DNA of 64,000 bases. Source: Salegentibacter salinarum (lineage in GTDB: Bacteria > Bacteroidota > Bacteroidia > Flavobacteriales > Flavobacteriaceae). Location of the stretch: the NCBI RefSeq assembly GCF_900168115.1, contig NZ_FUZC01000006.1:1-64000 (forward strand), in the 5' to 3' direction. Below are positions 1-64,000 of this stretch, in pieces. The translations under genes and the position numbers were made by a program. Every line of letters starts with the position of its first letter. The stretch's first letter is position 1. Below the pieces are notes generated by a model. That model saw only the letters and a list, made by a program, of their open reading frames with translations. It was not told the DNA's origin and ran no database searches.

Positions 1-1730
1 AGAACATCACTGTTCAACTGGATGCTGAAGGAAATGCAACTATCACTCCGGCAATGATCGACAATGGCTCATCTGATGCTTGTGGAATTTCAGATTTTAG
101 TTTGGATATAACAGAGTTGAGCTGTGAAAATGTTGGTGAGAATCAGGTGACTTTAACTCTTACCGATAATAACGGTAATGTTTCTGAAGGAACAGCCATA
201 GTAAGGGTAGAGGATTCTGTTGTCCCGCTAGCCTTAACGCAAAACATCACTGTTCGATTGGACGTAGATGGGTACGCCACTATCACTCCTGAAGATATTG
301 ATAACGGCTCCTCAGATAACTGTAAGATTACATCGATGAGCCTTGATATTGAAAGCTTTAGCCGATCGAATGTGGATAATCCTGTTACAGTGACCTTGAC
401 AGTGACCGACTTTAGCGGTAATGAGACTTCAGAATCCGCTATTGTAACGGTGGAAGATTTTGAAGCTCCAATCGTTGATGTCCCGGAAATCACAGGAGTG
501 ACTTTTGAAGGTAACACCTTTACTTATGATGGCACTGAACATAGTATTTTCGTCGATGGTCTTCCTGAAGGTGCTACAGTAGAATATGACAATAACGAAC
601 AAACTAAGGCGGGGACTTATATTGTGACCGCAACAGTAAGCCTAGAGGGATATGAAGATCTGATGTTAACAGCGAATATGTCAATTGATAAAGCATCGCA
701 GAGTATCACTTTTGATGAACTTGAAGATCTAAATCAACTAACCGATGAACATCTTCAATTAAATGCGACTTCCACTTCTGGGTTACCGGTAATTTATTCT
801 TATACTTATGAGACAGCGAATCCTGCGGCCACAGTTGGTCCTCGAGGATTTGTTAGAATTCTAGGTGGAGGACAAGTTGTTATTACCGCTACTCAGGAAG
901 GAAACCAAAACTATGAAGCGGCTGATCCGGTTGTGAGAACATTAACTATAAATGGTAGTGAAGCTCTCCTGAATACGGCGATAATCAATGGAGTTACTTA
1001 TTCCAATCCTGATGAGGATATTTATTATCTCATTGGTTGTGGAAATTCTGAGAATGAGGTTCAAATTGAACTTGAACAAAACCAGGGTTCTTCAATCGAT
1101 CAGAATAATAGCTTTACTATGAATACGCCAACACCTGGGATCTACCGGGAAACGCTAACCGTGACATCGGAAGATGGAAATTCCACCAGGACCTATAATA
1201 TTACAGTAGAGAAGAATTTCAATTTCGAGGATATCGTGATTCAGAAGTTTAATAATGTAATGCTGGTGAATAATAATCCTGAGACCAATGGCGGTTACAA
1301 CTTTGTGAGTTACCGCTGGTATAAAGATGGTTCGGTAATCGGGAATGAACAATACTTTTCTGCAGGAAAAAATGCGGATGACCTTTTGGATGCAGGGAGT
1401 TCTTATTACGTAGTACTGGAAACCGAGGACGGAGAGATTTTGAAAACCTGTACTTCTGAGATCCAATTGAGGAGTTCCTTGAACGTTTCATTAGCACCTA
1501 ACCCTGTTAGTTCAGGGGGAACAATGGAACTATTGGCGGATTTCCCTAAAGAAGAACTTGAAACCATGCAGCTGTCCATACACAATCTTAACGGGATGCT
1601 TATCAAGGAAATGAAATCGAACAGGAAAATAACAAGCATAACCTTACCGTACACGCTTCAAATGGGTGTTTATGTACTCAAAATTAGAACGGAGAATATC
1701 AATAGGTCTGTTAAGTTTATTATCAGATAA
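1..1730 (+). CDS. Large repeat-containing surface/secreted protein with T9SS sorting domain (3' part only)
   Basis: The frame is open from base 3, so this is the C-terminal part (about 575 residues) of a larger protein starting outside the window. Two HYR-like repeats of about 80 residues occur first; at DNA level the motif AACATCACTGTTC recurs at 3 and 243, a 240-base period. Next comes an MBG-like module (FTYDG ... KAGTYIVTATV), then a segment of the SITFDEL ... ITATQEGNQNY type seen in Bacteroidota adhesins, then an Ig-like region. The last 80 residues (from LNVSLAPNP to VKFIIR) match a type A type IX secretion C-terminal domain, which directs export across the outer membrane and anchoring. 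The role is probably adhesion or a large exoprotein. Unrelated to the mannan genes downstream. Confidence 0.85.
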   Translation, partial: NITVQLDAEGNATITPAMIDNGSSDACGISDFSLDITELSCENVGENQVTLTLTDNNGNVSEGTAIVRVEDSVVPLALTQNITVRLDVDGYATITPEDIDNGSSDNCKITSMSLDIESFSRSNVDNPVTVTLTVTDFSGNETSESAIVTVEDFEAPIVDVPEITGVTFEGNTFTYDGTEHSIFVDGLPEGATVEYDNNEQTKAGTYIVTATVSLEGYEDLMLTANMSIDKASQSITFDELEDLNQLTDEHLQLNATSTSGLPVIYSYTYETANPAATVGPRGFVRILGGGQVVITATQEGNQNYEAADPVVRTLTINGSEALLNTAIINGVTYSNPDEDIYYLIGCGNSENEVQIELEQNQGSSIDQNNSFTMNTPTPGIYRETLTVTSEDGNSTRTYNITVEKNFNFEDIVIQKFNNVMLVNNNPETNGGYNFVSYRWYKDGSVIGNEQYFSAGKNADDLLDAGSSYYVVLETEDGEILKTCTSEIQLRSSLNVSLAPNPVSSGGTMELLADFPKEELETMQLSIHNLNGMLIKEMKSNRKITSITLPYTLQMGVYVLKIRTENINRSVKFIIR

Positions 1731-1775
1731 GGAGTGCTTGTAGGTTTAAAAAAACAATAAAGATTAATCATAATT

Positions 1776-2666
1776 ATGAAAATTAATAATATAAAATCAA
1801 CCAATAAGCTAGGCGTTTTGAGGTTAGTAATAATGTTTACGCTAATTTGTGTGAGCGGGCAGGTTTTGGCTCAATCTAATAATGAAGTCTCATTTTACCT
1901 GCAGGGTTCGTTTTCTGAGTTAAGTTATGAAGCGTTAGGAAATAATAGCGAACTGGAGAATGGTTTTGGTGTTGGAGCTAAGTATGCCTATTACCTTTCA
2001 GATAACTGGAGTATTGGTACAGGTGCTGAATTCCAGTACATGGAAGGGTCGGTGTTTTTACCCAATATCCAGGGTGCATTTATGACCCAGGATCCAGAAG
2101 GGGAGGAGTTTGAATTTAGGTATAATGCTAATAATTTTTCGGAGAACCAGGAAGTATATTTTCTGCATATCCCACTAAAAATTCAGTATGAATCCACTGG
2201 GATGACGCGATTTTATGCAGCTGCCGGGGTTAAGGCAGGTTTGGTTTTAGATTCAAAATACAGAAGTTCAGCAACTTCTCTTGAAACCATTGGTTATTAT
2301 CCCCAATACGATGTTGAACTTGCCGATCCACAATTTGCGGGATTTGGTGAATTTGGTGTAGTGAATAGTGTTAAATCTGGTCTGGATCTGCAAACCAACT
2401 TTGTAGCCCACCTGGAAAGTGGAGTGAAACTTATGTTGGAAAACAGTCAGTCCCTTTATATGGGGTTATTCATGGATTACGGACTTAATGATATTAAACC
2501 TGGTGTTTCAGGGGAAAGGCTTATTGATTATAATAATCAGAATCCAACAGCTTTTACAACTGGTAGTCTTTTGTCTTCCCGAAGTGATATGAATTCAGTC
2601 CTATATGTTGAAGAAGTTAGGACACTGGCTTTCGGCCTAGAGATTCAATACGCATTTCAATTTTAA
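1776..2666 (+). CDS. Outer-membrane beta-barrel protein
   Basis: 296 residues with a signal peptide ending near VLAQ and then alternating strands typical of the small outer-membrane barrels of Bacteroidota (GVGAKYAYYLSDNWSIGTG, MRF-aromatic strand ends, terminal Phe in YAFQF). It starts 45 bases after the upstream stop and ends before a clear terminator hairpin, so it may be co-transcribed with the T9SS cargo gene. Such barrels near T9SS cargo are sometimes PorP/SprF-like partners, but I see no signature that proves this. Function is otherwise unknown. Confidence 0.7.
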   Translation: MKINNIKSTNKLGVLRLVIMFTLICVSGQVLAQSNNEVSFYLQGSFSELSYEALGNNSELENGFGVGAKYAYYLSDNWSIGTGAEFQYMEGSVFLPNIQGAFMTQDPEGEEFEFRYNANNFSENQEVYFLHIPLKIQYESTGMTRFYAAAGVKAGLVLDSKYRSSATSLETIGYYPQYDVELADPQFAGFGEFGVVNSVKSGLDLQTNFVAHLESGVKLMLENSQSLYMGLFMDYGLNDIKPGVSGERLIDYNNQNPTAFTTGSLLSSRSDMNSVLYVEEVRTLAFGLEIQYAFQF

Positions 2667-2687
2667 AATGTTTTTGATTAATAGTGT

Positions 2688-2718
2688 ATGCCCTTTCATT
2701 TTTTGGAAGGGCATTTTT
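2688..2718 (+). terminator. Rho-independent terminator after the beta-barrel gene
   Basis: Perfect 8-bp stem ATGCCCTT (2688-2695) / AAGGGCAT (2707-2714) followed by TTTTTATTTT. It lies 22 bases after the stop of the beta-barrel gene and would end that transcript before the convergent VIT1-family gene. Confidence 0.85.
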
Positions 2719-2842
2719 ATTTTACGGTAAATTTACTATGAGCTTAGGATTCTAAATGGATAGATTCCAATTATTATTTGAGGAATAGCATTCTTAACTA
2801 GATATTTATTTTTTAGACAAGAATGAATTATCCCGAATTAAA

Positions 2843-3604
2843 CTATAAAAACATTTTTTCCAGTACGTCTCCTACGTAATAGGCAAGAAATGCCGCAATT
2901 CCACCCAATAAAAGGGTTTCGAGAATTCCTATAATTACATTTTTTTCAGTTACTAAACTTTTTAGTGCTCCCACAATTGAAAGTGCAACTGCGGTAAGAA
3001 TACAGGAATAAAGAAAAAGTTGAGAATTTATGTTGGAGGTATCATCACTCATAAATACATAAGAAAGAAGAGGAACGGCTCCCACCACTATAAAACTTAT
3101 AAAAGTGACTCCGGCCGTTTTATACGGAGTTTTTTCACCTCTTACCATCTCGAGTTCCTCTTTCATCATAGTATCTACCCAAACATCCTTGTTGGCTGTT
3201 ATTACTTCTATTACCTGTTCCAGCAATTCTCCACTAAAGCCCTTCGCGCTATAGATCTCCCTTATTTCCTGAACTTCCTTTTCTCTTAAATTTTCAATTT
3301 CCCAGTATTCTACCTGCCTGTGTTTATCGAAATTATCTTTCTCGGCTTTGGTAGAGAAAAAATTACCTACAGACATAGAAAAACCATCTGCAATTAAATT
3401 AGCTAAACCCAGTATGATCACTACCGAAATCCCCAGGCTTGCGCCTTCGGCACCGGCTACGACAGCGAAGGTTGTTATTGCTCCATCTATACCTCCATAG
3501 ACAAATTCTCCTATATATTCTTTATTGAAAAATAATCTTTTTCCACCCGAATGAAGAACCGTTTCATTTTTTCGAGACCGTTCTGGTGGTTTGTTATCTA
3601 ACAT
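2843..3604 (-). CDS. VIT1/CCC1-family iron/manganese transporter
   Basis: 253-residue membrane protein. The N-terminal segment [19 protein letters not shown] and the following [15 protein letters not shown] are the hallmark first and second helices of the VIT1/CCC1 family. A charged cytosolic segment (about 90-150) carries Glu-rich metal-binding helices ([25 protein letters not shown]), and three more hydrophobic helices follow. Family members move Fe2+ or Mn2+ out of the cytosol. It stands alone between a terminator and the divergent metal-efflux operon. Start at 3604 (ATG) precedes a short hydrophilic N-terminus. Confidence 0.88.
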
Positions 3605-3845
3605 AACGACTTTATATATATAATAAAGTTAATAGAAAAAGATTAAAATAATCACGCAAATTGAAGATTAAAAGATCAGGATTATCAGGGATGTTTAATA
3701 AACAAAATCAAATTAAAACAGATTAGGAAATTTAAGTGTTTATAATTGGTTTAAATTCTTCATACTACGAAGTTAAAATTAATAACTTTCATATATTTGG
3801 AATTAATTCTGGCGCTTCATTCAGTCACGGTTTTATTTTTATAAA
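3605..3845 (+). promoter_or_regulatory. Divergent promoter region for VIT1 gene and metal-efflux operon
   Basis: AT-rich 241-base divergent spacer. TATATTTG at 3792-3799 fits the Bacteroidota -7 consensus TAnnTTTG, about 47 bases before the small leader gene of the efflux operon. I do not see a convincing -33 TTTG at the right distance, and no inverted repeat for a metal sensor was recognised. Confidence 0.4.
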
Positions 3846-4244
3846 ATGAATTCTATCCTTTCCATTGGTCTATCTATGCTCTTTCTATTCCAGGGATTTA
3901 CCCTAAGCCTAAGGGATTTAGCGCAAATTGGGGATTTGGTTGAACACGTGAATTTTCATGCTAGTACCTACGGGGATAGCTTTGAAATTTTTCTATCTAA
4001 ACATTATGGCGAATTAAAAGAGAAACATACGAGAGATAATCAGGAGGAAAAAGATGAGCATGAAAAACTCCCATTTAGCCACCAATGTAATATTCATAAT
4101 TTTATTGTATTTGTTCATATACCTAATGATTATTTTTCTTCTAAGGTCATTTTAGGTTCAAACACTTCACCTATCTTTTTTTATTCAGAATCTTATTCTT
4201 CTATTAGAGAATCCGAGATTTTTCAGCCTCCTCGATTAGCATAA
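3846..4244 (+). CDS. Small His/Cys-containing exported protein leading the metal-efflux operon
   Basis: 132 residues with a hydrophobic N-terminus (ILSIGLSMLFLFQGF) that looks like a signal peptide or anchor, a charged middle with scattered His (EHVNFH, KHYGELKEKH, DEHEKLPFSHQCNIH) and the C-terminus EIFQPPRLA. Small proteins ending in a FQPPRxA-like tail are, from memory, a recurrent first gene of CusA-type operons in Flavobacteriia, but no function is established. The His/Cys cluster SHQCNIH could bind a soft metal in the periplasm. It lies 69 bases before the RND start at 4314. Real gene judged by position and composition; function unknown. Confidence 0.6.
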   Translation: MNSILSIGLSMLFLFQGFTLSLRDLAQIGDLVEHVNFHASTYGDSFEIFLSKHYGELKEKHTRDNQEEKDEHEKLPFSHQCNIHNFIVFVHIPNDYFSSKVILGSNTSPIFFYSESYSSIRESEIFQPPRLA

Positions 4245-4313
4245 AATTTTAGCTTTTAAAATTCTTACCTACAAGATGTTTTCTTGTGGTTCATTTGTTT
4301 TATACACAATTTT

Positions 4314-7300
4314 ATGCTTTCAAAAATTATAAAATTTAGTTTGGAGAACAAACTTATTGTTCTTCTGTTTACCCTGTTTATTGCCGGCTATGGTGTTTAT
4401 TCGCTCACTCAAATTCCTATTGGAGCTGTTCCTGATATCACCAATAACCAGGTACAGGTAATAACTACTTCCCAGAATCTTTCTACCCAGGATATGGAGC
4501 AATTCATCACCTATCCTGTAGAACTTGAAATGGCAAATTTACCTGGGGTTAAAGAAATACGTTCTGTTTCAAAATTTGGCCTTTCGGTAGTTACTATTGT
4601 TTTTGAAGATAATTTGGGAACTTATTTACCCCGGCAACTAATTTCCGAAAAAATTGAATCAGCTTCACAGAATATCCCAGAAGGTTTTGGAACGCCTGAA
4701 ATGGGTCCTATTACCACAGGGCTGGGAGAGATATATCAATATATTCTTGATACAAAACCTGGTTACGAAAATCGGTATTCTGCTACGGAGCTTCGTACAA
4801 TGCAGGACTGGATTGTAAGACGTCAACTTTCCGGTATTCCCGGCGTGGTAGAGGTAAATAGCTGGGGAGGAAAACTTAAACAATACGAGGTAGCCATAAA
4901 TACAGAAAAACTTATGGCTATGAACATAAGTACAACAGATGTCTTCACGGCCCTTGAAAAGAATAATAGTGTTGCAGGAGGTGGATATATTGAAAAGGTA
5001 AACCAGGCTTACTTTATTCGTGGAGAAGGACTTGTTACTTCACTAGAGGACATTGAGAACATTGTAGTAACAAGAATAGGAAGTAATCCTGTTTATATAA
5101 AAGATATTGCTAGCGTAGGTTTCGGAAATGCCACCCGCTATGGTGCTATTACCGCCAATGGAGAGGGTGAAAAGGTACTGGGGCAGGTAATGATGCTTAA
5201 GGACGCAAACTCAAATAAAGTAATTGAAGCAGTGAAGGAGCGGGTAGAAACCATTTCGGCAAATTTACCGGAAGGTGTTTATATTAACGGTTTCCTTGAC
5301 AGGAGTGTGCTTATTGGTAAAACCACTTTCACCATTGCCGAAAACCTAATACTCGGTTGTCTTATTGTAATATTTGTTGTGGTTCTTCTTTTAGGTAATT
5401 TCAGATCGGGACTGGTTGTGGCATCAGTTATTCCGCTTTGTCTTTTATTTGCTCTGTCGCTTATGTACATTTTCGGTGTAGATGCCAATTTAATGAGTTT
5501 GGGAGCCATAGATTTCGGAATAATCATAGATGGGGCCGTAATTATTGTGGAGTTTATAGCATTTAAAATCACCGCCAAAAAAGGTGAACTTCAAAATCTC
5601 CAGTCTCAAGAAAGAAGGCTTGTAAAAGATAGAATTACTTTCTCGGGAGCTTCAAAAATGATGAATTCAGCGGTTTTTGGTCAACTGATAATACTTATTG
5701 TTTTTATACCTATTCTTTCCCTTAGCGGAGTAGAAGGTAAGATGTTTAAACCTATGGCTCTTACATTTAGTTTCGCCCTTATAGGGGCTATGATCCTTTG
5801 TTTTACATATGTGCCGGTTATGTCTTCTTTGTTTCTAAAACCATCTAATTTATCAGATAAGAATATTTCTGTAAGCTTAATGCGTTTTTTAGCCCGAGTG
5901 TATGATCCTGCTATCCGTTTTGCTCTTAATGCCAAAAAACTGGTGCTGGTTCTTGCTTTACTAATTCTCGCAATTTCCATATACATTTTTAATAGTATGG
6001 GAGGAGAGTTTGTACCTACATTGGATGAAGGGGATTTTGTAATTCAACCTGTTCTAAAGACGGGAACATCGCTTAGTGAAACTATTAAGTTAACTACTCA
6101 AATTGAGAATATACTTCTGGATAATTTCCCAGAAGTAGATCAGGTGGTTACCCGAATAGGTGCCGCAGAAGTGCCAACGGATCCTATGTCTATGGAAGAA
6201 AGTGATGTGATTATTACTTTAAAGCCAAAAGGAGAATGGGTAAGTGCAGAAAGTAAAGATGAACTGGCAGGTAAATTTAAAGAGGCTCTTGCTGTAATCC
6301 CGGGTATGGGTGTAGAATTTACCCAACCAATTGAAATGCGGTTTAATGAGCTAATCACTGGGGTACGTGCTGATATTGCAATTAAAATCTTTGGAGAAGA
6401 TCTTAGTGTTTTAGGTACTAAAGCTAACGAGATAGAAAACCTAATAAGCAATGTAGAAGGAGCAGCAGATATAACCGTAGAAAAGGTTGAAGGACTTCCC
6501 CAAATGAATGTAAAATATAATCGGTCTAAAATTGCTAGATACGGCTTGAATATAGCAGATCTTAATGATCTGGTAAGTATGGGGTTTTCTGGTAAGACTG
6601 TGGGTAATGTTTTTGAAGGTGAAAAAAGATTTGACCTGGTAGTAAGACTGGATCAAGCCAAAAGGAAGGATCTTGAAAGCCTGCAAAACCTTTATGCAGA
6701 TACCCCTTCAGGAGATAAAATACCATTACGGGAATTGGCCGATATTTCATACCAAACCGGTGCTGCTAAAATTTCCAGAGATGATACCCGTCGCAGGATT
6801 GTTGTAGGGGTAAACGTTCGTAACCGTGACTTGCAATCGGTGGTAGATGATATACAACTACTTATCAATAATAATATTGAGTTACCCGTAGGTTATAACA
6901 TAGCGTATGGGGGGCAATTTGAAAATCTTGAAAGTGCCAGGAAAAGGCTGCTTATAGCCGTACCTATTGCACTTATTTTAATTTTTATTCTGCTTTATTT
7001 CGCCTTTAAATCGGTTAAGGAAGCACTTATAATTTATTCAGCAATACCATTGGCTTCGGTTGGCGGGATTCTACTTTTATGGATTCGGGATATGCCTTTT
7101 AGTATTTCCGCAGGAGTAGGTTTTATAGCCTTGTTTGGAATTGCAGTGCTGAATGGAATTGTTCTTATTGAACATTTTAAAGAATTAAAAAAAGAAGGTG
7201 TGCCACATAATAATGATCTTATTATCTCAGGAGCAAAAGACAGGTTGCGTGCAGTACTTTTAACAGCCTCGGCCGCCGCCCTGGGGTTTCTTCCTATGGC

Positions 7301-8648
7301 GGTTTCTTCAAATGTTGGAGCTGAAGTGCAAAGACCATTAGCAACCGTAGTGATAGGAGGTTTGGTGTCAGCTACTTTACTTACTCTCATTGTATTGCCG
7401 GTTTTATATTCCATTTTTGGAAATACGACCCGTATAAAACCAGCTAAAAATAAACTTAGAGGCGGAACGATGCTGATATTACTATTATTTAGTGTACCAG
7501 GTTTCGCCCAGAAAAAAGACCTGAATTTTGAGCAAATAAAACAACTTGCCAGGGAGAATAACGCAGGTTTAAAAGCATCTAAGCTTAGTACAAAAGAAGC
7601 TGAAGCCATGATAAATACAGCCTTCGATTTTAGTAATACTGAAGTTTATTATCATTACGATCAAAATAATCTGGCAGTAAACAACGAACCTTTAGAAGTA
7701 TGGGGAGTACAACAAGATTTCTCTTTTCCTACAGTGTATACTTCAGCCCGGAGCCGTAATAAAGCAGAGTTTAATCTCCAAAGCCTGATCTACGAACTTA
7801 CCGAAATGGAGTTTGAAGGCGCACTGGCTTCAGCATATTACCGTTTACAGTATGAGATGGAGCGGGAGCAAGTATATGCTTACTTAGATAGTATTTATAA
7901 ACGTTTTTCCCATTCAGCTACCAGGCGGTTTGAACTGGGAGAAACAAATTACCTGGAAAAGATTACGGCCCAGGCAAAACAAAGGGAATTACAAACAAGG
8001 TATGAACAAGCGGGAGAAGCGGTTAATATTGCCAGGCAGCACCTTCAAAGATTGGTACAGGCAAATGAATCATTAGATGTAGCCAAAATTGAGCTGCCAA
8101 AATTGGAAATTGAAAATATGGGAGTAGAGGCACACCTGGTTTTAGATTACCATAAGGCAAGGATTTCGCTATTTGAAGCTGATGCTCGTTATCGAAAACA
8201 GCAATTATTTCCCGATATAAGTATTAATTATTTCACGGGTACCAATTCCAGGTTAAATAATTATTTATACGGATACCAGGTTGGGCTTAAAATTCCGATT
8301 TTATTTACAGGTAAAGCGGCGCGTATAAAAGCTACCGATATTGCAGAGGAGCGAGCTTTACAAGAAGCGGAAGATGCCAAGGCTTTCCTTGAATCAAAAT
8401 ACCTCACCTTAAGTGCTGACCTTAGGAAATACAGTCAGGCGCTTTCTTATTATGAAAATGAAGGGAGTGATCTTTCAGCAGAGATTCTTAAAACTGCTAA
8501 TTCGAGTTACCAAAACGGGGAAATCGATTTCCTTGAATACATTCAAAGTCTTGAAAGTGCCAATCAAATTCTCTTATCCTATTTAGAGAATCTCAATGCC
8601 TATAATCAAACTGTAATTGCCATTAATTATTTAATACCACAGGAATGA
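4314..8648 (+). CDS. CusA/CzcA-type heavy-metal RND pump fused to a TolC-like outer-membrane factor
   Basis: The ATG at 4314 (MLSKIIKFSLENK) is preferred over a TTG at 4284, because it gives the usual first helix; length 1444 residues. Residues 1-1050 are a full HME-RND pump: N-terminal helix, VPDITNNQVQV, the TM4 proton-relay motif DFGIIIDGA followed by Glu, MRFNELITGVRAD in the pore domain, and a second helix set ending in SATLLTLIVLPVLYSIF. With no stop, a second signal-like stretch (MLILLLFSVPGFAQ, from residue 1053, base 7470) leads into a 390-residue outer-membrane-efflux (TolC/CusC) domain with its long helices. TM4 resembles Co/Zn/Cd or Cu/Ag exporters; the metal cannot be decided. 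The fusion is discussed in findings. Confidence 0.92.
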   Translation: MLSKIIKFSLENKLIVLLFTLFIAGYGVYSLTQIPIGAVPDITNNQVQVITTSQNLSTQDMEQFITYPVELEMANLPGVKEIRSVSKFGLSVVTIVFEDNLGTYLPRQLISEKIESASQNIPEGFGTPEMGPITTGLGEIYQYILDTKPGYENRYSATELRTMQDWIVRRQLSGIPGVVEVNSWGGKLKQYEVAINTEKLMAMNISTTDVFTALEKNNSVAGGGYIEKVNQAYFIRGEGLVTSLEDIENIVVTRIGSNPVYIKDIASVGFGNATRYGAITANGEGEKVLGQVMMLKDANSNKVIEAVKERVETISANLPEGVYINGFLDRSVLIGKTTFTIAENLILGCLIVIFVVVLLLGNFRSGLVVASVIPLCLLFALSLMYIFGVDANLMSLGAIDFGIIIDGAVIIVEFIAFKITAKKGELQNLQSQERRLVKDRITFSGASKMMNSAVFGQLIILIVFIPILSLSGVEGKMFKPMALTFSFALIGAMILCFTYVPVMSSLFLKPSNLSDKNISVSLMRFLARVYDPAIRFALNAKKLVLVLALLILAISIYIFNSMGGEFVPTLDEGDFVIQPVLKTGTSLSETIKLTTQIENILLDNFPEVDQVVTRIGAAEVPTDPMSMEESDVIITLKPKGEWVSAESKDELAGKFKEALAVIPGMGVEFTQPIEMRFNELITGVRADIAIKIFGEDLSVLGTKANEIENLISNVEGAADITVEKVEGLPQMNVKYNRSKIARYGLNIADLNDLVSMGFSGKTVGNVFEGEKRFDLVVRLDQAKRKDLESLQNLYADTPSGDKIPLRELADISYQTGAAKISRDDTRRRIVVGVNVRNRDLQSVVDDIQLLINNNIELPVGYNIAYGGQFENLESARKRLLIAVPIALILIFILLYFAFKSVKEALIIYSAIPLASVGGILLLWIRDMPFSISAGVGFIALFGIAVLNGIVLIEHFKELKKEGVPHNNDLIISGAKDRLRAVLLTASAAALGFLPMAVSSNVGAEVQRPLATVVIGGLVSATLLTLIVLPVLYSIFGNTTRIKPAKNKLRGGTMLILLLFSVPGFAQKKDLNFEQIKQLARENNAGLKASKLSTKEAEAMINTAFDFSNTEVYYHYDQNNLAVNNEPLEVWGVQQDFSFPTVYTSARSRNKAEFNLQSLIYELTEMEFEGALASAYYRLQYEMEREQVYAYLDSIYKRFSHSATRRFELGETNYLEKITAQAKQRELQTRYEQAGEAVNIARQHLQRLVQANESLDVAKIELPKLEIENMGVEAHLVLDYHKARISLFEADARYRKQQLFPDISINYFTGTNSRLNNYLYGYQVGLKIPILFTGKAARIKATDIAEERALQEAEDAKAFLESKYLTLSADLRKYSQALSYYENEGSDLSAEILKTANSSYQNGEIDFLEYIQSLESANQILLSYLENLNAYNQTVIAINYLIPQE

Positions 8649-9775
8649 AAAATATCAAATTTACATTATTTATCCTTTTTCCCATTTTACTCCTTAGCTG
8701 TAGGAATGTTGAAGAGAATAAAGATCATGCTGGAAAGCTTGGTTCCAACGAAGTTTTTGTGACGTCAAATCAATTCAGCAGTAACCAAATGCAACTGGGT
8801 AATCTCGTGGAAAAAAGCTTCCCTGAAGTGGTAAAAACTACTGGAGAAATAGATGTGCCACCAGAAAGCCGGGTGGCAATAAATGCTTTTATAGGAGGAT
8901 ATGTAAAACGTATCCCACTACTGATTGGAGATGAAGTTAAAATTGGTCAGGCAGTCGTTACATTAGAAAATCCTGAGTATATAGAAATCCAGCAAGAGTA
9001 CCTGGAAGTAGCAGAGCAACTAACTTATCTTAAAGCAGATTTTGATAGGCAAGAAACCTTACTAAAGGAGAAAATAACTTCAGAAAAGAAATTTCTGCAG
9101 GCAGAAAGCGAATTTAGGAAAAATCTTGCCAGGTATAATGGTTTAAAGCAGAAATTAAGAATGCTTAATATTAATCCTACCAAGGTGGAGGAGGGCAGTA
9201 TAACTTCAGAAGTTACAATCTTTTCTCCAATTAACGGTAGGGTCACCAATTTAGGTATAAGTCGGGGTATGTTTGTTTCTCCGACAGATCGTATAATGGA
9301 GATTATTGATAAAGAGCATATGCACCTTGAGCTAATTGCTTTTGAAAAAGATATTTTGAAAATTAAAGAAGATCAGGATATAACTTTTAGGATTCCTGAG
9401 TCGTCTTCTGAATCTTTTAATGCTAAAATCTATTTGGTAGGAACATCAATTGACAGGGATAGTAGAACTTTAAAAATACACGGCCATTTGCCAGATAGTT
9501 TAGTTGATCAATTTTCTGTGGGAATGTTTGTAGAAGCAGATGTATTAACCAATAAATCTACTCATTTTGCATTACCTGAGGAGGCTGTCATAACCCAGAA
9601 CGAAATTTCGTATGTACTTCACTTAGAAGAAGAAAATAAAGAGGGATATATTTTTAGAAAACAATCTGTAAATGTTATAAACACGTTTGAAGGATTTATT
9701 GGAATCGCTAATGAATCAGAGTTCACAAAAAAGGACCGCTTTTTAGTAAAAGGAGGTTTTAGACTAATTGATTAA
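8645..9775 (+). CDS. RND efflux periplasmic adaptor (CusB/CzcB-like, HlyD family) lipoprotein
   Basis: 376 residues overlapping the pump gene by 4 bases (ATGA), so translationally coupled. The signal ends at a lipobox (LLLSC, Cys19). Lipoyl-like halves (AFIGGYVKRIPLLIGDEVKIGQ and SPINGRVTNLGISRGMFV) flank an alpha-helical hairpin at about 115-175, followed by beta-barrel and membrane-proximal domains. It would bridge the inner-membrane pump to the outer-membrane channel, here covalently part of the pump polypeptide. No N-terminal metal-binding His/Met extension as in some CzcB/CusB is evident. Confidence 0.88.
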   Translation: MKNIKFTLFILFPILLLSCRNVEENKDHAGKLGSNEVFVTSNQFSSNQMQLGNLVEKSFPEVVKTTGEIDVPPESRVAINAFIGGYVKRIPLLIGDEVKIGQAVVTLENPEYIEIQQEYLEVAEQLTYLKADFDRQETLLKEKITSEKKFLQAESEFRKNLARYNGLKQKLRMLNINPTKVEEGSITSEVTIFSPINGRVTNLGISRGMFVSPTDRIMEIIDKEHMHLELIAFEKDILKIKEDQDITFRIPESSSESFNAKIYLVGTSIDRDSRTLKIHGHLPDSLVDQFSVGMFVEADVLTNKSTHFALPEEAVITQNEISYVLHLEEENKEGYIFRKQSVNVINTFEGFIGIANESEFTKKDRFLVKGGFRLID

Positions 9776-10040
9776 ATTACAACATCTCCCTACACATAAA
9801 GAACATTTGAATGACATCCATAGGTTTAAAATTAATACATCCGCTACGATTAAAGCAGAAGGTCAGGCCCACGTTTTGAGTCGGTTAGAGGGGGAGAAAA
9901 TTGAGATAATTACTAAAGATAGTATTTCATTTTTTCACTATGCCGAATCTTTTGTGATACCGGCAGCTGCAGAAGAGTATATTATAAGGAATTTAACAAA
10001 AGAACCTGTAATGATGGTTAAAGCTTTTGTAAAAAATTAA
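9768..10040 (+). pseudogene. C-terminal fragment of class I mannose-6-phosphate isomerase (cupin)
   Basis: The 90-codon open frame has no ATG near its start (only a TTG at 9768 lying inside the 3' end of the adaptor gene). It reads like the last cupin half of class I mannose-6-phosphate isomerases: IHRFKINTSA, LEGEKIEIITKD, a Tyr-Ala-Glu-Ser-Phe-Val-Ile-Pro-Ala-Ala segment and MVKAFVKN at the end. The catalytic N-terminal domain and its zinc ligands are absent. I interpret it as a remnant left by deletion or recombination at the edge of the mannan locus. It could still be translated by coupling to the adaptor. Family assignment is from motif memory, not from a search. Confidence 0.55.
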
Positions 10041-10114
10041 ATTTTGAAAAGTAATAAAAAATAACCGGGGAATACGCTGGTTATTATTTCCATTAATGGG
10101 AGATTAAAATTATA

Positions 10115-10162
10115 AAAATTAAGGAATAAAACTAAAACGTTTTAGTTTTATTCCTTAATTTT
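10115..10162. promoter_or_regulatory. 48-bp perfect palindrome containing a consensus LacI-type operator
   Basis: Centred between 10138 and 10139, 24 bases on each side are exact reverse complements. The arm reads outward from the centre GTTTTAGTTTTATTCC then TTAATTTT. The central 16 bases (10131-10146) are ACTAAAACGTTTTAGT, the perfect form of the motif repeated before four other promoters of this locus. The transcript would also form a hairpin followed by ATTTTTTT, so it could serve as terminator for the efflux operon as well. Which role applies cannot be settled by reading. Confidence 0.8.
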
Positions 10163-10538
10163 ATTTTTTTCTTATTAAAGTTGTATCCAGAGAGAATTAA
10201 CCTGGACCTTATGAAAAGTTGAAAAAGGAATAGTGCACCTAAGTTGGAGCTAGATTGGTTTTTAGAAGGTTTGCATTGATAAAGAAGGAAAGATTTCAAA
10301 AACGGCAACTAACCTTGATCTTTCTTTCTTCTCATGCAAAAATAGCGTGATTTGGAAAAAGAGATAAATATTTTTTTGATCGAACGGCTGATAAGGCTTA
10401 AACGAAGATAAGATCCTGTAAAAATAGAAAATAACGGTACTTGTAAGAAACGAGGGCTAACGAATAAAAGTCATCTTTCAGAAGGTAATTCCGGAATTTT
10501 TTCTTTAATAAAATTAAATCATTTAAAATTATTGATTA
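10163..10538. other. Intergenic region without recognisable gene
   Basis: About 375 bases between the long palindrome and the glycerophosphodiesterase gene. No open frame of note and no RNA gene was recognised. Base composition is less extreme than in other spacers, and it may be decayed coding DNA, consistent with the isomerase remnant just upstream. No intact insertion-sequence ends were seen. Confidence 0.5.
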
Positions 10539-11492
10539 ATGAAAAAAAGCATATTTTACTTATGGACATTTTGTATCGCTATATTTTGTATAACGGGATG
10601 TAAAGTAAAGCAGGATTCATCAATTTCTCCTCCTGAAACCGCTATCAAATCATTTCCTAAATTTCTTAACGAAGGCCATAGAGGTGCAAGTGGTCTTATG
10701 CCTGAGAATACTATTCCTGCAATGATAAAAGCAATAGAAGAGGGAGCAAATGTAATTGAAGTAGATGTGCATATAAGTAAAGATAATCAGGTAGTGGTAA
10801 CTCATGATCCTCAAATAAATAGGTCAATTAGTTTACTTCCAAATGGGGAAGAATTGGAAGAGGGAGATACAAAAAAACAATTTGTATATCAAATGAAGTA
10901 TTCCGAGATCCGTAAATTCGATGTAGGTACTAGGTTTTACTCCAAATTTCCCGACCAGGAGTCAAAAAAAGCTTACATACCATTGTTGAGTGAACTTATC
11001 GATTCGGTAGAACAATTTACAGCAGATTATAATTACCCTCAAGTGATTTATAATATTGAGATTAAAGCTACTCCGGGAAAAGACGGAATTTATCAACCAG
11101 CGCCTTCAGAATTTGTAGATCTTGTTATGGAAGTGGTGCGAAAAAAAGATTTAGGTAATAACAGGTATTATTTACAATCGTTTGATATTAAACTTCTACA
11201 GCAAATTAAAAGGCAGTACCCCAATGTTATAACAGGATTTCTAACAGGCAGTAAAGAATTTTCCTTAGAAAAAAATATAAATCTTCTGGGTTTTACCCCA
11301 CAGATTTATAGTCCAAATTTTAGCTTGGCTAAGATTGAGCTAATAGAAAAGAGTCATAGATTAGGGATGAAATTTGTGCCTTGGACAGTAAATTCGAAAG
11401 CTGATATGGAAAGATTAATTGAGATGGGTGTAGATGGAATTATTACTGATTATCCTGATCGATTAAATCAATTAATAAATTTGAATAAGTAA
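10539..11492 (+). CDS. Glycerophosphodiester phosphodiesterase-family lipoprotein
   Basis: 317 residues with a lipobox (ITGC, Cys21). The GDPD catalytic set is complete: His47-Arg48 in GHRGASG, Glu56-Asn57 in MPENT, Glu74 and Asp76 in EVDVH, His89-Asp90 in THDP, and the closing GVDGIITDYPDR. The family is a TIM-barrel metal enzyme splitting phosphodiesters such as glycerophosphodiesters. As a surface or periplasmic lipoprotein beside mannanases it may act on phosphodiester-bearing glycans or lipids; this is inference from context. It precedes the GH2 gene by 120 bases, but an operator lies between them, so it may be a separate transcript. Confidence 0.88.
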   Translation: MKKSIFYLWTFCIAIFCITGCKVKQDSSISPPETAIKSFPKFLNEGHRGASGLMPENTIPAMIKAIEEGANVIEVDVHISKDNQVVVTHDPQINRSISLLPNGEELEEGDTKKQFVYQMKYSEIRKFDVGTRFYSKFPDQESKKAYIPLLSELIDSVEQFTADYNYPQVIYNIEIKATPGKDGIYQPAPSEFVDLVMEVVRKKDLGNNRYYLQSFDIKLLQQIKRQYPNVITGFLTGSKEFSLEKNINLLGFTPQIYSPNFSLAKIELIEKSHRLGMKFVPWTVNSKADMERLIEMGVDGIITDYPDRLNQLINLNK

Positions 11493-11566
11493 GTTCGAAT
11501 ATTTTCTAGTTAAATAATAGTATTGTTATTCGGAAGTGATCCCATAACATCTATATTTTTTAATTA

Positions 11567-11582
11567 AATAAAACGTTTTAGT
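11567..11582. promoter_or_regulatory. LacI-type operator upstream of GH2 gene
   Basis: AATAAAACGTTTTAGT, 15 of 16 bases matching the palindromic consensus of the locus, centred about 40 bases before the GH2 start. Unlike three other sites it is not followed by TATATTAG. Confidence 0.7.
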
Positions 11583-11613
11583 CTTATTTTATAACTCCTA
11601 AACAATAAAAATT

Positions 11614-13428
11614 ATGAAGCTGATTCGGATATGTTTTCTTTTCGTTTTTGTGCTATTTTCATATTCTGCGTTTTCCCAATGGCAACCTGCCGGCGAAAAA
11701 CTAAAAACCGAATGGGCCAACAAGGTTCATCCGGATAATGTATTACCGGAATACCCGCGCCCCGTTATGGAACGGGAGGAGTGGAAAAATTTAAATGGCA
11801 TATGGGAGTATAGTATAGCTGGTAGAAGTACTAACAAACCATCAGCTCATGATGGGGAAATATTGGTGCCGTTTCCCATAGAATCCAGTTTGTCCGGGGT
11901 GATGAGAAGGGTGGAGCCGTCCCAGGTTTTATGGTATGATCGAAATTTTACAATTCCCCAGGAATGGGATGGCAAAAATATAAAATTAAATTTCGGGGCT
12001 GTAGATTGGGAGGCTGAGATTTGGATCAATAATGTGAAAATTGGAAGTCACACTGGGGGATATACGCCATTTTCATTTGACATTACTCCATTTCTAAAAG
12101 ATGGAGAGCAGGAGATAAGCATAAGAGTTTGGGACCCTACAAATGAAGGCCCTCAGCCCCGGGGAAAGCAAGTTAGGGAACCAGAAGGAATATACTATAC
12201 TCCAGTAACGGGCATATGGCAAACGGTATGGTTAGAACCAGTTAATCGCAAAAGTTTTAAAAAAGTCAATTTCACGTCTGATATTGATAACAATACCGTA
12301 AAATTGGATACAGAAACTACAGACTTTGAATCTGGAGATATAGTAGAAGTTATAATTTTAGAAGATGATAAAGAGATTAACAGATCGAAATTTACCGCCG
12401 GGGAAAGTTTAGATATAATTCTCAGTGATCCAAAGCTATGGTCGCCTGACTCCCCCTTTTTATACCGAACAATTGTTAAGCTTATAAGTGACAAAGAAAT
12501 AGTCGATGAGGTAAAAAGCTATTTCGCAATGCGTAAAATATCCAAAAAGAGAGATGAAAATGGAATAGTGCGAATGCAATTAAATAATGAAGATTATTTT
12601 CATTTCGGTCCTTTAGATCAAGGCTGGTGGCCGGACGGTCTTTACACTGCTCCAACCGATGAAGCTTTGAAGTATGATATTGTAAAAACAAAGGAAATGG
12701 GGTATAATATGATCCGAAAACACGTTAAGGTTGAACCAGCCCGCTGGTATACCCATTGTGATGAGCTAGGCATTTTGGTGTGGCAGGATATGCCTAGCGG
12801 AGACCAACAGAAAGACTGGCAGATGCGTAAATATTTCGAGGGTAATGAACTGGTAAGGTCTGCTGAATCAGAAGAAATTTTTCGTAAAGAATGGAAGGAA
12901 ATCATGGATTATCTTATGCCGTACCCCGGTATTGTTGTTTGGGTTCCTTTTAATGAAGCATGGGGACAATTTAAGACTGAGGAAATTACAGAGTGGACCA
13001 GTAATTATGATCCAAGTAGACTAATAAATTCCGCTAGTGGAGGGAATCATTTTCAAACCGGAGATATCCTGGATTTACATCAGTATCCAGATCCGCAATT
13101 GTACCTATATGATGCTAACCGCGTAACCGTCTTAGGTGAGTATGGAGGAATCGGGCTGCCTATGGATGGGCATCTTTGGGCAACAGATAAGAATTGGGGC
13201 TACGTACAGTTTGAAAGTACCAAAGAAGTTACGGATAAATATATTGAATATGCAGAAACGCTTAAAGATCTCATTAGAGCCGGGTTTTCAGGTGCTGTAT
13301 ATACTCAAACTACTGATGTTGAAGGAGAGGTGAATGGTTTGATGACTTATGATCGTAAAAAGGATAAAATGAATATTAAAAGGATTAGTAAAATAAATCG
13401 TGAAGTTATAAATATTTTGAAAGAATAG
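11614..13428 (+). CDS. GH2 family glycoside hydrolase (secreted)
   Basis: 604 residues with a signal peptide (cleavage near AFSQ). Domain order is GH2: sugar-binding jelly roll (about 40-210, with WYDRNFTIP and GIWQTVWLEP), immunoglobulin-like domain (about 215-310), then a TIM barrel. Glu448 in PFNEAWGQ fits the acid/base and Glu509 in LGEYGGIG the nucleophile. Family activities include beta-galactosidase, beta-mannosidase and beta-glucuronidase. At 604 residues it lacks the extra C-terminal domains of large GH2 enzymes. In a mannan locus a beta-mannosidase or a side-chain enzyme is plausible, but specificity cannot be read from motifs. A LacI-type operator lies just upstream. Confidence 0.88.
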   Translation: MKLIRICFLFVFVLFSYSAFSQWQPAGEKLKTEWANKVHPDNVLPEYPRPVMEREEWKNLNGIWEYSIAGRSTNKPSAHDGEILVPFPIESSLSGVMRRVEPSQVLWYDRNFTIPQEWDGKNIKLNFGAVDWEAEIWINNVKIGSHTGGYTPFSFDITPFLKDGEQEISIRVWDPTNEGPQPRGKQVREPEGIYYTPVTGIWQTVWLEPVNRKSFKKVNFTSDIDNNTVKLDTETTDFESGDIVEVIILEDDKEINRSKFTAGESLDIILSDPKLWSPDSPFLYRTIVKLISDKEIVDEVKSYFAMRKISKKRDENGIVRMQLNNEDYFHFGPLDQGWWPDGLYTAPTDEALKYDIVKTKEMGYNMIRKHVKVEPARWYTHCDELGILVWQDMPSGDQQKDWQMRKYFEGNELVRSAESEEIFRKEWKEIMDYLMPYPGIVVWVPFNEAWGQFKTEEITEWTSNYDPSRLINSASGGNHFQTGDILDLHQYPDPQLYLYDANRVTVLGEYGGIGLPMDGHLWATDKNWGYVQFESTKEVTDKYIEYAETLKDLIRAGFSGAVYTQTTDVEGEVNGLMTYDRKKDKMNIKRISKINREVINILKE

Positions 13429-13796
13429 TTTTTCAGAATTAATAAAAGTTAAATTTTGATCCATCTTATATAATCGATTTTAAAAAACTCACCCTGGTGT
13501 AAAAACATATATGAATTGTACATAGAAAATAATATAAATTAGGTCTTTGTTTTAACCTAAGTATTTACCGGTTCAGAACTTCAACGAAAAAATAATTAAT
13601 AATAAATTTTTCGATTGTCTCTTCTTCAGAATCAAAAATAATACTCAAAAAGCTTATTAAAGGTGTTTTATTCCCTTATTAATAGTATTAATTAATTATT
13701 CTTATTTTATTTGTCGGGAAATAAAATTTAATATTAATGAAACCCGGCTTAAAAAGATTTTAAGCCAGAGTTTATATTTTTGATAGGGGCATATTT
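13429..13796. other. AT-rich leader region of the LacI gene with one stem-loop
   Basis: A 368-base spacer without an open frame of interest. At 13746-13766 a perfect hairpin GGCTTAAAA / TTTTAAGCC with a 3-base loop (AGA) ends 30 bases before the LacI start. TATTTTTG at 13775-13782 formally fits TAnnTTTG but would leave almost no leader. No copy of the 16-bp operator was seen here, so classical autoregulation through that motif is not apparent. Confidence 0.5.
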
Positions 13797-14828
13797 ATGA
13801 AAAAAGCTAAAAAACATTCTGTAAAGGGGATTGCAGAAAAATTAAACATCTCACCGACTACCGTCTCTTTTGTTCTTAATGGAAAAGCTAAGGAGAAGAA
13901 GATATCCGATGAGATGATAGAAAAAGTTTTAGCTTACGTTAAAGAAATAAATTATAAACCCAATCAACTTGCACAAAGTCTTCGTACGGGCAAATCCAAA
14001 ATTATTGTTTTTATGGTGGAGGATATTTCAAACCATTTCTTCGCCAGTATTGCCAGAAAAATAGAAGATCTGGCCTATGAACAAGATTATAAGGTGCTTT
14101 TCTGCAGTAACGAAAATAAGGACAAAAAATCCCGGGACCTTATCCAACTTTTTAAAGATAGACAGGTGGATGGTTATATAATTAATCCAAGTCCCGGTAT
14201 TAGAAATGATGTAGAAGCCTTAATCCAGGATGATATTCCTGTAATATTATTTGACCGTTATTTTCCCGGGTTAAAAACACATTATGTTGGTATAGATAAT
14301 GAAGAAGCATCTTACAAAGCGACACTTCATTTAATTGAAAATGGTTTTAAAAAAATTGGTTTTATTACTCTTGCCACTACACAAACCCAAATGGCAAATA
14401 GGAAAAAAGGATATTTGAAAGCAACAAAGGAACATGCACTTGCTTCTAAGGTTCTGGAAATTGAATTTGATTCGGGCAACCCCAAGATTAAAAAAGAACT
14501 GATTAAAGAGTTTATATTCAAAGAAGACCTGGATGCTATTTATTTTTCTACGAATTATTTAACACAAAGTGGATTAGAAGTTTTTAAGGAGAATTCACCG
14601 GAGCTTATTGATAAATTTGGTATTCTTACTTTTGATGACCACGAGTTTTTTAAAATTCACACCCCTACTATTTCTGCAATTGCGCAGCCGAAGGATGAAA
14701 TGGCTTCTGAATTAATGAAGTTAATGTTAGTCTTGCTTAATAAGTCTTCTAAAGATTTATCTCCAAAAGAAATAATATTAAAAACCACGTTATTCCCACG
14801 TAATTCCACGCTGGTAAAAAATCATTAG
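13797..14828 (+). CDS. LacI-family transcriptional regulator of the mannan locus
   Basis: 343 residues. The N-terminal helix-turn-helix (VKGIAEKLNISPTTVSFVLNG) and hinge helix (YKPNQLAQSLRTG) are canonical LacI. The rest is a periplasmic-binding-protein-like effector domain (IIVFMVEDISNHFFASIA, GYIINPS, FGILTFDDHEFF, a PTISAIAQP-type end). LacI proteins bind palindromes with a central CG, exactly the type found at five sites here (10131, 11567, 14872, 22965, 23438), so it is the natural candidate to bind them. Three sites abut the -7 element, which favours repression relieved by a sugar. The effector is unknown; a mannose-containing sugar is a guess. Confidence 0.9.
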   Translation: MKKAKKHSVKGIAEKLNISPTTVSFVLNGKAKEKKISDEMIEKVLAYVKEINYKPNQLAQSLRTGKSKIIVFMVEDISNHFFASIARKIEDLAYEQDYKVLFCSNENKDKKSRDLIQLFKDRQVDGYIINPSPGIRNDVEALIQDDIPVILFDRYFPGLKTHYVGIDNEEASYKATLHLIENGFKKIGFITLATTQTQMANRKKGYLKATKEHALASKVLEIEFDSGNPKIKKELIKEFIFKEDLDAIYFSTNYLTQSGLEVFKENSPELIDKFGILTFDDHEFFKIHTPTISAIAQPKDEMASELMKLMLVLLNKSSKDLSPKEIILKTTLFPRNSTLVKNH

Positions 14829-14871
14829 TTGCTTCTCTAACAACTTAAAAATCATATTAACATTTTTTTAA

Positions 14872-14894
14872 ACTAAAACGATTTAGTATATTAG
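14872..14894 (+). promoter_or_regulatory. Promoter-operator of the GH76-GH92 operon
   Basis: ACTAAAACGATTTAGT (14872-14887, 15/16 to consensus) runs straight into TATATTAG (14887-14894), a -7-like element. The same composite with near-identical flanks (T-tract before, CTTCACT/CTTTACT after) precedes the SusC gene at 23438. A bound repressor would sit on the promoter. Confidence 0.75.
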
Positions 14895-14922
14895 CTTCAC
14901 TGTTTTAAAAAATTTATTGATA

Positions 14923-14940
14923 GCTGCATTTTAATGCAGC
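14923..14940 (+). promoter_or_regulatory. Stem-loop in the 5' untranslated leader of GH76
   Basis: GCTGCAT / ATGCAGC with a TTTA loop, ending 15 bases before the ATG. It is inside the predicted leader (transcription start near 14900), so it could affect mRNA stability or translation. It has no T-tract, so it is not a terminator. Confidence 0.55.
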
Positions 14941-14955
14941 ATAAATACACGTAAT

Positions 14956-16134
14956 ATGAGAATTTTAAATTTTGGAGTCTTTTTTTTTAGCAGCCTGTTA
15001 TTTTTGATTTCCTGCTCTTCAGATGATGATAGCCTGGAAGAGATTCAGGAAGAGGAAGAAGAGGAACAGCAGCCTGTAGACCCTGGTGAGGAGGAGAAAG
15101 AAGAGGTAGGTGATTGGGGAGAGGTTGCAGAAAACCTTCAGGAGCAAACCTATAGTATTTATTTGACTTCTAATGAAACTTTTAGGCAGGATAATGAAGG
15201 TAATGAGAATTTTAACTATTGGTGGAACGCGCATATGCTTGACGTTCTAATTGATGGTTACGAGAGAACAGGGGATGAGTCTTACCTTTCAAAAATGAAG
15301 TCCTTGTTGGAAGGAATTAAAATTAAAAATGGAAATAAATATGAAAACGTATTTATAGACGATATGGAGTGGCTTGGGATTGCCTGTCTACGTGCATACA
15401 AGCTTACTGATGATGAAGAATACAAGGAAGTGGCTGATTTGCTGTGGGAAGAAGTGAAGAAGGGATGGAGCGAAGTTCACGGTGGGGGTATTGCCTGGAA
15501 AACAGATACTCCGAATAGCAAAAACGCATGTTCTAACGGCCCCGCTGCAATATTTGCTCTTTATCTTTATGAAATAGACCAGGACCAGGAAGATTTGGAA
15601 TGGGCGAAGAAAATCTACCACTGGCTAAAAGATACCCTTGTAGACCCGGAATCCGGTTTAGTTTGGGATAATATCAATTATCATGATGGGGAAGCAGTTA
15701 TAAATAGTGACTGGATATTTACGTATAACGTAGGAACTTATATTGGCGCTGCAAACTTATTGCACCAGGCGACAGGGGATGATATGTATTTAGATGATGC
15801 TTTAAAATCAGCGAGTTCAGTTGTAGGGCCCGGCCAACTAACCACGGGTGGAGTCCTAAAGAATGAAGGGCAAGGAGACGGCGGACTTTTTAAAGGCATA
15901 TTAGTTAGATACTTCACTCAACTTACCCTTAATACTGATGTTCCAGATGATAAACAGGAAGAATTCGAAGAATTTATTCAATTTAATGCAGAAACCTTGT
16001 ATCATAATGGGTTAACCAATGCAGGCCTTGCGGGACCAAATTGGAATGACGAACCTAGTGGTCGTGTGGATTTATCCACCCAACTAAGTGGCGTTATGCT
16101 CATGGAAGCGCAAGCCCTTTTAGAAAGACAATAG
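14956..16134 (+). CDS. GH76 endo-alpha-1,6-mannanase, surface lipoprotein
   Basis: 392 residues. The lipobox Cys (ISCSS) is followed by Asp-Asp-Asp and a long Glu-rich linker, matching the acidic lipoprotein export signal that sends Bacteroidota lipoproteins to the cell surface. The GH76 (alpha/alpha)6 domain spans about 55-390, with the catalytic Asp135-Asp136 pair in DDMEWLG, the FNYWWNAHMLD substrate segment and GEGQGDGGLFKGI-like region (NEGQGDGGLFKG). It would cut the alpha-1,6 mannan backbone outside the cell. First gene of a two-gene operon with GH92 (26-base gap). Confidence 0.93.
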   Translation: MRILNFGVFFFSSLLFLISCSSDDDSLEEIQEEEEEEQQPVDPGEEEKEEVGDWGEVAENLQEQTYSIYLTSNETFRQDNEGNENFNYWWNAHMLDVLIDGYERTGDESYLSKMKSLLEGIKIKNGNKYENVFIDDMEWLGIACLRAYKLTDDEEYKEVADLLWEEVKKGWSEVHGGGIAWKTDTPNSKNACSNGPAAIFALYLYEIDQDQEDLEWAKKIYHWLKDTLVDPESGLVWDNINYHDGEAVINSDWIFTYNVGTYIGAANLLHQATGDDMYLDDALKSASSVVGPGQLTTGGVLKNEGQGDGGLFKGILVRYFTQLTLNTDVPDDKQEEFEEFIQFNAETLYHNGLTNAGLAGPNWNDEPSGRVDLSTQLSGVMLMEAQALLERQ

Positions 16135-16160
16135 AAATTTAAAATTATATAACTCAGAAA

Positions 16161-18365
16161 ATGAACTTAGCAAAGCACCCTTATTTCCAGGCAGGAAAGT
16201 TTATTTTAGTTTTTGTGTCTTTTTTCTTTATATCCTGTAATTCTACTAGTCAAGGTAGTAAAGACAAAGAAGATGATGAACCTCAAAAATCCTATACTTC
16301 CCTGGTTAATCCTTTTATTGGAACAGCTCCGTTAATCGACCCTGAATTTATAGGGTATCCACCCCCAGAAGGATGGCGGGTTTGGGCTGGATTAGTTTTT
16401 CCAGGTTCTTCTTTGCCTAATGCAATGGTGCAACTTAGTCCTATAACTGAGTATGGTACTGGTGCTGGCTATGAATATGAAGATACCGAAATTATTGGTT
16501 TTACACACACTAATAAAGGACACTGGAATTTATGTAATATTCCAATTCTTCCGGTTTCCGGGAATGCTGAAGCTCCATTTAAATCTTCATTTTCTCATAA
16601 CACAGAATCTGCATCTCCTGGATATTATGAAGTGAAACTGGATGATTATAGAATAAAGGTAAGACTTACCTCTACTTTGAGAAGCGGATTCCACGAGTAC
16701 ACTTATGAAAATGAATCGGATAGGAAGATCCTTTTCGATTTAGCTAAAGCTAACCACGGGGTCTCTAACTGGGAAATAACGCAAGTAGATGATTATTCAA
16801 TATCCGGTCTCCAACATGTAGGAGGCGATAAAATTCATTTTTATGCAGAAAGTAATGTCAATATTAAAAAGCTTGATGTGCAAGAAATGGGAGAAAAAGA
16901 TGGCTATGCTATTCTAAGTTTAGAAGACGGGAAGGATGCAGTGAACCTTAAAATCGGTTTGTCTTATGTAAGTGTTGAAAATGCTGCCGAAAATTTGAAA
17001 GAAGAAATTGGTAAAGCTGATTTTGAGGAGATAAAAAAACGGGCAAACGATAGCTGGGAAGATTTACTTTCAACTATTGAAGTTGCAGGTGGAAATAAAA
17101 AACAAAACGAAATGTTTTACTCTTCATTTTATCGCTCCTTTTTATGGCCGGCGCTAAGAAGCGATGTAAATGGTGAATTTAAAGATGTAAAAGGAGAAAT
17201 TCAGAAAAAAGATTTTAATTACTATACCAATCCTTCGTTTTGGGATACTTACCGAAATAAACTGGTACTTTTAAGTATTGTTTCGCCTGACGTGACTACC
17301 GATATTATTAAAACCTTAATTGATAAAGGTGAAAAAACAGGTTTTATACCTACGTTTTTTCACGGCGATCACGCCGCTCCATTTATTGCCGGAACTTATT
17401 TAAGAGGAAATGCTGAATTTGATGTAGATAAGGCTTATCAATTCTTATTGAATAACGCCTACAAAGAAGGTGGTCCCAGACCGCATATTAAAGAATACAT
17501 TGAAAAAGGCTATATTTCAGATCCTGATGTAAAGAATCCTAAAGTAGAAACCAAAGCCAAAGCCGGGGTTTCCAAAACTTTAGAATATGCCTATGATGAT
17601 TATTCCGTAGCTCAATTAGCAAAAGCATTGGGTGATGAAAAAAAGTATGAAGATTTAATAAAACGTTCGGAAAATTATAAAAATGTTTTTGATACCTCAA
17701 GTAATTTCATGCGTGGAAGACTAGAAAACGGTGATTGGATTAGTCCATTTAATTCCGAACATCCCTATTATGAATATATGTACCGCGAGGCCAATGCTTG
17801 GCAGGTTTCATTTTTTGCACCGCACGATATGCCTGAGTTAGTAAAACTATACGGAGGTAAGGAAAATTTTGAAGAAAAACTAGATTCTTTATTTACACTA
17901 CCCTGGAATCCCAACCATATTGCAAGAAATGTAGCCAGTTTTATAGGTCAATATTCTCACGGTAATCAACCTGCTCATGAGGCCCCATTTTCCTATTATT
18001 TCGTAGACAAACCTGAAAAATCTCAAGCGATTATAGATGAAATTCTCGAAGATTTTTATGGAGTTGGGGAAGACGACCTGGCGCTTTCAGGAATGGATGA
18101 CGCGGGTGAAATGTCTGCCTGGTATGTTTTTTCGGCAATGGGGCTATATCCTTTATCTCCTGCAGATCCCGAATATTTAGTGACAGTTCCGATTTTTAAA
18201 GAAGTTAAATGGAACCTACCTAATGGTAAAACATTCACAATAGATGCGCCAAATTCTGGTAGAAACTTAAAGCAAATAATGGTGAACGACGAGGAACTGG
18301 AAGGCTATTTTATATCCCACGAATTGTTTAAAGATGGAGGAGAAGTAGAGGTAATATCAGAATAA
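16161..18365 (+). CDS. GH92 alpha-mannosidase-family lipoprotein with Gln at the catalytic-acid position
   Basis: 734 residues, lipobox Cys in FISCNS, then the two-domain GH92 fold: N-terminal beta-sandwich (VNPFIGT, GYEYEDTEIIGFTHTN) and C-terminal helical barrel (KTLEYAYDDYSVAQLAK, GxDDAGEMSAWYVFSAMGLYP). GH92 are Ca-dependent inverting exo-alpha-mannosidases. The HGNEP motif, whose Glu is the known acid, reads HGNQP here, with Gln603. The region after FIGT also differs from the usual HTYPGA motif. This may indicate an unusual linkage such as mannosyl-phosphate, or reduced activity. It follows GH76 by 26 bases and ends at a bidirectional terminator. Confidence 0.9.
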   Translation: MNLAKHPYFQAGKFILVFVSFFFISCNSTSQGSKDKEDDEPQKSYTSLVNPFIGTAPLIDPEFIGYPPPEGWRVWAGLVFPGSSLPNAMVQLSPITEYGTGAGYEYEDTEIIGFTHTNKGHWNLCNIPILPVSGNAEAPFKSSFSHNTESASPGYYEVKLDDYRIKVRLTSTLRSGFHEYTYENESDRKILFDLAKANHGVSNWEITQVDDYSISGLQHVGGDKIHFYAESNVNIKKLDVQEMGEKDGYAILSLEDGKDAVNLKIGLSYVSVENAAENLKEEIGKADFEEIKKRANDSWEDLLSTIEVAGGNKKQNEMFYSSFYRSFLWPALRSDVNGEFKDVKGEIQKKDFNYYTNPSFWDTYRNKLVLLSIVSPDVTTDIIKTLIDKGEKTGFIPTFFHGDHAAPFIAGTYLRGNAEFDVDKAYQFLLNNAYKEGGPRPHIKEYIEKGYISDPDVKNPKVETKAKAGVSKTLEYAYDDYSVAQLAKALGDEKKYEDLIKRSENYKNVFDTSSNFMRGRLENGDWISPFNSEHPYYEYMYREANAWQVSFFAPHDMPELVKLYGGKENFEEKLDSLFTLPWNPNHIARNVASFIGQYSHGNQPAHEAPFSYYFVDKPEKSQAIIDEILEDFYGVGEDDLALSGMDDAGEMSAWYVFSAMGLYPLSPADPEYLVTVPIFKEVKWNLPNGKTFTIDAPNSGRNLKQIMVNDEELEGYFISHELFKDGGEVEVISE

Positions 18366-18380
18366 ATAAGCAGCTTTTAA

Positions 18381-18430
18381 ATAGGTCCCTGCCAAGTATA
18401 TAAAATACCTTTTCAGGACCTATTATAATT
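18381..18430. terminator. Bidirectional terminator between convergent operons
   Basis: ATAGGTCC (18381-18388) pairs with GGACCTAT (18416-18423). Flanking A/T-rich runs serve either direction, ending GH92 on the plus strand and the GH76-SGNH gene on the minus strand. Confidence 0.7.
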
Positions 18431-18454
18431 ACATTGTAAATAATGGATGATTAA

Positions 18455-20290
18455 TTAAGCTTGTTTCAAAAAATTTGATAAGCTGAAAACAACACGTTTA
18501 AAGATTAATTGATGTGCCTCGTCATTTAAATGTATGCCATCTCCACTATCATATTCCTTTTTTATAAGACTTTCTTCTGTAGAAAAATAAGTCCATAAAT
18601 CAATGATGAATTCTTCATCAAAAAACGCGTAAGTAGCATCTACCATATCTTTCTGAATATTAACCTTTGCTTTTTCAAAATTTCTGGGTTGTGGAGTAGT
18701 TACCCAAACCGGAATTTCATTTTTTATAGAACTAAATATTTTCCGGTAATTTTCTATTTGATCTGTAGCACTGCGGCCCTGGGCGGCATCATTAGATGGT
18801 AAATTAATTATAATTGCATCGGGATTATAAGAAAGTGCCTTAGAAATATTTTTATCGGGGTGGCCACCCGGAAGTAGGTCTGCTGTTGTAAAACCACCCT
18901 TTGCTAGGTTAATAATCTTGAAATTAGTATCGCTTTTCTGGAGGTAGTCCATAAATCGCGGTACCCAGGCATTTTCTTTTTTTGATGGTCCTATTCCTTC
19001 AGCCGTAGACGATCCAAGCACTGCAATTACAACTTCTTCCTTAGATAAATTTATAAAATGGGGCTTTTCATGAATTTTATCGTTTTTTTGACAATACCTT
19101 TTTATTTTTTTTTGTTTCAAATCTAACCTGGCAGCCATTTCCATCATCATAACCCCACTCAATTGTGTAGAAAGATCTGTATGTTCCTTAGGTTTTTGTG
19201 CCCAATTGGGGCCTACTACCATTTCTTCCTTATCTAATCCAAAAGTTATTAGAGTATTAGCATTATAAGTTAAGAAATTTAATAGGGACTCTTTTCTCTG
19301 GTTTTCCAGCGAGGGATTTTCTGCTAAGAGGGTTAAGTTTCTTACCAAAATCCCTTTAAACAGTCCGCCATCACCCTGACCCTCGCTTCTTAAAATCCCT
19401 TCGTAAGTAAGTTTAGGGCTTGTTATTAATGATTTGGTCGTTTTCCAGGCTTCTTCCAAATATTCTTTATTCCCGGTGTGGTTAAATAATTGTGTGGCTG
19501 CTCCTATATAAGTTCCCTGGTTATAAGATAAAACAAGTTCTTTATTTATTACTGGCTCTGCATTTTGATATGATATATTATCCCACACCAGCCCTGTTAC
19601 AGGATCTACAAGAGTGTTTTTTTGCCATTCAAAAATCTTTTTGGCCCATTCAAGTTCAGCCTGGGTATTATTAATATTATATAAATTAAGAGCTAGCAAA
19701 GCGCCCGGACCGTTGGAACAGGCATTTTTTTCTTCGGGCGTGTCTGTTCTCCATATAATTCCTCCTCCGTGTACTTCTGTCCAGCCCTTTTTTATCTCTT
19801 CCCAAAGATATTCTGCTACCTGTTTGTATTCTTCATCTCCTGTGGCCTGATAAGCCCTTACACAGGCAATTCCCAGCCATTCCATATCATCATTAAAAAA
19901 AATTTGAAAGTTATCCTGATTGGAAATTTTTATTCCCCTAACCAGATCTTTTATTTTTGGTAAATAAGATTTATCCTTGGTTCTTAAATAACCATCTATA
20001 AGAATGTCTACCATATGGGCATTCCACCAGTAATGAAATTTATCCTGTCCCTTATTATCCTGAATAAACACTCCCTTTTCTCCTAAGTAATTTTTATAGG
20101 TGGACTCCTGAAGAGAATTTGCAAGTTGAGACCATTTATTATTATTTTCTACAGTAACCAATGAAGGTGCAGAAGATCGTTTTTCTTTACCAAAAACCAG
20201 ACTATGAAAACCAAGTGTAAATAAAATGAAAATCGGTAGATAGGGCTTTAAGAGCCCAGCTAAACTTAAATTTGAAGATATAGATTTCAT
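18455..20290 (-). CDS. GH76 endo-mannanase fused to a C-terminal SGNH/GDSL esterase domain
   Basis: 611 residues with an N-terminal hydrophobic signal or anchor segment (about 11-33). Residues 50-392 are GH76, with Asp134-Asp135 in NDDMEWLG and QGDGGLFKG. A short basic linker (KQKKIKRYCQK) leads to an SGNH hydrolase from about 418 to 611: block I VLGSSTAEG (nucleophile probably Ser428), block II Gly in GGFTTAD, block III Asn500 in LPSND, block V Asp584 and His587 in DGIHLND. All catalytic residues of both domains are present. It would cut alpha-mannan and remove an acyl group such as acetate. Last gene of the minus-strand operon, 135 bases after DUF1080, which contains a hairpin. Confidence 0.9.
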   Translation of the reverse strand: MKSISSNLSLAGLLKPYLPIFILFTLGFHSLVFGKEKRSSAPSLVTVENNNKWSQLANSLQESTYKNYLGEKGVFIQDNKGQDKFHYWWNAHMVDILIDGYLRTKDKSYLPKIKDLVRGIKISNQDNFQIFFNDDMEWLGIACVRAYQATGDEEYKQVAEYLWEEIKKGWTEVHGGGIIWRTDTPEEKNACSNGPGALLALNLYNINNTQAELEWAKKIFEWQKNTLVDPVTGLVWDNISYQNAEPVINKELVLSYNQGTYIGAATQLFNHTGNKEYLEEAWKTTKSLITSPKLTYEGILRSEGQGDGGLFKGILVRNLTLLAENPSLENQRKESLLNFLTYNANTLITFGLDKEEMVVGPNWAQKPKEHTDLSTQLSGVMMMEMAARLDLKQKKIKRYCQKNDKIHEKPHFINLSKEEVVIAVLGSSTAEGIGPSKKENAWVPRFMDYLQKSDTNFKIINLAKGGFTTADLLPGGHPDKNISKALSYNPDAIIINLPSNDAAQGRSATDQIENYRKIFSSIKNEIPVWVTTPQPRNFEKAKVNIQKDMVDATYAFFDEEFIIDLWTYFSTEESLIKKEYDSGDGIHLNDEAHQLIFKRVVFSLSNFLKQA

Positions 20291-20340
20291 AATAACAGAA
20301 TAAATAAAATTTAAAAAGAGGTTTTTAGCTTTTATAATGA

Positions 20341-20388
20341 AGAACCTCTAAACTCACTGGTTTTTACCAGAAGTAAAGAGGTTCTTTT
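20341..20388. promoter_or_regulatory. Nested hairpin between DUF1080 and GH76-SGNH genes
   Basis: Outer stem AGAACCTCT (20341-20349) / AGAGGTTCT (20377-20385), with an inner CTGGT / ACCAG stem within the loop region (20357-20370). The T-run follows on the plus strand, while transcription here is on the minus strand. It may be an mRNA-stabilising or attenuating structure that sets the expression of the last gene; a plus-strand terminator is less useful here. Confidence 0.55.
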
Positions 20389-20425
20389 AAATTCATAACC
20401 ATTGTAGGTAAGGGTTATAAATTAT

Positions 20426-21253
20426 TTATAATTGTTTAATTTTAATGTTTCTAAACCAAACATCATCACCATGGTCCTGAAGGCCTATATACCCTTTTTT
20501 ATCATCTCCTCCTGCGTTTAAAAAGTTTTCCCAGTCTTTAAACTTGCTATTCGCTACCATTTCTTTCCAGTTTTCAGTCCACAGATGGTATTCTACTACA
20601 TTTTCTCCGTTCTGAGAGTGAACTACCGTACCTCTATAAACAATAATAGAAGCTTTATTCCATTCACCCGCTGGTTTAGCGTTTTGAGGTTCAGCAGGGA
20701 TTAAATCATATAAAGAGGCTGACTGTCGATTTCCATCTTTCCCCAGTCTAGCATCAGGATGTTTTTCATTATCTAATATCTGAAATTCCGGGGCAGAGGT
20801 ATATATAGGCTCGTCATCAATTTCCTGAGCCAGGTAGAAGATCCCACTATTGCCACCTTCAGAAACTTTCCATTCCAGAGAAAGTTCAAAATCTTTAAAC
20901 TCCTCTTTATAAATAATATCTCCACCGCCACCGGCTTCCCCGGCTCCACTTCCCTGCACTTTTAAGGCACCGTCTTCAATAACCCAGCCCTGGGGAAAGG
21001 AATCTTTTCCATAACCTCGCCAGCCATCTGTACTCTCTCCATCAAAGAGTAATTCCCAGCCTTCTTCTTTTTCTTTTTCTGAAAGTTCATTTAAACCTGC
21101 CTCATCTTTCAGTTCTTCCGAGTTAGCTTCTATTTCAGGATTGTCCTGGTCCTCATTGGTTTCTTTTTGATCTTTACAGCCGGTAAAAATAACACCAAGA
21201 AGCAAGAGAGGTAGTGCAATGGTTTTCTTTTTAATTTTAGGTAAATATGTCAT
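20426..21253 (-). CDS. DUF1080 (3-keto-disaccharide hydrolase-type) lipoprotein
   Basis: 275 residues, lipobox Cys26 (FTGC) and an acidic Asp/Glu-rich linker (about 30-62). The concanavalin-like DUF1080 domain spans about 63-275, with GWELLFDGESTDGWRGYG, DFELSLEWKVSEGGNSGIFY, PEFQILDNEKHPD and the closing GYIGLQDHGDDVWFRNIKIK. DUF1080 proteins in other Bacteroidota act on 3-keto-glycosides produced by a partner oxidoreductase. Here the partner Gfo/Idh/MocA gene lies directly upstream (38-base gap). The substrate, probably a 3-keto mannoside or glucoside, is inference. Confidence 0.9.
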   Translation of the reverse strand: MTYLPKIKKKTIALPLLLLGVIFTGCKDQKETNEDQDNPEIEANSEELKDEAGLNELSEKEKEEGWELLFDGESTDGWRGYGKDSFPQGWVIEDGALKVQGSGAGEAGGGGDIIYKEEFKDFELSLEWKVSEGGNSGIFYLAQEIDDEPIYTSAPEFQILDNEKHPDARLGKDGNRQSASLYDLIPAEPQNAKPAGEWNKASIIVYRGTVVHSQNGENVVEYHLWTENWKEMVANSKFKDWENFLNAGGDDKKGYIGLQDHGDDVWFRNIKIKQL

Positions 21254-21291
21254 AATATTTGTAGTTTAAATTGTGTAAAATAATGTTTAGT

Positions 21292-22767
21292 TTATAATTT
21301 CCAACCTTCTCGGTAATTGTGTTTAATATATTGTTCGGCCGCTTCTTGAGCATTAATGGTTGCATACTGGGTATTAAATTTTGGATCGCCATCTACCACA
21401 GTGAATTTATCGGTAGTTACCACCTTAATTTCCTCGCTCTCTCCAATATTGGTGATTTTCATATTCTTCCCATCCCAGTTTAATTTTTTATTCAGATCCT
21501 GTAATCGAACCGCTAAATTACCCATGACTACCACCTCATTAAATGGCCCGGAATAACCGAAGTGCGAACTTGCCTCAACACGGTTATTTTTAGACTCTTT
21601 ACAAGCTCTAACCCAGTCCATCTCATGGCTGGTTTCCACCCGTGGGATTACCTTGTTGGTTTGTGGTGGATTGTCTTCTCTTCCTATGATATAAGGATTA
21701 CGGCCATAAGTTCCACAAATAATAGTTCCTTTTGTACCTACCACCATAGCTCCTCCATCATTATCCCCAAGGACTTTTCCTGGTTTAATACCTTCAGGTC
21801 TTTCCGGCATTAATCCCCCGTCATACCAGGTTAATTTTAGTTCAGGTCTATTTATTTTATTCAGCTTAGATTGTTCAGGGAAATAATAAATTACTTTTTC
21901 TGCAATGGGAGCACTTTCGGTATTTACCTGGGATGAGCTACCTTCAAAGGCTTTGGGATGATCTAAATCAAGAGCAAAATATACGGGATCCATAATATGG
22001 CAGCCCATATCACCTAATGCACCAGTTCCAAAATCCCACCATGCTCTCCAATTCCAGGGTGTATATGCTGGATGATATGATCTATATTCAGCAGGTCCTA
22101 TAAAGAGGTCCCAATCAAGAGTAGAAGGAATAGCCGGTTCGTTTTCTGGTCTTTCCAATCCTTGTGGCCAAATGGGGCGGTTAGTCCAACAATGCGCTTC
22201 AATAGGATCACCAATTTCTCCATTTCGAATCCATTCAGCAAAAAGTCTGGTACCTTCCCCAGAATGCCCCTGGTTACCCATCTGGGTGGCAACACCTGTT
22301 TCCTTAGCGAGTTCGGTTAGGTACCGGGATTCATAAATAGAATGGGTAAGAGGTTTCTGTAAATATACATGTTTCCCCATTTTCATACTCTCAGCAGCCG
22401 TTACAGCGTGAGTATGATCAGGAGTTGCTATTACAACTGCATCTATATCATCACCCATTTCATCTAACATCTTACGGTAATCCTTAAACTTTTTAGCCTG
22501 AGGATAATCATTAAATGCTCTTTGGGCATATTTCCAATCCACATCACAAAGGGCTACAATATTTTCCCCTGCCATTTCCCTAAGATTAGCTCGTCCCATT
22601 CCACCTACGCCAATCCCAGCAATATTTAATTTGTCACTAGGGGATGTATATCCAACTCCTCCAAGTACATGCCTTGGAACGATAGAAATACCCGCGGCAA
22701 CTGTTGCGGTACGGCTTATAAACTTTCTTCTTGAAAATTTATTTAAATCCTTATTTTTTTTGTCCAT
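21292..22767 (-). CDS. Tat-exported Gfo/Idh/MocA-family oxidoreductase
   Basis: 491 residues. A twin-arginine signal (SRRKFISRTA, Arg13-Arg14) implies export folded with its cofactor. The NAD(P)-binding loop GIGVGGMGRANL (about 51-62) and QKP motif (137-139, in place of EKP) precede the C-terminal alpha/beta domain with TPWNWRAWWDFGTGALGDMGCH. Exported members in Bacteroidota oxidise or reduce sugars, often at C3, with a tightly bound nucleotide. It is the first gene of the minus-strand operon (then DUF1080, then GH76-SGNH), and a locus operator lies about 200 bases upstream of the start. Confidence 0.9.
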   Translation of the reverse strand: MDKKNKDLNKFSRRKFISRTATVAAGISIVPRHVLGGVGYTSPSDKLNIAGIGVGGMGRANLREMAGENIVALCDVDWKYAQRAFNDYPQAKKFKDYRKMLDEMGDDIDAVVIATPDHTHAVTAAESMKMGKHVYLQKPLTHSIYESRYLTELAKETGVATQMGNQGHSGEGTRLFAEWIRNGEIGDPIEAHCWTNRPIWPQGLERPENEPAIPSTLDWDLFIGPAEYRSYHPAYTPWNWRAWWDFGTGALGDMGCHIMDPVYFALDLDHPKAFEGSSSQVNTESAPIAEKVIYYFPEQSKLNKINRPELKLTWYDGGLMPERPEGIKPGKVLGDNDGGAMVVGTKGTIICGTYGRNPYIIGREDNPPQTNKVIPRVETSHEMDWVRACKESKNNRVEASSHFGYSGPFNEVVVMGNLAVRLQDLNKKLNWDGKNMKITNIGESEEIKVVTTDKFTVVDGDPKFNTQYATINAQEAAEQYIKHNYREGWKL

Positions 22768-22957
22768 TTCAATTGGTTTAAGAGGTTAATCGTTTCAACT
22801 ATATGTATTTAAGTTTGTGAAAATCATAAGTGGAATAAGAGCTTCGATCGAAATGAAAAATTTCATTGCGTAGTATCTCTTTGATAAATAATGAGAAGAT
22901 TTAAGAAAATTGTTCATTCTCTAATGATTAAACAGGTGCTTAACTAAGTATATCAGG

Positions 22958-22980
22958 CTAATATACTAAAACGATTTAGC
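22958..22980 (-). promoter_or_regulatory. Promoter-operator of the minus-strand Gfo/Idh-DUF1080-GH76 operon
   Basis: On the minus strand GCTAAATCGTTTTAGT (14/16 to consensus) is followed by TATATTAG (22958-22965), the same composite as at 14872 and 23438 but in the opposite orientation. This puts the 3-keto genes in the same predicted regulon as the mannan hydrolases. Confidence 0.72.
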
Positions 22981-23437
22981 AAAACAAGATATGGCTTTAA
23001 AAAAATCATTGTGTTTTAGTAAAGCAGCCATTTAATGCGTGCTTCAGTGTCCTGCCTGGTTAAAAGTTGCTTTTTCTATGCACTTCCCACATTTTTTCGA
23101 AAGTTATAAATGATGAGATTTGAGGCACTTTTGGTCTGCAATTATTTAATTGTCCTCATATATATATATTGGAATTGGTTAAAATCCTAGGCAGCTTTTT
23201 TTTAGAAAAAATGTACCTGATATTTTTTTCCTGTATTTGGAAGAAAAAATATTTGATAAGCTTTTGATAGATTCAATAAATTATAAAATAATGAGTATCC
23301 TTCTAAATATGCTATCAGGTGGTTTCCATATTCCCCTTGAGACAAAGTACTTTTCCTGATTTTCTAAACATTTAAAGACCTATTTCACCAACATATATTA
23401 TGTTAAAATCATATAATTTTTAAATATTATTTTTTTA

Positions 23438-23460
23438 ACTAAACCGTTTTAGTATATTAG
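23438..23460 (+). promoter_or_regulatory. Promoter-operator of the SusC/SusD operon
   Basis: ACTAAACCGTTTTAGT (15/16 to consensus) is followed by TATATTAG (23453-23460), 45 bases before the SusC ATG. Preceded by an eight-T tract as at 14872. Confidence 0.75.
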
Positions 23461-23504
23461 CTTTACTAATTTATTGTTAAATACTAACTCAACTTTAAAC
23501 TAAT

Positions 23505-26500
23505 ATGGAAAAAAAGACTAGCCTGTTTTTAAGGTCTATTTACCTTCGATTGAATCGCAAATATTTTTTGTTTTTCTTATTCATGGTATTTCAGATTGTC
23601 CAGGCATATCCAAATGCGCTGAACCAAAATACGGTTACAGGTACTGTTACTGATTCTGATGGATTACCTCTACCGGGGGTGACAATCCAGGAAAAAGGAA
23701 CTAACAATGGAGCTCAAACTGATTTTGACGGAAATTACTCTATAACATTAGAAAATCAGGATGCTGTACTGGTTTTCTCTTTCGTTGGAATGCAGACTGT
23801 TGAACAAGATGTAAATGGTCAATCTTCGATTGATATCGAAATGGAAGCCAGCCAGGAATCTTTGGATGAGGTAGTTCTGGTAGGGTATGGTACGCAAAAT
23901 AGAAGGTCTGTAACTACTTCTATTACTAAAGTAACTGAAGATGATTTTAATCAGGGTGTTGTTACTAATGCCTTGTCCCTTATTCAAGGGAAAGTGCCTG
24001 GTTTGTCAATTACCAGACCTGCAGGCAATAATCCGAATGCAGGAACATCTATTCAACTTAGAGGGGTGACCTCAATAACCGGTAATACCGAACCTCTAAT
24101 TGTTATAGATGGTATTCCAGGTGGTAGTTTAGACCTTGTGCAGCAAAATGATATTGAGTCTTTTGATGTACTTAAAAGTGGTGCCGCTTCGGCAATTTAT
24201 GGAACCCGAGGGAATAATGGTGTTATATTAATAACTACCAAAAAAGGTAAAGCTGGAATAACTAGTTTTGAATATTCGACATTTTTATCCCGGGATTTTG
24301 TGAATGCTAAACCAGATTTTTTATCTGCAGCACAATATAGGCAAGCTATGGAAGATGGTGTATTCTCTTCCAATGATTTCGGCTATAGTACAGATATTTT
24401 TGACGAACTTGTTAATGATACGAACCTTAGCCAGTATCATAATTTTGTAGCTTCCGGTGGGGGAGAAAACAGTAATTACAGGGTTTCATTATATTACAGA
24501 AATCTTGAAGGAATTGCATTGGAAAATGAACGAGAAGAATTTGGGGTTAGAGCTAGTTTTAATCAATCTGCTTTCGACGATAGATTGAATTTTCAGTCCA
24601 GTATTGTGACCAACTTTAACAATGCTAATTTATTAGGGGGAGGTCAATTTGGTATTGTAACAGATTGGAATCCCACTGCGCCAATATATGCTCCTTACTC
24701 TGTGGACGAAGGAACCGATTTGTATAATGAAGGGAAATTCGGTTTTTATCAACCTCAAAGAGGCTATAATCCCTTTTCTGAATATGAAAACAGGTTTAAT
24801 AAGCGACAACAGCAAACTTTTTCAGGTGATGCTAAAGCTTCCTTTGAAATTACAGAAGGCTTAATAGTTGCTGCATTTGGATCTTACCAACGCAATACAT
24901 GGAATGACAGGCAGCATCGATCAATCCAGGATTGGAATCAGTATAATGACGGAAGTGAGTACCTGGGAACTGGTTATGCTTATAAATCCAACCTATTGGA
25001 TCACACCACTACTTTTGAACCTACCTTAACCTTCGAGAGAGAAATAGGAGATCATACTTTTGATCTTTTAGGAGGATATAGTTACCAGTATACCACGCAA
25101 GAGACCTTTGATATGAATAACAGTGGTTTCACTACTGATGCATTTTTAGACTGGAATTTTGGGGCTGGTAATGCTATTATCGATACCGATTTGCCCCGCC
25201 CAAGTTTAAACAGTTTTAAGAATGATAATACACTTATCGCATTTTTTTCGAGGGTAAATTATTCTTTTAAAGATCGCTACTTCTTGCAGGCATCTATGCG
25301 TAGGGAAGGGTCTTCTAAATTTGGAGCTAATAATAAATGGGGTAATTTCCCTGCCGTTTCTGCTGCCTGGTTAATATCAGATGAACTTTTTATGGAAGAT
25401 ACAGACTTTGTTTCTAATCTTAAACTAAGAGCTGATTATGGTATTACCGGAAATCAGGGCATTCCGAATTATCAATCTTTAGTGACCCTTGGTACTGGTG
25501 GACGTTATCCAATATATCCAGACTCCCCAAATGCCGATGGACAATATATCCCTACTTTCTATCAAACCTACGGAGCTAATAAGAACCCTAACCCTGACTT
25601 AAGATGGGAAAGAAAGAAGGAATGGAACGTTGGATTGGATTTTGGTCTATTTAATAACAGATTAACGGGGGCTTTGGATGTTTATAACCGACGTACTGAA
25701 GATTTGCTTTTAAGTTATGAAGTGCCTCAACCACCGTTTGTTCAGCGTACTATTTATACCAATGTTGGTACTATAACCAATAAAGGGGTAGAATTAGGAA
25801 TGTCTTTTAGAGCCATTAATTCTGAAGACTTTAGCTGGACTATCGACATGGCTGGTAGTTATCAGGAAAACGAACTAACAACTCTTTCAAATGATCAGTT
25901 TATTGCCAGTGAAATTTTTGGGGGAAATATTGGAAACCCAGGAAATTTAGGTGATGCAATTAGAAATACAGAAGGAGGACCAATTGGGAATTTCTACGGG
26001 AAAAGGTTTGCCGGGTTTACACAGGAGGGAGAATGGCTATTTTATAAAGCCGATGGATCAGTTGCAACAGCAAGTGAGATTAGTCCGGAAGAAGATAATG
26101 CGATAATAGGAAACGGGATGCCAAAGTACAATGCATCACTGACTAATACATTTCGCTATAAGAACTTTGATCTTACCATTTTCTTACGAGGAAAATTCGA
26201 TTATGATATCCTGAATACAGTAGACCTGTTTTATGGAAACCCTAATATTGGAGGAAATGTTTTGACCTCTGCTTTAGACCAGTATAGCCATATTAGTGAA
26301 CAGCCTCAGTATTCAGATTATTATCTGGAAAGTGGTGATTTTGTAAAGCTAGATAACGTAACTCTTGGTTATAATTTCAAATTTGGAGAAAATAGTCCTT
26401 TCAATGCCCTTAGAGTATATGCTAATGCACGGAACCTGGCTGTAATTACTGGATACACCGGTAGAGATCCTGAAGTTCAGGATACTGGGTTGTATCCTGG

Positions 26501-26567
26501 TGTAGATGACAGGAATTTTTACCCAAGAACTACCACGATTACTGCCGGTATCAATGTTAAATTTTAA
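23505..26567 (+). CDS. SusC/RagA-family TonB-dependent receptor
   Basis: 1020 residues. An extended N-terminal signal is followed by a carboxypeptidase-D-like domain (TGTVTDSDGLPLPGVTIQEKG), the TonB-box-like LDEVVLVGYGTQ, a plug (SLIQGKVPGLSITRPAGN, GTRGNNGVILITTKKGK) and a long 22-strand barrel ending in ITAGINVKF. It imports oligosaccharides released at the surface, in complex with the SusD that follows 13 bases later. Transcribed from the operator-controlled promoter upstream. By context the cargo is alpha-mannan oligosaccharide. Confidence 0.95.
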   Translation: MEKKTSLFLRSIYLRLNRKYFLFFLFMVFQIVQAYPNALNQNTVTGTVTDSDGLPLPGVTIQEKGTNNGAQTDFDGNYSITLENQDAVLVFSFVGMQTVEQDVNGQSSIDIEMEASQESLDEVVLVGYGTQNRRSVTTSITKVTEDDFNQGVVTNALSLIQGKVPGLSITRPAGNNPNAGTSIQLRGVTSITGNTEPLIVIDGIPGGSLDLVQQNDIESFDVLKSGAASAIYGTRGNNGVILITTKKGKAGITSFEYSTFLSRDFVNAKPDFLSAAQYRQAMEDGVFSSNDFGYSTDIFDELVNDTNLSQYHNFVASGGGENSNYRVSLYYRNLEGIALENEREEFGVRASFNQSAFDDRLNFQSSIVTNFNNANLLGGGQFGIVTDWNPTAPIYAPYSVDEGTDLYNEGKFGFYQPQRGYNPFSEYENRFNKRQQQTFSGDAKASFEITEGLIVAAFGSYQRNTWNDRQHRSIQDWNQYNDGSEYLGTGYAYKSNLLDHTTTFEPTLTFEREIGDHTFDLLGGYSYQYTTQETFDMNNSGFTTDAFLDWNFGAGNAIIDTDLPRPSLNSFKNDNTLIAFFSRVNYSFKDRYFLQASMRREGSSKFGANNKWGNFPAVSAAWLISDELFMEDTDFVSNLKLRADYGITGNQGIPNYQSLVTLGTGGRYPIYPDSPNADGQYIPTFYQTYGANKNPNPDLRWERKKEWNVGLDFGLFNNRLTGALDVYNRRTEDLLLSYEVPQPPFVQRTIYTNVGTITNKGVELGMSFRAINSEDFSWTIDMAGSYQENELTTLSNDQFIASEIFGGNIGNPGNLGDAIRNTEGGPIGNFYGKRFAGFTQEGEWLFYKADGSVATASEISPEEDNAIIGNGMPKYNASLTNTFRYKNFDLTIFLRGKFDYDILNTVDLFYGNPNIGGNVLTSALDQYSHISEQPQYSDYYLESGDFVKLDNVTLGYNFKFGENSPFNALRVYANARNLAVITGYTGRDPEVQDTGLYPGVDDRNFYPRTTTITAGINVKF

Positions 26568-26580
26568 ACACACACAAGAA

Positions 26581-28197
26581 ATGAAGAATTTATTAAATAT
26601 AAAAAATTTAGCCTGCTTCACGTTAGTATTTAGTTTCTTCGGTTGTATGGATTTGGATGAAAGTCCATATTCCGAACTTGAGGAATCAAATTTCTATAAT
26701 AATGAACTCGAAATTATTCAGGCTACTCTAAGACCTTTTACACATATGCAGGCCTGGTTATCCTGGTCTGGACAAAATGGGTATTATTATCACAATGAAT
26801 TATCGGCTGACCAGGTTGCATGGCCTCAAAAAGGCCCCCATGGATTCGATGGAGGAGATCACATACGGCAACATTATCACACCTGGACTACCCAAGAAGG
26901 GAGATTGGCCAATACCTGGAGTTTGATGTGGACTGGAGTCGGTTATGTAAACTCGGCGATTACTGATATTCAAAATATCGATCCTGAATCTGCAAATATT
27001 TCCCAGGAAAGGTTAGAATCTTTAGTGGCAGAATCAAAAGTTCTAAGGGCCTACCATTATATGAAATTAATGGATCTTTTTGGTAATATTCCTATTGTTA
27101 CTCAAGTGGGTGAGCCTCAGAATCCGGCTACTGCATCTAGAGAAGAGGTTTTTGCATTTGTTGAAAGTGAATTGTTGGAAAATGTTGAAAGCCTTCAGCC
27201 CTTGTCCCAATCTTTACTTGGTAGAGTATCTAAAGCTGTTGGATACGCCATGTTATCTGAATTATATCTAAATGCTGAAGTTTGGAGCGGAGAACCAAGA
27301 TGGCAGGAAAGCATTGAGTATGCTAATAAGGTAATTGATGGAGAAGGTGGTGCGCTTATGGGAAGTATGGCATTAGACCAGGATCCATTAGGTCCTTTTA
27401 ATAATCAGAATGAACTTTCGCCAGAAAATATTTTTCAGTTTCCATTTAGTAGAGAGAATGGATTTGGTTATGATTGGCGTGCATTTTATTCCGGTTTTTC
27501 CAACATGGCCCCTGCGCTGGATGTAAATTATTCAGGCTGGAATGCTTTTGTTGTAATTCCTTCAGCTTTTGATGAATATAGAGAAAGCGATATTAGAAAA
27601 CAAGAATGGTTTTTATTTGGACCTCAATATAGATTCGGTACAGATCAGCCTATTCTTGGATCAGAAGAGTATAATGGAGAGCCTTTGGTTTATGTAAATA
27701 ATATTAGAAGAAACAGCGAGGGTCAAACCGGAGAAGGAAGTATGACAGATGGAGAGGAGAACAGTGGAGCGCGCTTCCATAAATACCGATCGGGAACGCA
27801 AACTGATGAAAACTATTTAGAGAACGATTTTGTGATTTACAGGTTAACCGAAATGTATTTTAACAAAGCTGAAGCTTTAATGCGTTTAAATGGTGGAAGT
27901 GCAACTGCTGAAGCGGTAGATCTTATTAACGAAAGTAAGAGTCGTTATTTCAATGATGAAGACTGGGCTGAAGCTTCATATACAACTGCTACTCTAACAT
28001 TAGATGAATTACTGGAAGAAAGAGGCCGTGAATTTATCTTTGAAGGTAAACGTCGTACAGATCTTATAAGATTTGGAGAGTTCACCACAGGAACATGGTG
28101 GGATCACGAACCAAGTGAAGATTATAGGACAATATACCCTATACCGCTAAGACAGGTGCAAACCAATCCTAATTTAGAACAAAATCCAGGTTATTAA
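26581..28197 (+). CDS. SusD/RagB-family surface glycan-binding lipoprotein
   Basis: The ATG at 26581 is chosen because it gives a proper lipoprotein signal (FSFFGCMDLDE); an in-frame ATG further upstream lies inside SusC. 538 residues with RagB/SusD signatures: LYRAT-like ESLVAESKVLRAYHYMKLMDLFGNIPIV, the tetratricopeptide helices, and the C-terminal RGREFIFEGKRRTDLIRFGEF. It forms the lid of the SusC transporter. Confidence 0.95.
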   Translation: MKNLLNIKNLACFTLVFSFFGCMDLDESPYSELEESNFYNNELEIIQATLRPFTHMQAWLSWSGQNGYYYHNELSADQVAWPQKGPHGFDGGDHIRQHYHTWTTQEGRLANTWSLMWTGVGYVNSAITDIQNIDPESANISQERLESLVAESKVLRAYHYMKLMDLFGNIPIVTQVGEPQNPATASREEVFAFVESELLENVESLQPLSQSLLGRVSKAVGYAMLSELYLNAEVWSGEPRWQESIEYANKVIDGEGGALMGSMALDQDPLGPFNNQNELSPENIFQFPFSRENGFGYDWRAFYSGFSNMAPALDVNYSGWNAFVVIPSAFDEYRESDIRKQEWFLFGPQYRFGTDQPILGSEEYNGEPLVYVNNIRRNSEGQTGEGSMTDGEENSGARFHKYRSGTQTDENYLENDFVIYRLTEMYFNKAEALMRLNGGSATAEAVDLINESKSRYFNDEDWAEASYTTATLTLDELLEERGREFIFEGKRRTDLIRFGEFTTGTWWDHEPSEDYRTIYPIPLRQVQTNPNLEQNPGY

Positions 28198-28208
28198 AAA
28201 ATTATAAT

Positions 28209-29009
28209 ATGAACACAAAAATTTTCAATTTGAAGAATATTATCCTCTCTACTTTTCTGGTAGGATTATTTTCCTGTGAGGGACGTAGGGATTTCCCCGA
28301 TTTGGTAGAAACCGGTGTTACTTTAGATAATACTGACATCTTACTTATTTCAGGGGAAACAGAGGATATCAAAGCAAGATTTGTACCCAACATTTTTCCT
28401 GCCAGGGACTATGTTTGGGAGATTGATGACCCTAGTGTTGCTGATCTTGTAATGAATGAAGATAAATCAGTGACTATTACTGCTGTAGGCGCTGGAGAAA
28501 CTGTTTTAAGGATAGTTTCTCAGGACCAGGAGAGTATAAGTGCTGAAGCACAATTGAAAGTTATTGCTTCTGCACCAATAGATATTACTGATGAAGCTGA
28601 AATATCTGTGAATAGAGAGAATAGCGGTGGACCTACCGGAAATGAAGGCTCACTAAAATTAATTGATGGAGATTTAAACTCTAAGTACTTATCTGGATAC
28701 GAGCAACCTTTTTGGGTAAACCTTGAATTTGAAGAAGAGAAAGTAGTGAGTTTTTATCAATTAACTTCCGGAAATGATGCGCCAGATAGGGATCCGCGTG
28801 ATTGGCAAATTGAAGGGTCAAACGATGGTGAAAACTGGGAAGTCTTAGATGAAAGAGTTGATCAAACCTTCAGCGGAAGGAATTTAACCAGGGAGTTCTA
28901 CTTTGAAAATGAAACTGGTTATACTCATTATAGGTTTAATGTAATAAATAATAATGGAGGGGGTCTATTCCAAATGAGTGAGTGGCGCCTATTATCAATA
29001 CCGGAATAA
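28209..29009 (+). CDS. Surface lipoprotein with BIG2-like and discoidin (F5/8 type C) domains
   Basis: 266 residues. Lipobox Cys in LFSCEGR; an Ig-like BIG2-type domain follows (about 38-118: VTLDNTDILLISGETEDIKA ... ITAVGAGETVLRI), then a discoidin/CBM32-like domain (about 135-266: LKLIDGDLNSKYLSGYEQPFWVNLEF, DPRDWQIEGSNDGENWEVLD). By position third after SusC/SusD (11-base gap) it is the likely surface glycan-binding protein of this transporter. Ends before a terminator, so the operon is susC-susD-this gene. Confidence 0.8.
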   Translation: MNTKIFNLKNIILSTFLVGLFSCEGRRDFPDLVETGVTLDNTDILLISGETEDIKARFVPNIFPARDYVWEIDDPSVADLVMNEDKSVTITAVGAGETVLRIVSQDQESISAEAQLKVIASAPIDITDEAEISVNRENSGGPTGNEGSLKLIDGDLNSKYLSGYEQPFWVNLEFEEEKVVSFYQLTSGNDAPDRDPRDWQIEGSNDGENWEVLDERVDQTFSGRNLTREFYFENETGYTHYRFNVINNNGGGLFQMSEWRLLSIPE

Positions 29010-29021
29010 GTTAAATTAGCC

Positions 29022-29060
29022 AAAGAGGTCAGAATTGTGAATTTTGGCCTCTTTATTATT
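29022..29060 (+). terminator. Terminator of the SusC/SusD operon
   Basis: AAAGAGG (29022-29028) pairs with CCTCTTT (29048-29054); further G-U and A-T pairs extend it to a 14-step stem with a small loop, followed by ATTATTTG. It separates the transporter operon from the peptidase gene. Confidence 0.8.
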
Positions 29061-29301
29061 TGTCGGGAATTTTAAACCCAAAAGTGATTGACTAGAATTT
29101 ATTCTTAAATAGAAGTTTTGTAATGAGAAATAGTGGGGGTGAGGCATCATGTTTTAATAGTTTTTTCATATTTATTTGTTAGCCTAATTAATTCCACCTC
29201 CACTTTTTTAATTAATGAAAGAATCTTGAAGTATTAATAAATTCTTGAAGAGAAAAAAATAACTCTGAAAGCTCAGGAAAAAGTAGAAGCGATATTGAAA
29301 T

Positions 29302-29982
29302 ATGAAGAATAACTACATACTTATCGGATTGTTTACCATCTTCATGGTAAGCGAGCTTCATGCGCAGCGACCAGAAGTTTTTCAGGAAAAAGATAAAACC
29401 TTAATTTTCACTAATGATGATCCTCTTTTGGACAAGGAAGTAAAAAGCGGTTTAATAAAAACTTTTTTTAAAGTGTATCCAGAATTGGTTCGGGATTTTA
29501 ACTCAGAGGTAAGTGACACTATTTATGTAAAAATTGATACTTCTTATAGTGGGGTAGCCTACGCACATAATGGTAAAATTACAATAAGCTCCCAATGGCT
29601 TAAAAAGAAGCCAAACGATTTAGATGTAATTACTCACGAAGCCATGCATATAGTACAATCTTATCCGCATAAAGCCGGACCGGGATGGCTCACCGAGGGA
29701 ATTGCAGATTATGTACGTTATAAATATGGGGTTAATAATGAAGATGCAGAATGGTTTCTGCCAGATTATTCAGCCGGTCAATCCTATAAAAATAGCTATA
29801 GAATAACTGCCAGGTTTTTGGCTTGGATTTCAAATAATTATAACCGGAATCTTGTTGTAACTCTCGATAGAAATATGCGAGAAAATACTTATTCCGAAAT
29901 ATTATGGAAAGAAATAACCGGAAACACACTTGAGGAATTATGGGAAGCTTACGCAGAAAATCCTGATATTAGTAAGAAATGA
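29302..29982 (+). CDS. Secreted basic-secretory-protein-family metallopeptidase
   Basis: 226 residues with a signal peptide (cleavage near LHAQ). The zinc motif His112-Glu113-x2-His116 in THEAMHIVQ is followed by GPGWLTEGIADYVRYKYG, the conserved downstream block of the plant BSP/PF04450 family, whose Glu or Asp would be the third ligand. Such genes recur in glycan loci of Bacteroidota. Here it may digest the protein part of mannoproteins. Stands alone between the SusCD terminator and GH125, with 171 bases to the next start. Confidence 0.82.
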   Translation: MKNNYILIGLFTIFMVSELHAQRPEVFQEKDKTLIFTNDDPLLDKEVKSGLIKTFFKVYPELVRDFNSEVSDTIYVKIDTSYSGVAYAHNGKITISSQWLKKKPNDLDVITHEAMHIVQSYPHKAGPGWLTEGIADYVRYKYGVNNEDAEWFLPDYSAGQSYKNSYRITARFLAWISNNYNRNLVVTLDRNMRENTYSEILWKEITGNTLEELWEAYAENPDISKK

Positions 29983-30153
29983 TAATTTTAAAGTCAGGCC
30001 CCGATAAAATATCTGTTGAATAAAAAAATAGTGTACTTAGGGAATCTGAAAAAAAACATAGGTTTAAAACTGTTTTAGGAAGATAATCAATTAAATAAAG
30101 CAAAGTAAGAATTTGGAAATATTACTTATTAATCCCTACAGAAATTTTAATAT

Positions 30154-31587
30154 ATGAAACGCAGAAAATTTATACAAAATACCGCATTAGCAGGTGGTCT
30201 AACAATGTTGGATCCATTTCATCTTAATGCTTCAGAAATAACCGGTTTTTTTAAAAAATTCCCAGTGGTTAGAACTCCTAAGGGAGATCGAAATTTTGAA
30301 AGTAAAGTAATAGAAAAAGTTATAGCAGAATTTCAGAAAAATGTACAGGATGAAGAACTGGGGTGGCTATTTAATAACTGCTTTCCCAATACTTTGGATA
30401 CCACAGTAACCTATTCAGAGATAAATGGGAAACCAAACACCTATGTAATAACCGGGGATATTGACGCCATGTGGTTAAGGGATAGTGTAGCGCAGGTTTG
30501 GCCTTATATGACTTTTGTCGAGAAAGATCAAAAACTTAAAAAACTTATAGCGGGTGTCATAAATCAGCAGACTCAATATATATTAAAAGATCCGTATGCT
30601 AATGCTTTTTATGATGATCCTGAAAAGAAAGGTGAATGGTTCAGCGATTTAACGGATATGAAGCCTGGTGTACACGAGCGTAAATGGGAGATTGACTCTT
30701 TATGTTACCCAATTAGGTTGGGTTATCATTATTGGAAATCTACCGGTGATACTAGCCCGTTTGATGAGGATTGGATTAAAGCCATTGATTCTATCTTGAA
30801 AGTATTTAAAGATCAACAAAAAAAGGATGATAGAGGCGCTTATTCTTTCCAGCGAGAAACCCCCAAGGCTACCGATACACGGGCGTTACAGGGCTATGGG
30901 TATCCGGTAAATCCGGTAGGCCTAATTTGTTCTGCATTTAGACCTAGTGATGATGCAACTGTATTTTCTTTTTTAATTCCATCAAATTTCTTCGCGGTGG
31001 TGAGCCTGGAGCAGGCAGCGGAAATGTTAACAGAAATCCATGGAGATGCCGAAAGAGCAACGGAACTCAAGAATTTGAGAGAAGAAGTAAAAACCGCACT
31101 GGATGAGTATGCTGTAGTAGATCATAAAAAATATGGTAAAATTTATGCTTTTGAAGTTGATGGCTTCGGGAACCAGTTGTTAATGGATGATGCTAATGTA
31201 CCTAGTTTACTTTCTTTACCTTACTTAGGCGCAGTCGCTCCAGATGATCCTATTTATCAAAATACACGTAATTATATCTGGTCTAAAGACAATCCTTTCT
31301 TTTTTGAAGGAACTGCAGCTGAAGGAATAGGAGGTCCCCACGTAGCATTGGATATGATTTGGCCTATGTCTATCACCATGAAAGGCTTAACCAGTAATGA
31401 TGATAAAGAAATTAAATGGTGTATAGATACGCTTAAAAATACCCACGGAGATACTGGCTTTATGCACGAAACTTTCCATAAAGATGATCCCACAAATTTC
31501 TCCCGTGAATGGTTCGCCTGGGCCAATACGCTATTTGGTGAATTTCTATGGAAAACTTACCAGGAAAAACCGCATTTGTTGAAATAA
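30154..31587 (+). CDS. GH125 exo-alpha-1,6-mannosidase
   Basis: 477 residues. An RR-containing N-terminal signal (MKRRKFIQNTALAGG) suggests Tat export. GH125 motifs: GDIDAMWLRDSVAQVWPY, CYPIRLGYHYWKSTGD, DDANVPSLLSLPYLG, AEGIGGPHV and FMHETFHKDDPTNFSREWFAWANTLFGE. The family is a metal-independent inverting exo-alpha-1,6-mannosidase, so it would finish backbone oligomers in the periplasm after GH92 side-chain removal. It begins a run of closely spaced genes (GH125, ROK, GMC, subunit 3, GH43, GH92, GH92, MFS). Confidence 0.93.
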   Translation: MKRRKFIQNTALAGGLTMLDPFHLNASEITGFFKKFPVVRTPKGDRNFESKVIEKVIAEFQKNVQDEELGWLFNNCFPNTLDTTVTYSEINGKPNTYVITGDIDAMWLRDSVAQVWPYMTFVEKDQKLKKLIAGVINQQTQYILKDPYANAFYDDPEKKGEWFSDLTDMKPGVHERKWEIDSLCYPIRLGYHYWKSTGDTSPFDEDWIKAIDSILKVFKDQQKKDDRGAYSFQRETPKATDTRALQGYGYPVNPVGLICSAFRPSDDATVFSFLIPSNFFAVVSLEQAAEMLTEIHGDAERATELKNLREEVKTALDEYAVVDHKKYGKIYAFEVDGFGNQLLMDDANVPSLLSLPYLGAVAPDDPIYQNTRNYIWSKDNPFFFEGTAAEGIGGPHVALDMIWPMSITMKGLTSNDDKEIKWCIDTLKNTHGDTGFMHETFHKDDPTNFSREWFAWANTLFGEFLWKTYQEKPHLLK

Positions 31588-31626
31588 CAAAATATAAAAC
31601 CCAAAATCTTACTGCCAAGTTTGCAA

Positions 31627-32751
31627 ATGAAAATATTTCAAGACGAAAGAATAGTTTTAACATTAGATGCAGGTGGAACTAATTTTGTTTTTTCCGCTTT
31701 AAAAGGAGGTAAACCAATTACTCCTTTTATCACCTTGCCATCCAACTCAACAGATTTAGAAAAATGCCTGAAAAATATTATTGAAGGGTTTAGAAAAGTA
31801 AAAAAGCTCATATTGCCAGCGAAGGCAGTTGCTATTAGTTTTGCTTTCCCAGGACCTGCGGAATACGAAAAGGGAATTATTATAAGCCCACCTAATTTTC
31901 CCTCTTTTAAAGGAGGAGTGGCTTTAGGGCCAATGTTGGAGGAGCATTTTAACTTACCTACTTATATTAATAATGACGGAGATCTTTTTACCTATGGAGA
32001 GGCTATTGGTGGTTTTCTTCCTGAAGTTAATAAAGGTTTTAAGCAGTTCGAAATAAAAAAAGAGTTTAAAAATTTAATAGGTATTACTTTAGGTACCGGT
32101 TTTGGCGCCGGGGTAGTTATAAACCAGGAAATCTGTAAAGGTGATAATTCTGCGGGTGGGGAAATTTGGTTGATGAGAAATCTCTTAGAGCCTGAAATTA
32201 TTGCCGAGGAGAGTGTGAGTGTAAGGGGCATCCAATCCTATTATAAAAAATACTCCCAAGAAAGCTATGAGTTAAGCCCAAAGGATATTTTTGAAATAGC
32301 CTTAGGTGAAAAGAAGGGTAACAGGGAAGCCGCAATTATGGCTTATGATAGTGTTGCAAAAGTAGTCGCAGAAGCACTGGCCAATGTTATAAATATAATT
32401 GATGGAGGTGTGGTTATTGGCGGGGGCATAGCAGGTTCTTCTAAATTACTGCTACCTCAAATATTAAAGCATTTAAATGGCAAAATTGAAAATAGGAATA
32501 AGGACAAATTTAATAGAATAGTATCTCAGGCCTTTTCTTTTGAAGAACAAGACACAAAGCAGGCATTTTATAAAAAAGCAATTAGAAAAATTAAAGTTCC
32601 ATTTTCTTCCAGGGAAATTGAGTTTGTACAAGATAAGAGAGTTCCAGTAGGTATTTCCCGACTAGGTACCAATAATGCTACTATGTTGGGGGCTTATGCG
32701 GTGGCATTATCAAAATCAGGAAGAGTCGTACAAAAGATGGAGAAGGTTTAA
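31627..32751 (+). CDS. ROK-family sugar kinase
   Basis: ATG at 31627 preferred over a TTG six bases earlier; 374 residues without a signal peptide, hence cytoplasmic. ATP-binding LTLDAGGTNFVFS, FPGPAEYEKG, the catalytic Asp in NNDGDLFTYGEA, GITLGTGFGAGVV and GGGIAGSSKLL are standard ROK features. The usual ROK zinc motif (CxCGxxGC) is not seen, as in kinases of the longer class. Likely phosphorylates mannose or another hexose released by the locus. 39 bases after GH125. Confidence 0.85.
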   Translation: MKIFQDERIVLTLDAGGTNFVFSALKGGKPITPFITLPSNSTDLEKCLKNIIEGFRKVKKLILPAKAVAISFAFPGPAEYEKGIIISPPNFPSFKGGVALGPMLEEHFNLPTYINNDGDLFTYGEAIGGFLPEVNKGFKQFEIKKEFKNLIGITLGTGFGAGVVINQEICKGDNSAGGEIWLMRNLLEPEIIAEESVSVRGIQSYYKKYSQESYELSPKDIFEIALGEKKGNREAAIMAYDSVAKVVAEALANVINIIDGGVVIGGGIAGSSKLLLPQILKHLNGKIENRNKDKFNRIVSQAFSFEEQDTKQAFYKKAIRKIKVPFSSREIEFVQDKRVPVGISRLGTNNATMLGAYAVALSKSGRVVQKMEKV

Positions 32752-32768
32752 CAACATAACTTGGATTA

Positions 32769-34496
32769 ATGTCATTTCAAATAAAAAAACAATCAACTAA
32801 ATATGATGTCTGCATAGTAGGCTCAGGTGCTGGTGGAGGTATGGCGGCAAAGCTACTGGCAGATGCAGGTTTTAAAATCGCATTGCTTGAAGCAGGACCA
32901 GATTTTGATCCGGCAAATAAAGAACAGCGAACCCAGCTTAGATGGCCTTGGGAGTCACCCCGTAGAGGTGCAGCTACTACAAGACCTTTTGGAGATTTCG
33001 ATATGGCTTATGGGGGCTGGGAACTGGAAGGAGAACCTTATACTCAAAATGGAAATACAGAGTTTGCTTGGTTCCGTTCAAGGATGTTAGGTGGTAGAAC
33101 CAACCACTGGGGACGTATATCACTTCGTTTTGGTCCCCTGGATTTTAAACGAAAGGATTTTGATGGAAAAGGTGATAACTGGCCAATAGGATATGAAGAC
33201 GTTAAACCATATTACGATAAAGTAGATAAATTAATTGGGGTGTTTGGAACTAAAGAAAACCTTCCAAATGAACCTGATGGTTTCTTTTTACCACCTCCAA
33301 AACCTAGGTTACACGAGTTGTATATTAAAAAAGGTGCGAACCAGGCAGGAGTGCCTATGATTCCTTCACGCTTATCAATACTTACAAGACCGGTTAATAA
33401 AGAGCGTGGTGCTTGCTTTTTCTGTAACCAATGTTCACGTTCCTGTATGGCTTATGCCGATTTTTCTTCTTCATCTGTTTTGGTGAAACCAGCCGTTAAA
33501 ACCGGTAATGTAGATCTTTATGTAAACGCCATGGTTAGAGAAGTCTTAACTAATGGGGAAGGTGAAGCCACTGGAGTTTCCTATATAGACAAAGACGATC
33601 TAAGAGATTACGAAATTAAAGCAAAAGTGGTGATATTAGCTGCGAGTGCCTGTAGTTCGGCACGAATTTTACTTAATTCCAAATCTGCACAGCACCCTAA
33701 TGGACTTGCAAACTCCAGCGGAGTGGTAGGGAAGTATCTTCACGATTCAACGGGATCTTCTAGAATGGGATTTATTCCCCAATTGGTAGATAGAGAACGT
33801 TACAATGAAGATGGTGTAGGCGGAATGCACCTTTATACACCATGGTGGCTAAATGATAGTAAAGACCTTGGTTTTACCCGCGGATACCATATTGAATATT
33901 GGGGAGGAATGAGTATGCCCGCTTATGGATTTGGGTTTAATACCCAGGCTTTAAAAGAAATTACCGGTGATACTTCACGAAATGCTTATGGCACGGGTCT
34001 TAAAAAAGATGTGAAAAAATTCTATGGAGCTACCTTTGGAATGGCCGGGCGTGGAGAGAGTATTCCACGAAAAGAAAATTATTGCGAGATCGATTCGAAT
34101 ACTGTTGATAAGTATGGGATTCCAGTGCTAAAATTCAATTATACCTGGTCTGATGAAGAAGTAAAACAAGCCCGGCATATGCAGGATACTTTTGAAGAAG
34201 TGATGCATAATATGGGCGCAGTTCCGTTAGGTGATAAACCCGGAAAAGAAACAAATTACGGACTTGAAAATCCGGGGAAAATTATCCACGAGGTGGGAAC
34301 AACCAGGATGGGTAAAGATTCTAAAAATTCTGTGGTAAATGAATTTAACCAGGCTCACGATGTGCCAAACTTATTTGTTATGGATGGCGGTCCATTTGTA
34401 TCCCAGGCCGATAAGAATCCAACCTGGACTATCCTGGCGCTAGCCTGGCGAGCTACTGATTATTTGACTGAACAGCTTAAAAAAGGAAATGTATAA
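32769..34496 (+). CDS. GMC-family sugar oxidoreductase (FAD), probable glucoside/hexopyranoside 3-dehydrogenase type
   Basis: 575 residues. FAD-binding GSGAGGGMAAKLLADAG (18-34), the GMC segment MLGGRTNHWGRIS, a C-x2-C-x2-C-x3-C cluster (Cys216, 219, 222, 226) that could hold an Fe-S cluster as in FAD-dependent glucose dehydrogenases, HEVGTTRMG and the C-terminal KNPTWTILALAWRATDYL. It has no signal of its own; the partner gene directly downstream carries one, so export as a complex is likely. This pair resembles bacterial glucoside 3-dehydrogenases. The substrate is unproven. Confidence 0.85.
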   Translation: MSFQIKKQSTKYDVCIVGSGAGGGMAAKLLADAGFKIALLEAGPDFDPANKEQRTQLRWPWESPRRGAATTRPFGDFDMAYGGWELEGEPYTQNGNTEFAWFRSRMLGGRTNHWGRISLRFGPLDFKRKDFDGKGDNWPIGYEDVKPYYDKVDKLIGVFGTKENLPNEPDGFFLPPPKPRLHELYIKKGANQAGVPMIPSRLSILTRPVNKERGACFFCNQCSRSCMAYADFSSSSVLVKPAVKTGNVDLYVNAMVREVLTNGEGEATGVSYIDKDDLRDYEIKAKVVILAASACSSARILLNSKSAQHPNGLANSSGVVGKYLHDSTGSSRMGFIPQLVDRERYNEDGVGGMHLYTPWWLNDSKDLGFTRGYHIEYWGGMSMPAYGFGFNTQALKEITGDTSRNAYGTGLKKDVKKFYGATFGMAGRGESIPRKENYCEIDSNTVDKYGIPVLKFNYTWSDEEVKQARHMQDTFEEVMHNMGAVPLGDKPGKETNYGLENPGKIIHEVGTTRMGKDSKNSVVNEFNQAHDVPNLFVMDGGPFVSQADKNPTWTILALAWRATDYLTEQLKKGNV

Positions 34497-34508
34497 AGCT
34501 TATAAATT

Positions 34509-35207
34509 ATGGATAGAAGGGAGTCATTAAAAGCACTGGTACTGGGCGGCGTAGGATCCAGCCTGTTCCTTAGCAGCTGCGTAACTGATAAAAAATCACC
34601 TATCGTAGAAGGTGATATTATTGAAGAAAAAGAAGGTTATGGAAGAACCCCTGCTGAAGAGAAAAGGGATGAAGATCTATATTCCAAGACATTTTTCTCT
34701 AAAGAAGAGATGGCTACCATTTCTATATTGGCAGATATTATTATTCCTGAAGATGAAGAATCGGTTTCGGCTACAGAAGCTGGTGTGCCAGAATTCATCG
34801 AGTTTATTGTAAAAGACATTCCCGAACATCAAATTCCCATGCGCGGAGGTTTAATGTGGATTAATCGGGAAAGCAATAAACATTTTGAAGCAGCTTTCAA
34901 TGAGATTTCAAAAGAAAATCAAATGGAAATTATTGATAACATGGCTTATCCCAGAGCTTTTGAAGAGAATTCTCCAGGTCCGGTGTTTTTTAGGAATATC
35001 AGAAACCTGGTAGTTACGGGGTACTTTACCAGTGAACCAGGATTTAAGTACCTGGATTATCGTGGGAATACTCCCAATGTTTGGGACGGTGTGCCAGCTT
35101 ATGTGCTTGAGAAACATGGAATGAAATACGATGAAGGTTTTTTGAAAGTAGCTATGGATCCCGCAACTAGAAATGAAGTAATGGACTGGAATAACTATGA
35201 AGTTTAA
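34509..35207 (+). CDS. Gluconate 2-dehydrogenase subunit 3-like partner of the GMC enzyme
   Basis: 232 residues. The N-terminus has Arg-Arg (MDRRESLKALVLGG) and a lipobox-like LFLSSC, giving a Tat-type lipoprotein signal that could carry the flavoprotein across the membrane. The body (FFSKEEMATISILADIIIPEDEE, GVPEFIEFIVKD, FFRNIRNLVVTGYFTSEPGFKYLDYRG) is the small-subunit family PF13618. It starts 12 bases after the GMC gene, so they are co-expressed. Confidence 0.87.
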   Translation: MDRRESLKALVLGGVGSSLFLSSCVTDKKSPIVEGDIIEEKEGYGRTPAEEKRDEDLYSKTFFSKEEMATISILADIIIPEDEESVSATEAGVPEFIEFIVKDIPEHQIPMRGGLMWINRESNKHFEAAFNEISKENQMEIIDNMAYPRAFEENSPGPVFFRNIRNLVVTGYFTSEPGFKYLDYRGNTPNVWDGVPAYVLEKHGMKYDEGFLKVAMDPATRNEVMDWNNYEV

Positions 35208-35223
35208 ACAAAAATTATTACAG

Positions 35224-36249
35224 ATGAAAAATTCTTATAAAACCCTTTTATTATTAGTGTTTGTGGCTCTTGGGGTTACAAGTTGCAAAATGAATGCAGA
35301 AGATAATAAGGGAAAAGAAGAGAAAACAGAAGAAGAAACAGTTCAAAACAACAACCCGGTCTTTCCCGGATGGTATGCTGATCCTGAAGGAATTGTTTTT
35401 GATGATGAATACTGGATTTTCCCTACTTATTCCGCCCCATACGAGGAACAGGTATTTCTTGATGCTTTTTCATCAAAAGACCTGGTAAACTGGGAAAAGC
35501 ACGAGAGAATAATTGATACTGCGGAGGTAGAATGGGCTAAACGGGCCATGTGGGCGCCTGCCATTATTAGAAAAAATGAAGTTTATTTCCTGTTCTTCGG
35601 TGCTAATGACATTCAAAGCGATGATGAGTTAGGAGGAATTGGAGTGGCGAAAGCTTCAAGCCCGGAAGGACCGTACGAAGATTATTTAGGGGAACCCTTA
35701 ATTGGTAAATTCCATAATGGCGCCCAGCCTATAGACCAGTTTGTGTATGAAGATGATGGGGAATATTATATGTTCTATGGCGGGTGGCAACATTGTAACG
35801 TAGCAAAATTAAATGATGATTTCACAGGTTTCAAACCTTTTGAAGATGGTGAAACTTTTAAAGAAGTGACCCCGGAAGGTTACGTCGAGGGACCCTTTAT
35901 GTTTAAACGAGATGGGAAATATTATTTTATGTGGTCTGAGGGCGGCTGGACCGGTCCAGATTACAGTGTAGCCTATGCAATTGCCGATTCTCCTACTGGC
36001 CCCTTCGAAAGAATAGGAACCATATTACAACAAGATCCTGATATAGCCACTGGGGCGGGACATCATTCGGTAATAAAAACCCCTGGGAAAGATGATTACT
36101 ACATGGTTTACCATCGCCGTCCAAAGGGTGAAACCGATCGAAATTCAAGGGAAACCTGTATTGATAGAATGTATTTTGATGAAAATGGGCATATAAAACC
36201 TGTAGTAATCACTCATGAAGGAGTTAAGCCAAATCCAATAAATAAATAA
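35224..36249 (+). CDS. GH43-like five-bladed beta-propeller glycosidase lipoprotein
   Basis: ATG at 35224 is chosen over one at 35197 because it lies after the previous stop and gives a compact lipoprotein signal (GVTSCKM). 341 residues with a Glu/Lys-rich linker. The propeller shows WYADPEGIVFDDEYW (catalytic Asp), MWAPAIIR, IDQFVYEDDGEYYMFYGG and EGPFMFKRDGKYYFMWSEGG (catalytic Glu), plus a blade-5 HHSVIKTP. Family members cleave arabinosides, xylosides or galactans. In a mannan locus, between the oxidoreductase pair and GH92, it may remove a side sugar; specificity unknown. Confidence 0.82.
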   Translation: MKNSYKTLLLLVFVALGVTSCKMNAEDNKGKEEKTEEETVQNNNPVFPGWYADPEGIVFDDEYWIFPTYSAPYEEQVFLDAFSSKDLVNWEKHERIIDTAEVEWAKRAMWAPAIIRKNEVYFLFFGANDIQSDDELGGIGVAKASSPEGPYEDYLGEPLIGKFHNGAQPIDQFVYEDDGEYYMFYGGWQHCNVAKLNDDFTGFKPFEDGETFKEVTPEGYVEGPFMFKRDGKYYFMWSEGGWTGPDYSVAYAIADSPTGPFERIGTILQQDPDIATGAGHHSVIKTPGKDDYYMVYHRRPKGETDRNSRETCIDRMYFDENGHIKPVVITHEGVKPNPINK

Positions 36250-36260
36250 AATATTATTAT

Positions 36261-38555
36261 ATGAAAACTAATTTTTTTGTCCTTGCGTTTTGCTTTTTTG
36301 CAACGTTTGTCAATGCGCAGGATTACCTTGTAGAAGTAGTTGAAAATCCGGTAGATTGGGTAAAGCCGCTTATGGGAACGGATTCTAAGCCGAGCATGTC
36401 CAATGGAAATGTGTATCCGGCCATTGCCCGTCCCTGGGGAATGAATTTTTGGACCCCACAAACCGGTAAAATGGGCCACGGTTGGGCTTACCAGTATACT
36501 GCAGATAAACTGCGTGGGTTTAAACAAACGCATCAACCTTCTCCCTGGATGAACGATTATGGCCAATTTGCAATCATGCCCATAACCGGAGAAATTCGAT
36601 TTAATGAAGATGCCCGGGCCAGTTGGTTTTCCCATAAATCGGAAAAAGTGAATCCGCACTATTACAGCGTATATCTTGCCGATCATGATGTAACCACCGA
36701 GATAACACCTACGTCAAGAGCAGCTCGTTTCCGCTTCACTTTCCCGGAATCTGATAGTTCTCATATAGTTATTGATGCATTGGATATGGGTTCTTATGTA
36801 AAGATTATCCCTGAAGAAAATAAAATAATTGGGTATACGACCAAAAACAGTGGAGGAGTGCCAGATAATTTCAAGAACTATTTCATTATAAAATTTGATA
36901 AAGAATTTACCGCTTCCCATACATTTAGCGGGGAAGAAATTTCAGAAGAACTGGAAGTTGAAGCTGAGCACGTAGGAAGTGTGATCAGTTTTAAAACTGA
37001 AAAAGGAGAAATTATTAATGCAAAGGTAGCTTCGTCCTTTATCAGTTATGACCAGGCCGAATTAAACATGGAAGAAATTGGAAATGACGATTTTGAAACC
37101 GTAAAAGAAAAAGGCCGCGAAGAATGGAATCAAGAACTTTCCAGAATTAAAGTGGAAGGTGGGACTCCAGATGAAGTAGCAACATTCTATTCCGCATTGT
37201 ACCGTTCCTTGCTTTTTCCAAGAAAATTCTATGAATATAATGCCGAAGGCGAAGTAGTACATTACAGTCCGTATAACGGGGAAGTTTTGCCCGGTTATAT
37301 GTTTACAGATACCGGTTTTTGGGATACTTTCCGCTCTTTATTTCCGTTCTTAAATTTAATGTACCCAGAACTAAATGCTAACATCCAGAAGGGCCTGGCC
37401 AATGCTTATAAAGAAAGCGGTTGGTTGCCAGAATGGGCGAGTCCGGGACTTAGGAACATTATGGTGGGTAACAACTCGGCTTCAGTTGTTGCTGATGCTT
37501 ATTTAAAAACTGATGGGAAGTTTGATTATGATATTGATTTATTATATGAAGCACTTCTAAATGGCGCGAACAATGAAGGGCCTATGACCGCAGTAGGACG
37601 TGCTGGGGCTGAATATTATAAAGAGCTTGGTTATGTTCCTTATGATGTGGGTATCAATGAGAATGCCGCCAGAACTTTAGAATATGCTTACGATGATTTC
37701 GCAATATATCAACTGGCAAAAAAACTAAATCGTCCTAAAGAAGAGATTGAACTTTATAAAGAGCGTAGCCTTAACTATAAAAAACTCTATGATCCGGAAA
37801 CCAAGCTAATGCGTGGAAAGAAAGAGAACGGAGAATTTGTAGAAGATTTTAATCCGTTTAAATGGGGAGATGCATTTACTGAAGGTAACAGCTGGCATTA
37901 CTCCTGGTCGGTTTTTCACGATCCCCAAGGATTGATTGATTTAATGGGAGGTAAAAAAGAATTTGTAGCTCAATTAGATAAAGTATTTGAAATGCCTCCG
38001 GTTTTTGATGAAAGTTATTACGGTGGGGTAATCCACGAAATACGCGAAATGCAAGTTGCCGATATGGGCCAATATGCACACGGAAATCAACCAATTCAGC
38101 ATATGATTTACCTGTATAATTATGCAGGTGAACCCTGGAAAGCTCAATATTGGGTACGAGAAACTATGGATAGAATGTACCAACCAACTCCCGATGGCTA
38201 TTGCGGCGATGAGGATAACGGGCAAACTTCAGCCTGGTATGTATTTTCTGCAATGGGCTTCTATCCCGTAGCTCCAGCGACAGATGAGTACGTAATGGGT
38301 GCTCCGCTTTTCAAAAAAGTAACTGTAGAACTTGAAAATGGAAACGAGCTTATTATTAATGCTCCTCAAAATAGTGATTCCAATAAGTATATTCAGAAAA
38401 TGGAATTAAACGGAAAGGAATACACGAAGAATTTCTTAAGTCACAAAGAACTGATGAAAGGAGCAGTGATCGATATAGAAATGGGCGATACCCCTAATAA
38501 GAAACGAGGAACTGAAGAATCTGATTTTCCTTATTCTTTGACTAATGAACTATAA
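36261..38555 (+). CDS. GH92 alpha-mannosidase-family protein with Gln at the catalytic-acid position
   Basis: 764 residues, signal peptide ending FVNAQ. GH92 layout: N-terminal sandwich (LMGTDSKPSMSNGNVYP, GFKQTHQPSPWMNDYGQF) and helical barrel (RTLEYAYDDFAIYQLAKKL, GDEDNGQTSAWYVFSAMGFYP). The family HGNEP is HGNQP with Gln610, as in the GH92 at 16161. The GTDSxPSxSxGNxYP start defines a subgroup distinct from the HTYPGA GH92 enzymes at 38597 and 45541. It may act on an unusual linkage. 11 bases after GH43. Confidence 0.92.
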   Translation: MKTNFFVLAFCFFATFVNAQDYLVEVVENPVDWVKPLMGTDSKPSMSNGNVYPAIARPWGMNFWTPQTGKMGHGWAYQYTADKLRGFKQTHQPSPWMNDYGQFAIMPITGEIRFNEDARASWFSHKSEKVNPHYYSVYLADHDVTTEITPTSRAARFRFTFPESDSSHIVIDALDMGSYVKIIPEENKIIGYTTKNSGGVPDNFKNYFIIKFDKEFTASHTFSGEEISEELEVEAEHVGSVISFKTEKGEIINAKVASSFISYDQAELNMEEIGNDDFETVKEKGREEWNQELSRIKVEGGTPDEVATFYSALYRSLLFPRKFYEYNAEGEVVHYSPYNGEVLPGYMFTDTGFWDTFRSLFPFLNLMYPELNANIQKGLANAYKESGWLPEWASPGLRNIMVGNNSASVVADAYLKTDGKFDYDIDLLYEALLNGANNEGPMTAVGRAGAEYYKELGYVPYDVGINENAARTLEYAYDDFAIYQLAKKLNRPKEEIELYKERSLNYKKLYDPETKLMRGKKENGEFVEDFNPFKWGDAFTEGNSWHYSWSVFHDPQGLIDLMGGKKEFVAQLDKVFEMPPVFDESYYGGVIHEIREMQVADMGQYAHGNQPIQHMIYLYNYAGEPWKAQYWVRETMDRMYQPTPDGYCGDEDNGQTSAWYVFSAMGFYPVAPATDEYVMGAPLFKKVTVELENGNELIINAPQNSDSNKYIQKMELNGKEYTKNFLSHKELMKGAVIDIEMGDTPNKKRGTEESDFPYSLTNEL

Positions 38556-38596
38556 TATATGAGGCGGATCTTTCAATCTACATAAATTAAAAATGA

Positions 38597-40963
38597 ATGA
38601 AATTCAACAATAATTTTATTACTTCAACAGGAACATTTTTAGTGTTCCTGTTGTTTTTTTCCTGCGGAAAAGAAGAAAAAACTACTGAATCGAATAATTT
38701 ATCTTCAACCCAAGATCTAAAAGATCTCGCTCAGTTTGTAGATCCAATGATTGGTACGGCCAAAATGGGTCATACCTATCCCGGTGCTACGGTGCCCTTT
38801 GGAAGCGTGCAGTTAAGTCCTGATACAGATACCATTCCTTACGCGGTAGATGGTAAATATAACCCCGATGTTTATAAATATTGTGCAGGTTACCAGTATG
38901 ATGATTCCACGATAATTGGTTTCAGCCATACCCATTTTAGCGGTACCGGTCATTCCGATTTAGGTGATTTTTTAATAATGCCCACCACGGGCGAATTAAA
39001 ATTGAATCCTGGAACAGAAGCTAACCCGAATAGTGGTTATCGTTCTCGTTTTTCGCATAAAACCGAGACTGCCGAAGCCGGTTATTATAAAGTTTTTCTG
39101 GAAGATTATGATATTGAAGCTGAAATGACGGCGTCAAGCCGGGTAGGCATGCATCGGTATACTTTTGCGGACAAAGAAGAAGCCCACGTTATCCTGGATT
39201 TAATGTCTGGAATTTATAATTACGATGATAAAAATGTATGGACATTTGTTAGGGTAGAAAATGATACTTTAATAACAGGTTTTAGACAAACCAACGGTTG
39301 GGCAAGAACTCGCAAGGTTTTCTTTGCCATGAGCTTTGATAGACCCATTAAAAATTACGGGCGAGCACGTTACGATAAACAACCTTATAATGGTTTCTGG
39401 GGTAAATTCGACCAGGATGAGAATTTCCCTGAAGTAGCGGGTGAAAAAATCAGAATGTATTTTGATTTTGATATGGAAGCCGAGGAAAAACTTCAAGTTA
39501 AACTTGCAATTTCCCCGGTAAGCTCCGAAGGAGCGCTTAATAATATGAAAACCGAAATTCCGCATTGGGATTTTGACAAAGTAAAAGATGATGCTCGTGA
39601 AAAGTGGAATGAGGAATTAAATAAAGTAGTAGTAGAAGCTGAAAATGATGCCGAAATGACAAATTTTTATACCGCTATGTACCACGCTTTCTTGGGACCT
39701 ACCGAATATATGGATGTGGACGGTAAATACCGTGGAATAGATATGAATATTCACCAGGCTGAGGATTTTGTGAATTATACTAGTTTCTCACTGTGGGATA
39801 CTTATCGGGCCTTACATCCGCTGTTTAATATTTTACAACCCGAGCGTAATAGTGACATGGTGGAGGCGATGCTGGCTCATTATGACCAGAGTGTCCATAA
39901 AATGCTACCGGTTTGGTCGCATTACGCTAATGAGAATTGGTGTATGATTGGTTATCACAGCGCTTCAGTAATCTCCGATGCCATCGTAAAAGGAAATGCT
40001 GGTTTTAATGAAGAACGCGCTTTAGATGCAATGGTACAAACTGCCAAAACGGGTTATTATGATGGTCTGGAATACTATATGGAAAAAGGATATGTGCCTG
40101 AAGATAAAAACAGCGCCTCGGTATCCAAAACACTGGAGTATGCTTACGATGATTGGGCCATAGCGCAGGCGGCAGAAAAAATAGGGAATAGCGAGGTTTA
40201 TGACGAATTTTTTAAAAGGTCTGAAAACTATAAAAACGTTTTTGATAGTAAAACGGGCTTTATGAGGCCTAAACTGGATGATGGAAGTTTTAAAAAAGAG
40301 TTTGATGCTTTAAATACCCACGGGCAGGGTTTTATTGAAGGGAATGCCTGGAATTACAGCCTGTATGTTCCACATCAGCCGGCGGAAATGATTGAGATGA
40401 TGGGTGGAAAGCAGCAATTCTCTCAGCATTTAGATTCTTTGTTTTCAATGGAATTACCTGATAAATATTTTGAACATACGGAAGATATTTCCAGGGAAGG
40501 AATAATTGGCAATTACGTGCATGGAAACGAACCATCGCACCATGTTGCTTATTTGTACAATTGGACCAATACTCCCTGGAAGTCCCAGGATAAAATAAGG
40601 ATGATTTTAAAAGACCAGTATCAAACCGGTGCTGATGGTTTAGGCGGGAATGATGATTTTGGACAGATGAGCGCCTGGTATATTTTCAGTAGTTTTGGCT
40701 TTTATCCCGTAGCACCCGGTTCTACACAATATGCTTTAGGGAGTCCGGCGATCAGTAAGGCTACAATAAATCTCGACAATGGCAATACTTTTACGGTTAT
40801 TGCCGATAACCAATCTGCAGAAAATGTTTTTGTTTCAAAAGTAGAACTTAATGGAAAAGTTTTGGATGACCCGTTTATAGACCATAATGATATTATGGCT
40901 GGAGGAGAGTTGAAATTTTATATGAGTAGCGAGCCGAATAAAGAAATTTACAGAGAAAATTAG
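38597..40963 (+). CDS. GH92 exo-alpha-mannosidase lipoprotein (canonical)
   Basis: 788 residues, lipobox Cys (LFFSCGKEEK). Full GH92 signature with MIGTAKMGHTYPGATVPFG, GFSHTHFSGTGHSDLGD, catalytic acid Glu645 in HGNEPSHH, and GNDDFGQMSAWYIFSSFGFYP with the general-base Asp pair. The GTGHSDLGD and HTYPGA motifs are typical of alpha-1,2- and alpha-1,3-mannosidases of the family. The ATG at 38597 is used, as the one four bases earlier runs into a stop. An intrinsic-terminator-like hairpin lies inside the signal-peptide codons. Confidence 0.95.
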   Translation: MKFNNNFITSTGTFLVFLLFFSCGKEEKTTESNNLSSTQDLKDLAQFVDPMIGTAKMGHTYPGATVPFGSVQLSPDTDTIPYAVDGKYNPDVYKYCAGYQYDDSTIIGFSHTHFSGTGHSDLGDFLIMPTTGELKLNPGTEANPNSGYRSRFSHKTETAEAGYYKVFLEDYDIEAEMTASSRVGMHRYTFADKEEAHVILDLMSGIYNYDDKNVWTFVRVENDTLITGFRQTNGWARTRKVFFAMSFDRPIKNYGRARYDKQPYNGFWGKFDQDENFPEVAGEKIRMYFDFDMEAEEKLQVKLAISPVSSEGALNNMKTEIPHWDFDKVKDDAREKWNEELNKVVVEAENDAEMTNFYTAMYHAFLGPTEYMDVDGKYRGIDMNIHQAEDFVNYTSFSLWDTYRALHPLFNILQPERNSDMVEAMLAHYDQSVHKMLPVWSHYANENWCMIGYHSASVISDAIVKGNAGFNEERALDAMVQTAKTGYYDGLEYYMEKGYVPEDKNSASVSKTLEYAYDDWAIAQAAEKIGNSEVYDEFFKRSENYKNVFDSKTGFMRPKLDDGSFKKEFDALNTHGQGFIEGNAWNYSLYVPHQPAEMIEMMGGKQQFSQHLDSLFSMELPDKYFEHTEDISREGIIGNYVHGNEPSHHVAYLYNWTNTPWKSQDKIRMILKDQYQTGADGLGGNDDFGQMSAWYIFSSFGFYPVAPGSTQYALGSPAISKATINLDNGNTFTVIADNQSAENVFVSKVELNGKVLDDPFIDHNDIMAGGELKFYMSSEPNKEIYREN
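38625..38660 (+). promoter_or_regulatory. Terminator-shaped hairpin inside the 5' coding region of GH92
   Basis: A perfect 11-bp stem CAACAGGAACA (38625-38635) / TGTTCCTGTTG (38643-38653), 7-base loop and seven T directly after. It lies in codons 10-22 of the GH92 gene. It may pause or end transcription unless ribosomes follow closely. Function is inferred from shape alone. Confidence 0.65.
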
Positions 40964-40969
40964 TAGAAA

Positions 40970-42283
40970 ATGAATCAAAAGAAATCTTATCGTACAGCTT
41001 TTATATTTGTAACTATCCTCTTTTTTCTTTGGGGCTTTATTACCGTGCTGGTAGATTCACTCATACCTAGATTAAGAGAAGTTTTTACACTTTCTTATTT
41101 TCAGGCCGGGATGGTACAGTTTGCATTCTTTGGTGCTTATTTCTTACTATCTATACCGGCAGGATATATTTTGTCGAAAATAGGATATAAAAAAGGAATT
41201 ATTTTAGGCTTGGTTACAATGGCCGTAGGTTGCTTGCTTTTTTATCCTGCAGCTTCCTATCGCATCTTCGGAATTTTTATGTTTGGGTATTTTACACTTG
41301 CAGCTGGAATTACCATATTACAGGTGGCAGCAAATCCTTATGTTACTATTTTAGGTTCGGAAAAAACAGCTTCGAGCCGCCTTAACTTATCGCAGGCTTT
41401 TAACTCTCTTGGAACGGCAATAGCACCGGCTTTAGGAGCATTATTTATCCTCCAGGATAAAGTAAAAACTACCGCCGAGATTGAAGCCCTGGATCCTACT
41501 GCTCAAACGAGCTATTATATTTCTGAAGCCTCAGCGGTACAAACACCTTTCCTGGGAATTGCAGCTTTTATAATAATAATTGCCATTGTTTTCTTTTTCG
41601 TAAACCTTCCCAAAGTAGGAGATAAGGAAGCTTCGAATGACTATCGCGGAGTATTAAAGAATAGAAATTTAATCCTGGGAGCCATTGGTCTGTTTTGTTA
41701 TGTAGGAGCAGAAGTGGCCCTGGGAAGTTATATGGTGAACTATTTTTTAAGCCTTGATCTTGCTGAAACGGTGCGGGAAACATCTTTTATGCGCACTATC
41801 GCAAGCTGGATTTTGAGTACTGGGGTGTCAGCTTCAAGTGATATGGCTGTGGTTGGTGTTTTTGTCACCTTTTATTGGACGGGAGCAATGATAGGAAGGT
41901 TTATTGGTTCTTATTTAACCACTATTTTTAACCCTGCTAAGGTTTTAAGTGTTTTTGCAATAGGAGCAATAAGTATGATACTTATATCTACATTTTCGGT
42001 TGGACTTGCAGCTATGTGGACAATTATTGCAGTAGGCCTATTTAATTCGATTATGTTCCCCACAATTTTCAGTCTTGCTTTAGACGGCTTAGGAGATGAT
42101 AAAGCCCAGGGTTCAGGAGTATTGTGCACCATGATAGTTGGTGGCGCGATTATACCGCCGGCTTATGGATTCTTAACCGATTCCTATAGTTTTAAAATTG
42201 CCTTGATTTTAGTGATGATTTGCTATGCTTACATATTTTATTATGCCTGGACTAATAAAAGAAGAACAGTGGTAATAGAGTAG
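40970..42283 (+). CDS. MFS sugar:proton symporter (FucP/glucose-mannose type)
   Basis: 437 residues, about 12 hydrophobic helices, beginning AFIFVTILFFLWGFITVLVDSLIP, the common start of the FHS family (L-fucose, glucose/galactose, mannose permeases). Helix 4-5 has the family segment LQVAANPYVTILGSEKTASSRLNLSQAFNSLGT. It would bring released mannose (or another monosaccharide) into the cytoplasm for the ROK kinase. Starts 6 bases after GH92. Confidence 0.9.
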   Translation: MNQKKSYRTAFIFVTILFFLWGFITVLVDSLIPRLREVFTLSYFQAGMVQFAFFGAYFLLSIPAGYILSKIGYKKGIILGLVTMAVGCLLFYPAASYRIFGIFMFGYFTLAAGITILQVAANPYVTILGSEKTASSRLNLSQAFNSLGTAIAPALGALFILQDKVKTTAEIEALDPTAQTSYYISEASAVQTPFLGIAAFIIIIAIVFFFVNLPKVGDKEASNDYRGVLKNRNLILGAIGLFCYVGAEVALGSYMVNYFLSLDLAETVRETSFMRTIASWILSTGVSASSDMAVVGVFVTFYWTGAMIGRFIGSYLTTIFNPAKVLSVFAIGAISMILISTFSVGLAAMWTIIAVGLFNSIMFPTIFSLALDGLGDDKAQGSGVLCTMIVGGAIIPPAYGFLTDSYSFKIALILVMICYAYIFYYAWTNKRRTVVIE

Positions 42284-42350
42284 AATTTCTAATTGACAGC
42301 TTTAAAAATAAGAGCAGGTCTGTGTTATTTATAATTTAAAACCCTAATGT

Positions 42351-42401
42351 GCTGCCTATAATCCGATCGATGCAGTACTTCAGCTGTCAGGGGTAGGCAG
42401 C
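42351..42401 (+). promoter_or_regulatory. Hairpin between the MFS gene and the isomerase gene
   Basis: GCTGCCTA (42351-42358) pairs exactly with TAGGCAGC (42394-42401), closing a 35-base loop with no strong inner stem. No T-tract follows, so it is either a weak terminator or a structured leader of the isomerase gene 67 bases on. Confidence 0.45.
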
Positions 42402-42468
42402 CATAAGTTTGTAGGAAACATTTATTTCTTTTTATTAAATTGAATATTTAATTAAAGATTTTACTTGA

Positions 42469-43395
42469 ATGGACAGGAGAAAATTTATTAAACAAAATAT
42501 TGCCGCAACAAGCCTGGCCGGGCTTGGACCATATTTGGGTTACGCAGGGAATTTCGAAGAAGTTTCTACTTTCGTAAAGAACCAGTTTAAACTTTCTTAT
42601 GCGCCACATTTGGGGATGTTTAAGGAACTTGCCGGGGAAGACCCTATAGATCAGCTAAATTTTATGGCCGATAGAGGTTTTACAGCCTTTGAGGATAACG
42701 GAATGAAGGCCAAGCCTGTTGAGCTGCAGGAGAAAATGGCTAAAACAATGGCTAATAGAAATATTAGAATGGGTGTTTTTGTGGCTCATAATATCTATTG
42801 GACTGAACCTAATCTTGCAAGTGGGGATGAGAATCTGCGAGAAGAATTTTTAAACCAAATTAAAGAATCCGTTGAAGTAGCAAAAAGAGTAAATGCGAAA
42901 TGGATTACTGTTGTTCCCGGTTATGTTGATCAGAGGCAAAATTTACAATACCAAACCGCTCACGTCATTGAAACCTTAAAAAGAGCATCAGAAATTCTAG
43001 AGCCCCACGGAATAATCATGGTGTTGGAACCATTAAATTTCAGAGATCATCCGGGATTATTTTTATCGGGTTCACCACAGGCCTATCAAATATGTAAGGC
43101 CGTAGATAGTCCGTCTTGTAAAATTCTTTTTGATATTTATCACCAACAAATTCAGGAAGGCAATTTGATTCCTAATATTGAAGCAACCTGGGATGAAATT
43201 GCATATTTCCAGGTAGGTGACAACCCAGGAAGAAATGAACCTACAACCGGTGAAATAAATTATAAAAATGTCTTTAAATTTATTCATAATAAAAATTATG
43301 ATGGTATTGTGGGCATGGAACACGGGAATTCCAAGCCAGGCAAAAAAGGTGAGAAATCGATAATTGAAGCTTATAAACAAAGTGATGATTTTTAG
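42469..43395 (+). CDS. Exported TIM-barrel sugar isomerase/epimerase (hydroxypyruvate isomerase-like)
   Basis: 308 residues with an RR-type signal (MDRRKFIKQNIAATSLAG). The AP-endonuclease-2/xylose-isomerase-like barrel shows Glu in GFTAFEDNGMK, WITVVPGYVD, IMVLEPLNF, ILFDIYHQQIQEGN, AYFQVGDNPGRNEPTTGEINY and IVGMEHGNS, i.e. the metal-binding Glu-Asp-His-Glu set. Exported members of this family occur with Gfo/Idh oxidoreductases and DUF1080 in 3-keto-sugar and C-glycoside pathways. The exact reaction (isomerase, epimerase or lyase) is unknown. Confidence 0.85.
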   Translation: MDRRKFIKQNIAATSLAGLGPYLGYAGNFEEVSTFVKNQFKLSYAPHLGMFKELAGEDPIDQLNFMADRGFTAFEDNGMKAKPVELQEKMAKTMANRNIRMGVFVAHNIYWTEPNLASGDENLREEFLNQIKESVEVAKRVNAKWITVVPGYVDQRQNLQYQTAHVIETLKRASEILEPHGIIMVLEPLNFRDHPGLFLSGSPQAYQICKAVDSPSCKILFDIYHQQIQEGNLIPNIEATWDEIAYFQVGDNPGRNEPTTGEINYKNVFKFIHNKNYDGIVGMEHGNSKPGKKGEKSIIEAYKQSDDF

Positions 43396-43656
43396 ATAAT
43401 AAGCTAATGTAATATTGGGCAAGAGTTAAATAAGAACCAAGTCTAATTGTTGTCTTTAAGCAAAATTGTAGCTAATCTGTATAAAAAGAACCCTACATTT
43501 TCACTCTTCTAAAATAAGCTTCATATATTTTTATTTCTGCCTTGAAACAAGAATTATCCTTATTTTAAACAATTAGTATTTTCTAGTATCAGCTGATAGT
43601 ATTTGACTTAAAGATATATACATACATGTTTTTCTCACATCTAACCAGCATAAAAA
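43396..43656. other. Convergent spacer, nothing recognised
   Basis: 261 AT-rich bases between the isomerase and the LytTR regulator. Only a 12-bp palindrome TATCAGCTGATA (43587-43598) stands out; no terminator with a T-tract was seen. Confidence 0.4.
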
Positions 43657-44346
43657 TTAGTCCAAATCCAGTATTTTAGCTTTTACTTCAGTTAGATAAC
43701 TACGTCCAATTACATAAAGAGACCCATTTATTTCAACACTATTACCTTCTACGGCATCCACTTTCTCTATTGCAATGGTGTAGGAACGGTGAATTCTCAA
43801 AAATTTGTTTTTCGGTAAACTATCTGTAAAACTACTTAAAGTCTGGTGTACAATATGTTTACCCGAGCGCGTAATGATTTTAATATAATCTTTTAAACTC
43901 TCTACTACCAGGATATCATCAAGGTATATTTTCTTCATTTTCTTTTTGTCCACTTTTACGAACAGATGCTCTTTTTCTGAAGACTGATTAAATTGTAGAC
44001 GTTTAATTTTATCTATCGCTTTTAGAAATCGGGGAAAAGAAATCGGCTTCACCAAATAATCGAGTACATCAAGTTCGTAACCTCTTACCGCATATTCCTG
44101 GTGGGCAGTGGTTATTATTACAGCAGGTTTTTTTTCTAAGGAATTGAGGAAACTAAATCCATCCAAAACAGGCATATCAATATCCAGAAAAATAACATCT
44201 GTTGGATTGTCTCTTAGAAATTCAAGTGCTTCAACAGCATTATTAAAGCTCACCTCAATTTTCACATCTTTAATTTGGGAAAGATGATTCTTAATAACAT
44301 TTACAGCCAAAGGCTCATCATCAATTATAACACAGCGTAAACTCAT
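43657..44346 (-). CDS. LytTR-family response regulator
   Basis: 229 residues. Receiver domain about 1-120 with the acidic pair in IIDDEP, phospho-acceptor Asp in VIFLDIDMPVLDGF and Lys in LVKPISF; LytTR DNA-binding domain about 135-229 (VKVDKKKMKKIYLDDILVVE, IVHQTLSSFTDSLPKNKFLRIHRSY). Overlaps the kinase gene by 4 bases, so they are a pair. The target is unknown. Confidence 0.93.
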   Translation of the reverse strand: MSLRCVIIDDEPLAVNVIKNHLSQIKDVKIEVSFNNAVEALEFLRDNPTDVIFLDIDMPVLDGFSFLNSLEKKPAVIITTAHQEYAVRGYELDVLDYLVKPISFPRFLKAIDKIKRLQFNQSSEKEHLFVKVDKKKMKKIYLDDILVVESLKDYIKIITRSGKHIVHQTLSSFTDSLPKNKFLRIHRSYTIAIEKVDAVEGNSVEINGSLYVIGRSYLTEVKAKILDLD

Positions 44347-45431
44347 TTTGATTTTAATTTTAATGCCACTATAAAATTCTCGTCTTTGGTATATATATCC
44401 AGATTATAATCATTCTCGGAATAGCCCAGTGCCAGACGTTTTTTTACATTTTCTATACCTATTCCTCCGCTTTCTTTTTTCATTTTATCACCTATTCTTT
44501 TATCTGGCATGGTGTTACTTACTGTAAAGTAAATATCATCGTCTTTTACCTGCAATTTAATAGACATGCATACATTCCCAATGTTCTTGCTTGCTCCATG
44601 TTTAAAGGCATTTTCAATGAATGGAATAAATAACATAGGCGGAATTTTTTTTCCTTCGATATTTCCGGTAACCTCCATATTTATTTTTACCTGCTCCCCA
44701 TACCTAATTCGTTCCAGGTCCAGGTAATTTTGAATACAGAGTATTTCCTTATCAAGGGGTTGTTGGTTGTTTTTAGTTTCATACAGTAAGTAACGCATAA
44801 GTTCAGAAAGTTTTAAAACGGTTTCCGAAGCTTTTTTGGATTGCTCAAGGCTTAGAGAGTAAATATTATTTAAAGTATTGAAAAAGAAATGAGGCGAAAT
44901 TTGCGAGCGTAGAAAGCGTAATTCAGTTTGAAGTTGCTCTTTCTCCAGTCGCGCCGCACGTTTGCTCGCACTAAGCCAGTCTAAAGTTATCTTTATCGCA
45001 GTTACAAAAGAAATCACATAAAATTCTCCCAACATCATAGTAAGGGCATAATTGAAAGTGAATTGAGAAGTAGCCTCAGGACCTTCCGGCCATACATTAT
45101 TACTTATAAGAAATAGAGTGAGGTAGAATTTAGCCACTACCATTAAGAAAATACTCCCTATTAAAATAAAGGAAAAGCTTATAAAACGGCGTTTAAAAAT
45201 AAATTTTGGAATTAAAAAATAAATTGTGAAATAGCACAAAAACATATGAATAGGAAATCCAATCAAGTTACCTTTAAGTGATAAAAGAAAATCATCGTAA
45301 TAACTTCCCCAGCGGAGTGTATTAAAAAGAAAATATGCCAACCAAAAAATTAAATGGTGCCAGGCAGTAATTTTATATTCGCCTTGGTTTTGAATGGAAA
45401 AACCCTTTAAGAATTGTTTTCTGGTAAGCAT
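44343..45431 (-). CDS. LytS-type sensor histidine kinase
   Basis: 362 residues. About four hydrophobic helices in the first 150 residues (no extracellular sensor domain), then PF06580 histidine kinase: LRSQISPHFFFNTLNNIYSL with the phospho-acceptor His, and the ATPase N-box FIENAFKHGASK and GGIGIENVKKRL. It faces the N-glycan locus divergently (109 bases). Confidence 0.93.
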   Translation of the reverse strand: MLTRKQFLKGFSIQNQGEYKITAWHHLIFWLAYFLFNTLRWGSYYDDFLLSLKGNLIGFPIHMFLCYFTIYFLIPKFIFKRRFISFSFILIGSIFLMVVAKFYLTLFLISNNVWPEGPEATSQFTFNYALTMMLGEFYVISFVTAIKITLDWLSASKRAARLEKEQLQTELRFLRSQISPHFFFNTLNNIYSLSLEQSKKASETVLKLSELMRYLLYETKNNQQPLDKEILCIQNYLDLERIRYGEQVKINMEVTGNIEGKKIPPMLFIPFIENAFKHGASKNIGNVCMSIKLQVKDDDIYFTVSNTMPDKRIGDKMKKESGGIGIENVKKRLALGYSENDYNLDIYTKDENFIVALKLKSK

Positions 45432-45540
45432 TTTTGAATTTTTTAGCTGTTCAGCCGTTGCGAATAGTCGTTGGTCTAAATTTCTTTTTTATCAAGCTGA
45501 ATATATAAATATTTAGCATATAAGTTAAAAAAATGTTTAC

Positions 45541-47820
45541 GTGATCTTAAATAATCGATTTCAAGCCCCTGAAAATTTAATAGTAGTTTTTTTGCTTTTA
45601 GTTTTTGTTTCCTGTGAACAAACCGAGAAGAAGAAAGAAGCTGACCAAAAGGAAAATTTAACTTCCTATGTTGATCCTTTTATAGGAACGGGAGGGCATG
45701 GCCACACTTACCCCGGAGCAGCTCAACCATTCGGAATGTTGCAACCCAGCCCAGATAATGGTAGAAGTGGTTGGGATTGGTGCTCGGGTTATCATATTTC
45801 CAGCGATACCATCGCCGGGTTTAGTCAATTGCACCTAAGCGGTACCGGAATCGGTGATTTAGCCGATTTACTTTTTATGCCGATTACCCAGGAAATTGAT
45901 CTTAGTCAGAAAGTGAATTCCCAAAAAGATATTCCCTACGCTTCAGAATTTCAACACGATTCTGAAATCGCAATTCCCGGGTTTTACAGTGTTTTTCTCG
46001 ATAAACCTCAAGTGAAAGTTGAGCTCACGACGTTAGACAGGACTGCATACCATAAGTATGAGTTTTGGGAAAACAGTGAGCAAGCCGTGGTTCTGGATTT
46101 GGGGTTTGCCATTAACTGGGATAAACCTACTGAAACGGCAATAGATATTGAAAATAAAACCACAATTAGCGGTTTTAGGCACAGTACCGGCTGGGCAAAT
46201 AACCAGAAAGTATTTTTTATTGCAGAATTTTCAAAACCGATAACTGAACACCGATTTTTTCAGGATTATCAATTAGTTGAAGGCGAGAAAATTTCTGGAG
46301 AAAAAACTTCAGCACAATTCTATTTCGACAAAGATTCCGGTCAGGAAATTAAAATGAAAATTGCAGTTTCCTCAGTTAGTGTAGAAAATGCCAGGCAAAA
46401 TTTAGCAAAAGGAGATTTCGATTTTGAAAAGATTAAAGAAGATGCAATTCAGAATTGGGAAGAGGAACTATCGGGGATAAAAGTAAAAACTCCCCGGGAT
46501 TCCCTAAAAACAATTTTTTATACAGCTCTTTACCACACCAAGCTCTCTCCGGTTATTTTTAGTGATAGCAACGGAGAATTCAGAAAAGAAAATGATAGTA
46601 TCGTAAAAGTTGATTATACGGCATACTCCACGCTTTCACTATGGGATACTTTTAGAGCACAGCAACCACTGCTTACCATAACCAATCCCGATAAAGTAAC
46701 CGATATCATTAAATCGATGCTTGAATATTACAAGGTTGAAAAATCACTTCCGGTTTGGACTCTCTATGGAAATGAAACCAATACCATGACGGGCTACCAT
46801 TCTATCCCGGTAATTGTGGAAGCCTATTTTAAAGGAATAAAAGGTTTTGATCCAGAAGAAGTCTTTGAAGCGATGAAGTCCACAATGATGCAGGATGCTC
46901 GTGGACTGGAAGCTTATAAAGAGCACGGATTTATTCCATATGATGCCAGTGATGAATCTGTAACCATGACTCTGGAATATGCATATAATGACTGGTGCGT
47001 GGCGCAAATGGCTAAAGCTCTTGGAAGAGATGAAGATTACGAATATTTTTCAAATCGTGCTAAAGCTTATAAAAAGGTTTTTGATAAGGAAACCGGTTTT
47101 ATGCGCGGAAGAAAAAGCGCAGAAAATTCCTGGAACGAACCTTTTGATCCAAAGCATTCTAACCATCGCGTAAATACCGATTACACCGAAGGCAATGCAT
47201 GGCAACATAGTTGGTTTGTACTTCACGAGCCGGAAAAACTTATAGAGCTGCAAGGCGGGGAAGAAGCGTTTAATGAAAAACTGGAGCAACTTTTTACTGA
47301 AAGTTCTGAAATTACTGGAGATCATATTTCTGCAGATATAACTGGACTAATTGGTCAATATGCACACGGAAATGAACCCAGTCATCATATTGCTTATTTG
47401 TTCAACAAATCGGGGAAACCCTGGAGAACGCAATATTGGGTTCGGGAGATTTTAAAATCCCAGTATAGTGCTCAACCAGACGGGCTAAGTGGAAATGAAG
47501 ACGCGGGACAAATGTCGGCCTGGTATGTTTTTAGTAGTATGGGTTTGTATCCTTTTAATCCGGCTTCAGCAACTTACGAAATTGGAAGCCCAATCTTCGA
47601 AGAGTCCGAAATTCGTCTGGAAAACGGAAAAACTTTTCACATAAAGGCGCAAAATGTTTCCGATAAAAATATCTATATACAATCGGCCAGACTAAATGGA
47701 GAAGAGTTCAATCAAACCAATATTTCCCATGAAAGTATTTTAGAAGGGGGAGAGCTCATTTTTAAAATGGGTAAAGAGCCTAATAAGGGGTGGGGTACTA
47801 ACAATAGCACCGCGAACTAA
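45541..47820 (+). CDS. GH92 exo-alpha-mannosidase lipoprotein
   Basis: 759 residues from a GTG start, the only sensible one: it gives a lipoprotein signal (VFVSCEQTEKKKE). Canonical GH92 motifs: FIGTGGHGHTYPGAAQPFG, GFSQLHLSGTGIGDLADL, Glu612 in HGNEPSHH and GNEDAGQMSAWYVFSSMGLYP. Similar to the GH92 at 38597. First gene of the second, N-glycan-like locus, and overlaps the symporter by one base (TAATG). Confidence 0.94.
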   Translation: MILNNRFQAPENLIVVFLLLVFVSCEQTEKKKEADQKENLTSYVDPFIGTGGHGHTYPGAAQPFGMLQPSPDNGRSGWDWCSGYHISSDTIAGFSQLHLSGTGIGDLADLLFMPITQEIDLSQKVNSQKDIPYASEFQHDSEIAIPGFYSVFLDKPQVKVELTTLDRTAYHKYEFWENSEQAVVLDLGFAINWDKPTETAIDIENKTTISGFRHSTGWANNQKVFFIAEFSKPITEHRFFQDYQLVEGEKISGEKTSAQFYFDKDSGQEIKMKIAVSSVSVENARQNLAKGDFDFEKIKEDAIQNWEEELSGIKVKTPRDSLKTIFYTALYHTKLSPVIFSDSNGEFRKENDSIVKVDYTAYSTLSLWDTFRAQQPLLTITNPDKVTDIIKSMLEYYKVEKSLPVWTLYGNETNTMTGYHSIPVIVEAYFKGIKGFDPEEVFEAMKSTMMQDARGLEAYKEHGFIPYDASDESVTMTLEYAYNDWCVAQMAKALGRDEDYEYFSNRAKAYKKVFDKETGFMRGRKSAENSWNEPFDPKHSNHRVNTDYTEGNAWQHSWFVLHEPEKLIELQGGEEAFNEKLEQLFTESSEITGDHISADITGLIGQYAHGNEPSHHIAYLFNKSGKPWRTQYWVREILKSQYSAQPDGLSGNEDAGQMSAWYVFSSMGLYPFNPASATYEIGSPIFEESEIRLENGKTFHIKAQNVSDKNIYIQSARLNGEEFNQTNISHESILEGGELIFKMGKEPNKGWGTNNSTAN

Positions 47821-49697
47821 TGGCATTTTGGGATGTATTTATAATTATTATATACGTAGCCGTTACTCTTGGCCTGGGAATTTATGTTTCCCGCAGGGCC
47901 TCTAAGGGTCTTGACTCCTATTTCTTAGGGGGGAAAAGTATAAAATGGTACTATTTAGGTCTAAGTAATGGGTCAGGAATGTTTGATGTTTCCGGGACGG
48001 CCTGGATGGTAGGGATTTTATTTCTATACGGGGCCAAAAGTTTTATGTTTATGTGGATGTGGCCCATCTGGAATCAGATTTTTGTCATGATGTTCCTTGC
48101 CGTTTGGATTCGTCGCTCAGGTGTCATGACGGGGTCTGAATGGATTTTAACACGCTTTGGGGACGATAGAGCGGGAAGGGCTTCCCACCTTATTGTAGCA
48201 ATCTTTGCCGTAGTAGCCGCCATAGGATTTATAGCTTATTTTTTTGAAGGTGTCGGGAAGTTTATGACAGTGATATTACCATGGAGTCTTGATTTGTTTC
48301 TGGGCGATTTCTTGCTATTGACTTCTGAACAATCTTACGCTTTAATCATTATTTTTCTTACTACTATTTATACTATTAAAGGTGGAATGTTTTCGGTAGT
48401 AGCTACAGAAGTTTTGCAATATGTTATTATGGTTTTAGCAGGAATTTTGATTGCCGGCTATACTTTTTTTGTAATAACCGATGTGGAAATTAGTGCCGCT
48501 ATTCCCGAAGAGTGGAAAAATGTTGCCTTTGGAAATGAACTGGAAGGTTTTTGGAGCGGAAAAAAAGATGTTTTTAATGAACTTATTGATAATGAAGGAT
48601 ATAAGATGTTTGGAGCTTTTGTTGGAATGACCTTGTTCAAAGGCTTTTTCGCAAGTGTTGCAGGACCAACGCCCAGTTACGATATGCAACGTATCCTTTC
48701 TACCCGAACCGTTAGAGATGCCGCTTATATGAGCGGTTTTACAAATTTGGTACTTTTTATTCCGAGGTATTTACTAGTGGGCGGCATCGTGGTCCTGGGG
48801 CTTGTTTTTCTGGCTCCCGAGATTGCTTCACTGGAAAATTTAAATGGAGGGGATATGGAATTGGTCTTACCTCAGGTTATTAATTATGAAGTTCCTGTAG
48901 GGATTAAAGGCTTATTACTGGCAGGGCTTCTGGCTGCTTTTATGTCTACTTTCTCAGCCTTTGTAAATTCTGGGCCTGCTTATATTGTAAACGATATTTA
49001 TAAGAAATATTTTAAACCTCAGGCAACCGATAAACATTATATACGGGCCAGCCATATTTCTTCATTTTTGGTGGTTGTCCTTGGCGTAATAATGGGCTTT
49101 TTTGCCGATTCAATCAATTCAATAACACTGTGGATCACAAGTGCCCTTTATGGAGGATATATTGCTGCAAACTTTTTAAAATGGGTATGGTGGCGATTTA
49201 ACGGCTGGGGTTATTTTTGGGGAATGCTCTCCGGCTTAATAATCGCTACCTTCCAATTTGTGGTAGATAAGAATAAAGAACATTATATTGAAGGTAGCTG
49301 GCTGTTTGAGATCGCCGGGACACCGGCCATTTATCTGTTCCCGGTAATTTTTGGCTTTTCCTTATTGGGTTGTATTCTTGGTACCTGGTTAACGCCCGCG
49401 ACTAACAGGACAACCCTAAAAGCGTTTTACAAAAATGTTCGGCCCTGGGGTTTGTGGAAGCCGGTTCGCAAAATGATGGAGGAGGATGGGGATCCGGTAG
49501 AGAAGAATAAGGACTTCGGGATAGACATGTTTAATTGTGCAATAGGTATACTTTGGCAATCCAGTATGATATTGATGCCAATTTACCTAGTGGTGCGTGA
49601 CTATTATCTGGTGCTGGTTTGGTTAATTGTATTTATTATAACTACGGTGGTTCTAAAATTCACCTGGTTGGATAAAGTAAAACATTATAAAGATTAA
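47820..49697 (+). CDS. Sodium:solute symporter (SSS family)
   Basis: 625 residues with about 14 helices. Typical SSS start ([39 protein letters not shown]) and core ([34 protein letters not shown]). Between GH92 and GH130 it is a good candidate to import the mannosyl-GlcNAc disaccharide for the phosphorylase; inferred from the tight gene order (2 bases to GH130). Confidence 0.9.
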
Positions 49698-49698
49698 T

Positions 49699-50673
49699 AT
49701 GGAGAATTTAAAAAATATTCCCTGGCAGGAAAAACCGGAAAACTGTAATACGGTTATGTGGCGTTATTCAGAAAACCCCATTATAGACCGTTATGCAATT
49801 CCTTCCTCAAACAGTATTTTTAACAGTGCAGTGGTACCTTTTGAAGATGGTTATGCCGGTGTATTTAGGTGTGATAATAAAGCTGTACAAATGAATATTT
49901 TTGCCGGCTTTAGTAAAAACGGGATTGATTGGGATATAAATCACGAACCTATAAGTTTTAAGGCTGGAAATACCGAAATGATAGATTCTGATTACAAGTA
50001 TGATCCGAGGGTGGTTTTTATAGAAGATCGCTACTGGATCACTTGGTGTAATGGTTATCACGGGCCTACCATAGGTATAGGCTATACTTTTGATTTTAAA
50101 GAATTTTTTCAATGTGAAAATGCATTTTTACCTTTTAACCGAAACGGGGTATTGTTTCCAAAAAAAATAAACGGAAAATACGCTATGCTAAGCAGGCCTA
50201 GCGATAACGGCCATACGGCTTTTGGTGATATTTACATTAGCTACAGTCCCGATATGAAATACTGGGGTGAGCACCGATGTGTTATGAAAGTTGCTCCGTT
50301 TGAACAAAGTGCCTGGCAATGTACCAAAATTGGCGCCGGCCCAATACCCATTTTAACCAATGAAGGCTGGTTGGTATTCTATCATGGAGTTATCGCTACC
50401 TGTAACGGTTTCAGGTATTCTATTGGAGCTTCTATTTTAGATGAAAATGAGCCGGATAAAGTAAAATACCGTTCGCAACCTTATTTAATGGCTCCTGCCG
50501 AATTATATGAACTTACCGGTGATGTGCCTAATGTAATTTTTCCCTGTGCAGCGGTACATTCAGAAAAAGAAGATAAATTAGCCCTTTATTATGGCGCTGC
50601 CGATACGGTAACCGCAATGGCTTTTGGAAAGCTTAGCGAGATTATTGATTTTGTAAAAAACAACAGCTTATGA
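49699..50673 (+). CDS. GH130 mannoside phosphorylase (mannosyl-GlcNAc type)
   Basis: 324 residues, no signal peptide, so cytoplasmic. GH130 propeller with [18 protein letters not shown] (the catalytic Asp in YDPRV), CKIGAG-like [19 protein letters not shown] and [13 protein letters not shown] near the end. The length and motifs fit subfamily 2, which includes beta-1,4-mannosyl-N-acetylglucosamine phosphorylase acting on the N-glycan core. That reaction gives mannose-1-phosphate and GlcNAc. Subfamily assignment is from memory and context. Confidence 0.88.
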
Positions 50674-51743
50674 TGAGACGTTATTTATTCTTTTTTGTAA
50701 CAATCAGCTTCTTTTTTCAGCTTAAGATATATGCTCAAAGTGAAAAGGCTCCGCGTACTTATGTAGCCCATAAAACTTCAGAAAAAATAATTATTGATGG
50801 CAAAGCTGAAGAAGCAGCTTGGAAAAGCGCACCTAAAAGTCAGGATTTCATAGATATTGAAGGAGATAAAATCCCTACCTATCAAACCAATATGAAAATG
50901 CTGTGGGATGAAGACTACCTATACTTTTATGCCAAAATGGAAGAACCGCATATTTGGGCAACTTTGAAACAGCGTGACACCGTAATTTTTTATAATAATG
51001 ATTTTGAAATCTTTATTGACCCTGATGGTGATACCCATAATTATTATGAGTTTGAAATGAATGCCCTGAATACCGTTTGGGATTTATTTATTGTAAAGCC
51101 TTACCGGGAACCTGCGCCAATTGTTGATAGTTGGGATATTCAAGGCTTGAAATCTGAAGTTTTTGTAGAAGGAACTTTAAATGATGCTTCTGATAAAGAT
51201 GAATATTGGAGTGTTGAGGTGGCAATTCCCTGGGAGGTTCTAAAGGAAGCTAATACGCATAAGGAGATTCCAAAGGGGGAATTCTGGCGGATCAATTTTT
51301 CACGTGTAAACTGGGATTTTGATTTAGATAATGGCACTTATTCCAGGGCAAAAGATGAAAAGGGCGAATTTAAGCACGAATATAACTGGGTGTGGTCACC
51401 ACAAGGTGTTATTAATATGCATGAGCCCGAACACTGGGGTTATGTTTATTTTTCAGAGAAAGCTCCTGGGGAAGAAGATGACTTCAATATTCAAATAGAT
51501 GAGAATATAAAATGGGAATTATACAGGCTTTATCGTGCTCAAAAAGTTTATAAAGAGAAAAATGGAAATTGGGCAAAGAAACTATCAGCTATTAATGGGG
51601 AATCTGTTAATGTTGAAGGAAAAAAACTTCAGCCTAAATTAGAAGTTCACAAAACAGGCTGGAATATTTGGGTGAAAAGCCCTTTTACAGGCGATAGACT
51701 TTTGATTAAAGAAGATGGCGATTTTATAAAACAAAAAAAATAA
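50670..51743 (+). CDS. Secreted CBM9/DOMON-like carbohydrate-binding protein
   Basis: 357 residues, signal peptide (cleavage near IYAQ). Overlaps the GH130 gene by 4 bases. The CBM9-like domain spans about 30-270: [84 protein letters not shown] small C-terminal region follows with no recognised domain. Stand-alone proteins of this kind recur in sugar loci; an enzymatic role is unproven. Confidence 0.83.
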
Positions 51744-51762
51744 CCGGTGTAAATTTAAAGAA

Positions 51763-52881
51763 ATGAAGTATATCTATTATTTATTATTGGCATTTACAGT
51801 TACAGCTTGTGGAAATTCTTCTGCTGAAAATGATTTAGCTACAACTGAAAAAACTGAGGAAAAACCCAATCCTTCAACCAAAGACTTTAAGTATTGGACC
51901 TGGATAACAGCCAGCTCTGAAAAATCGGAGGAAGAATATTCAGCTGAATTCAAGAAATATAAAGAACATGGGATAGATGCGGTTTTAATCAATACTGAAG
52001 CGGATGCTCAATTGCTTTCAGAGTTAGCTCCACTAGCTACAGAGGAAGGTTTAGAAGTGCACGCGTGGATGTTTACCGTCAATCGCCCGGGTGATAAGGA
52101 AGCTGAAAAACACCCGCAATGGTATGCAGTAAGTAGGGATGGTAAATCAACTTATGACGCGCCTCCATATGTAGATTACTACAAATGGCTTTGCCCAACT
52201 CGTGAAGAATCTAAAAACCATATTTTAAGTCTGGTAGAAGGTTTAGCTAAAGTAGAAGGAGTAGAAAGTGTGCACCTGGATTACATTAGGTATTCAGATA
52301 TTTTTCTTCCTATCGGTTTACTGCCAAAATATGGTTTAGAACAAAACGAAGAACTTCCCGAATTCGACTTTTGCTATTGCGAGGTTTGTACAGCTGAATT
52401 TGAAAAAGAGCATCATAAAAATCCGAATGATTTTGATAACCCGGCTATTGATATGGAATGGAAGCAATTCCGTCTGAATAAAGTAAAGGCAATTGTTGAT
52501 GAAGCGTATGAAATAGCCCATGAAAATGGAAAATATTTAACGGCTGCTGTTTTTCCTTATCCAGAAATGGCCGATCATATGGTGCGCCAACGCTGGGATA
52601 AATGGAATGTGGATATGGTTTTGCCAATGATTTATCAAAATTTTTATAACGAAGAAATAGATTGGATTGGCTTTGCTACAGGACAGGGTGTAAAAGATCT
52701 TGAAGGTACAAATACCGAATTACATACGGGTATTTACATTCCCGAATTGAATGCAGAGGAATTAAAAGAAGCAATTAATTATGCCCGGGAAAACGGTGCA
52801 AAGGGAGCAGCATTTTTTGACGGTGGTGCATTTACTCCAGAAAAACTTGAAGCCATACAAGCAGTAAAAGAGGGTGATTAA
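51763..52881 (+). CDS. Hypothetical TIM-barrel glycosidase lipoprotein (GH10-like, uncharacterised)
   Basis: 372 residues, lipobox Cys (TVTACGN) and acidic linker. Barrel features: YKEHGIDAVLINTEAD, LEVHAWMFTVNRPG, VHLDYIRYSD (a candidate catalytic Asp on strand 4), a Cys pair FCYCEVCTAEFEK, AAVFPYPEM, MVLPMIYQNFY and AAFFDGGAFT. It resembles the hypothetical glycosyl hydrolase families GHL10/GHL6. There is no GH18 DxxDxDxE motif. In this locus no other endo-acting N-glycan enzyme was seen, so it is a candidate for that step. Confidence 0.75.
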   Translation: MKYIYYLLLAFTVTACGNSSAENDLATTEKTEEKPNPSTKDFKYWTWITASSEKSEEEYSAEFKKYKEHGIDAVLINTEADAQLLSELAPLATEEGLEVHAWMFTVNRPGDKEAEKHPQWYAVSRDGKSTYDAPPYVDYYKWLCPTREESKNHILSLVEGLAKVEGVESVHLDYIRYSDIFLPIGLLPKYGLEQNEELPEFDFCYCEVCTAEFEKEHHKNPNDFDNPAIDMEWKQFRLNKVKAIVDEAYEIAHENGKYLTAAVFPYPEMADHMVRQRWDKWNVDMVLPMIYQNFYNEEIDWIGFATGQGVKDLEGTNTELHTGIYIPELNAEELKEAINYARENGAKGAAFFDGGAFTPEKLEAIQAVKEGD

Positions 52882-52980
52882 TGACTTTGCAAGCTAATAA
52901 CCGGCAATAGATGACTCTTAAAGTTGGCCTTTTTTCACCCATTGCTTCCATGGGGTAACTGATTTTTAAAATGACGGATG

Positions 52981-52998
52981 AATCGGTTAATACCGATT
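52981..52998 (+). promoter_or_regulatory. Hairpin between the GH10-like and GH20 genes
   Basis: AATCGGT / ACCGATT with a TAAT loop, 33 bases before the GH20 start. Not followed by a T-tract. It may be an mRNA structure in the GH20 leader; the 150-base gap is the largest in this run of genes. Confidence 0.45.
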
Positions 52999-53031
52999 TA
53001 AAATCTCCTGAACCTAATAGGATATATTAAT

Positions 53032-55359
53032 ATGAAATTGGTCAAAATTCTTCTTTGTTCTTTTGTATTGCTAATGATAGGGTGCGGTGAAAAAGAAAAT
53101 CCATCTTTCACTAAGGAAGATTTAGTGTTGATCCCAGAACCACAATCGATAGAAATAAATAACGGAAGTTTTCGGGTAAATACTGAGACCAAATTGATAA
53201 TTCCCGGAGATAGTATAAAACCACTTACCAATATTTTAAATGACTTATTTGAAAAATCAGCCGGTTTTCAAATGGCTGTCTCCAATGAATCTGCTGAAGA
53301 TAATTTTATTCAGCTAAAGAAAAATACAGAATTAGCAGAAGAGGCTTATGAACTTTCGGTGGCTACAAATCAGGTACTTTTAGAGGCGAGTTCTAGGCTG
53401 GGTTTTGTGTATGGATTGGAAACCATAAGGCAATTACTTCCAAAAGAAATAGAAAGCGCTTCAAAAATTTCAGAAATAGACTGGCTAATCCCTAATGTTG
53501 AAATTTCTGATGCGCCGCAATATTCTTACCGGGGCAATATGCTGGATGTTTCCCGTCATTTCTTTGGAAAGGATTACATCAAAAAACATATTGACCGTAT
53601 GGCTTTTTTAAAGCTAAATACCTTGCATTTTCATTTAGTGGACGATCAGGGCTGGAGAATAGAGATAAAAAAATATCCGAAGTTAACCGAAGTTGGGGGT
53701 TTTAGGGTAGACCAGGAAGATACACACTGGAATGCCAGGACAGAAAATGAACCCGAAGATGAAGCTACTTATGGCGGCTTTTATACCCAGGAAGATATTA
53801 AAGAAATTGTGGCTTATGCCCGGGAAAAAGGAATCCGTATAATTCCTGAAATAGAAATGCCGGCCCACGTAATGAGCGCTATTGCAGCATATCCCTGGCT
53901 TTCCTGTACTGGTGAGCCAATTGCAGTACCTTCGGGCGGGGTGTGGCCAATTACCAGTATTTACTGCGCCGGAAAGGAATCTACTTTTGAATTTTTAGAA
54001 GACGTGCTTACCGAAGTAATGGAATTATTTCCGGGCGAATATATTCATGTCGGTGGTGATGAGGCTACCAAAACAAATTGGGAGAGCTGTCCCGATTGCC
54101 AACGGAGAATAAGGGAAGAGGGCCTCGCTGACGAGCACGAACTGCAAAGCTATTTTATGAAGCGTATCGAAAAGTTTCTAAATAAAAATGGAAGGACCTT
54201 AATTGGATGGGACGAAATTTTAGAAGGTGGCCTGCCAGAAGAAGCTACCGTGATGAGCTGGCGCGGATTTGAAGGTGGCTGGGAAGCCTCAAAGCAAGGT
54301 CATGATGTGATTATGACACCTACAAGTCATTTGTATTTCGACTATTTCCAGGGAAGTCCCGATCACGAGCCTGTTGCATTTAATGCTTTTACCCCGCTAA
54401 ACCGGGTTTATGAATTTAGACCTGTCTTAGATTCCATGACGGCGGAACAGAAAAACCATGTTCTTGGGGGACAGGCAAATTTATGGTCAGAATATGTGCC
54501 AAATGAGGAACATTCTGAGTATATGCTTTTTCCAAGACTTGCTGCCCTCGCCGAGGTGGTCTGGACCCCGGAAAACAAATTGCACTGGCAAGATTTTTCT
54601 GTTAGAATTCAGAAAATGATGGAGCGTTTTGATATTATGGGAATTAATTATGCACGTAGTGCTTATGCTATTCAACCGGATTCAGAAATTAATCTTGAAA
54701 CCGGAGAAGTTACCATCGAACTTAAAGCCGAATTTCCTGATGTAGAAATTAGATATGGCATGAATGATTCAGAGTTAAGCGCAAATTCTAACATTTATAA
54801 AGAACCTATAAAGATAAATTCAAACTCCCATCTTAAGGCCGCTGTTTTTAAAAACGGTGAAATTATGGGCCCCATCCTGGATAAAGATTTTCAATTTCAT
54901 AAGGCGGTAGCAAAACCGGTTACTTATAAGTATTCATATAATGATAATTATAAAGGAGGCGAGGAAAAGGGACTTGTGGATGTATTAAGAGGAAGCAAAT
55001 ATTTTAAGGACGGTCGCTGGCAGGGATGGATTAATAATCCTGCTATTATCACAATAAATCTTGAAGAGCCAACTGAAATTAATGAGGTGGTAGTTGGAAG
55101 TCTGGAAGAGCAGGGAACCGGCATTTATTTTCCGCAAAAAATTAAAGTAGAAGTTTCTAAAGACGGAAAAACTTTTGAAAAAGCTGGAGAAATAACCCGT
55201 GAATTTCAAAACAATACAAGTGCAAAAATTGAGAATTTCAGAATTGGATTTGATACACAAAATAATATAGAATTGGTCCGGGTAACTGTTGAGCCTCTGG
55301 AGCATAATCCAAAAGGCGGTGGTTCCTGGTTATTTTTAGATGAAATTCAGGTAAAATAG
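53032..55359 (+). CDS. GH20 beta-N-acetylhexosaminidase lipoprotein with discoidin-like C-terminus
   Basis: 775 residues, lipobox Cys (LMIGCGEKE). GH20b-type N-terminal domain (about 25-155), catalytic TIM barrel (about 160-510) with YRGNMLDVSRHFF, HLVDDQGWRIEI, HVGGDEATKTNW (catalytic pair Asp343-Glu344) and GWDEILEGG. C-terminal FN3-like segment and an F5/8-type-C-like domain (WQGWINNPAIITINLEEPTEINEVVVGSLE). It removes terminal GlcNAc or GalNAc, as on complex N-glycan antennae. Confidence 0.94.
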   Translation: MKLVKILLCSFVLLMIGCGEKENPSFTKEDLVLIPEPQSIEINNGSFRVNTETKLIIPGDSIKPLTNILNDLFEKSAGFQMAVSNESAEDNFIQLKKNTELAEEAYELSVATNQVLLEASSRLGFVYGLETIRQLLPKEIESASKISEIDWLIPNVEISDAPQYSYRGNMLDVSRHFFGKDYIKKHIDRMAFLKLNTLHFHLVDDQGWRIEIKKYPKLTEVGGFRVDQEDTHWNARTENEPEDEATYGGFYTQEDIKEIVAYAREKGIRIIPEIEMPAHVMSAIAAYPWLSCTGEPIAVPSGGVWPITSIYCAGKESTFEFLEDVLTEVMELFPGEYIHVGGDEATKTNWESCPDCQRRIREEGLADEHELQSYFMKRIEKFLNKNGRTLIGWDEILEGGLPEEATVMSWRGFEGGWEASKQGHDVIMTPTSHLYFDYFQGSPDHEPVAFNAFTPLNRVYEFRPVLDSMTAEQKNHVLGGQANLWSEYVPNEEHSEYMLFPRLAALAEVVWTPENKLHWQDFSVRIQKMMERFDIMGINYARSAYAIQPDSEINLETGEVTIELKAEFPDVEIRYGMNDSELSANSNIYKEPIKINSNSHLKAAVFKNGEIMGPILDKDFQFHKAVAKPVTYKYSYNDNYKGGEEKGLVDVLRGSKYFKDGRWQGWINNPAIITINLEEPTEINEVVVGSLEEQGTGIYFPQKIKVEVSKDGKTFEKAGEITREFQNNTSAKIENFRIGFDTQNNIELVRVTVEPLEHNPKGGGSWLFLDEIQVK

Positions 55360-55364
55360 AAAAT

Positions 55365-57620
55365 ATGGTGTCCGTGTTAAGAGTTGTTTTTTTAGGATTA
55401 TTGATTTTAGTTTCATTGAGAATGACGGCGCAAGACTTTGATCCTGTAAATTATGTTAATCCATTTATAGGCACTTCAAATTACGGGGCGACAAATCCGG
55501 GTGCCATTGCCCCGAGGGGGATGGCAAGTGTATCGCCATTTAATGTTGCAGGAAGAATTGATCTCAATCCTTTAGAAAAAGACAGCCAGTGGTTGTCTAA
55601 TCCTTATGTGTATGAAAATACTTTTTTAACCGGATTCAGCCATGTGAATATTAGTGGGGTTGGATGTCCCGACCTGGGAGTTATTATAACCATGCCCACA
55701 ACAGGAGCATTAGAAACCAACCACCAAAAATATGGTAGCACTTACACTGAAGAAACAGCAAAAGCCGGATACTATTCGACCAAATTGAAGAAATATGATG
55801 TAGAAGTTCAGGCGACCGCCAGCACTAGAACCGGGGTGACACGATATTCATTTCCGGCGGGAAAATCTAATATTTTATTGAATTTAGGATTAGGGTTAAC
55901 CAACGAGCAGGGAGCTATGGCGCATATTGTTTCTCCTACCGAGATTGAGGGAATGCGAATGGTAGGAAGCTTTTGTTATAATAATCCGGAGGCAGCTTAT
56001 CCGGTTTATTTTGTTGCCAAATTTTCCAAACCTGCCGATAATTTCGGGGTTTGGAAAACACCTTACAAAAATGAAGGAGAAGAAGCACAATGGATGGCCT
56101 ACAACGGCAAAACCCGTATTAAGGAGCGGTTTTCACGTGAAGTGGTTGGGGACAGTATTGGAGCCTATATGACTTACGATTTTAGCTCGCCGGAGCAAGT
56201 AGAAGTTAAGATCGGAGTTTCTTATGTAAGTATAGAAAATGCGCGGGATAATTTAGAAAATGAAGTAGGAGATTCATCTTTTGAAGAAGTGTATGCACAA
56301 ACAAAGACAGAATGGAAAAAGAAATTACGGGTTGTAGAGGTTGAAGGTGGCACTGAAGATGAAAAAACCATTTTCTATACAGCTTTATATCATACTCAGA
56401 TTCATCCGAATATATTCAATGATGTGAATGGTGAATATCCTGAAATTGCAACAGGAAAAATTGGTAAAACCGAAGGGACAAGGTATACCACTTTTTCTCT
56501 GTGGGATACTTATAGAAATTATCACCAGTTAATGAGCTTGCTATATCCACAGGAGCAATTGGATATGGTAAAATCTATGCTGGAAATGTATGATGAGAAT
56601 GGCTGGTTGCCAAAATGGGAGTTAAATTCAACTGAAACTTTTACTATGGTTGGTGATCCTGCGGCAATTGTTTTAGCTGATACCTATTTACGTGGACTTA
56701 CTGATTTTGATGTGGATAAAGCTTATGAGGCCATGCTAAAAAGTGCTACTCAGATTGAAGAAAATCCTCTACGGCCCGGCCTTGAAGAATATTTAAAAAA
56801 AGGTTATGTTAGTGTAGATGCGGGAGTGCCCGGTCCTGTTTCTGTTACGCAAGAATATAATGCTGCTGATTATGCAATTGCATTATTGGCGAAAGAGCTA
56901 GGGAAAGAAGAAGATCATGAAGTATTTAAAGAACGATCGGTTTCTTATAGAAAGCTATATAATTCAGATTCTAAATTTCTTCAACCTAAACATATAGACG
57001 GGGATTGGCTGGAAGGTTTTGATCCTTTGGCTGGTGCGAATTTCACCAAAAATCCTGGATTTATTGAGGGCAATGCCTGGCAATATCTTTTTATGCTTTC
57101 GCACGATGCAGAGGGATTAATACAACTAATGGGTGGAAAAGTGGCTTACGAGAAGAAATTGGATGCTGTTTTTAATGAAGGACAATTTGATATGGCAAAC
57201 GAACCCGATTTTGCTTATCCATACCTGTATAATTTTATTCCCGGAAGTGAGCATAAAGCTCAAAAAAAAGTGCAAGAGTTACTAAAAGAATATTATAAAA
57301 ATAGTCCCGATGGTTTGCCGGGCAATGACGATACTGGCACGATGAGTGCCTGGGCAGTATATAGTATGATGGGTTTTTATCCACAAGTGCCAGCTGAAAC
57401 TACTTACTCCTTAACTGCACCAATTTTTGATAAAATCAAAATAAATTTAAATACAGATTTCTATCCTAAGGAGAATCTTGTTATAATAAAAGAGGAAGTC
57501 TCCGGGAAAAATAAAGCTGGAGAAATATTTATTGATAATTCTCCCCTAAACACCTTTTTTATTAAGCACGAAACCTTAATTAATTCCAACGAATTATTAT
57601 TCTTTCAAGATTTGGAATAA
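55365..57620 (+). CDS. GH92 alpha-mannosidase-family protein (secreted, divergent subgroup)
   Basis: 751 residues with a signal peptide (RMTAQ). FIGTSNYGATNPGAIAPRG replaces HTYPGA, GFSHVNISGVGCPDLG follows, Glu613 lies in ANEPDFAYPYLYN (in place of HGNEPSHH) and GNDDTGTMSAWAVYSMMGFYP closes the site. The acid Glu is kept, but the His next to it is not. The subgroup likely differs in linkage preference from the other four GH92 enzymes here. Starts 5 bases after GH20. Confidence 0.92.
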   Translation: MVSVLRVVFLGLLILVSLRMTAQDFDPVNYVNPFIGTSNYGATNPGAIAPRGMASVSPFNVAGRIDLNPLEKDSQWLSNPYVYENTFLTGFSHVNISGVGCPDLGVIITMPTTGALETNHQKYGSTYTEETAKAGYYSTKLKKYDVEVQATASTRTGVTRYSFPAGKSNILLNLGLGLTNEQGAMAHIVSPTEIEGMRMVGSFCYNNPEAAYPVYFVAKFSKPADNFGVWKTPYKNEGEEAQWMAYNGKTRIKERFSREVVGDSIGAYMTYDFSSPEQVEVKIGVSYVSIENARDNLENEVGDSSFEEVYAQTKTEWKKKLRVVEVEGGTEDEKTIFYTALYHTQIHPNIFNDVNGEYPEIATGKIGKTEGTRYTTFSLWDTYRNYHQLMSLLYPQEQLDMVKSMLEMYDENGWLPKWELNSTETFTMVGDPAAIVLADTYLRGLTDFDVDKAYEAMLKSATQIEENPLRPGLEEYLKKGYVSVDAGVPGPVSVTQEYNAADYAIALLAKELGKEEDHEVFKERSVSYRKLYNSDSKFLQPKHIDGDWLEGFDPLAGANFTKNPGFIEGNAWQYLFMLSHDAEGLIQLMGGKVAYEKKLDAVFNEGQFDMANEPDFAYPYLYNFIPGSEHKAQKKVQELLKEYYKNSPDGLPGNDDTGTMSAWAVYSMMGFYPQVPAETTYSLTAPIFDKIKINLNTDFYPKENLVIIKEEVSGKNKAGEIFIDNSPLNTFFIKHETLINSNELLFFQDLE

Positions 57621-57809
57621 ACACCCGCACAACTAGTCGAGATTATTTATTAAGCTATTTTATAACAATTTAAGTTAAGGTTATTTAGCTATTGGGCTAT
57701 GTTATTAGTCGAAATAATTATTTCCTGTTAAAAAAATTCACAATTTTGGGTAGGATTTAAGAAAACAAGCTTTAGGCTTGAATTGATGCTAACTAAAAAC
57801 TATAGTGCA
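57621..57809 (+). promoter_or_regulatory. Leader region of the second SusC gene
   Basis: About 190 bases. No 16-bp operator is present, unlike the first SusC. TAGTCGAGATTATTTATT (57634-57651) and TAGTCGAAATAATTATTT (57706-57723) are near repeats 72 bases apart and could be regulator sites. Confidence 0.4.
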
Positions 57810-60800
57810 ATGAACAAAAAAATAATCTTGTTTACTTCTTTATTTTTATGCTGCATTCAGCTCGTACTGGCGCAACAAAGAGTAAGCGGTAGTATTGTCG
57901 ATGCGGAAAACGGCATGCCGCTTCCTGGTGTTAACGTAATTGAAAAAGGAACCAATAATGGGGTTTCTTCTGATTTTGATGGGAACTTTTCCATTGAAAT
58001 TGAAGAAGGGAGCACCCTTCAGTTTTCTATGTTGGGGTATATAACTCAGGAATTAGAACCAGACGGATCTGATATTCAAATTGAACTAGCGCCTGATACC
58101 GAGGCCCTGGATGAAGTGGTAGTAACTGCTCTAGGTATTAAACGTTCAGAACGAGCTTTAGGTTATTCATTAACCGAAGTAGGGGGCGAAGAATTATCTG
58201 ATGTGAAGCAGGTAAACGCTATTAACTCTTTACAAGGTAAAGTAGCAGGATTGAATATTACCGGTGCAGCCACCGGCCCTGCGGGTACAAGTAACGTTTT
58301 AATTCGTGGTATTTCTAGTGTTGGAGGTAATAATCAACCACTATATGTAGTAGATGGAATTCCTATAGATAATACTAATTTAGGCTCTGCAAGCCAATGG
58401 GGAGGATCTGATTTTGGAGATGGTATATCGAGTATTAATCCAGATGACATAGAATCTATGAGTGTTTTAAAAGGAGGTGCTGCAGCAGCTTTGTATGGTT
58501 CAAGAGCATCTAATGGTGTGATTTTAATTACTACAAAAACAGGAAAGGAACAGGCTGGTCTTGGGGTTGAATATTCAGGGTCTGGTTCTATTTGAAAATA
58601 TAATGTCAGATATTTATGACTTCCAAAATGAATATGGTCAGGGTATAAACGGTGAGGCTCCTACAAGCAGAGAAGAAGCCTTAGCTGCCGGCATGCAATC
58701 CTGGGGAGGAAGACTAGATGGTTCAAGTGTGATTCAGTTTGACGGAGAGGAAAGACCATATGCAGATCAGGGAGATAATTTAGATAGGTTTTATAGAACA
58801 GCCCATACCATTATTAATACCGTAGCCATTACAAAAGGTGGTGAAGATTATAATTTAAGATTTTCCGCCACCGATTTGAGTAATGAGGATATTATGCCAA
58901 ATGCCGGATTGAACAGAAAGTCTTTTTCTTTGAATGGGGGTGCACAACTTGCCGATAAATTAAGTCTGGATGTAAATACCAAGTATATATTAGAAGATGT
59001 ACGCAACAGGCCAAGATTATCTGATTCGCCCGGTAATGCAAATTTTGCGGTTGTTCTTTCTCCTCCTAATATAAATGTTGAAGACTATAGGCCAGGTTCT
59101 AATGAAGAAAATACAGAGTTAAGGATTTCAAGCAGTAATTATCATCAAAATCCATATTGGTCTGCTTATGAATTTATGAACAATAGCCTTAAAAACAGAT
59201 TTATTGGATCTTCAACTTTGAGGTATGATATAACTGATTGGATGTACGTGATGGCAAGAGCCGGTTTAGATCAATATACTTCAAGAATTACCAGTGTTGA
59301 ACCATTTGGTACAACATATATTCCTTTAGGATCAATGACCGAGATTGCTTACAATACTAAATTAGTAGATGCTGATGCCATGCTGGGTTTTGAAAAGTCT
59401 GTGGATAAATTCTCTGGACAATTAATTCTGGGTGCCAATAACAACGACAGAAAAATAGAAAGAACAGAGTTAAGAGGAACAGAATTCGTGATTCCTAATC
59501 TCGTGGATATTAATAATCTAACTAATAAAAATTATAGTTATGATTTTTCTCAGGTAAAAAGGAATTCTTTGTATTTCTCTACAGAACTGTCTTATGATAA
59601 CTTTCTATTCTTAAATATTACTGGTAGAAATGATTGGTTTTCTACGCTTTCTTTAGCGGGAAAAACAAGTCCAAATAATTATTTCTACCCTTCAGCCAAT
59701 ACTAGCTTTGTTTTTACAGATGCTTTTGATACGCCGGAATGGATGACTTTTGGGAAGATTAGGTTAGGATATTCAGATGTTGCAGGTGGAGGGGAAGATC
59801 CTTATCAGTTAGCCCTGGCTTATGGTATATTTGATACATATAATGGTCGAGGATCTTCTGTGCCATTAGGAAGTATTAGTAGTAGCACATTACCAAATCA
59901 GGAATTAAAACCATTTTCAAAACAGGAATATGAGGTGGGGTTAAATTTGCAACTATTTGACAATAGACTGGGATTGGATTTGGCTTATTATACAAATAAA
60001 ACTACGGATGATATTGTACCAATAACAATCTCAAATTCTACGGGTTACAGCACTGCAGTTGTGAATATTGGTGAATTAACCAACAATGGTGTTGAAATGT
60101 TATTAACTGGAAAAGCTATCAAGAACGAAAACCTTTCCTGGGATATAGCTTATAATTTAGGATATAACGAGAATGAGGTAGTAAGAACTGATGCTGATGG
60201 TAACCCTCTATTCCCAGATGGTTCTCAAGCTACTAACGTTTCCTCGGGAGCTATAGTAGGAGAACCATTTGGAGCAATTTATGGCACAACTTACATAAGG
60301 GATGAGCAGGGTAGAATCCAATATGATAGTAATGGCACCCCATCAGTTGGACCTCGTGAAGTTTTAGGAAATGGTGTAGCACCCTGGACAATGGGATTAA
60401 CAAACACCTTTAGATATAAGAATTGGAATCTTTCATTTCTTATTGATGCCAAGTTTGGAGCAGATATTTATTCTGGAACAAGTGCTTTTGCAAATTATTA
60501 TGGGGCTAGCCAAAACACCCTGGCAGGAAGGGAAAATGGATTGGAAATTAATGGCTTTGATTCAAATGGAGATAATTACTCAACAACCATTGAGCCTGAA
60601 AACGTAGAAACATACTATAAGAGATTATACGAGATTGCTGAAGAGCACATTCAGGATGCAGATTTTATCAAATTTAGAGAGTTTAGCTTAGGGTATAACT
60701 TGCCAGGTGAGATTTTGCAAAACACATTTATAACCAGTGCTAATATCTCTGTAATAGGAAGAAACTTATTTTTCTTAAAAAGAGAAACAGAAAATATAGA

Positions 60801-60900
60801 CCCGGAATCCTCATTTAATAGTCGTGGTGCTAGAGGTTTAGAAAGATTTGGCCTGCCGCAGAGTAGAAGTTATGGTCTAAATCTAAACGTTAAATTTTAA
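57810..60900 (+). pseudogene. SusC/RagA-family TonB-dependent receptor interrupted by a one-base frameshift
   Basis: ATG at 57810 gives the signal MNKKIILFTSLFLCCIQLVLAQ. The first frame runs to TGA at 58593-58595 and covers the carboxypeptidase-D-like domain, TonB box (LDEVVVTALGIKRSE) and plug (GRASNG-like GSRASNGVILITTKTG). The second frame (open from 58561) carries the entire barrel, ending LNLNVKF. The join YSGSG/SI versus VLFENIMSDIYDF shows an extra G near 58584-58585 (TCTGGTTCTA where TCTGTTCTA restores the frame). It may be a real mutation or a sequencing error; everything else looks intact, with no further stops. Pairs with the SusD 11 bases downstream. Confidence 0.88.
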
Positions 60901-60911
60901 AGATAAGTGAA

Positions 60912-62462
60912 ATGAAAAATAAATTATATATAAGCCTGTTTTTAGTAATTACTATGGTACTTCAAGCTTGTGATAAAGATTTTGAAGATATAAATATAGA
61001 CCCCACTACAGCTTCCCAGGTAGATCTTAGTTATAAATTCCCGACGGCTGTTTTATATGCTTCGGGGCAACGCTATGAGTCGTGGCGAGCAAATTTGATC
61101 TACTCCTCTACTATGATTCAGCATCTTGCTAATACGCAAACCTATTGGAGCGGAGATAAATATTTACTAAATACTGCATATGCAGAAGCCTTCTGGACCG
61201 CGCAATATCCCCAAACAATTAAAGCGGTAGAGGATATGAAGTATGGATTAGAATCACAAGGTGATTCAACTTCAGTAGATTATGCTATAGTTAAAACTCT
61301 TAGGGTGTTTGCATATCACCGTATGACAGATTTATATGGTGATATTCCGTATTCTGAAGCAGGTAAAGGATTTATTGAAGGTGATATGAGGCCTGCTTAT
61401 GATCCTCAGGAAGAGATATATGCAGATATGTTAAATGAGCTTGAAGAAGCAGTGATGATTATGGAAAGTGGTGGAACGAGCTCTTTAGGTACAGCAGATA
61501 TTATTTTTGAAGGTGATGTAAATAAATGGAGAAAATGGGCGAATAGCTTTATGTTGCGTTTAGCAATTAGAATGACAAAAGTAGACGAAGCAGCTGCAGA
61601 AGAATGGTCCCGAAAAGCTATAGAAGCAGGAGTTATGGAATCTAACGACGATATAGCCTATGTTATGCACGAAGAAGGAAATGGGATTGTTCAAAACGGA
61701 AATGGAGAAACCTTTACAGCAGATGGAACACCCAGGATAAGCGATACTTTTATTGAATTTCTACAGGGAGACCCAAGATTAACAATTTATGCCAGTCTTC
61801 CCGAAGATTCAGGAGAAACTGATGCCGATGGAAATACTATTCTTAGATCTGAGGAAGAGCGTTTAGATTCCGATGCCCAGAGAGGTTTACCAAATGGTTT
61901 AGACAATGCCTTATTAAGGGAACAAACCGGGGAAACTAATACTTTAGATTATTCTGAGCCAAATAGATTATATCTTACCAGTGAGGCAGCTCCTATGTTT
62001 TTCCAAACTTATGCTGAAGTAGAATTTATGTTGGCCGAGGCCGCTTACAGATGGGGGTTAGGTGATGGCGATGTTGAAGGACATTATAAGGCCGGAGTTC
62101 GAGCTGCCATGAATTACCTGGAATTGTATTCTCCCAGAGCAATAATTTCTAACGAGGCGATTGATGATTACCTTTCGGAAAATCCTTTTGATGAGACCAA
62201 TGCCTTAGAACAAATTAATACGCAGTACTGGGCGGCTACTTTTTTAAATGAGTTAGAGTCCTATGCTAATTGGAGAAGAAGTGGATATCCCGATTTAACA
62301 CCGGTGAACTATCCTGGTAATGTTACCAATGGAACAATTCCCCGAAGATTAACTTACATGACTTCAGAGCAATCAACTAATGCCGAGAACTATAATGCGG
62401 CTATCCAGTCTCAGGGACCAGATTTACTAACCACTAGAATATGGTGGGATGTTGAACAATAA
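60912..62462 (+). CDS. SusD/RagB-family nutrient-binding lipoprotein (SusD-like group 2)
   Basis: 516 residues, lipobox Cys (LQACDKDFEDINIDPT). The opening FEDINIDPT, RVFAYHRMTDLYGDIPYSEAG and MFFQTYAEVEFMLAEAAYRWG are typical of the PF12771 branch of SusD proteins, different from the RagB-type SusD at 26581. Binds oligosaccharide on the cell surface with its (frameshifted) SusC. Confidence 0.92.
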   Translation: MKNKLYISLFLVITMVLQACDKDFEDINIDPTTASQVDLSYKFPTAVLYASGQRYESWRANLIYSSTMIQHLANTQTYWSGDKYLLNTAYAEAFWTAQYPQTIKAVEDMKYGLESQGDSTSVDYAIVKTLRVFAYHRMTDLYGDIPYSEAGKGFIEGDMRPAYDPQEEIYADMLNELEEAVMIMESGGTSSLGTADIIFEGDVNKWRKWANSFMLRLAIRMTKVDEAAAEEWSRKAIEAGVMESNDDIAYVMHEEGNGIVQNGNGETFTADGTPRISDTFIEFLQGDPRLTIYASLPEDSGETDADGNTILRSEEERLDSDAQRGLPNGLDNALLREQTGETNTLDYSEPNRLYLTSEAAPMFFQTYAEVEFMLAEAAYRWGLGDGDVEGHYKAGVRAAMNYLELYSPRAIISNEAIDDYLSENPFDETNALEQINTQYWAATFLNELESYANWRRSGYPDLTPVNYPGNVTNGTIPRRLTYMTSEQSTNAENYNAAIQSQGPDLLTTRIWWDVEQ

Positions 62463-62554
62463 TGCTTATTAAAAAAGGAAAATTTTATCTGAATTGATCG
62501 GCATTATAAAGCATAAAAACTAAACAAGAAATTAAGTGTGTTAGTTAGTGAAGA

Positions 62555-62588
62555 CTGGTTGGTGAGAGCCAGCCGGTTTTCTTTTTTT
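62555..62588 (+). terminator. Terminator or attenuator after SusD, before GH3
   Basis: CTGGTTGG (62555-62562) pairs with CCAGCCGG (62569-62576) with two G-U pairs, then TTTTCTTTTTTT. It lies 14 bases before the GH3 start. It may partially end the SusCD transcript and lower expression of the downstream enzyme. Confidence 0.75.
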
Positions 62589-62601
62589 AATTAAAATTTT
62601 C

Positions 62602-64000
62602 ATGAAAAAAATTTGCCTTTGTTTTTTACTTATTTCCAATGTTCTGTTTAGTCAGGATCAGGATTCTGCTTATAAAAATGCATCATTAAGTGTGGAAGAA
62701 CGAGTAGATAATCTTTTGTCTTTAATGACATTAGAAGAAAAAATAGGCCAGCTTACCACACCGCTTGGTTGGAAGATGTATTCAAAGAACGGCGATGAAG
62801 TGGATATAAGTGAGCTTTACAAAGAAGAAATTAGAGCCAGGCACATTGGGGGGTTATGGGGATTACTTAGAGCAGACCCCTGGACACAAAAAACCTTGGA
62901 AACAGGACTCCATCCCAGGGAAGCTGCTAAAATTACTAACGAAATTCAAAAGTATGTAATTGAAAATAGCCGTTTAGGAATACCACTCTTGCTGGAAGAA
63001 GAAGCCATGCATGGGCATATGGCTATAGGTACTACCGTTTTTCCAACTGCGATTGGTCAGGCAAGCACCTGGAATCCTGAACTCATTAAGAGAATGGCTG
63101 AAACTATAGCTGAAGAAGTAAGAGCACAGGGAGCCAATGTAGGGTACGGGCCAATTGTAGACTTAGCAAGGGACCCAAGGTGGTCCCGGGTAGAAGAAAC
63201 ATTTGGCGAAGATCCTTACCTAATTTCAGAAATGGGAAAATCTATGGTTTCCGGATTTCAGGGAAACACAGCCGAAGATTTGAAGAGCGGAAAACATATT
63301 GCAGCTACTCTAAAACATTTCGCTGCTTATGGGGTCTCTGAGGGAGGGCATAATGGTGGTGCGGTGCTGGTGGGTGAGCGGGATTTATTCCAGAATTATA
63401 TGTATCCGGTAAAGGAAGCTGTTAATAGTGGAATCTTATCCATAATGACCGCATATAATTCTATTGACGGAATACCAAGTACTGCACACAAAGAATTACT
63501 TACAAATACTTTGAGACAAGAATGGGGTTTTGATGGATTCGTAATTTCCGATCTTGGTAGTATTGAAGGACTTCAGGGGAGCCATCATATTGTTACCACT
63601 GAAGTAGATGCCGCGGCAGTTGCTATGAATGCCGGTGTAGATGCAGATCTTGGAGGAAATGGTTTTGATGATGCGCTAATGAATGCCGTGAAAGCAGATA
63701 AAGTCTCTGAAGATAGAATAGATGAAGCAGTAAGAAGGGTGCTTAAGGTGAAATTCAAATTAGGACTTTTTGATAATCCCTATGTGGATGTTGAAAATGC
63801 CGAAAAGGTTGTTCGGAATCCAGAACATATAGAACTGGCAAAAGAAGTTGCCCTGCAGTCGGTGACTATGCTAAAAAACGAAAATAAGCTTTTGCCGTTA
63901 AGTAAAAATCTCAAAAATATAGCGGTAATCGGGTCTAATGCAGATTTGCAATATAACCAGCTAGGCGACTATACGGCACCTCAAGCAGAAGATAATATTG
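62602..64000 (+). CDS. GH3 family glycoside hydrolase (5' part, runs off the window)
   Basis: Open from ATG at 62602 to the window edge (466 codons), with a signal peptide (NVLFSQ). GH3 N-terminal barrel: LEEKIGQLT, LLLEEEAMHGHMA, FPTAIGQASTWN, GPIVDLARDPRWSRVEETFGEDPYL, KHFAAYG, and the nucleophile Asp317 in GFVISDLGS. The start of the C-terminal alpha/beta sandwich (SVTMLKNENKLLPL) is present. Family activities include beta-glucosidase, xylosidase and N-acetylglucosaminidase; KH(F/S)xxGxG and SDLGS alone do not decide. Confidence 0.92.
   Translation, partial: MKKICLCFLLISNVLFSQDQDSAYKNASLSVEERVDNLLSLMTLEEKIGQLTTPLGWKMYSKNGDEVDISELYKEEIRARHIGGLWGLLRADPWTQKTLETGLHPREAAKITNEIQKYVIENSRLGIPLLLEEEAMHGHMAIGTTVFPTAIGQASTWNPELIKRMAETIAEEVRAQGANVGYGPIVDLARDPRWSRVEETFGEDPYLISEMGKSMVSGFQGNTAEDLKSGKHIAATLKHFAAYGVSEGGHNGGAVLVGERDLFQNYMYPVKEAVNSGILSIMTAYNSIDGIPSTAHKELLTNTLRQEWGFDGFVISDLGSIEGLQGSHHIVTTEVDAAAVAMNAGVDADLGGNGFDDALMNAVKADKVSEDRIDEAVRRVLKVKFKLGLFDNPYVDVENAEKVVRNPEHIELAKEVALQSVTMLKNENKLLPLSKNLKNIAVIGSNADLQYNQLGDYTAPQAEDNI

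Follow-up and report, generated by a model that had tools for sequence, protein, structure and literature searches.

Does a locus of the alpha-mannan type in Salegentibacter salinarum, which carries genes of the kind that form and cleave 3-keto-glycosides, break down mannan fragments oxidatively as well as by hydrolysis? The question was raised by an earlier note on the stretch of 64,000 nucleotides analysed here (positions 1–64,000 of contig NZ_FUZC01000006.1, henceforth the window), which had proposed that mannan-derived mannosides are oxidized at C3 in the periplasm by enzymes encoded under a shared operator. We put at slightly better than even the chance that the locus recruited two 3-keto-glycoside oxidation pairs and placed them under its own switch, as a periplasmic side-route for mannosidase-trimmed oligosaccharides, with mannosides as their presumed substrate. 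If 3-keto cleavage is indeed wired into polysaccharide loci, counts of GH genes alone would misread marine mannan digestion, and the mannose flux may partly skip free mannose.

Gene content of the locus

The domain scan of the window identified SusC/SusD together with GH76, GH92 and GH125, i.e. the combination expected of an alpha-mannan locus, and found all the oxidative and mannan-related genes named earlier in their places; the named domains exceed the Pfam cut-offs, which rules out chance or artefactual gene calls. Beyond a GH2 gene starting at 11614, the forward strand encodes a LacI-family regulator (13797..14828, with the Pfam LacI and periplasmic-binding domains), a GH76 (14956..16134, PF03663) and a GH92 (16161..18365, PF07971). 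Three genes on the reverse strand follow: a GH76 with a C-terminal GDSL lipase/acylhydrolase domain (18455..20290; PF03663: 149.8 bits, PF13472: 61.6 bits), a DUF1080 protein of the 3-keto-glycoside hydrolase type (20426..21253) and a Gfo/Idh/MocA oxidoreductase (21292..22767). The forward strand then continues with SusC, SusD, an F5/8-domain protein and a BSP peptidase (23505..29982), a GH125 alpha-mannosidase (30154..31587; PF06824: 583 bits), a ROK sugar kinase (31621..32751, PF00480), a GMC oxidoreductase (32769..34496) with a conserved cysteine cluster and the GMC His/Asn, a gluconate-2-dehydrogenase subunit 3 (34509..35207; PF13618: 105.4 bits), a GH43 (35197..36249, PF04616, top PDB match 3qz4), two GH92 genes (36261..38555 and 38597..40963), an MFS sugar transporter of the FucP/GluP type (40970..42283; TIGR01272: 260.1 bits, cut-off 202.6) and a xylose-isomerase-like TIM barrel resembling hydroxypyruvate isomerase (42469..43395; PF01261: 124.8 bits). 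The GH43, the ROK kinase, the MFS transporter and the GDSL fusion are locus members that were missing from the earlier list.

Export signals were read by eye from the translations. Twin-arginine starts are visible in Gfo (SRRKFISR), in subunit 3 (MDRRESLK, followed by a lipobox-like cysteine), in the barrel (MDRRKFIKQ) and in GH125 (MKRRKFIQN), while DUF1080 has a lipobox-like start; by the same reading, no signal peptide was seen in GMC and no export signal in the ROK kinase. Of the 40 proteins of the window that were scanned, none proved to be a cytochrome subunit.

A mannan locus of this type has already been published: Solanki et al. (2022, PMC9213526) describe in Salegentibacter sp. Hel_I_6 a locus with GH76, six GH92, GH125, GH43 and GH2, reported to be alpha-mannan inducible, which matches the window in genus and in the GH76/GH92/GH125/GH43/GH2 set, and they mention two GH76 genes in S. 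salinarum, one of them carrying an esterase domain. A term search of the main text of that paper returned no oxidoreductase, dehydrogenase, DUF1080 or GMC, and term searches of PMC13063451 and PMC6298971 returned no GMC or oxidoreductase. A literature search covering few subscription journals yielded, among the matches listed, nothing tying DUF1080, GMC or 3-keto chemistry to alpha-mannan; 3-keto-glycoside cleavage is described in the available texts for disaccharides and plant glycosides (PMC11300592, PMC9007349, PMC10628242).

Linkage to mannosidase genes in other genomes

GH92, a label that here covers two kinds of GH92, was found in 13 of the 80 GMC loci (stretches of up to 10 kb on each side, some contigs being short), and neither labelled kind in the other 67. 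None of 32 control loci (12 of Gfo and 20 of the barrel) contains it, a difference (p 0.018) that is weak because the rows are related and the contigs unequal in length. On a tree of 88 GMC rows, built by a quick method and in which one outgroup branch is very long, the GH92 label requires 7 changes (6 of them forced by starred branches) versus 14.1 in shuffles; thus, the linkage is clustered, yet it has no single clean origin. GMC and subunit 3 recur together with relatives of the two GH92 genes at 36261 and 38597 in Sinomicrobium (with GH43), Galbibacter and Joostella, the gene orders differing between Salegentibacter, Sinomicrobium and Galbibacter/Joostella, and a plasmid of Hymenobacter carries GH92, GMC, subunit 3 and LacI together.

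GH125 occurs in 17 of the 48 GMC-bearing genomes tested (one copy being a fragment) and inside the GMC locus in only 2 of 80 cases, both from Salegentibacter, and a tight GMC-GH125 linkage was accordingly rejected. Within the genus, GMC copies sit at differing loci. In strain 24, the locus with the run GH76-GH92-GH125-ROK-GH43-GH92-GH92-MFS includes neither oxidative pair; in Robertkochia solimangrovi, which possesses LacI-GH43-GH92-GH92-GH125, GMC lies elsewhere. As for the other pair, DUF1080 adjoins Gfo in 8 of the best 12 Gfo relatives outside the genus, and none of these 12 shows GH76, GH92 or GH125 in the 13–20 kb read, which led us to reject a tight family-wide linkage of Gfo/DUF1080 to GH76; among the stretches read, the two stand beside GH76 only in the window strain and in S. 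agarivorans. The coupling of the oxidative genes to GH76 or GH125 is patchy; in the stretches read, the linkage of GMC/subunit 3 to GH92 extends beyond the genus, while that of Gfo/DUF1080 to GH76 does not.

Another Salegentibacter genome (G255) carries on one strand the run SusC (broken)-SusD-Gfo-DUF1080-LacI-ROK-GMC-subunit 3-GH43-GH92-GH92-MFS; with both oxidative pairs, GH43 and two GH92 in one run, the question becomes testable with about ten genes. The same genome lacks GH125, and GH76 is absent from the ~40 kb read, an arrangement that also agrees with an alternative which we consider unlikely, namely that the oxidative pairs act on a part of the glycan other than mannose, e.g. on a sugar of the side chains that GH43 helps to process. 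GH43 stands beside GMC in both Salegentibacter and Sinomicrobium, and the GH43 of the homologous published locus is described as closest to an arabinofuranosidase (PMC9213526). Against this alternative, GH92 accompanies the GMC pair with no GH43 in view in three genera, namely Galbibacter, Joostella and Zhouia.

The oxidative pairs, the barrel and a proposed route

The Gfo protein scores above the NCBIfam equivalog cut-off of the BT2158 glycoside 3-dehydrogenase family (NF058561, 822.3 vs 750 bits) and matches the PDB entry 8tdf (E 5e-177). DUF1080 exceeds the gathering score of PF06439 (180.4 bits, cut-off 26.8), which is Pfam's 3-keto-disaccharide hydrolase, and matches 4hxc, 8tda and 8rr2 (E ~1e-92). 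The entries 8tda, 8tdf and 8tdh presumably belong to a 2024 paper in Nature on the breakdown of glycans by a 3-keto route of broad specificity. Judged by these family cut-offs and structural matches, which bear out the earlier assignment, the two proteins are a known kind of pair, a predicted glycoside 3-dehydrogenase and 3-keto-disaccharide hydrolase. BT2158 of Bacteroides thetaiotaomicron is described as a periplasmic glycoside 3-dehydrogenase, and the substrates given in the accessible part of the source are trehalose, leucrose, palatinose and glucosinolates, not mannosides (PMC11300592), while its neighbor BT2157, from the same domain family as DUF1080, is termed a 3-ketotrehalose hydrolase (PMC9007349). 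The window pair shares with BT2157/BT2158 the Gfo and DUF1080 families, the adjacency of the genes and, as read by eye, the export-type start; unlike BT2157/BT2158, it neighbors the GH76-GDSL fusion within a locus of the alpha-mannan type that carries LacI-type palindromes.

The assignment of GMC and subunit 3 as a second 3-keto pair is less certain, the C3 chemistry being suggested by gene context. A GMC gene adjoining a small subunit with a twin-arginine start corresponds to the layout of the LacA/GlycDH type, and the dehydrogenase of LacABC likewise consists of a GMC flavoprotein and a small subunit. Caulobacter LacABC is described as a periplasmic lactose 3-dehydrogenase followed by DUF1080 as the proposed periplasmic hydrolase, and genes for the two are co-located in diverse bacteria (Price et al. 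2022, PMC9007349). The window resembles this route in that oxidation would be followed by DUF1080, LacA being likened to the window protein by description; the route itself, in the text available, concerns lactose and other glycosides, not mannan (PMC9007349). The GlycDH operon of Rhizobium/Agrobacterium, which includes the AtOGE eliminase and is described for flavonoid glucosides and model disaccharides (PMC10628242), is similar, as far as the accessible text goes, in that a flavoenzyme oxidizes C3 and that a TAT-named protein, a pair of isomerase-like proteins and a reductase of the Gfo type go with it; the window barrel was set beside AtOGE and AtHYD by description.

Among solved structures, GMC comes closest to FAD glucose dehydrogenase (E 1e-40) and to fructose dehydrogenase, and of its four clustered cysteines three can be aligned to cysteines of glucose dehydrogenase (in a PDB search limited to 1e-39). 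Glucose and fructose dehydrogenases oxidize C1 and C5, respectively. GMC and subunit 3 could accordingly be a periplasmic aldose dehydrogenase that feeds respiration from C1 of free mannose or of oligosaccharide ends, leaving Gfo/DUF1080 as the only 3-keto pair, which we regard as rather improbable. The other GMC class, from 3-keto type modules, has identical best solved relatives, so the likeness to PDB entries does not discriminate, and regiochemistry based on these neighbors was dropped. Moreover, a window-class GMC relative in Pseudoalteromonas (46% identity to the window GMC, 31% to the other class) sits in a 3-keto type run, Gfo-TIM-MFS-DUF1080-GMC-subunit 3-TIM, known from one record, and three more Pseudoalteromonas matches show DUF1080 listed under the match. 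The earlier view that GMC/subunit 3 forms 3-keto glycosides is thus favored by gene context and not by the closest solved structures.

The exported barrel scores below the cut-off of the hydroxypyruvate isomerase equivalog (TIGR03234, 135.9 bits vs about 353.5), and this identity was rejected. Its relatives adjoin another class of GMC/subunit-3 pair in 19 of 29 loci. No similarity was detected between it and the second of the TIM proteins encoded in the Pseudoalteromonas run. It was found in 4 of 15 Salegentibacter genomes, in the other three of which it stands beside a GH20, outside the mannan locus; the barrel is therefore no fixed component of the mannan locus in this genus, and among these 15 genomes it lies in such a locus only in the window strain.

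With two recruited oxidation pairs, the locus might work as follows. GH76 would cut the glycan and SusCD would import the fragments, which GH92, GH125 and GH43 would trim in the periplasm. Short mannosides or other glycosides that are poorly handled by the hydrolases would be oxidized at C3 by Gfo, an NAD-type enzyme that is probably exported, and/or by GMC, a putative FAD/iron-sulphur enzyme that may be taken out of the cell with its twin-arginine partner and may feed electrons into the respiratory chain. The C2-H thus acidified would allow DUF1080 to cleave the bond via elimination and hydration, the exported barrel may act on the released keto-sugar, and Gfo could reduce the keto-sugar, closing the NAD cycle; the free sugar would enter through the MFS carrier and be phosphorylated by the ROK kinase. 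By analogy, one may envisage a dedicated oxidative route of alpha-mannoside cleavage in which carbon from mannan would be converted to the gluco series while still outside the cytoplasm and would thereby avoid the mannose-6-phosphate isomerase step, although we find it decidedly doubtful. The elimination mechanism from which it is borrowed is described for glucosides (PMC10628242). Since C3 oxidation with C1-C2 elimination erases the C2 configuration, a mannosyl unit might become a 2-hydroxy-3-keto-glycal and, upon hydration and reduction, yield free glucose or 3-keto-glucose.

The shared palindrome

The operator proposed earlier is present as a LacI-type, operator-like 16-mer, ACTAAAACGTTTTAGT, with five sites in the window within 3 mismatches and no others, all of them intergenic. 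It is perfect at 10131..10146, has one mismatch at 11567..11582 (upstream of GH2), 14872..14887 (upstream of GH76) and 23438..23453 (~50 bp before SusC), and two mismatches in the copy closest to Gfo (22965..22980, 198 bp before its start). One copy thus precedes the Gfo/DUF1080/GH76 unit and another the SusC-GH125-GMC-GH92 series. The LacI regulator at 13797..14828, 93% identical to its counterpart in S. agarivorans, is the likely binder; the spacing between the site at 22965 and Gfo is also identical in that species.

Genome-wide, sites with at most 1 mismatch number seven: four in the window, two at another GH92/SusCD locus and one elsewhere. No excess is seen at looser cut-offs: when up to 3 mismatches are allowed, the 14-mer core matches the window at 11 sites vs 7.3 expected (15 of 100 shuffles reach 11), and with up to 3 mismatches genome-wide a reversed control is commoner (108 vs 55 per strand), so that weight is placed only on near-perfect sites. 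In the other genomes, the core (up to 2 mismatches) occurs in the upstream gaps of 11/85 GMC genes vs 11/856 unlabelled ORFs of the same loci, although the Fisher p of 5e-7 is overstated because the rows are related. Four Echinicola loci have the palindrome before GMC without the GH92 label, and the site is therefore not specific to mannosidase loci.

Quite remote, in our opinion, is the explanation that general disaccharide 3-keto genes were captured through recombination and have no dedicated role in mannan use: it would fit the GH76 linkage in only two strains among the stretches read, the 12 DUF1080 matches of the genome (11 above the cut-off) alongside another module of the 3-keto type, located apart on contig C33, and the differing positions of GMC within the genus, but the mannan-locus units possess their own palindromes whereas no site within 3 mismatches occurs in the C33 stretch, and GMC with GH92 recurs in several genera. 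In Galbibacter, a perfect palindrome precedes GH125 in two of the three genomes that have GH125.

Gene layout and the Gfo/DUF1080 pair

The window covers bases 1-64000 of contig C21, part of a 4.31-Mb genome, and the genes named in the earlier note are all present, in agreement with Pfam. A minus-strand run (22767 down to 18455) comprises the Gfo/Idh/MocA oxidoreductase (hereafter Gfo; 21292-22767), the DUF1080 protein (20426-21253) and a GH76 protein fused to a GDSL lipase domain (18455-20290), with gaps of 38 and 135 bp. The plus strand (23505-43395) carries SusC, SusD, an F5/8-domain protein, a BSP peptidase, GH125, ROK, the GMC oxidoreductase (32769-34496), its partner gluconate-2-dehydrogenase subunit 3 (34509-35207), GH43, two GH92 proteins, MFS and, after a gap of 185 bp, a xylose-isomerase-like barrel (42469-43395). 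Further upstream, Pfam identifies LacI (13797-14828), GH76 and GH92 genes (together 13797-18365). The closest named match of the GMC gene is from Salegentibacter agarivorans (98% identity), whose locus keeps the order of the window from a GH2 gene through MFS at 82–98% identity.

With 822.3 bits, Gfo clears the cut-off of 750 for the NCBIfam BT2158 family ('glycoside 3-dehydrogenase'), and it matches PDB 8tdf over 454 residues (E 5e-177); DUF1080 reaches 180.4 bits against the Pfam family '3-keto-disaccharide hydrolase' (cut-off 26.8) and E-values of about 1e-92 against solved homologues. Sequence comparison argues strongly that the two form a pair of a known kind, here set in an alpha-mannan locus. 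A role of DUF1080 with LacABC has been proposed for lactose (PMC9007349), and the alpha-mannan locus of Salegentibacter Hel_I_6 has been published and reported to be inducible (PMC9213526); a term search of the main text of the latter paper returned none of 'oxidoreductase', 'dehydrogenase', 'DUF1080' and 'GMC', and among the matches listed in our literature search none joined 3-keto chemistry to alpha-mannan. We consider it somewhat probable that the Gfo/DUF1080 and GMC/subunit 3 pairs constitute a periplasmic 3-keto-glycoside route, in which GH92 and GH43 proteins would trim oligosaccharides and the route would then act on the products.

A second unit (43657-57620), adjoining a histidine kinase/LytTR regulator pair, contains GH92, SSF transporter, GH130, CBM9 protein, GHL10, GH20 and GH92 genes and looks like an N-glycan (mannosyl-GlcNAc) module beside the mannan locus. 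A second SusC, followed by SusD, is divided between two overlapping frames (57783-58595, 270 aa with the plug domain; 58561-60900, 779 aa without a Pfam match), probably by a frameshift in the gene or in the assembly.

Partners of the two pairs in other genera

The earlier note had linked the oxidative genes to GH76 and GH92, and in the comparison with other genera the link of GMC with GH92 recurs in a minority of loci, that of Gfo with GH76 in none of the loci read. We read 13–20 kb around each of the 12 Gfo relatives from other genera that scored best in a set of 199 genomes: DUF1080 adjoins Gfo in 8, and GH76, GH92 and GH125 labels occur near Gfo in none. Among 80 named GMC loci, covering up to 10 kb on each side and less in several cases, a GH92 of the same kinds as the two at 36261-40963 lies near GMC in 13 (2 Salegentibacter, 3 Sinomicrobium, 4 Galbibacter, Joostella, Zhouia, 1 Allomuricauda and 1 flavobacterium), and in the remaining 67 no labelled GH92 is in view. 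The most frequently kept partners of GMC are the GH92 genes, not GH76. One rival explanation is that the pairs act on a non-mannose substrate and not on the putative mannosides.

The gene order differs between genera: LacI-GH43-GMC-subunit 3-SusCD-GH92-GH92 in Sinomicrobium, mostly SusCD-GH92-GH92-GMC-subunit 3 in Galbibacter and Joostella, and ROK-GMC-subunit 3-GH43-GH92-GH92 in Salegentibacter. The GH92 proteins of Sinomicrobium, Galbibacter, Joostella and Zhouia are 73–79% identical to those of the window. A Hymenobacter plasmid carries, in this order and flanked by SusCD genes, GH92, a binding protein, GMC, subunit 3 and LacI, its GH92 being just 43% identical to the closest one in the window. 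Like the 67 loci above, three observations count against the linkage of GMC to mannosidases: of 48 GMC-bearing genomes tested, 17 have GH125; Robertkochia solimangrovi has LacI-GH43-GH92-GH92-GH125, with GMC at another place; and on the GMC tree the GH92 label requires 7 changes.

In several genera (L035, L037, L041, L043 and other loci) GMC and subunit 3 lie between the same flanking genes, which from their protein starts we take to be rpsP-rimM-tRNA methyltransferase and an acyl-CoA dehydrogenase; this setting may be the more ancient location of the pair. In two Sinomicrobium genomes (L193, L194) a different, distant Gfo/Idh/MocA protein (111–125 bits to the window Gfo) lies about 1–2 kb from GH125.

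Chemistry of GMC, export and the barrel

Among solved proteins the window GMC comes closest to FAD glucose dehydrogenase and fructose dehydrogenase, enzymes that attack C1 and C5, respectively, and a C1 dehydrogenase is accordingly the second rival. A second GMC class in this genome, encoded on contig C33 in a module with DUF1080, two TIM barrels and a Gfo (the C33 class), matches the same solved entries, so these relatives leave the chemistry undecided. Oxidation at C3 is moderately likely, mainly because of the gene context in Pseudoalteromonas, four records of which are the closest GMC matches outside Bacteroidota in a plasmid collection (46%). The one record read has the order Gfo-TIM-MFS-DUF1080-GMC-subunit 3-TIM, and its GMC is 46% identical to the window GMC versus 31% to the C33 class; the last TIM protein of this run shows no similarity to the window barrel at E 1e-4.

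Every one of the 87 compared sequences of the window's GMC class has His507, Asn550 and the cysteines at 216, 219, 222 and 226. Because cysteines 216, 222 and 226 align with those of glucose dehydrogenase, this conservation points to a putative iron-sulphur cluster and export of electrons. Translations judged by eye have twin-arginine starts in Gfo, subunit 3, GH125 and the barrel, lipoprotein-like starts in DUF1080 and GH43, and no evident signal in GMC and ROK. In related dehydrogenases a signal-less GMC is exported by its twin-arginine partner. A 'TAT-pathway signal protein' is named alongside a flavoenzyme in PMC10628242.

The 3-keto-type module of the C33 class (L178) lies apart from the mannan locus and consists of DUF1080, two TIM barrels, Gfo, a nucleoside-type MFS, GMC and subunit 3. 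It lacks the xylose-isomerase-like barrel, whose window copy is the sole match in the genome. Barrel relatives (E ≤1e-60) occur in 44 of the 149 family genomes searched; the best 29 barrel loci outside are 63–71% identical, and 19 of them have a C33-class subunit 3 gene in the short flank. In a wider reading, 13 of 20 loci have both C33-class GMC and subunit 3 within 4 genes of the barrel, 10 of these with a C33-like TIM-MFS-Gfo unit. A role of the barrel as a keto-sugar enzyme is plausible. In the three other Salegentibacter genomes that have the barrel it adjoins GH20, in one of them (G250) about 19 kb from GMC on the same contig; its placement in the window locus is strain-specific.

Variation within Salegentibacter and the operator-like palindrome

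Among 15 Salegentibacter genomes, that of the window included, window-type GMC (E ≤1e-100) is present in 7, close Gfo (E ≤1e-150) in 4 and GH125 in 4. Genome G255 has on one strand SusC (two pieces)-SusD-Gfo-DUF1080-LacI-ROK-GMC-subunit 3-GH43-GH92-GH92-MFS, with GH125 absent from the genome and GH76 absent from the approximately 40 kb read. In isolate oa5, GMC lies inside the GH125 locus, and the genome contains no close Gfo. Strain 24 carries GH76-GH92-GH125-ROK-GH43-GH92-GH92-MFS without either pair; it too lacks a close Gfo, and its GMC stands elsewhere, behind SusCD. Its mannan locus has been described as short, without SusC/D and perhaps non-functional now (Solanki et al., PMC9213526). 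This varied content marks the oxidative pairs as optional and exchangeable within the locus. G255 also has a second GMC copy (L226, 8885-13035) that is broken into two pieces separated by two ORFs (275 and 392 aa), with ROK upstream and subunit 3 downstream.

A search of the intergenic gaps of the window for palindromes revealed ACTAAAACGTTTTAGT at 10131, with near copies at 11567, 14872, 22965 and 23438. These are the only five window sites with ≤3 mismatches to the 16-mer, all intergenic, although at this cut-off the palindrome is not enriched in window and genome-wide tests; with ≤1 mismatch there are 7 sites genome-wide (4 in the window, 2 on contig C18, 1 on C17). In keeping with the shared operator proposed in the earlier note, intergenic copies precede both units that hold the oxidative genes, the Gfo-proximal one having 2 mismatches and a distance of 198 bp that is also kept in S. 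agarivorans. The palindrome would be bound by the neighbouring LacI protein, and the oxidative pairs are likely co-regulated with the mannan locus. The C33 module has no copy with ≤3 mismatches in 19.9 kb. The last rival is that the locus simply captured general genes.

The palindrome was found again in several of the GH92-bearing GMC loci. It lies 185–197 bp before GMC in all 4 Echinicola loci, where the GH92 label is absent, and a perfect copy precedes GH125 in 2 of 3 Galbibacter genomes with that gene. Its 14-mer core (≤2 mismatches) occurs in the upstream gaps of 11/85 GMC genes versus 11/856 unlabelled ORFs of the same loci (p 5e-7, the rows not being independent). The C17 site is surrounded by genes without a label. 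The two C18 copies (L286/L287), with 1 mismatch each, lie at a second GH92/SusCD locus, which suggests that the regulon is wider or that another regulator recognises similar sites.
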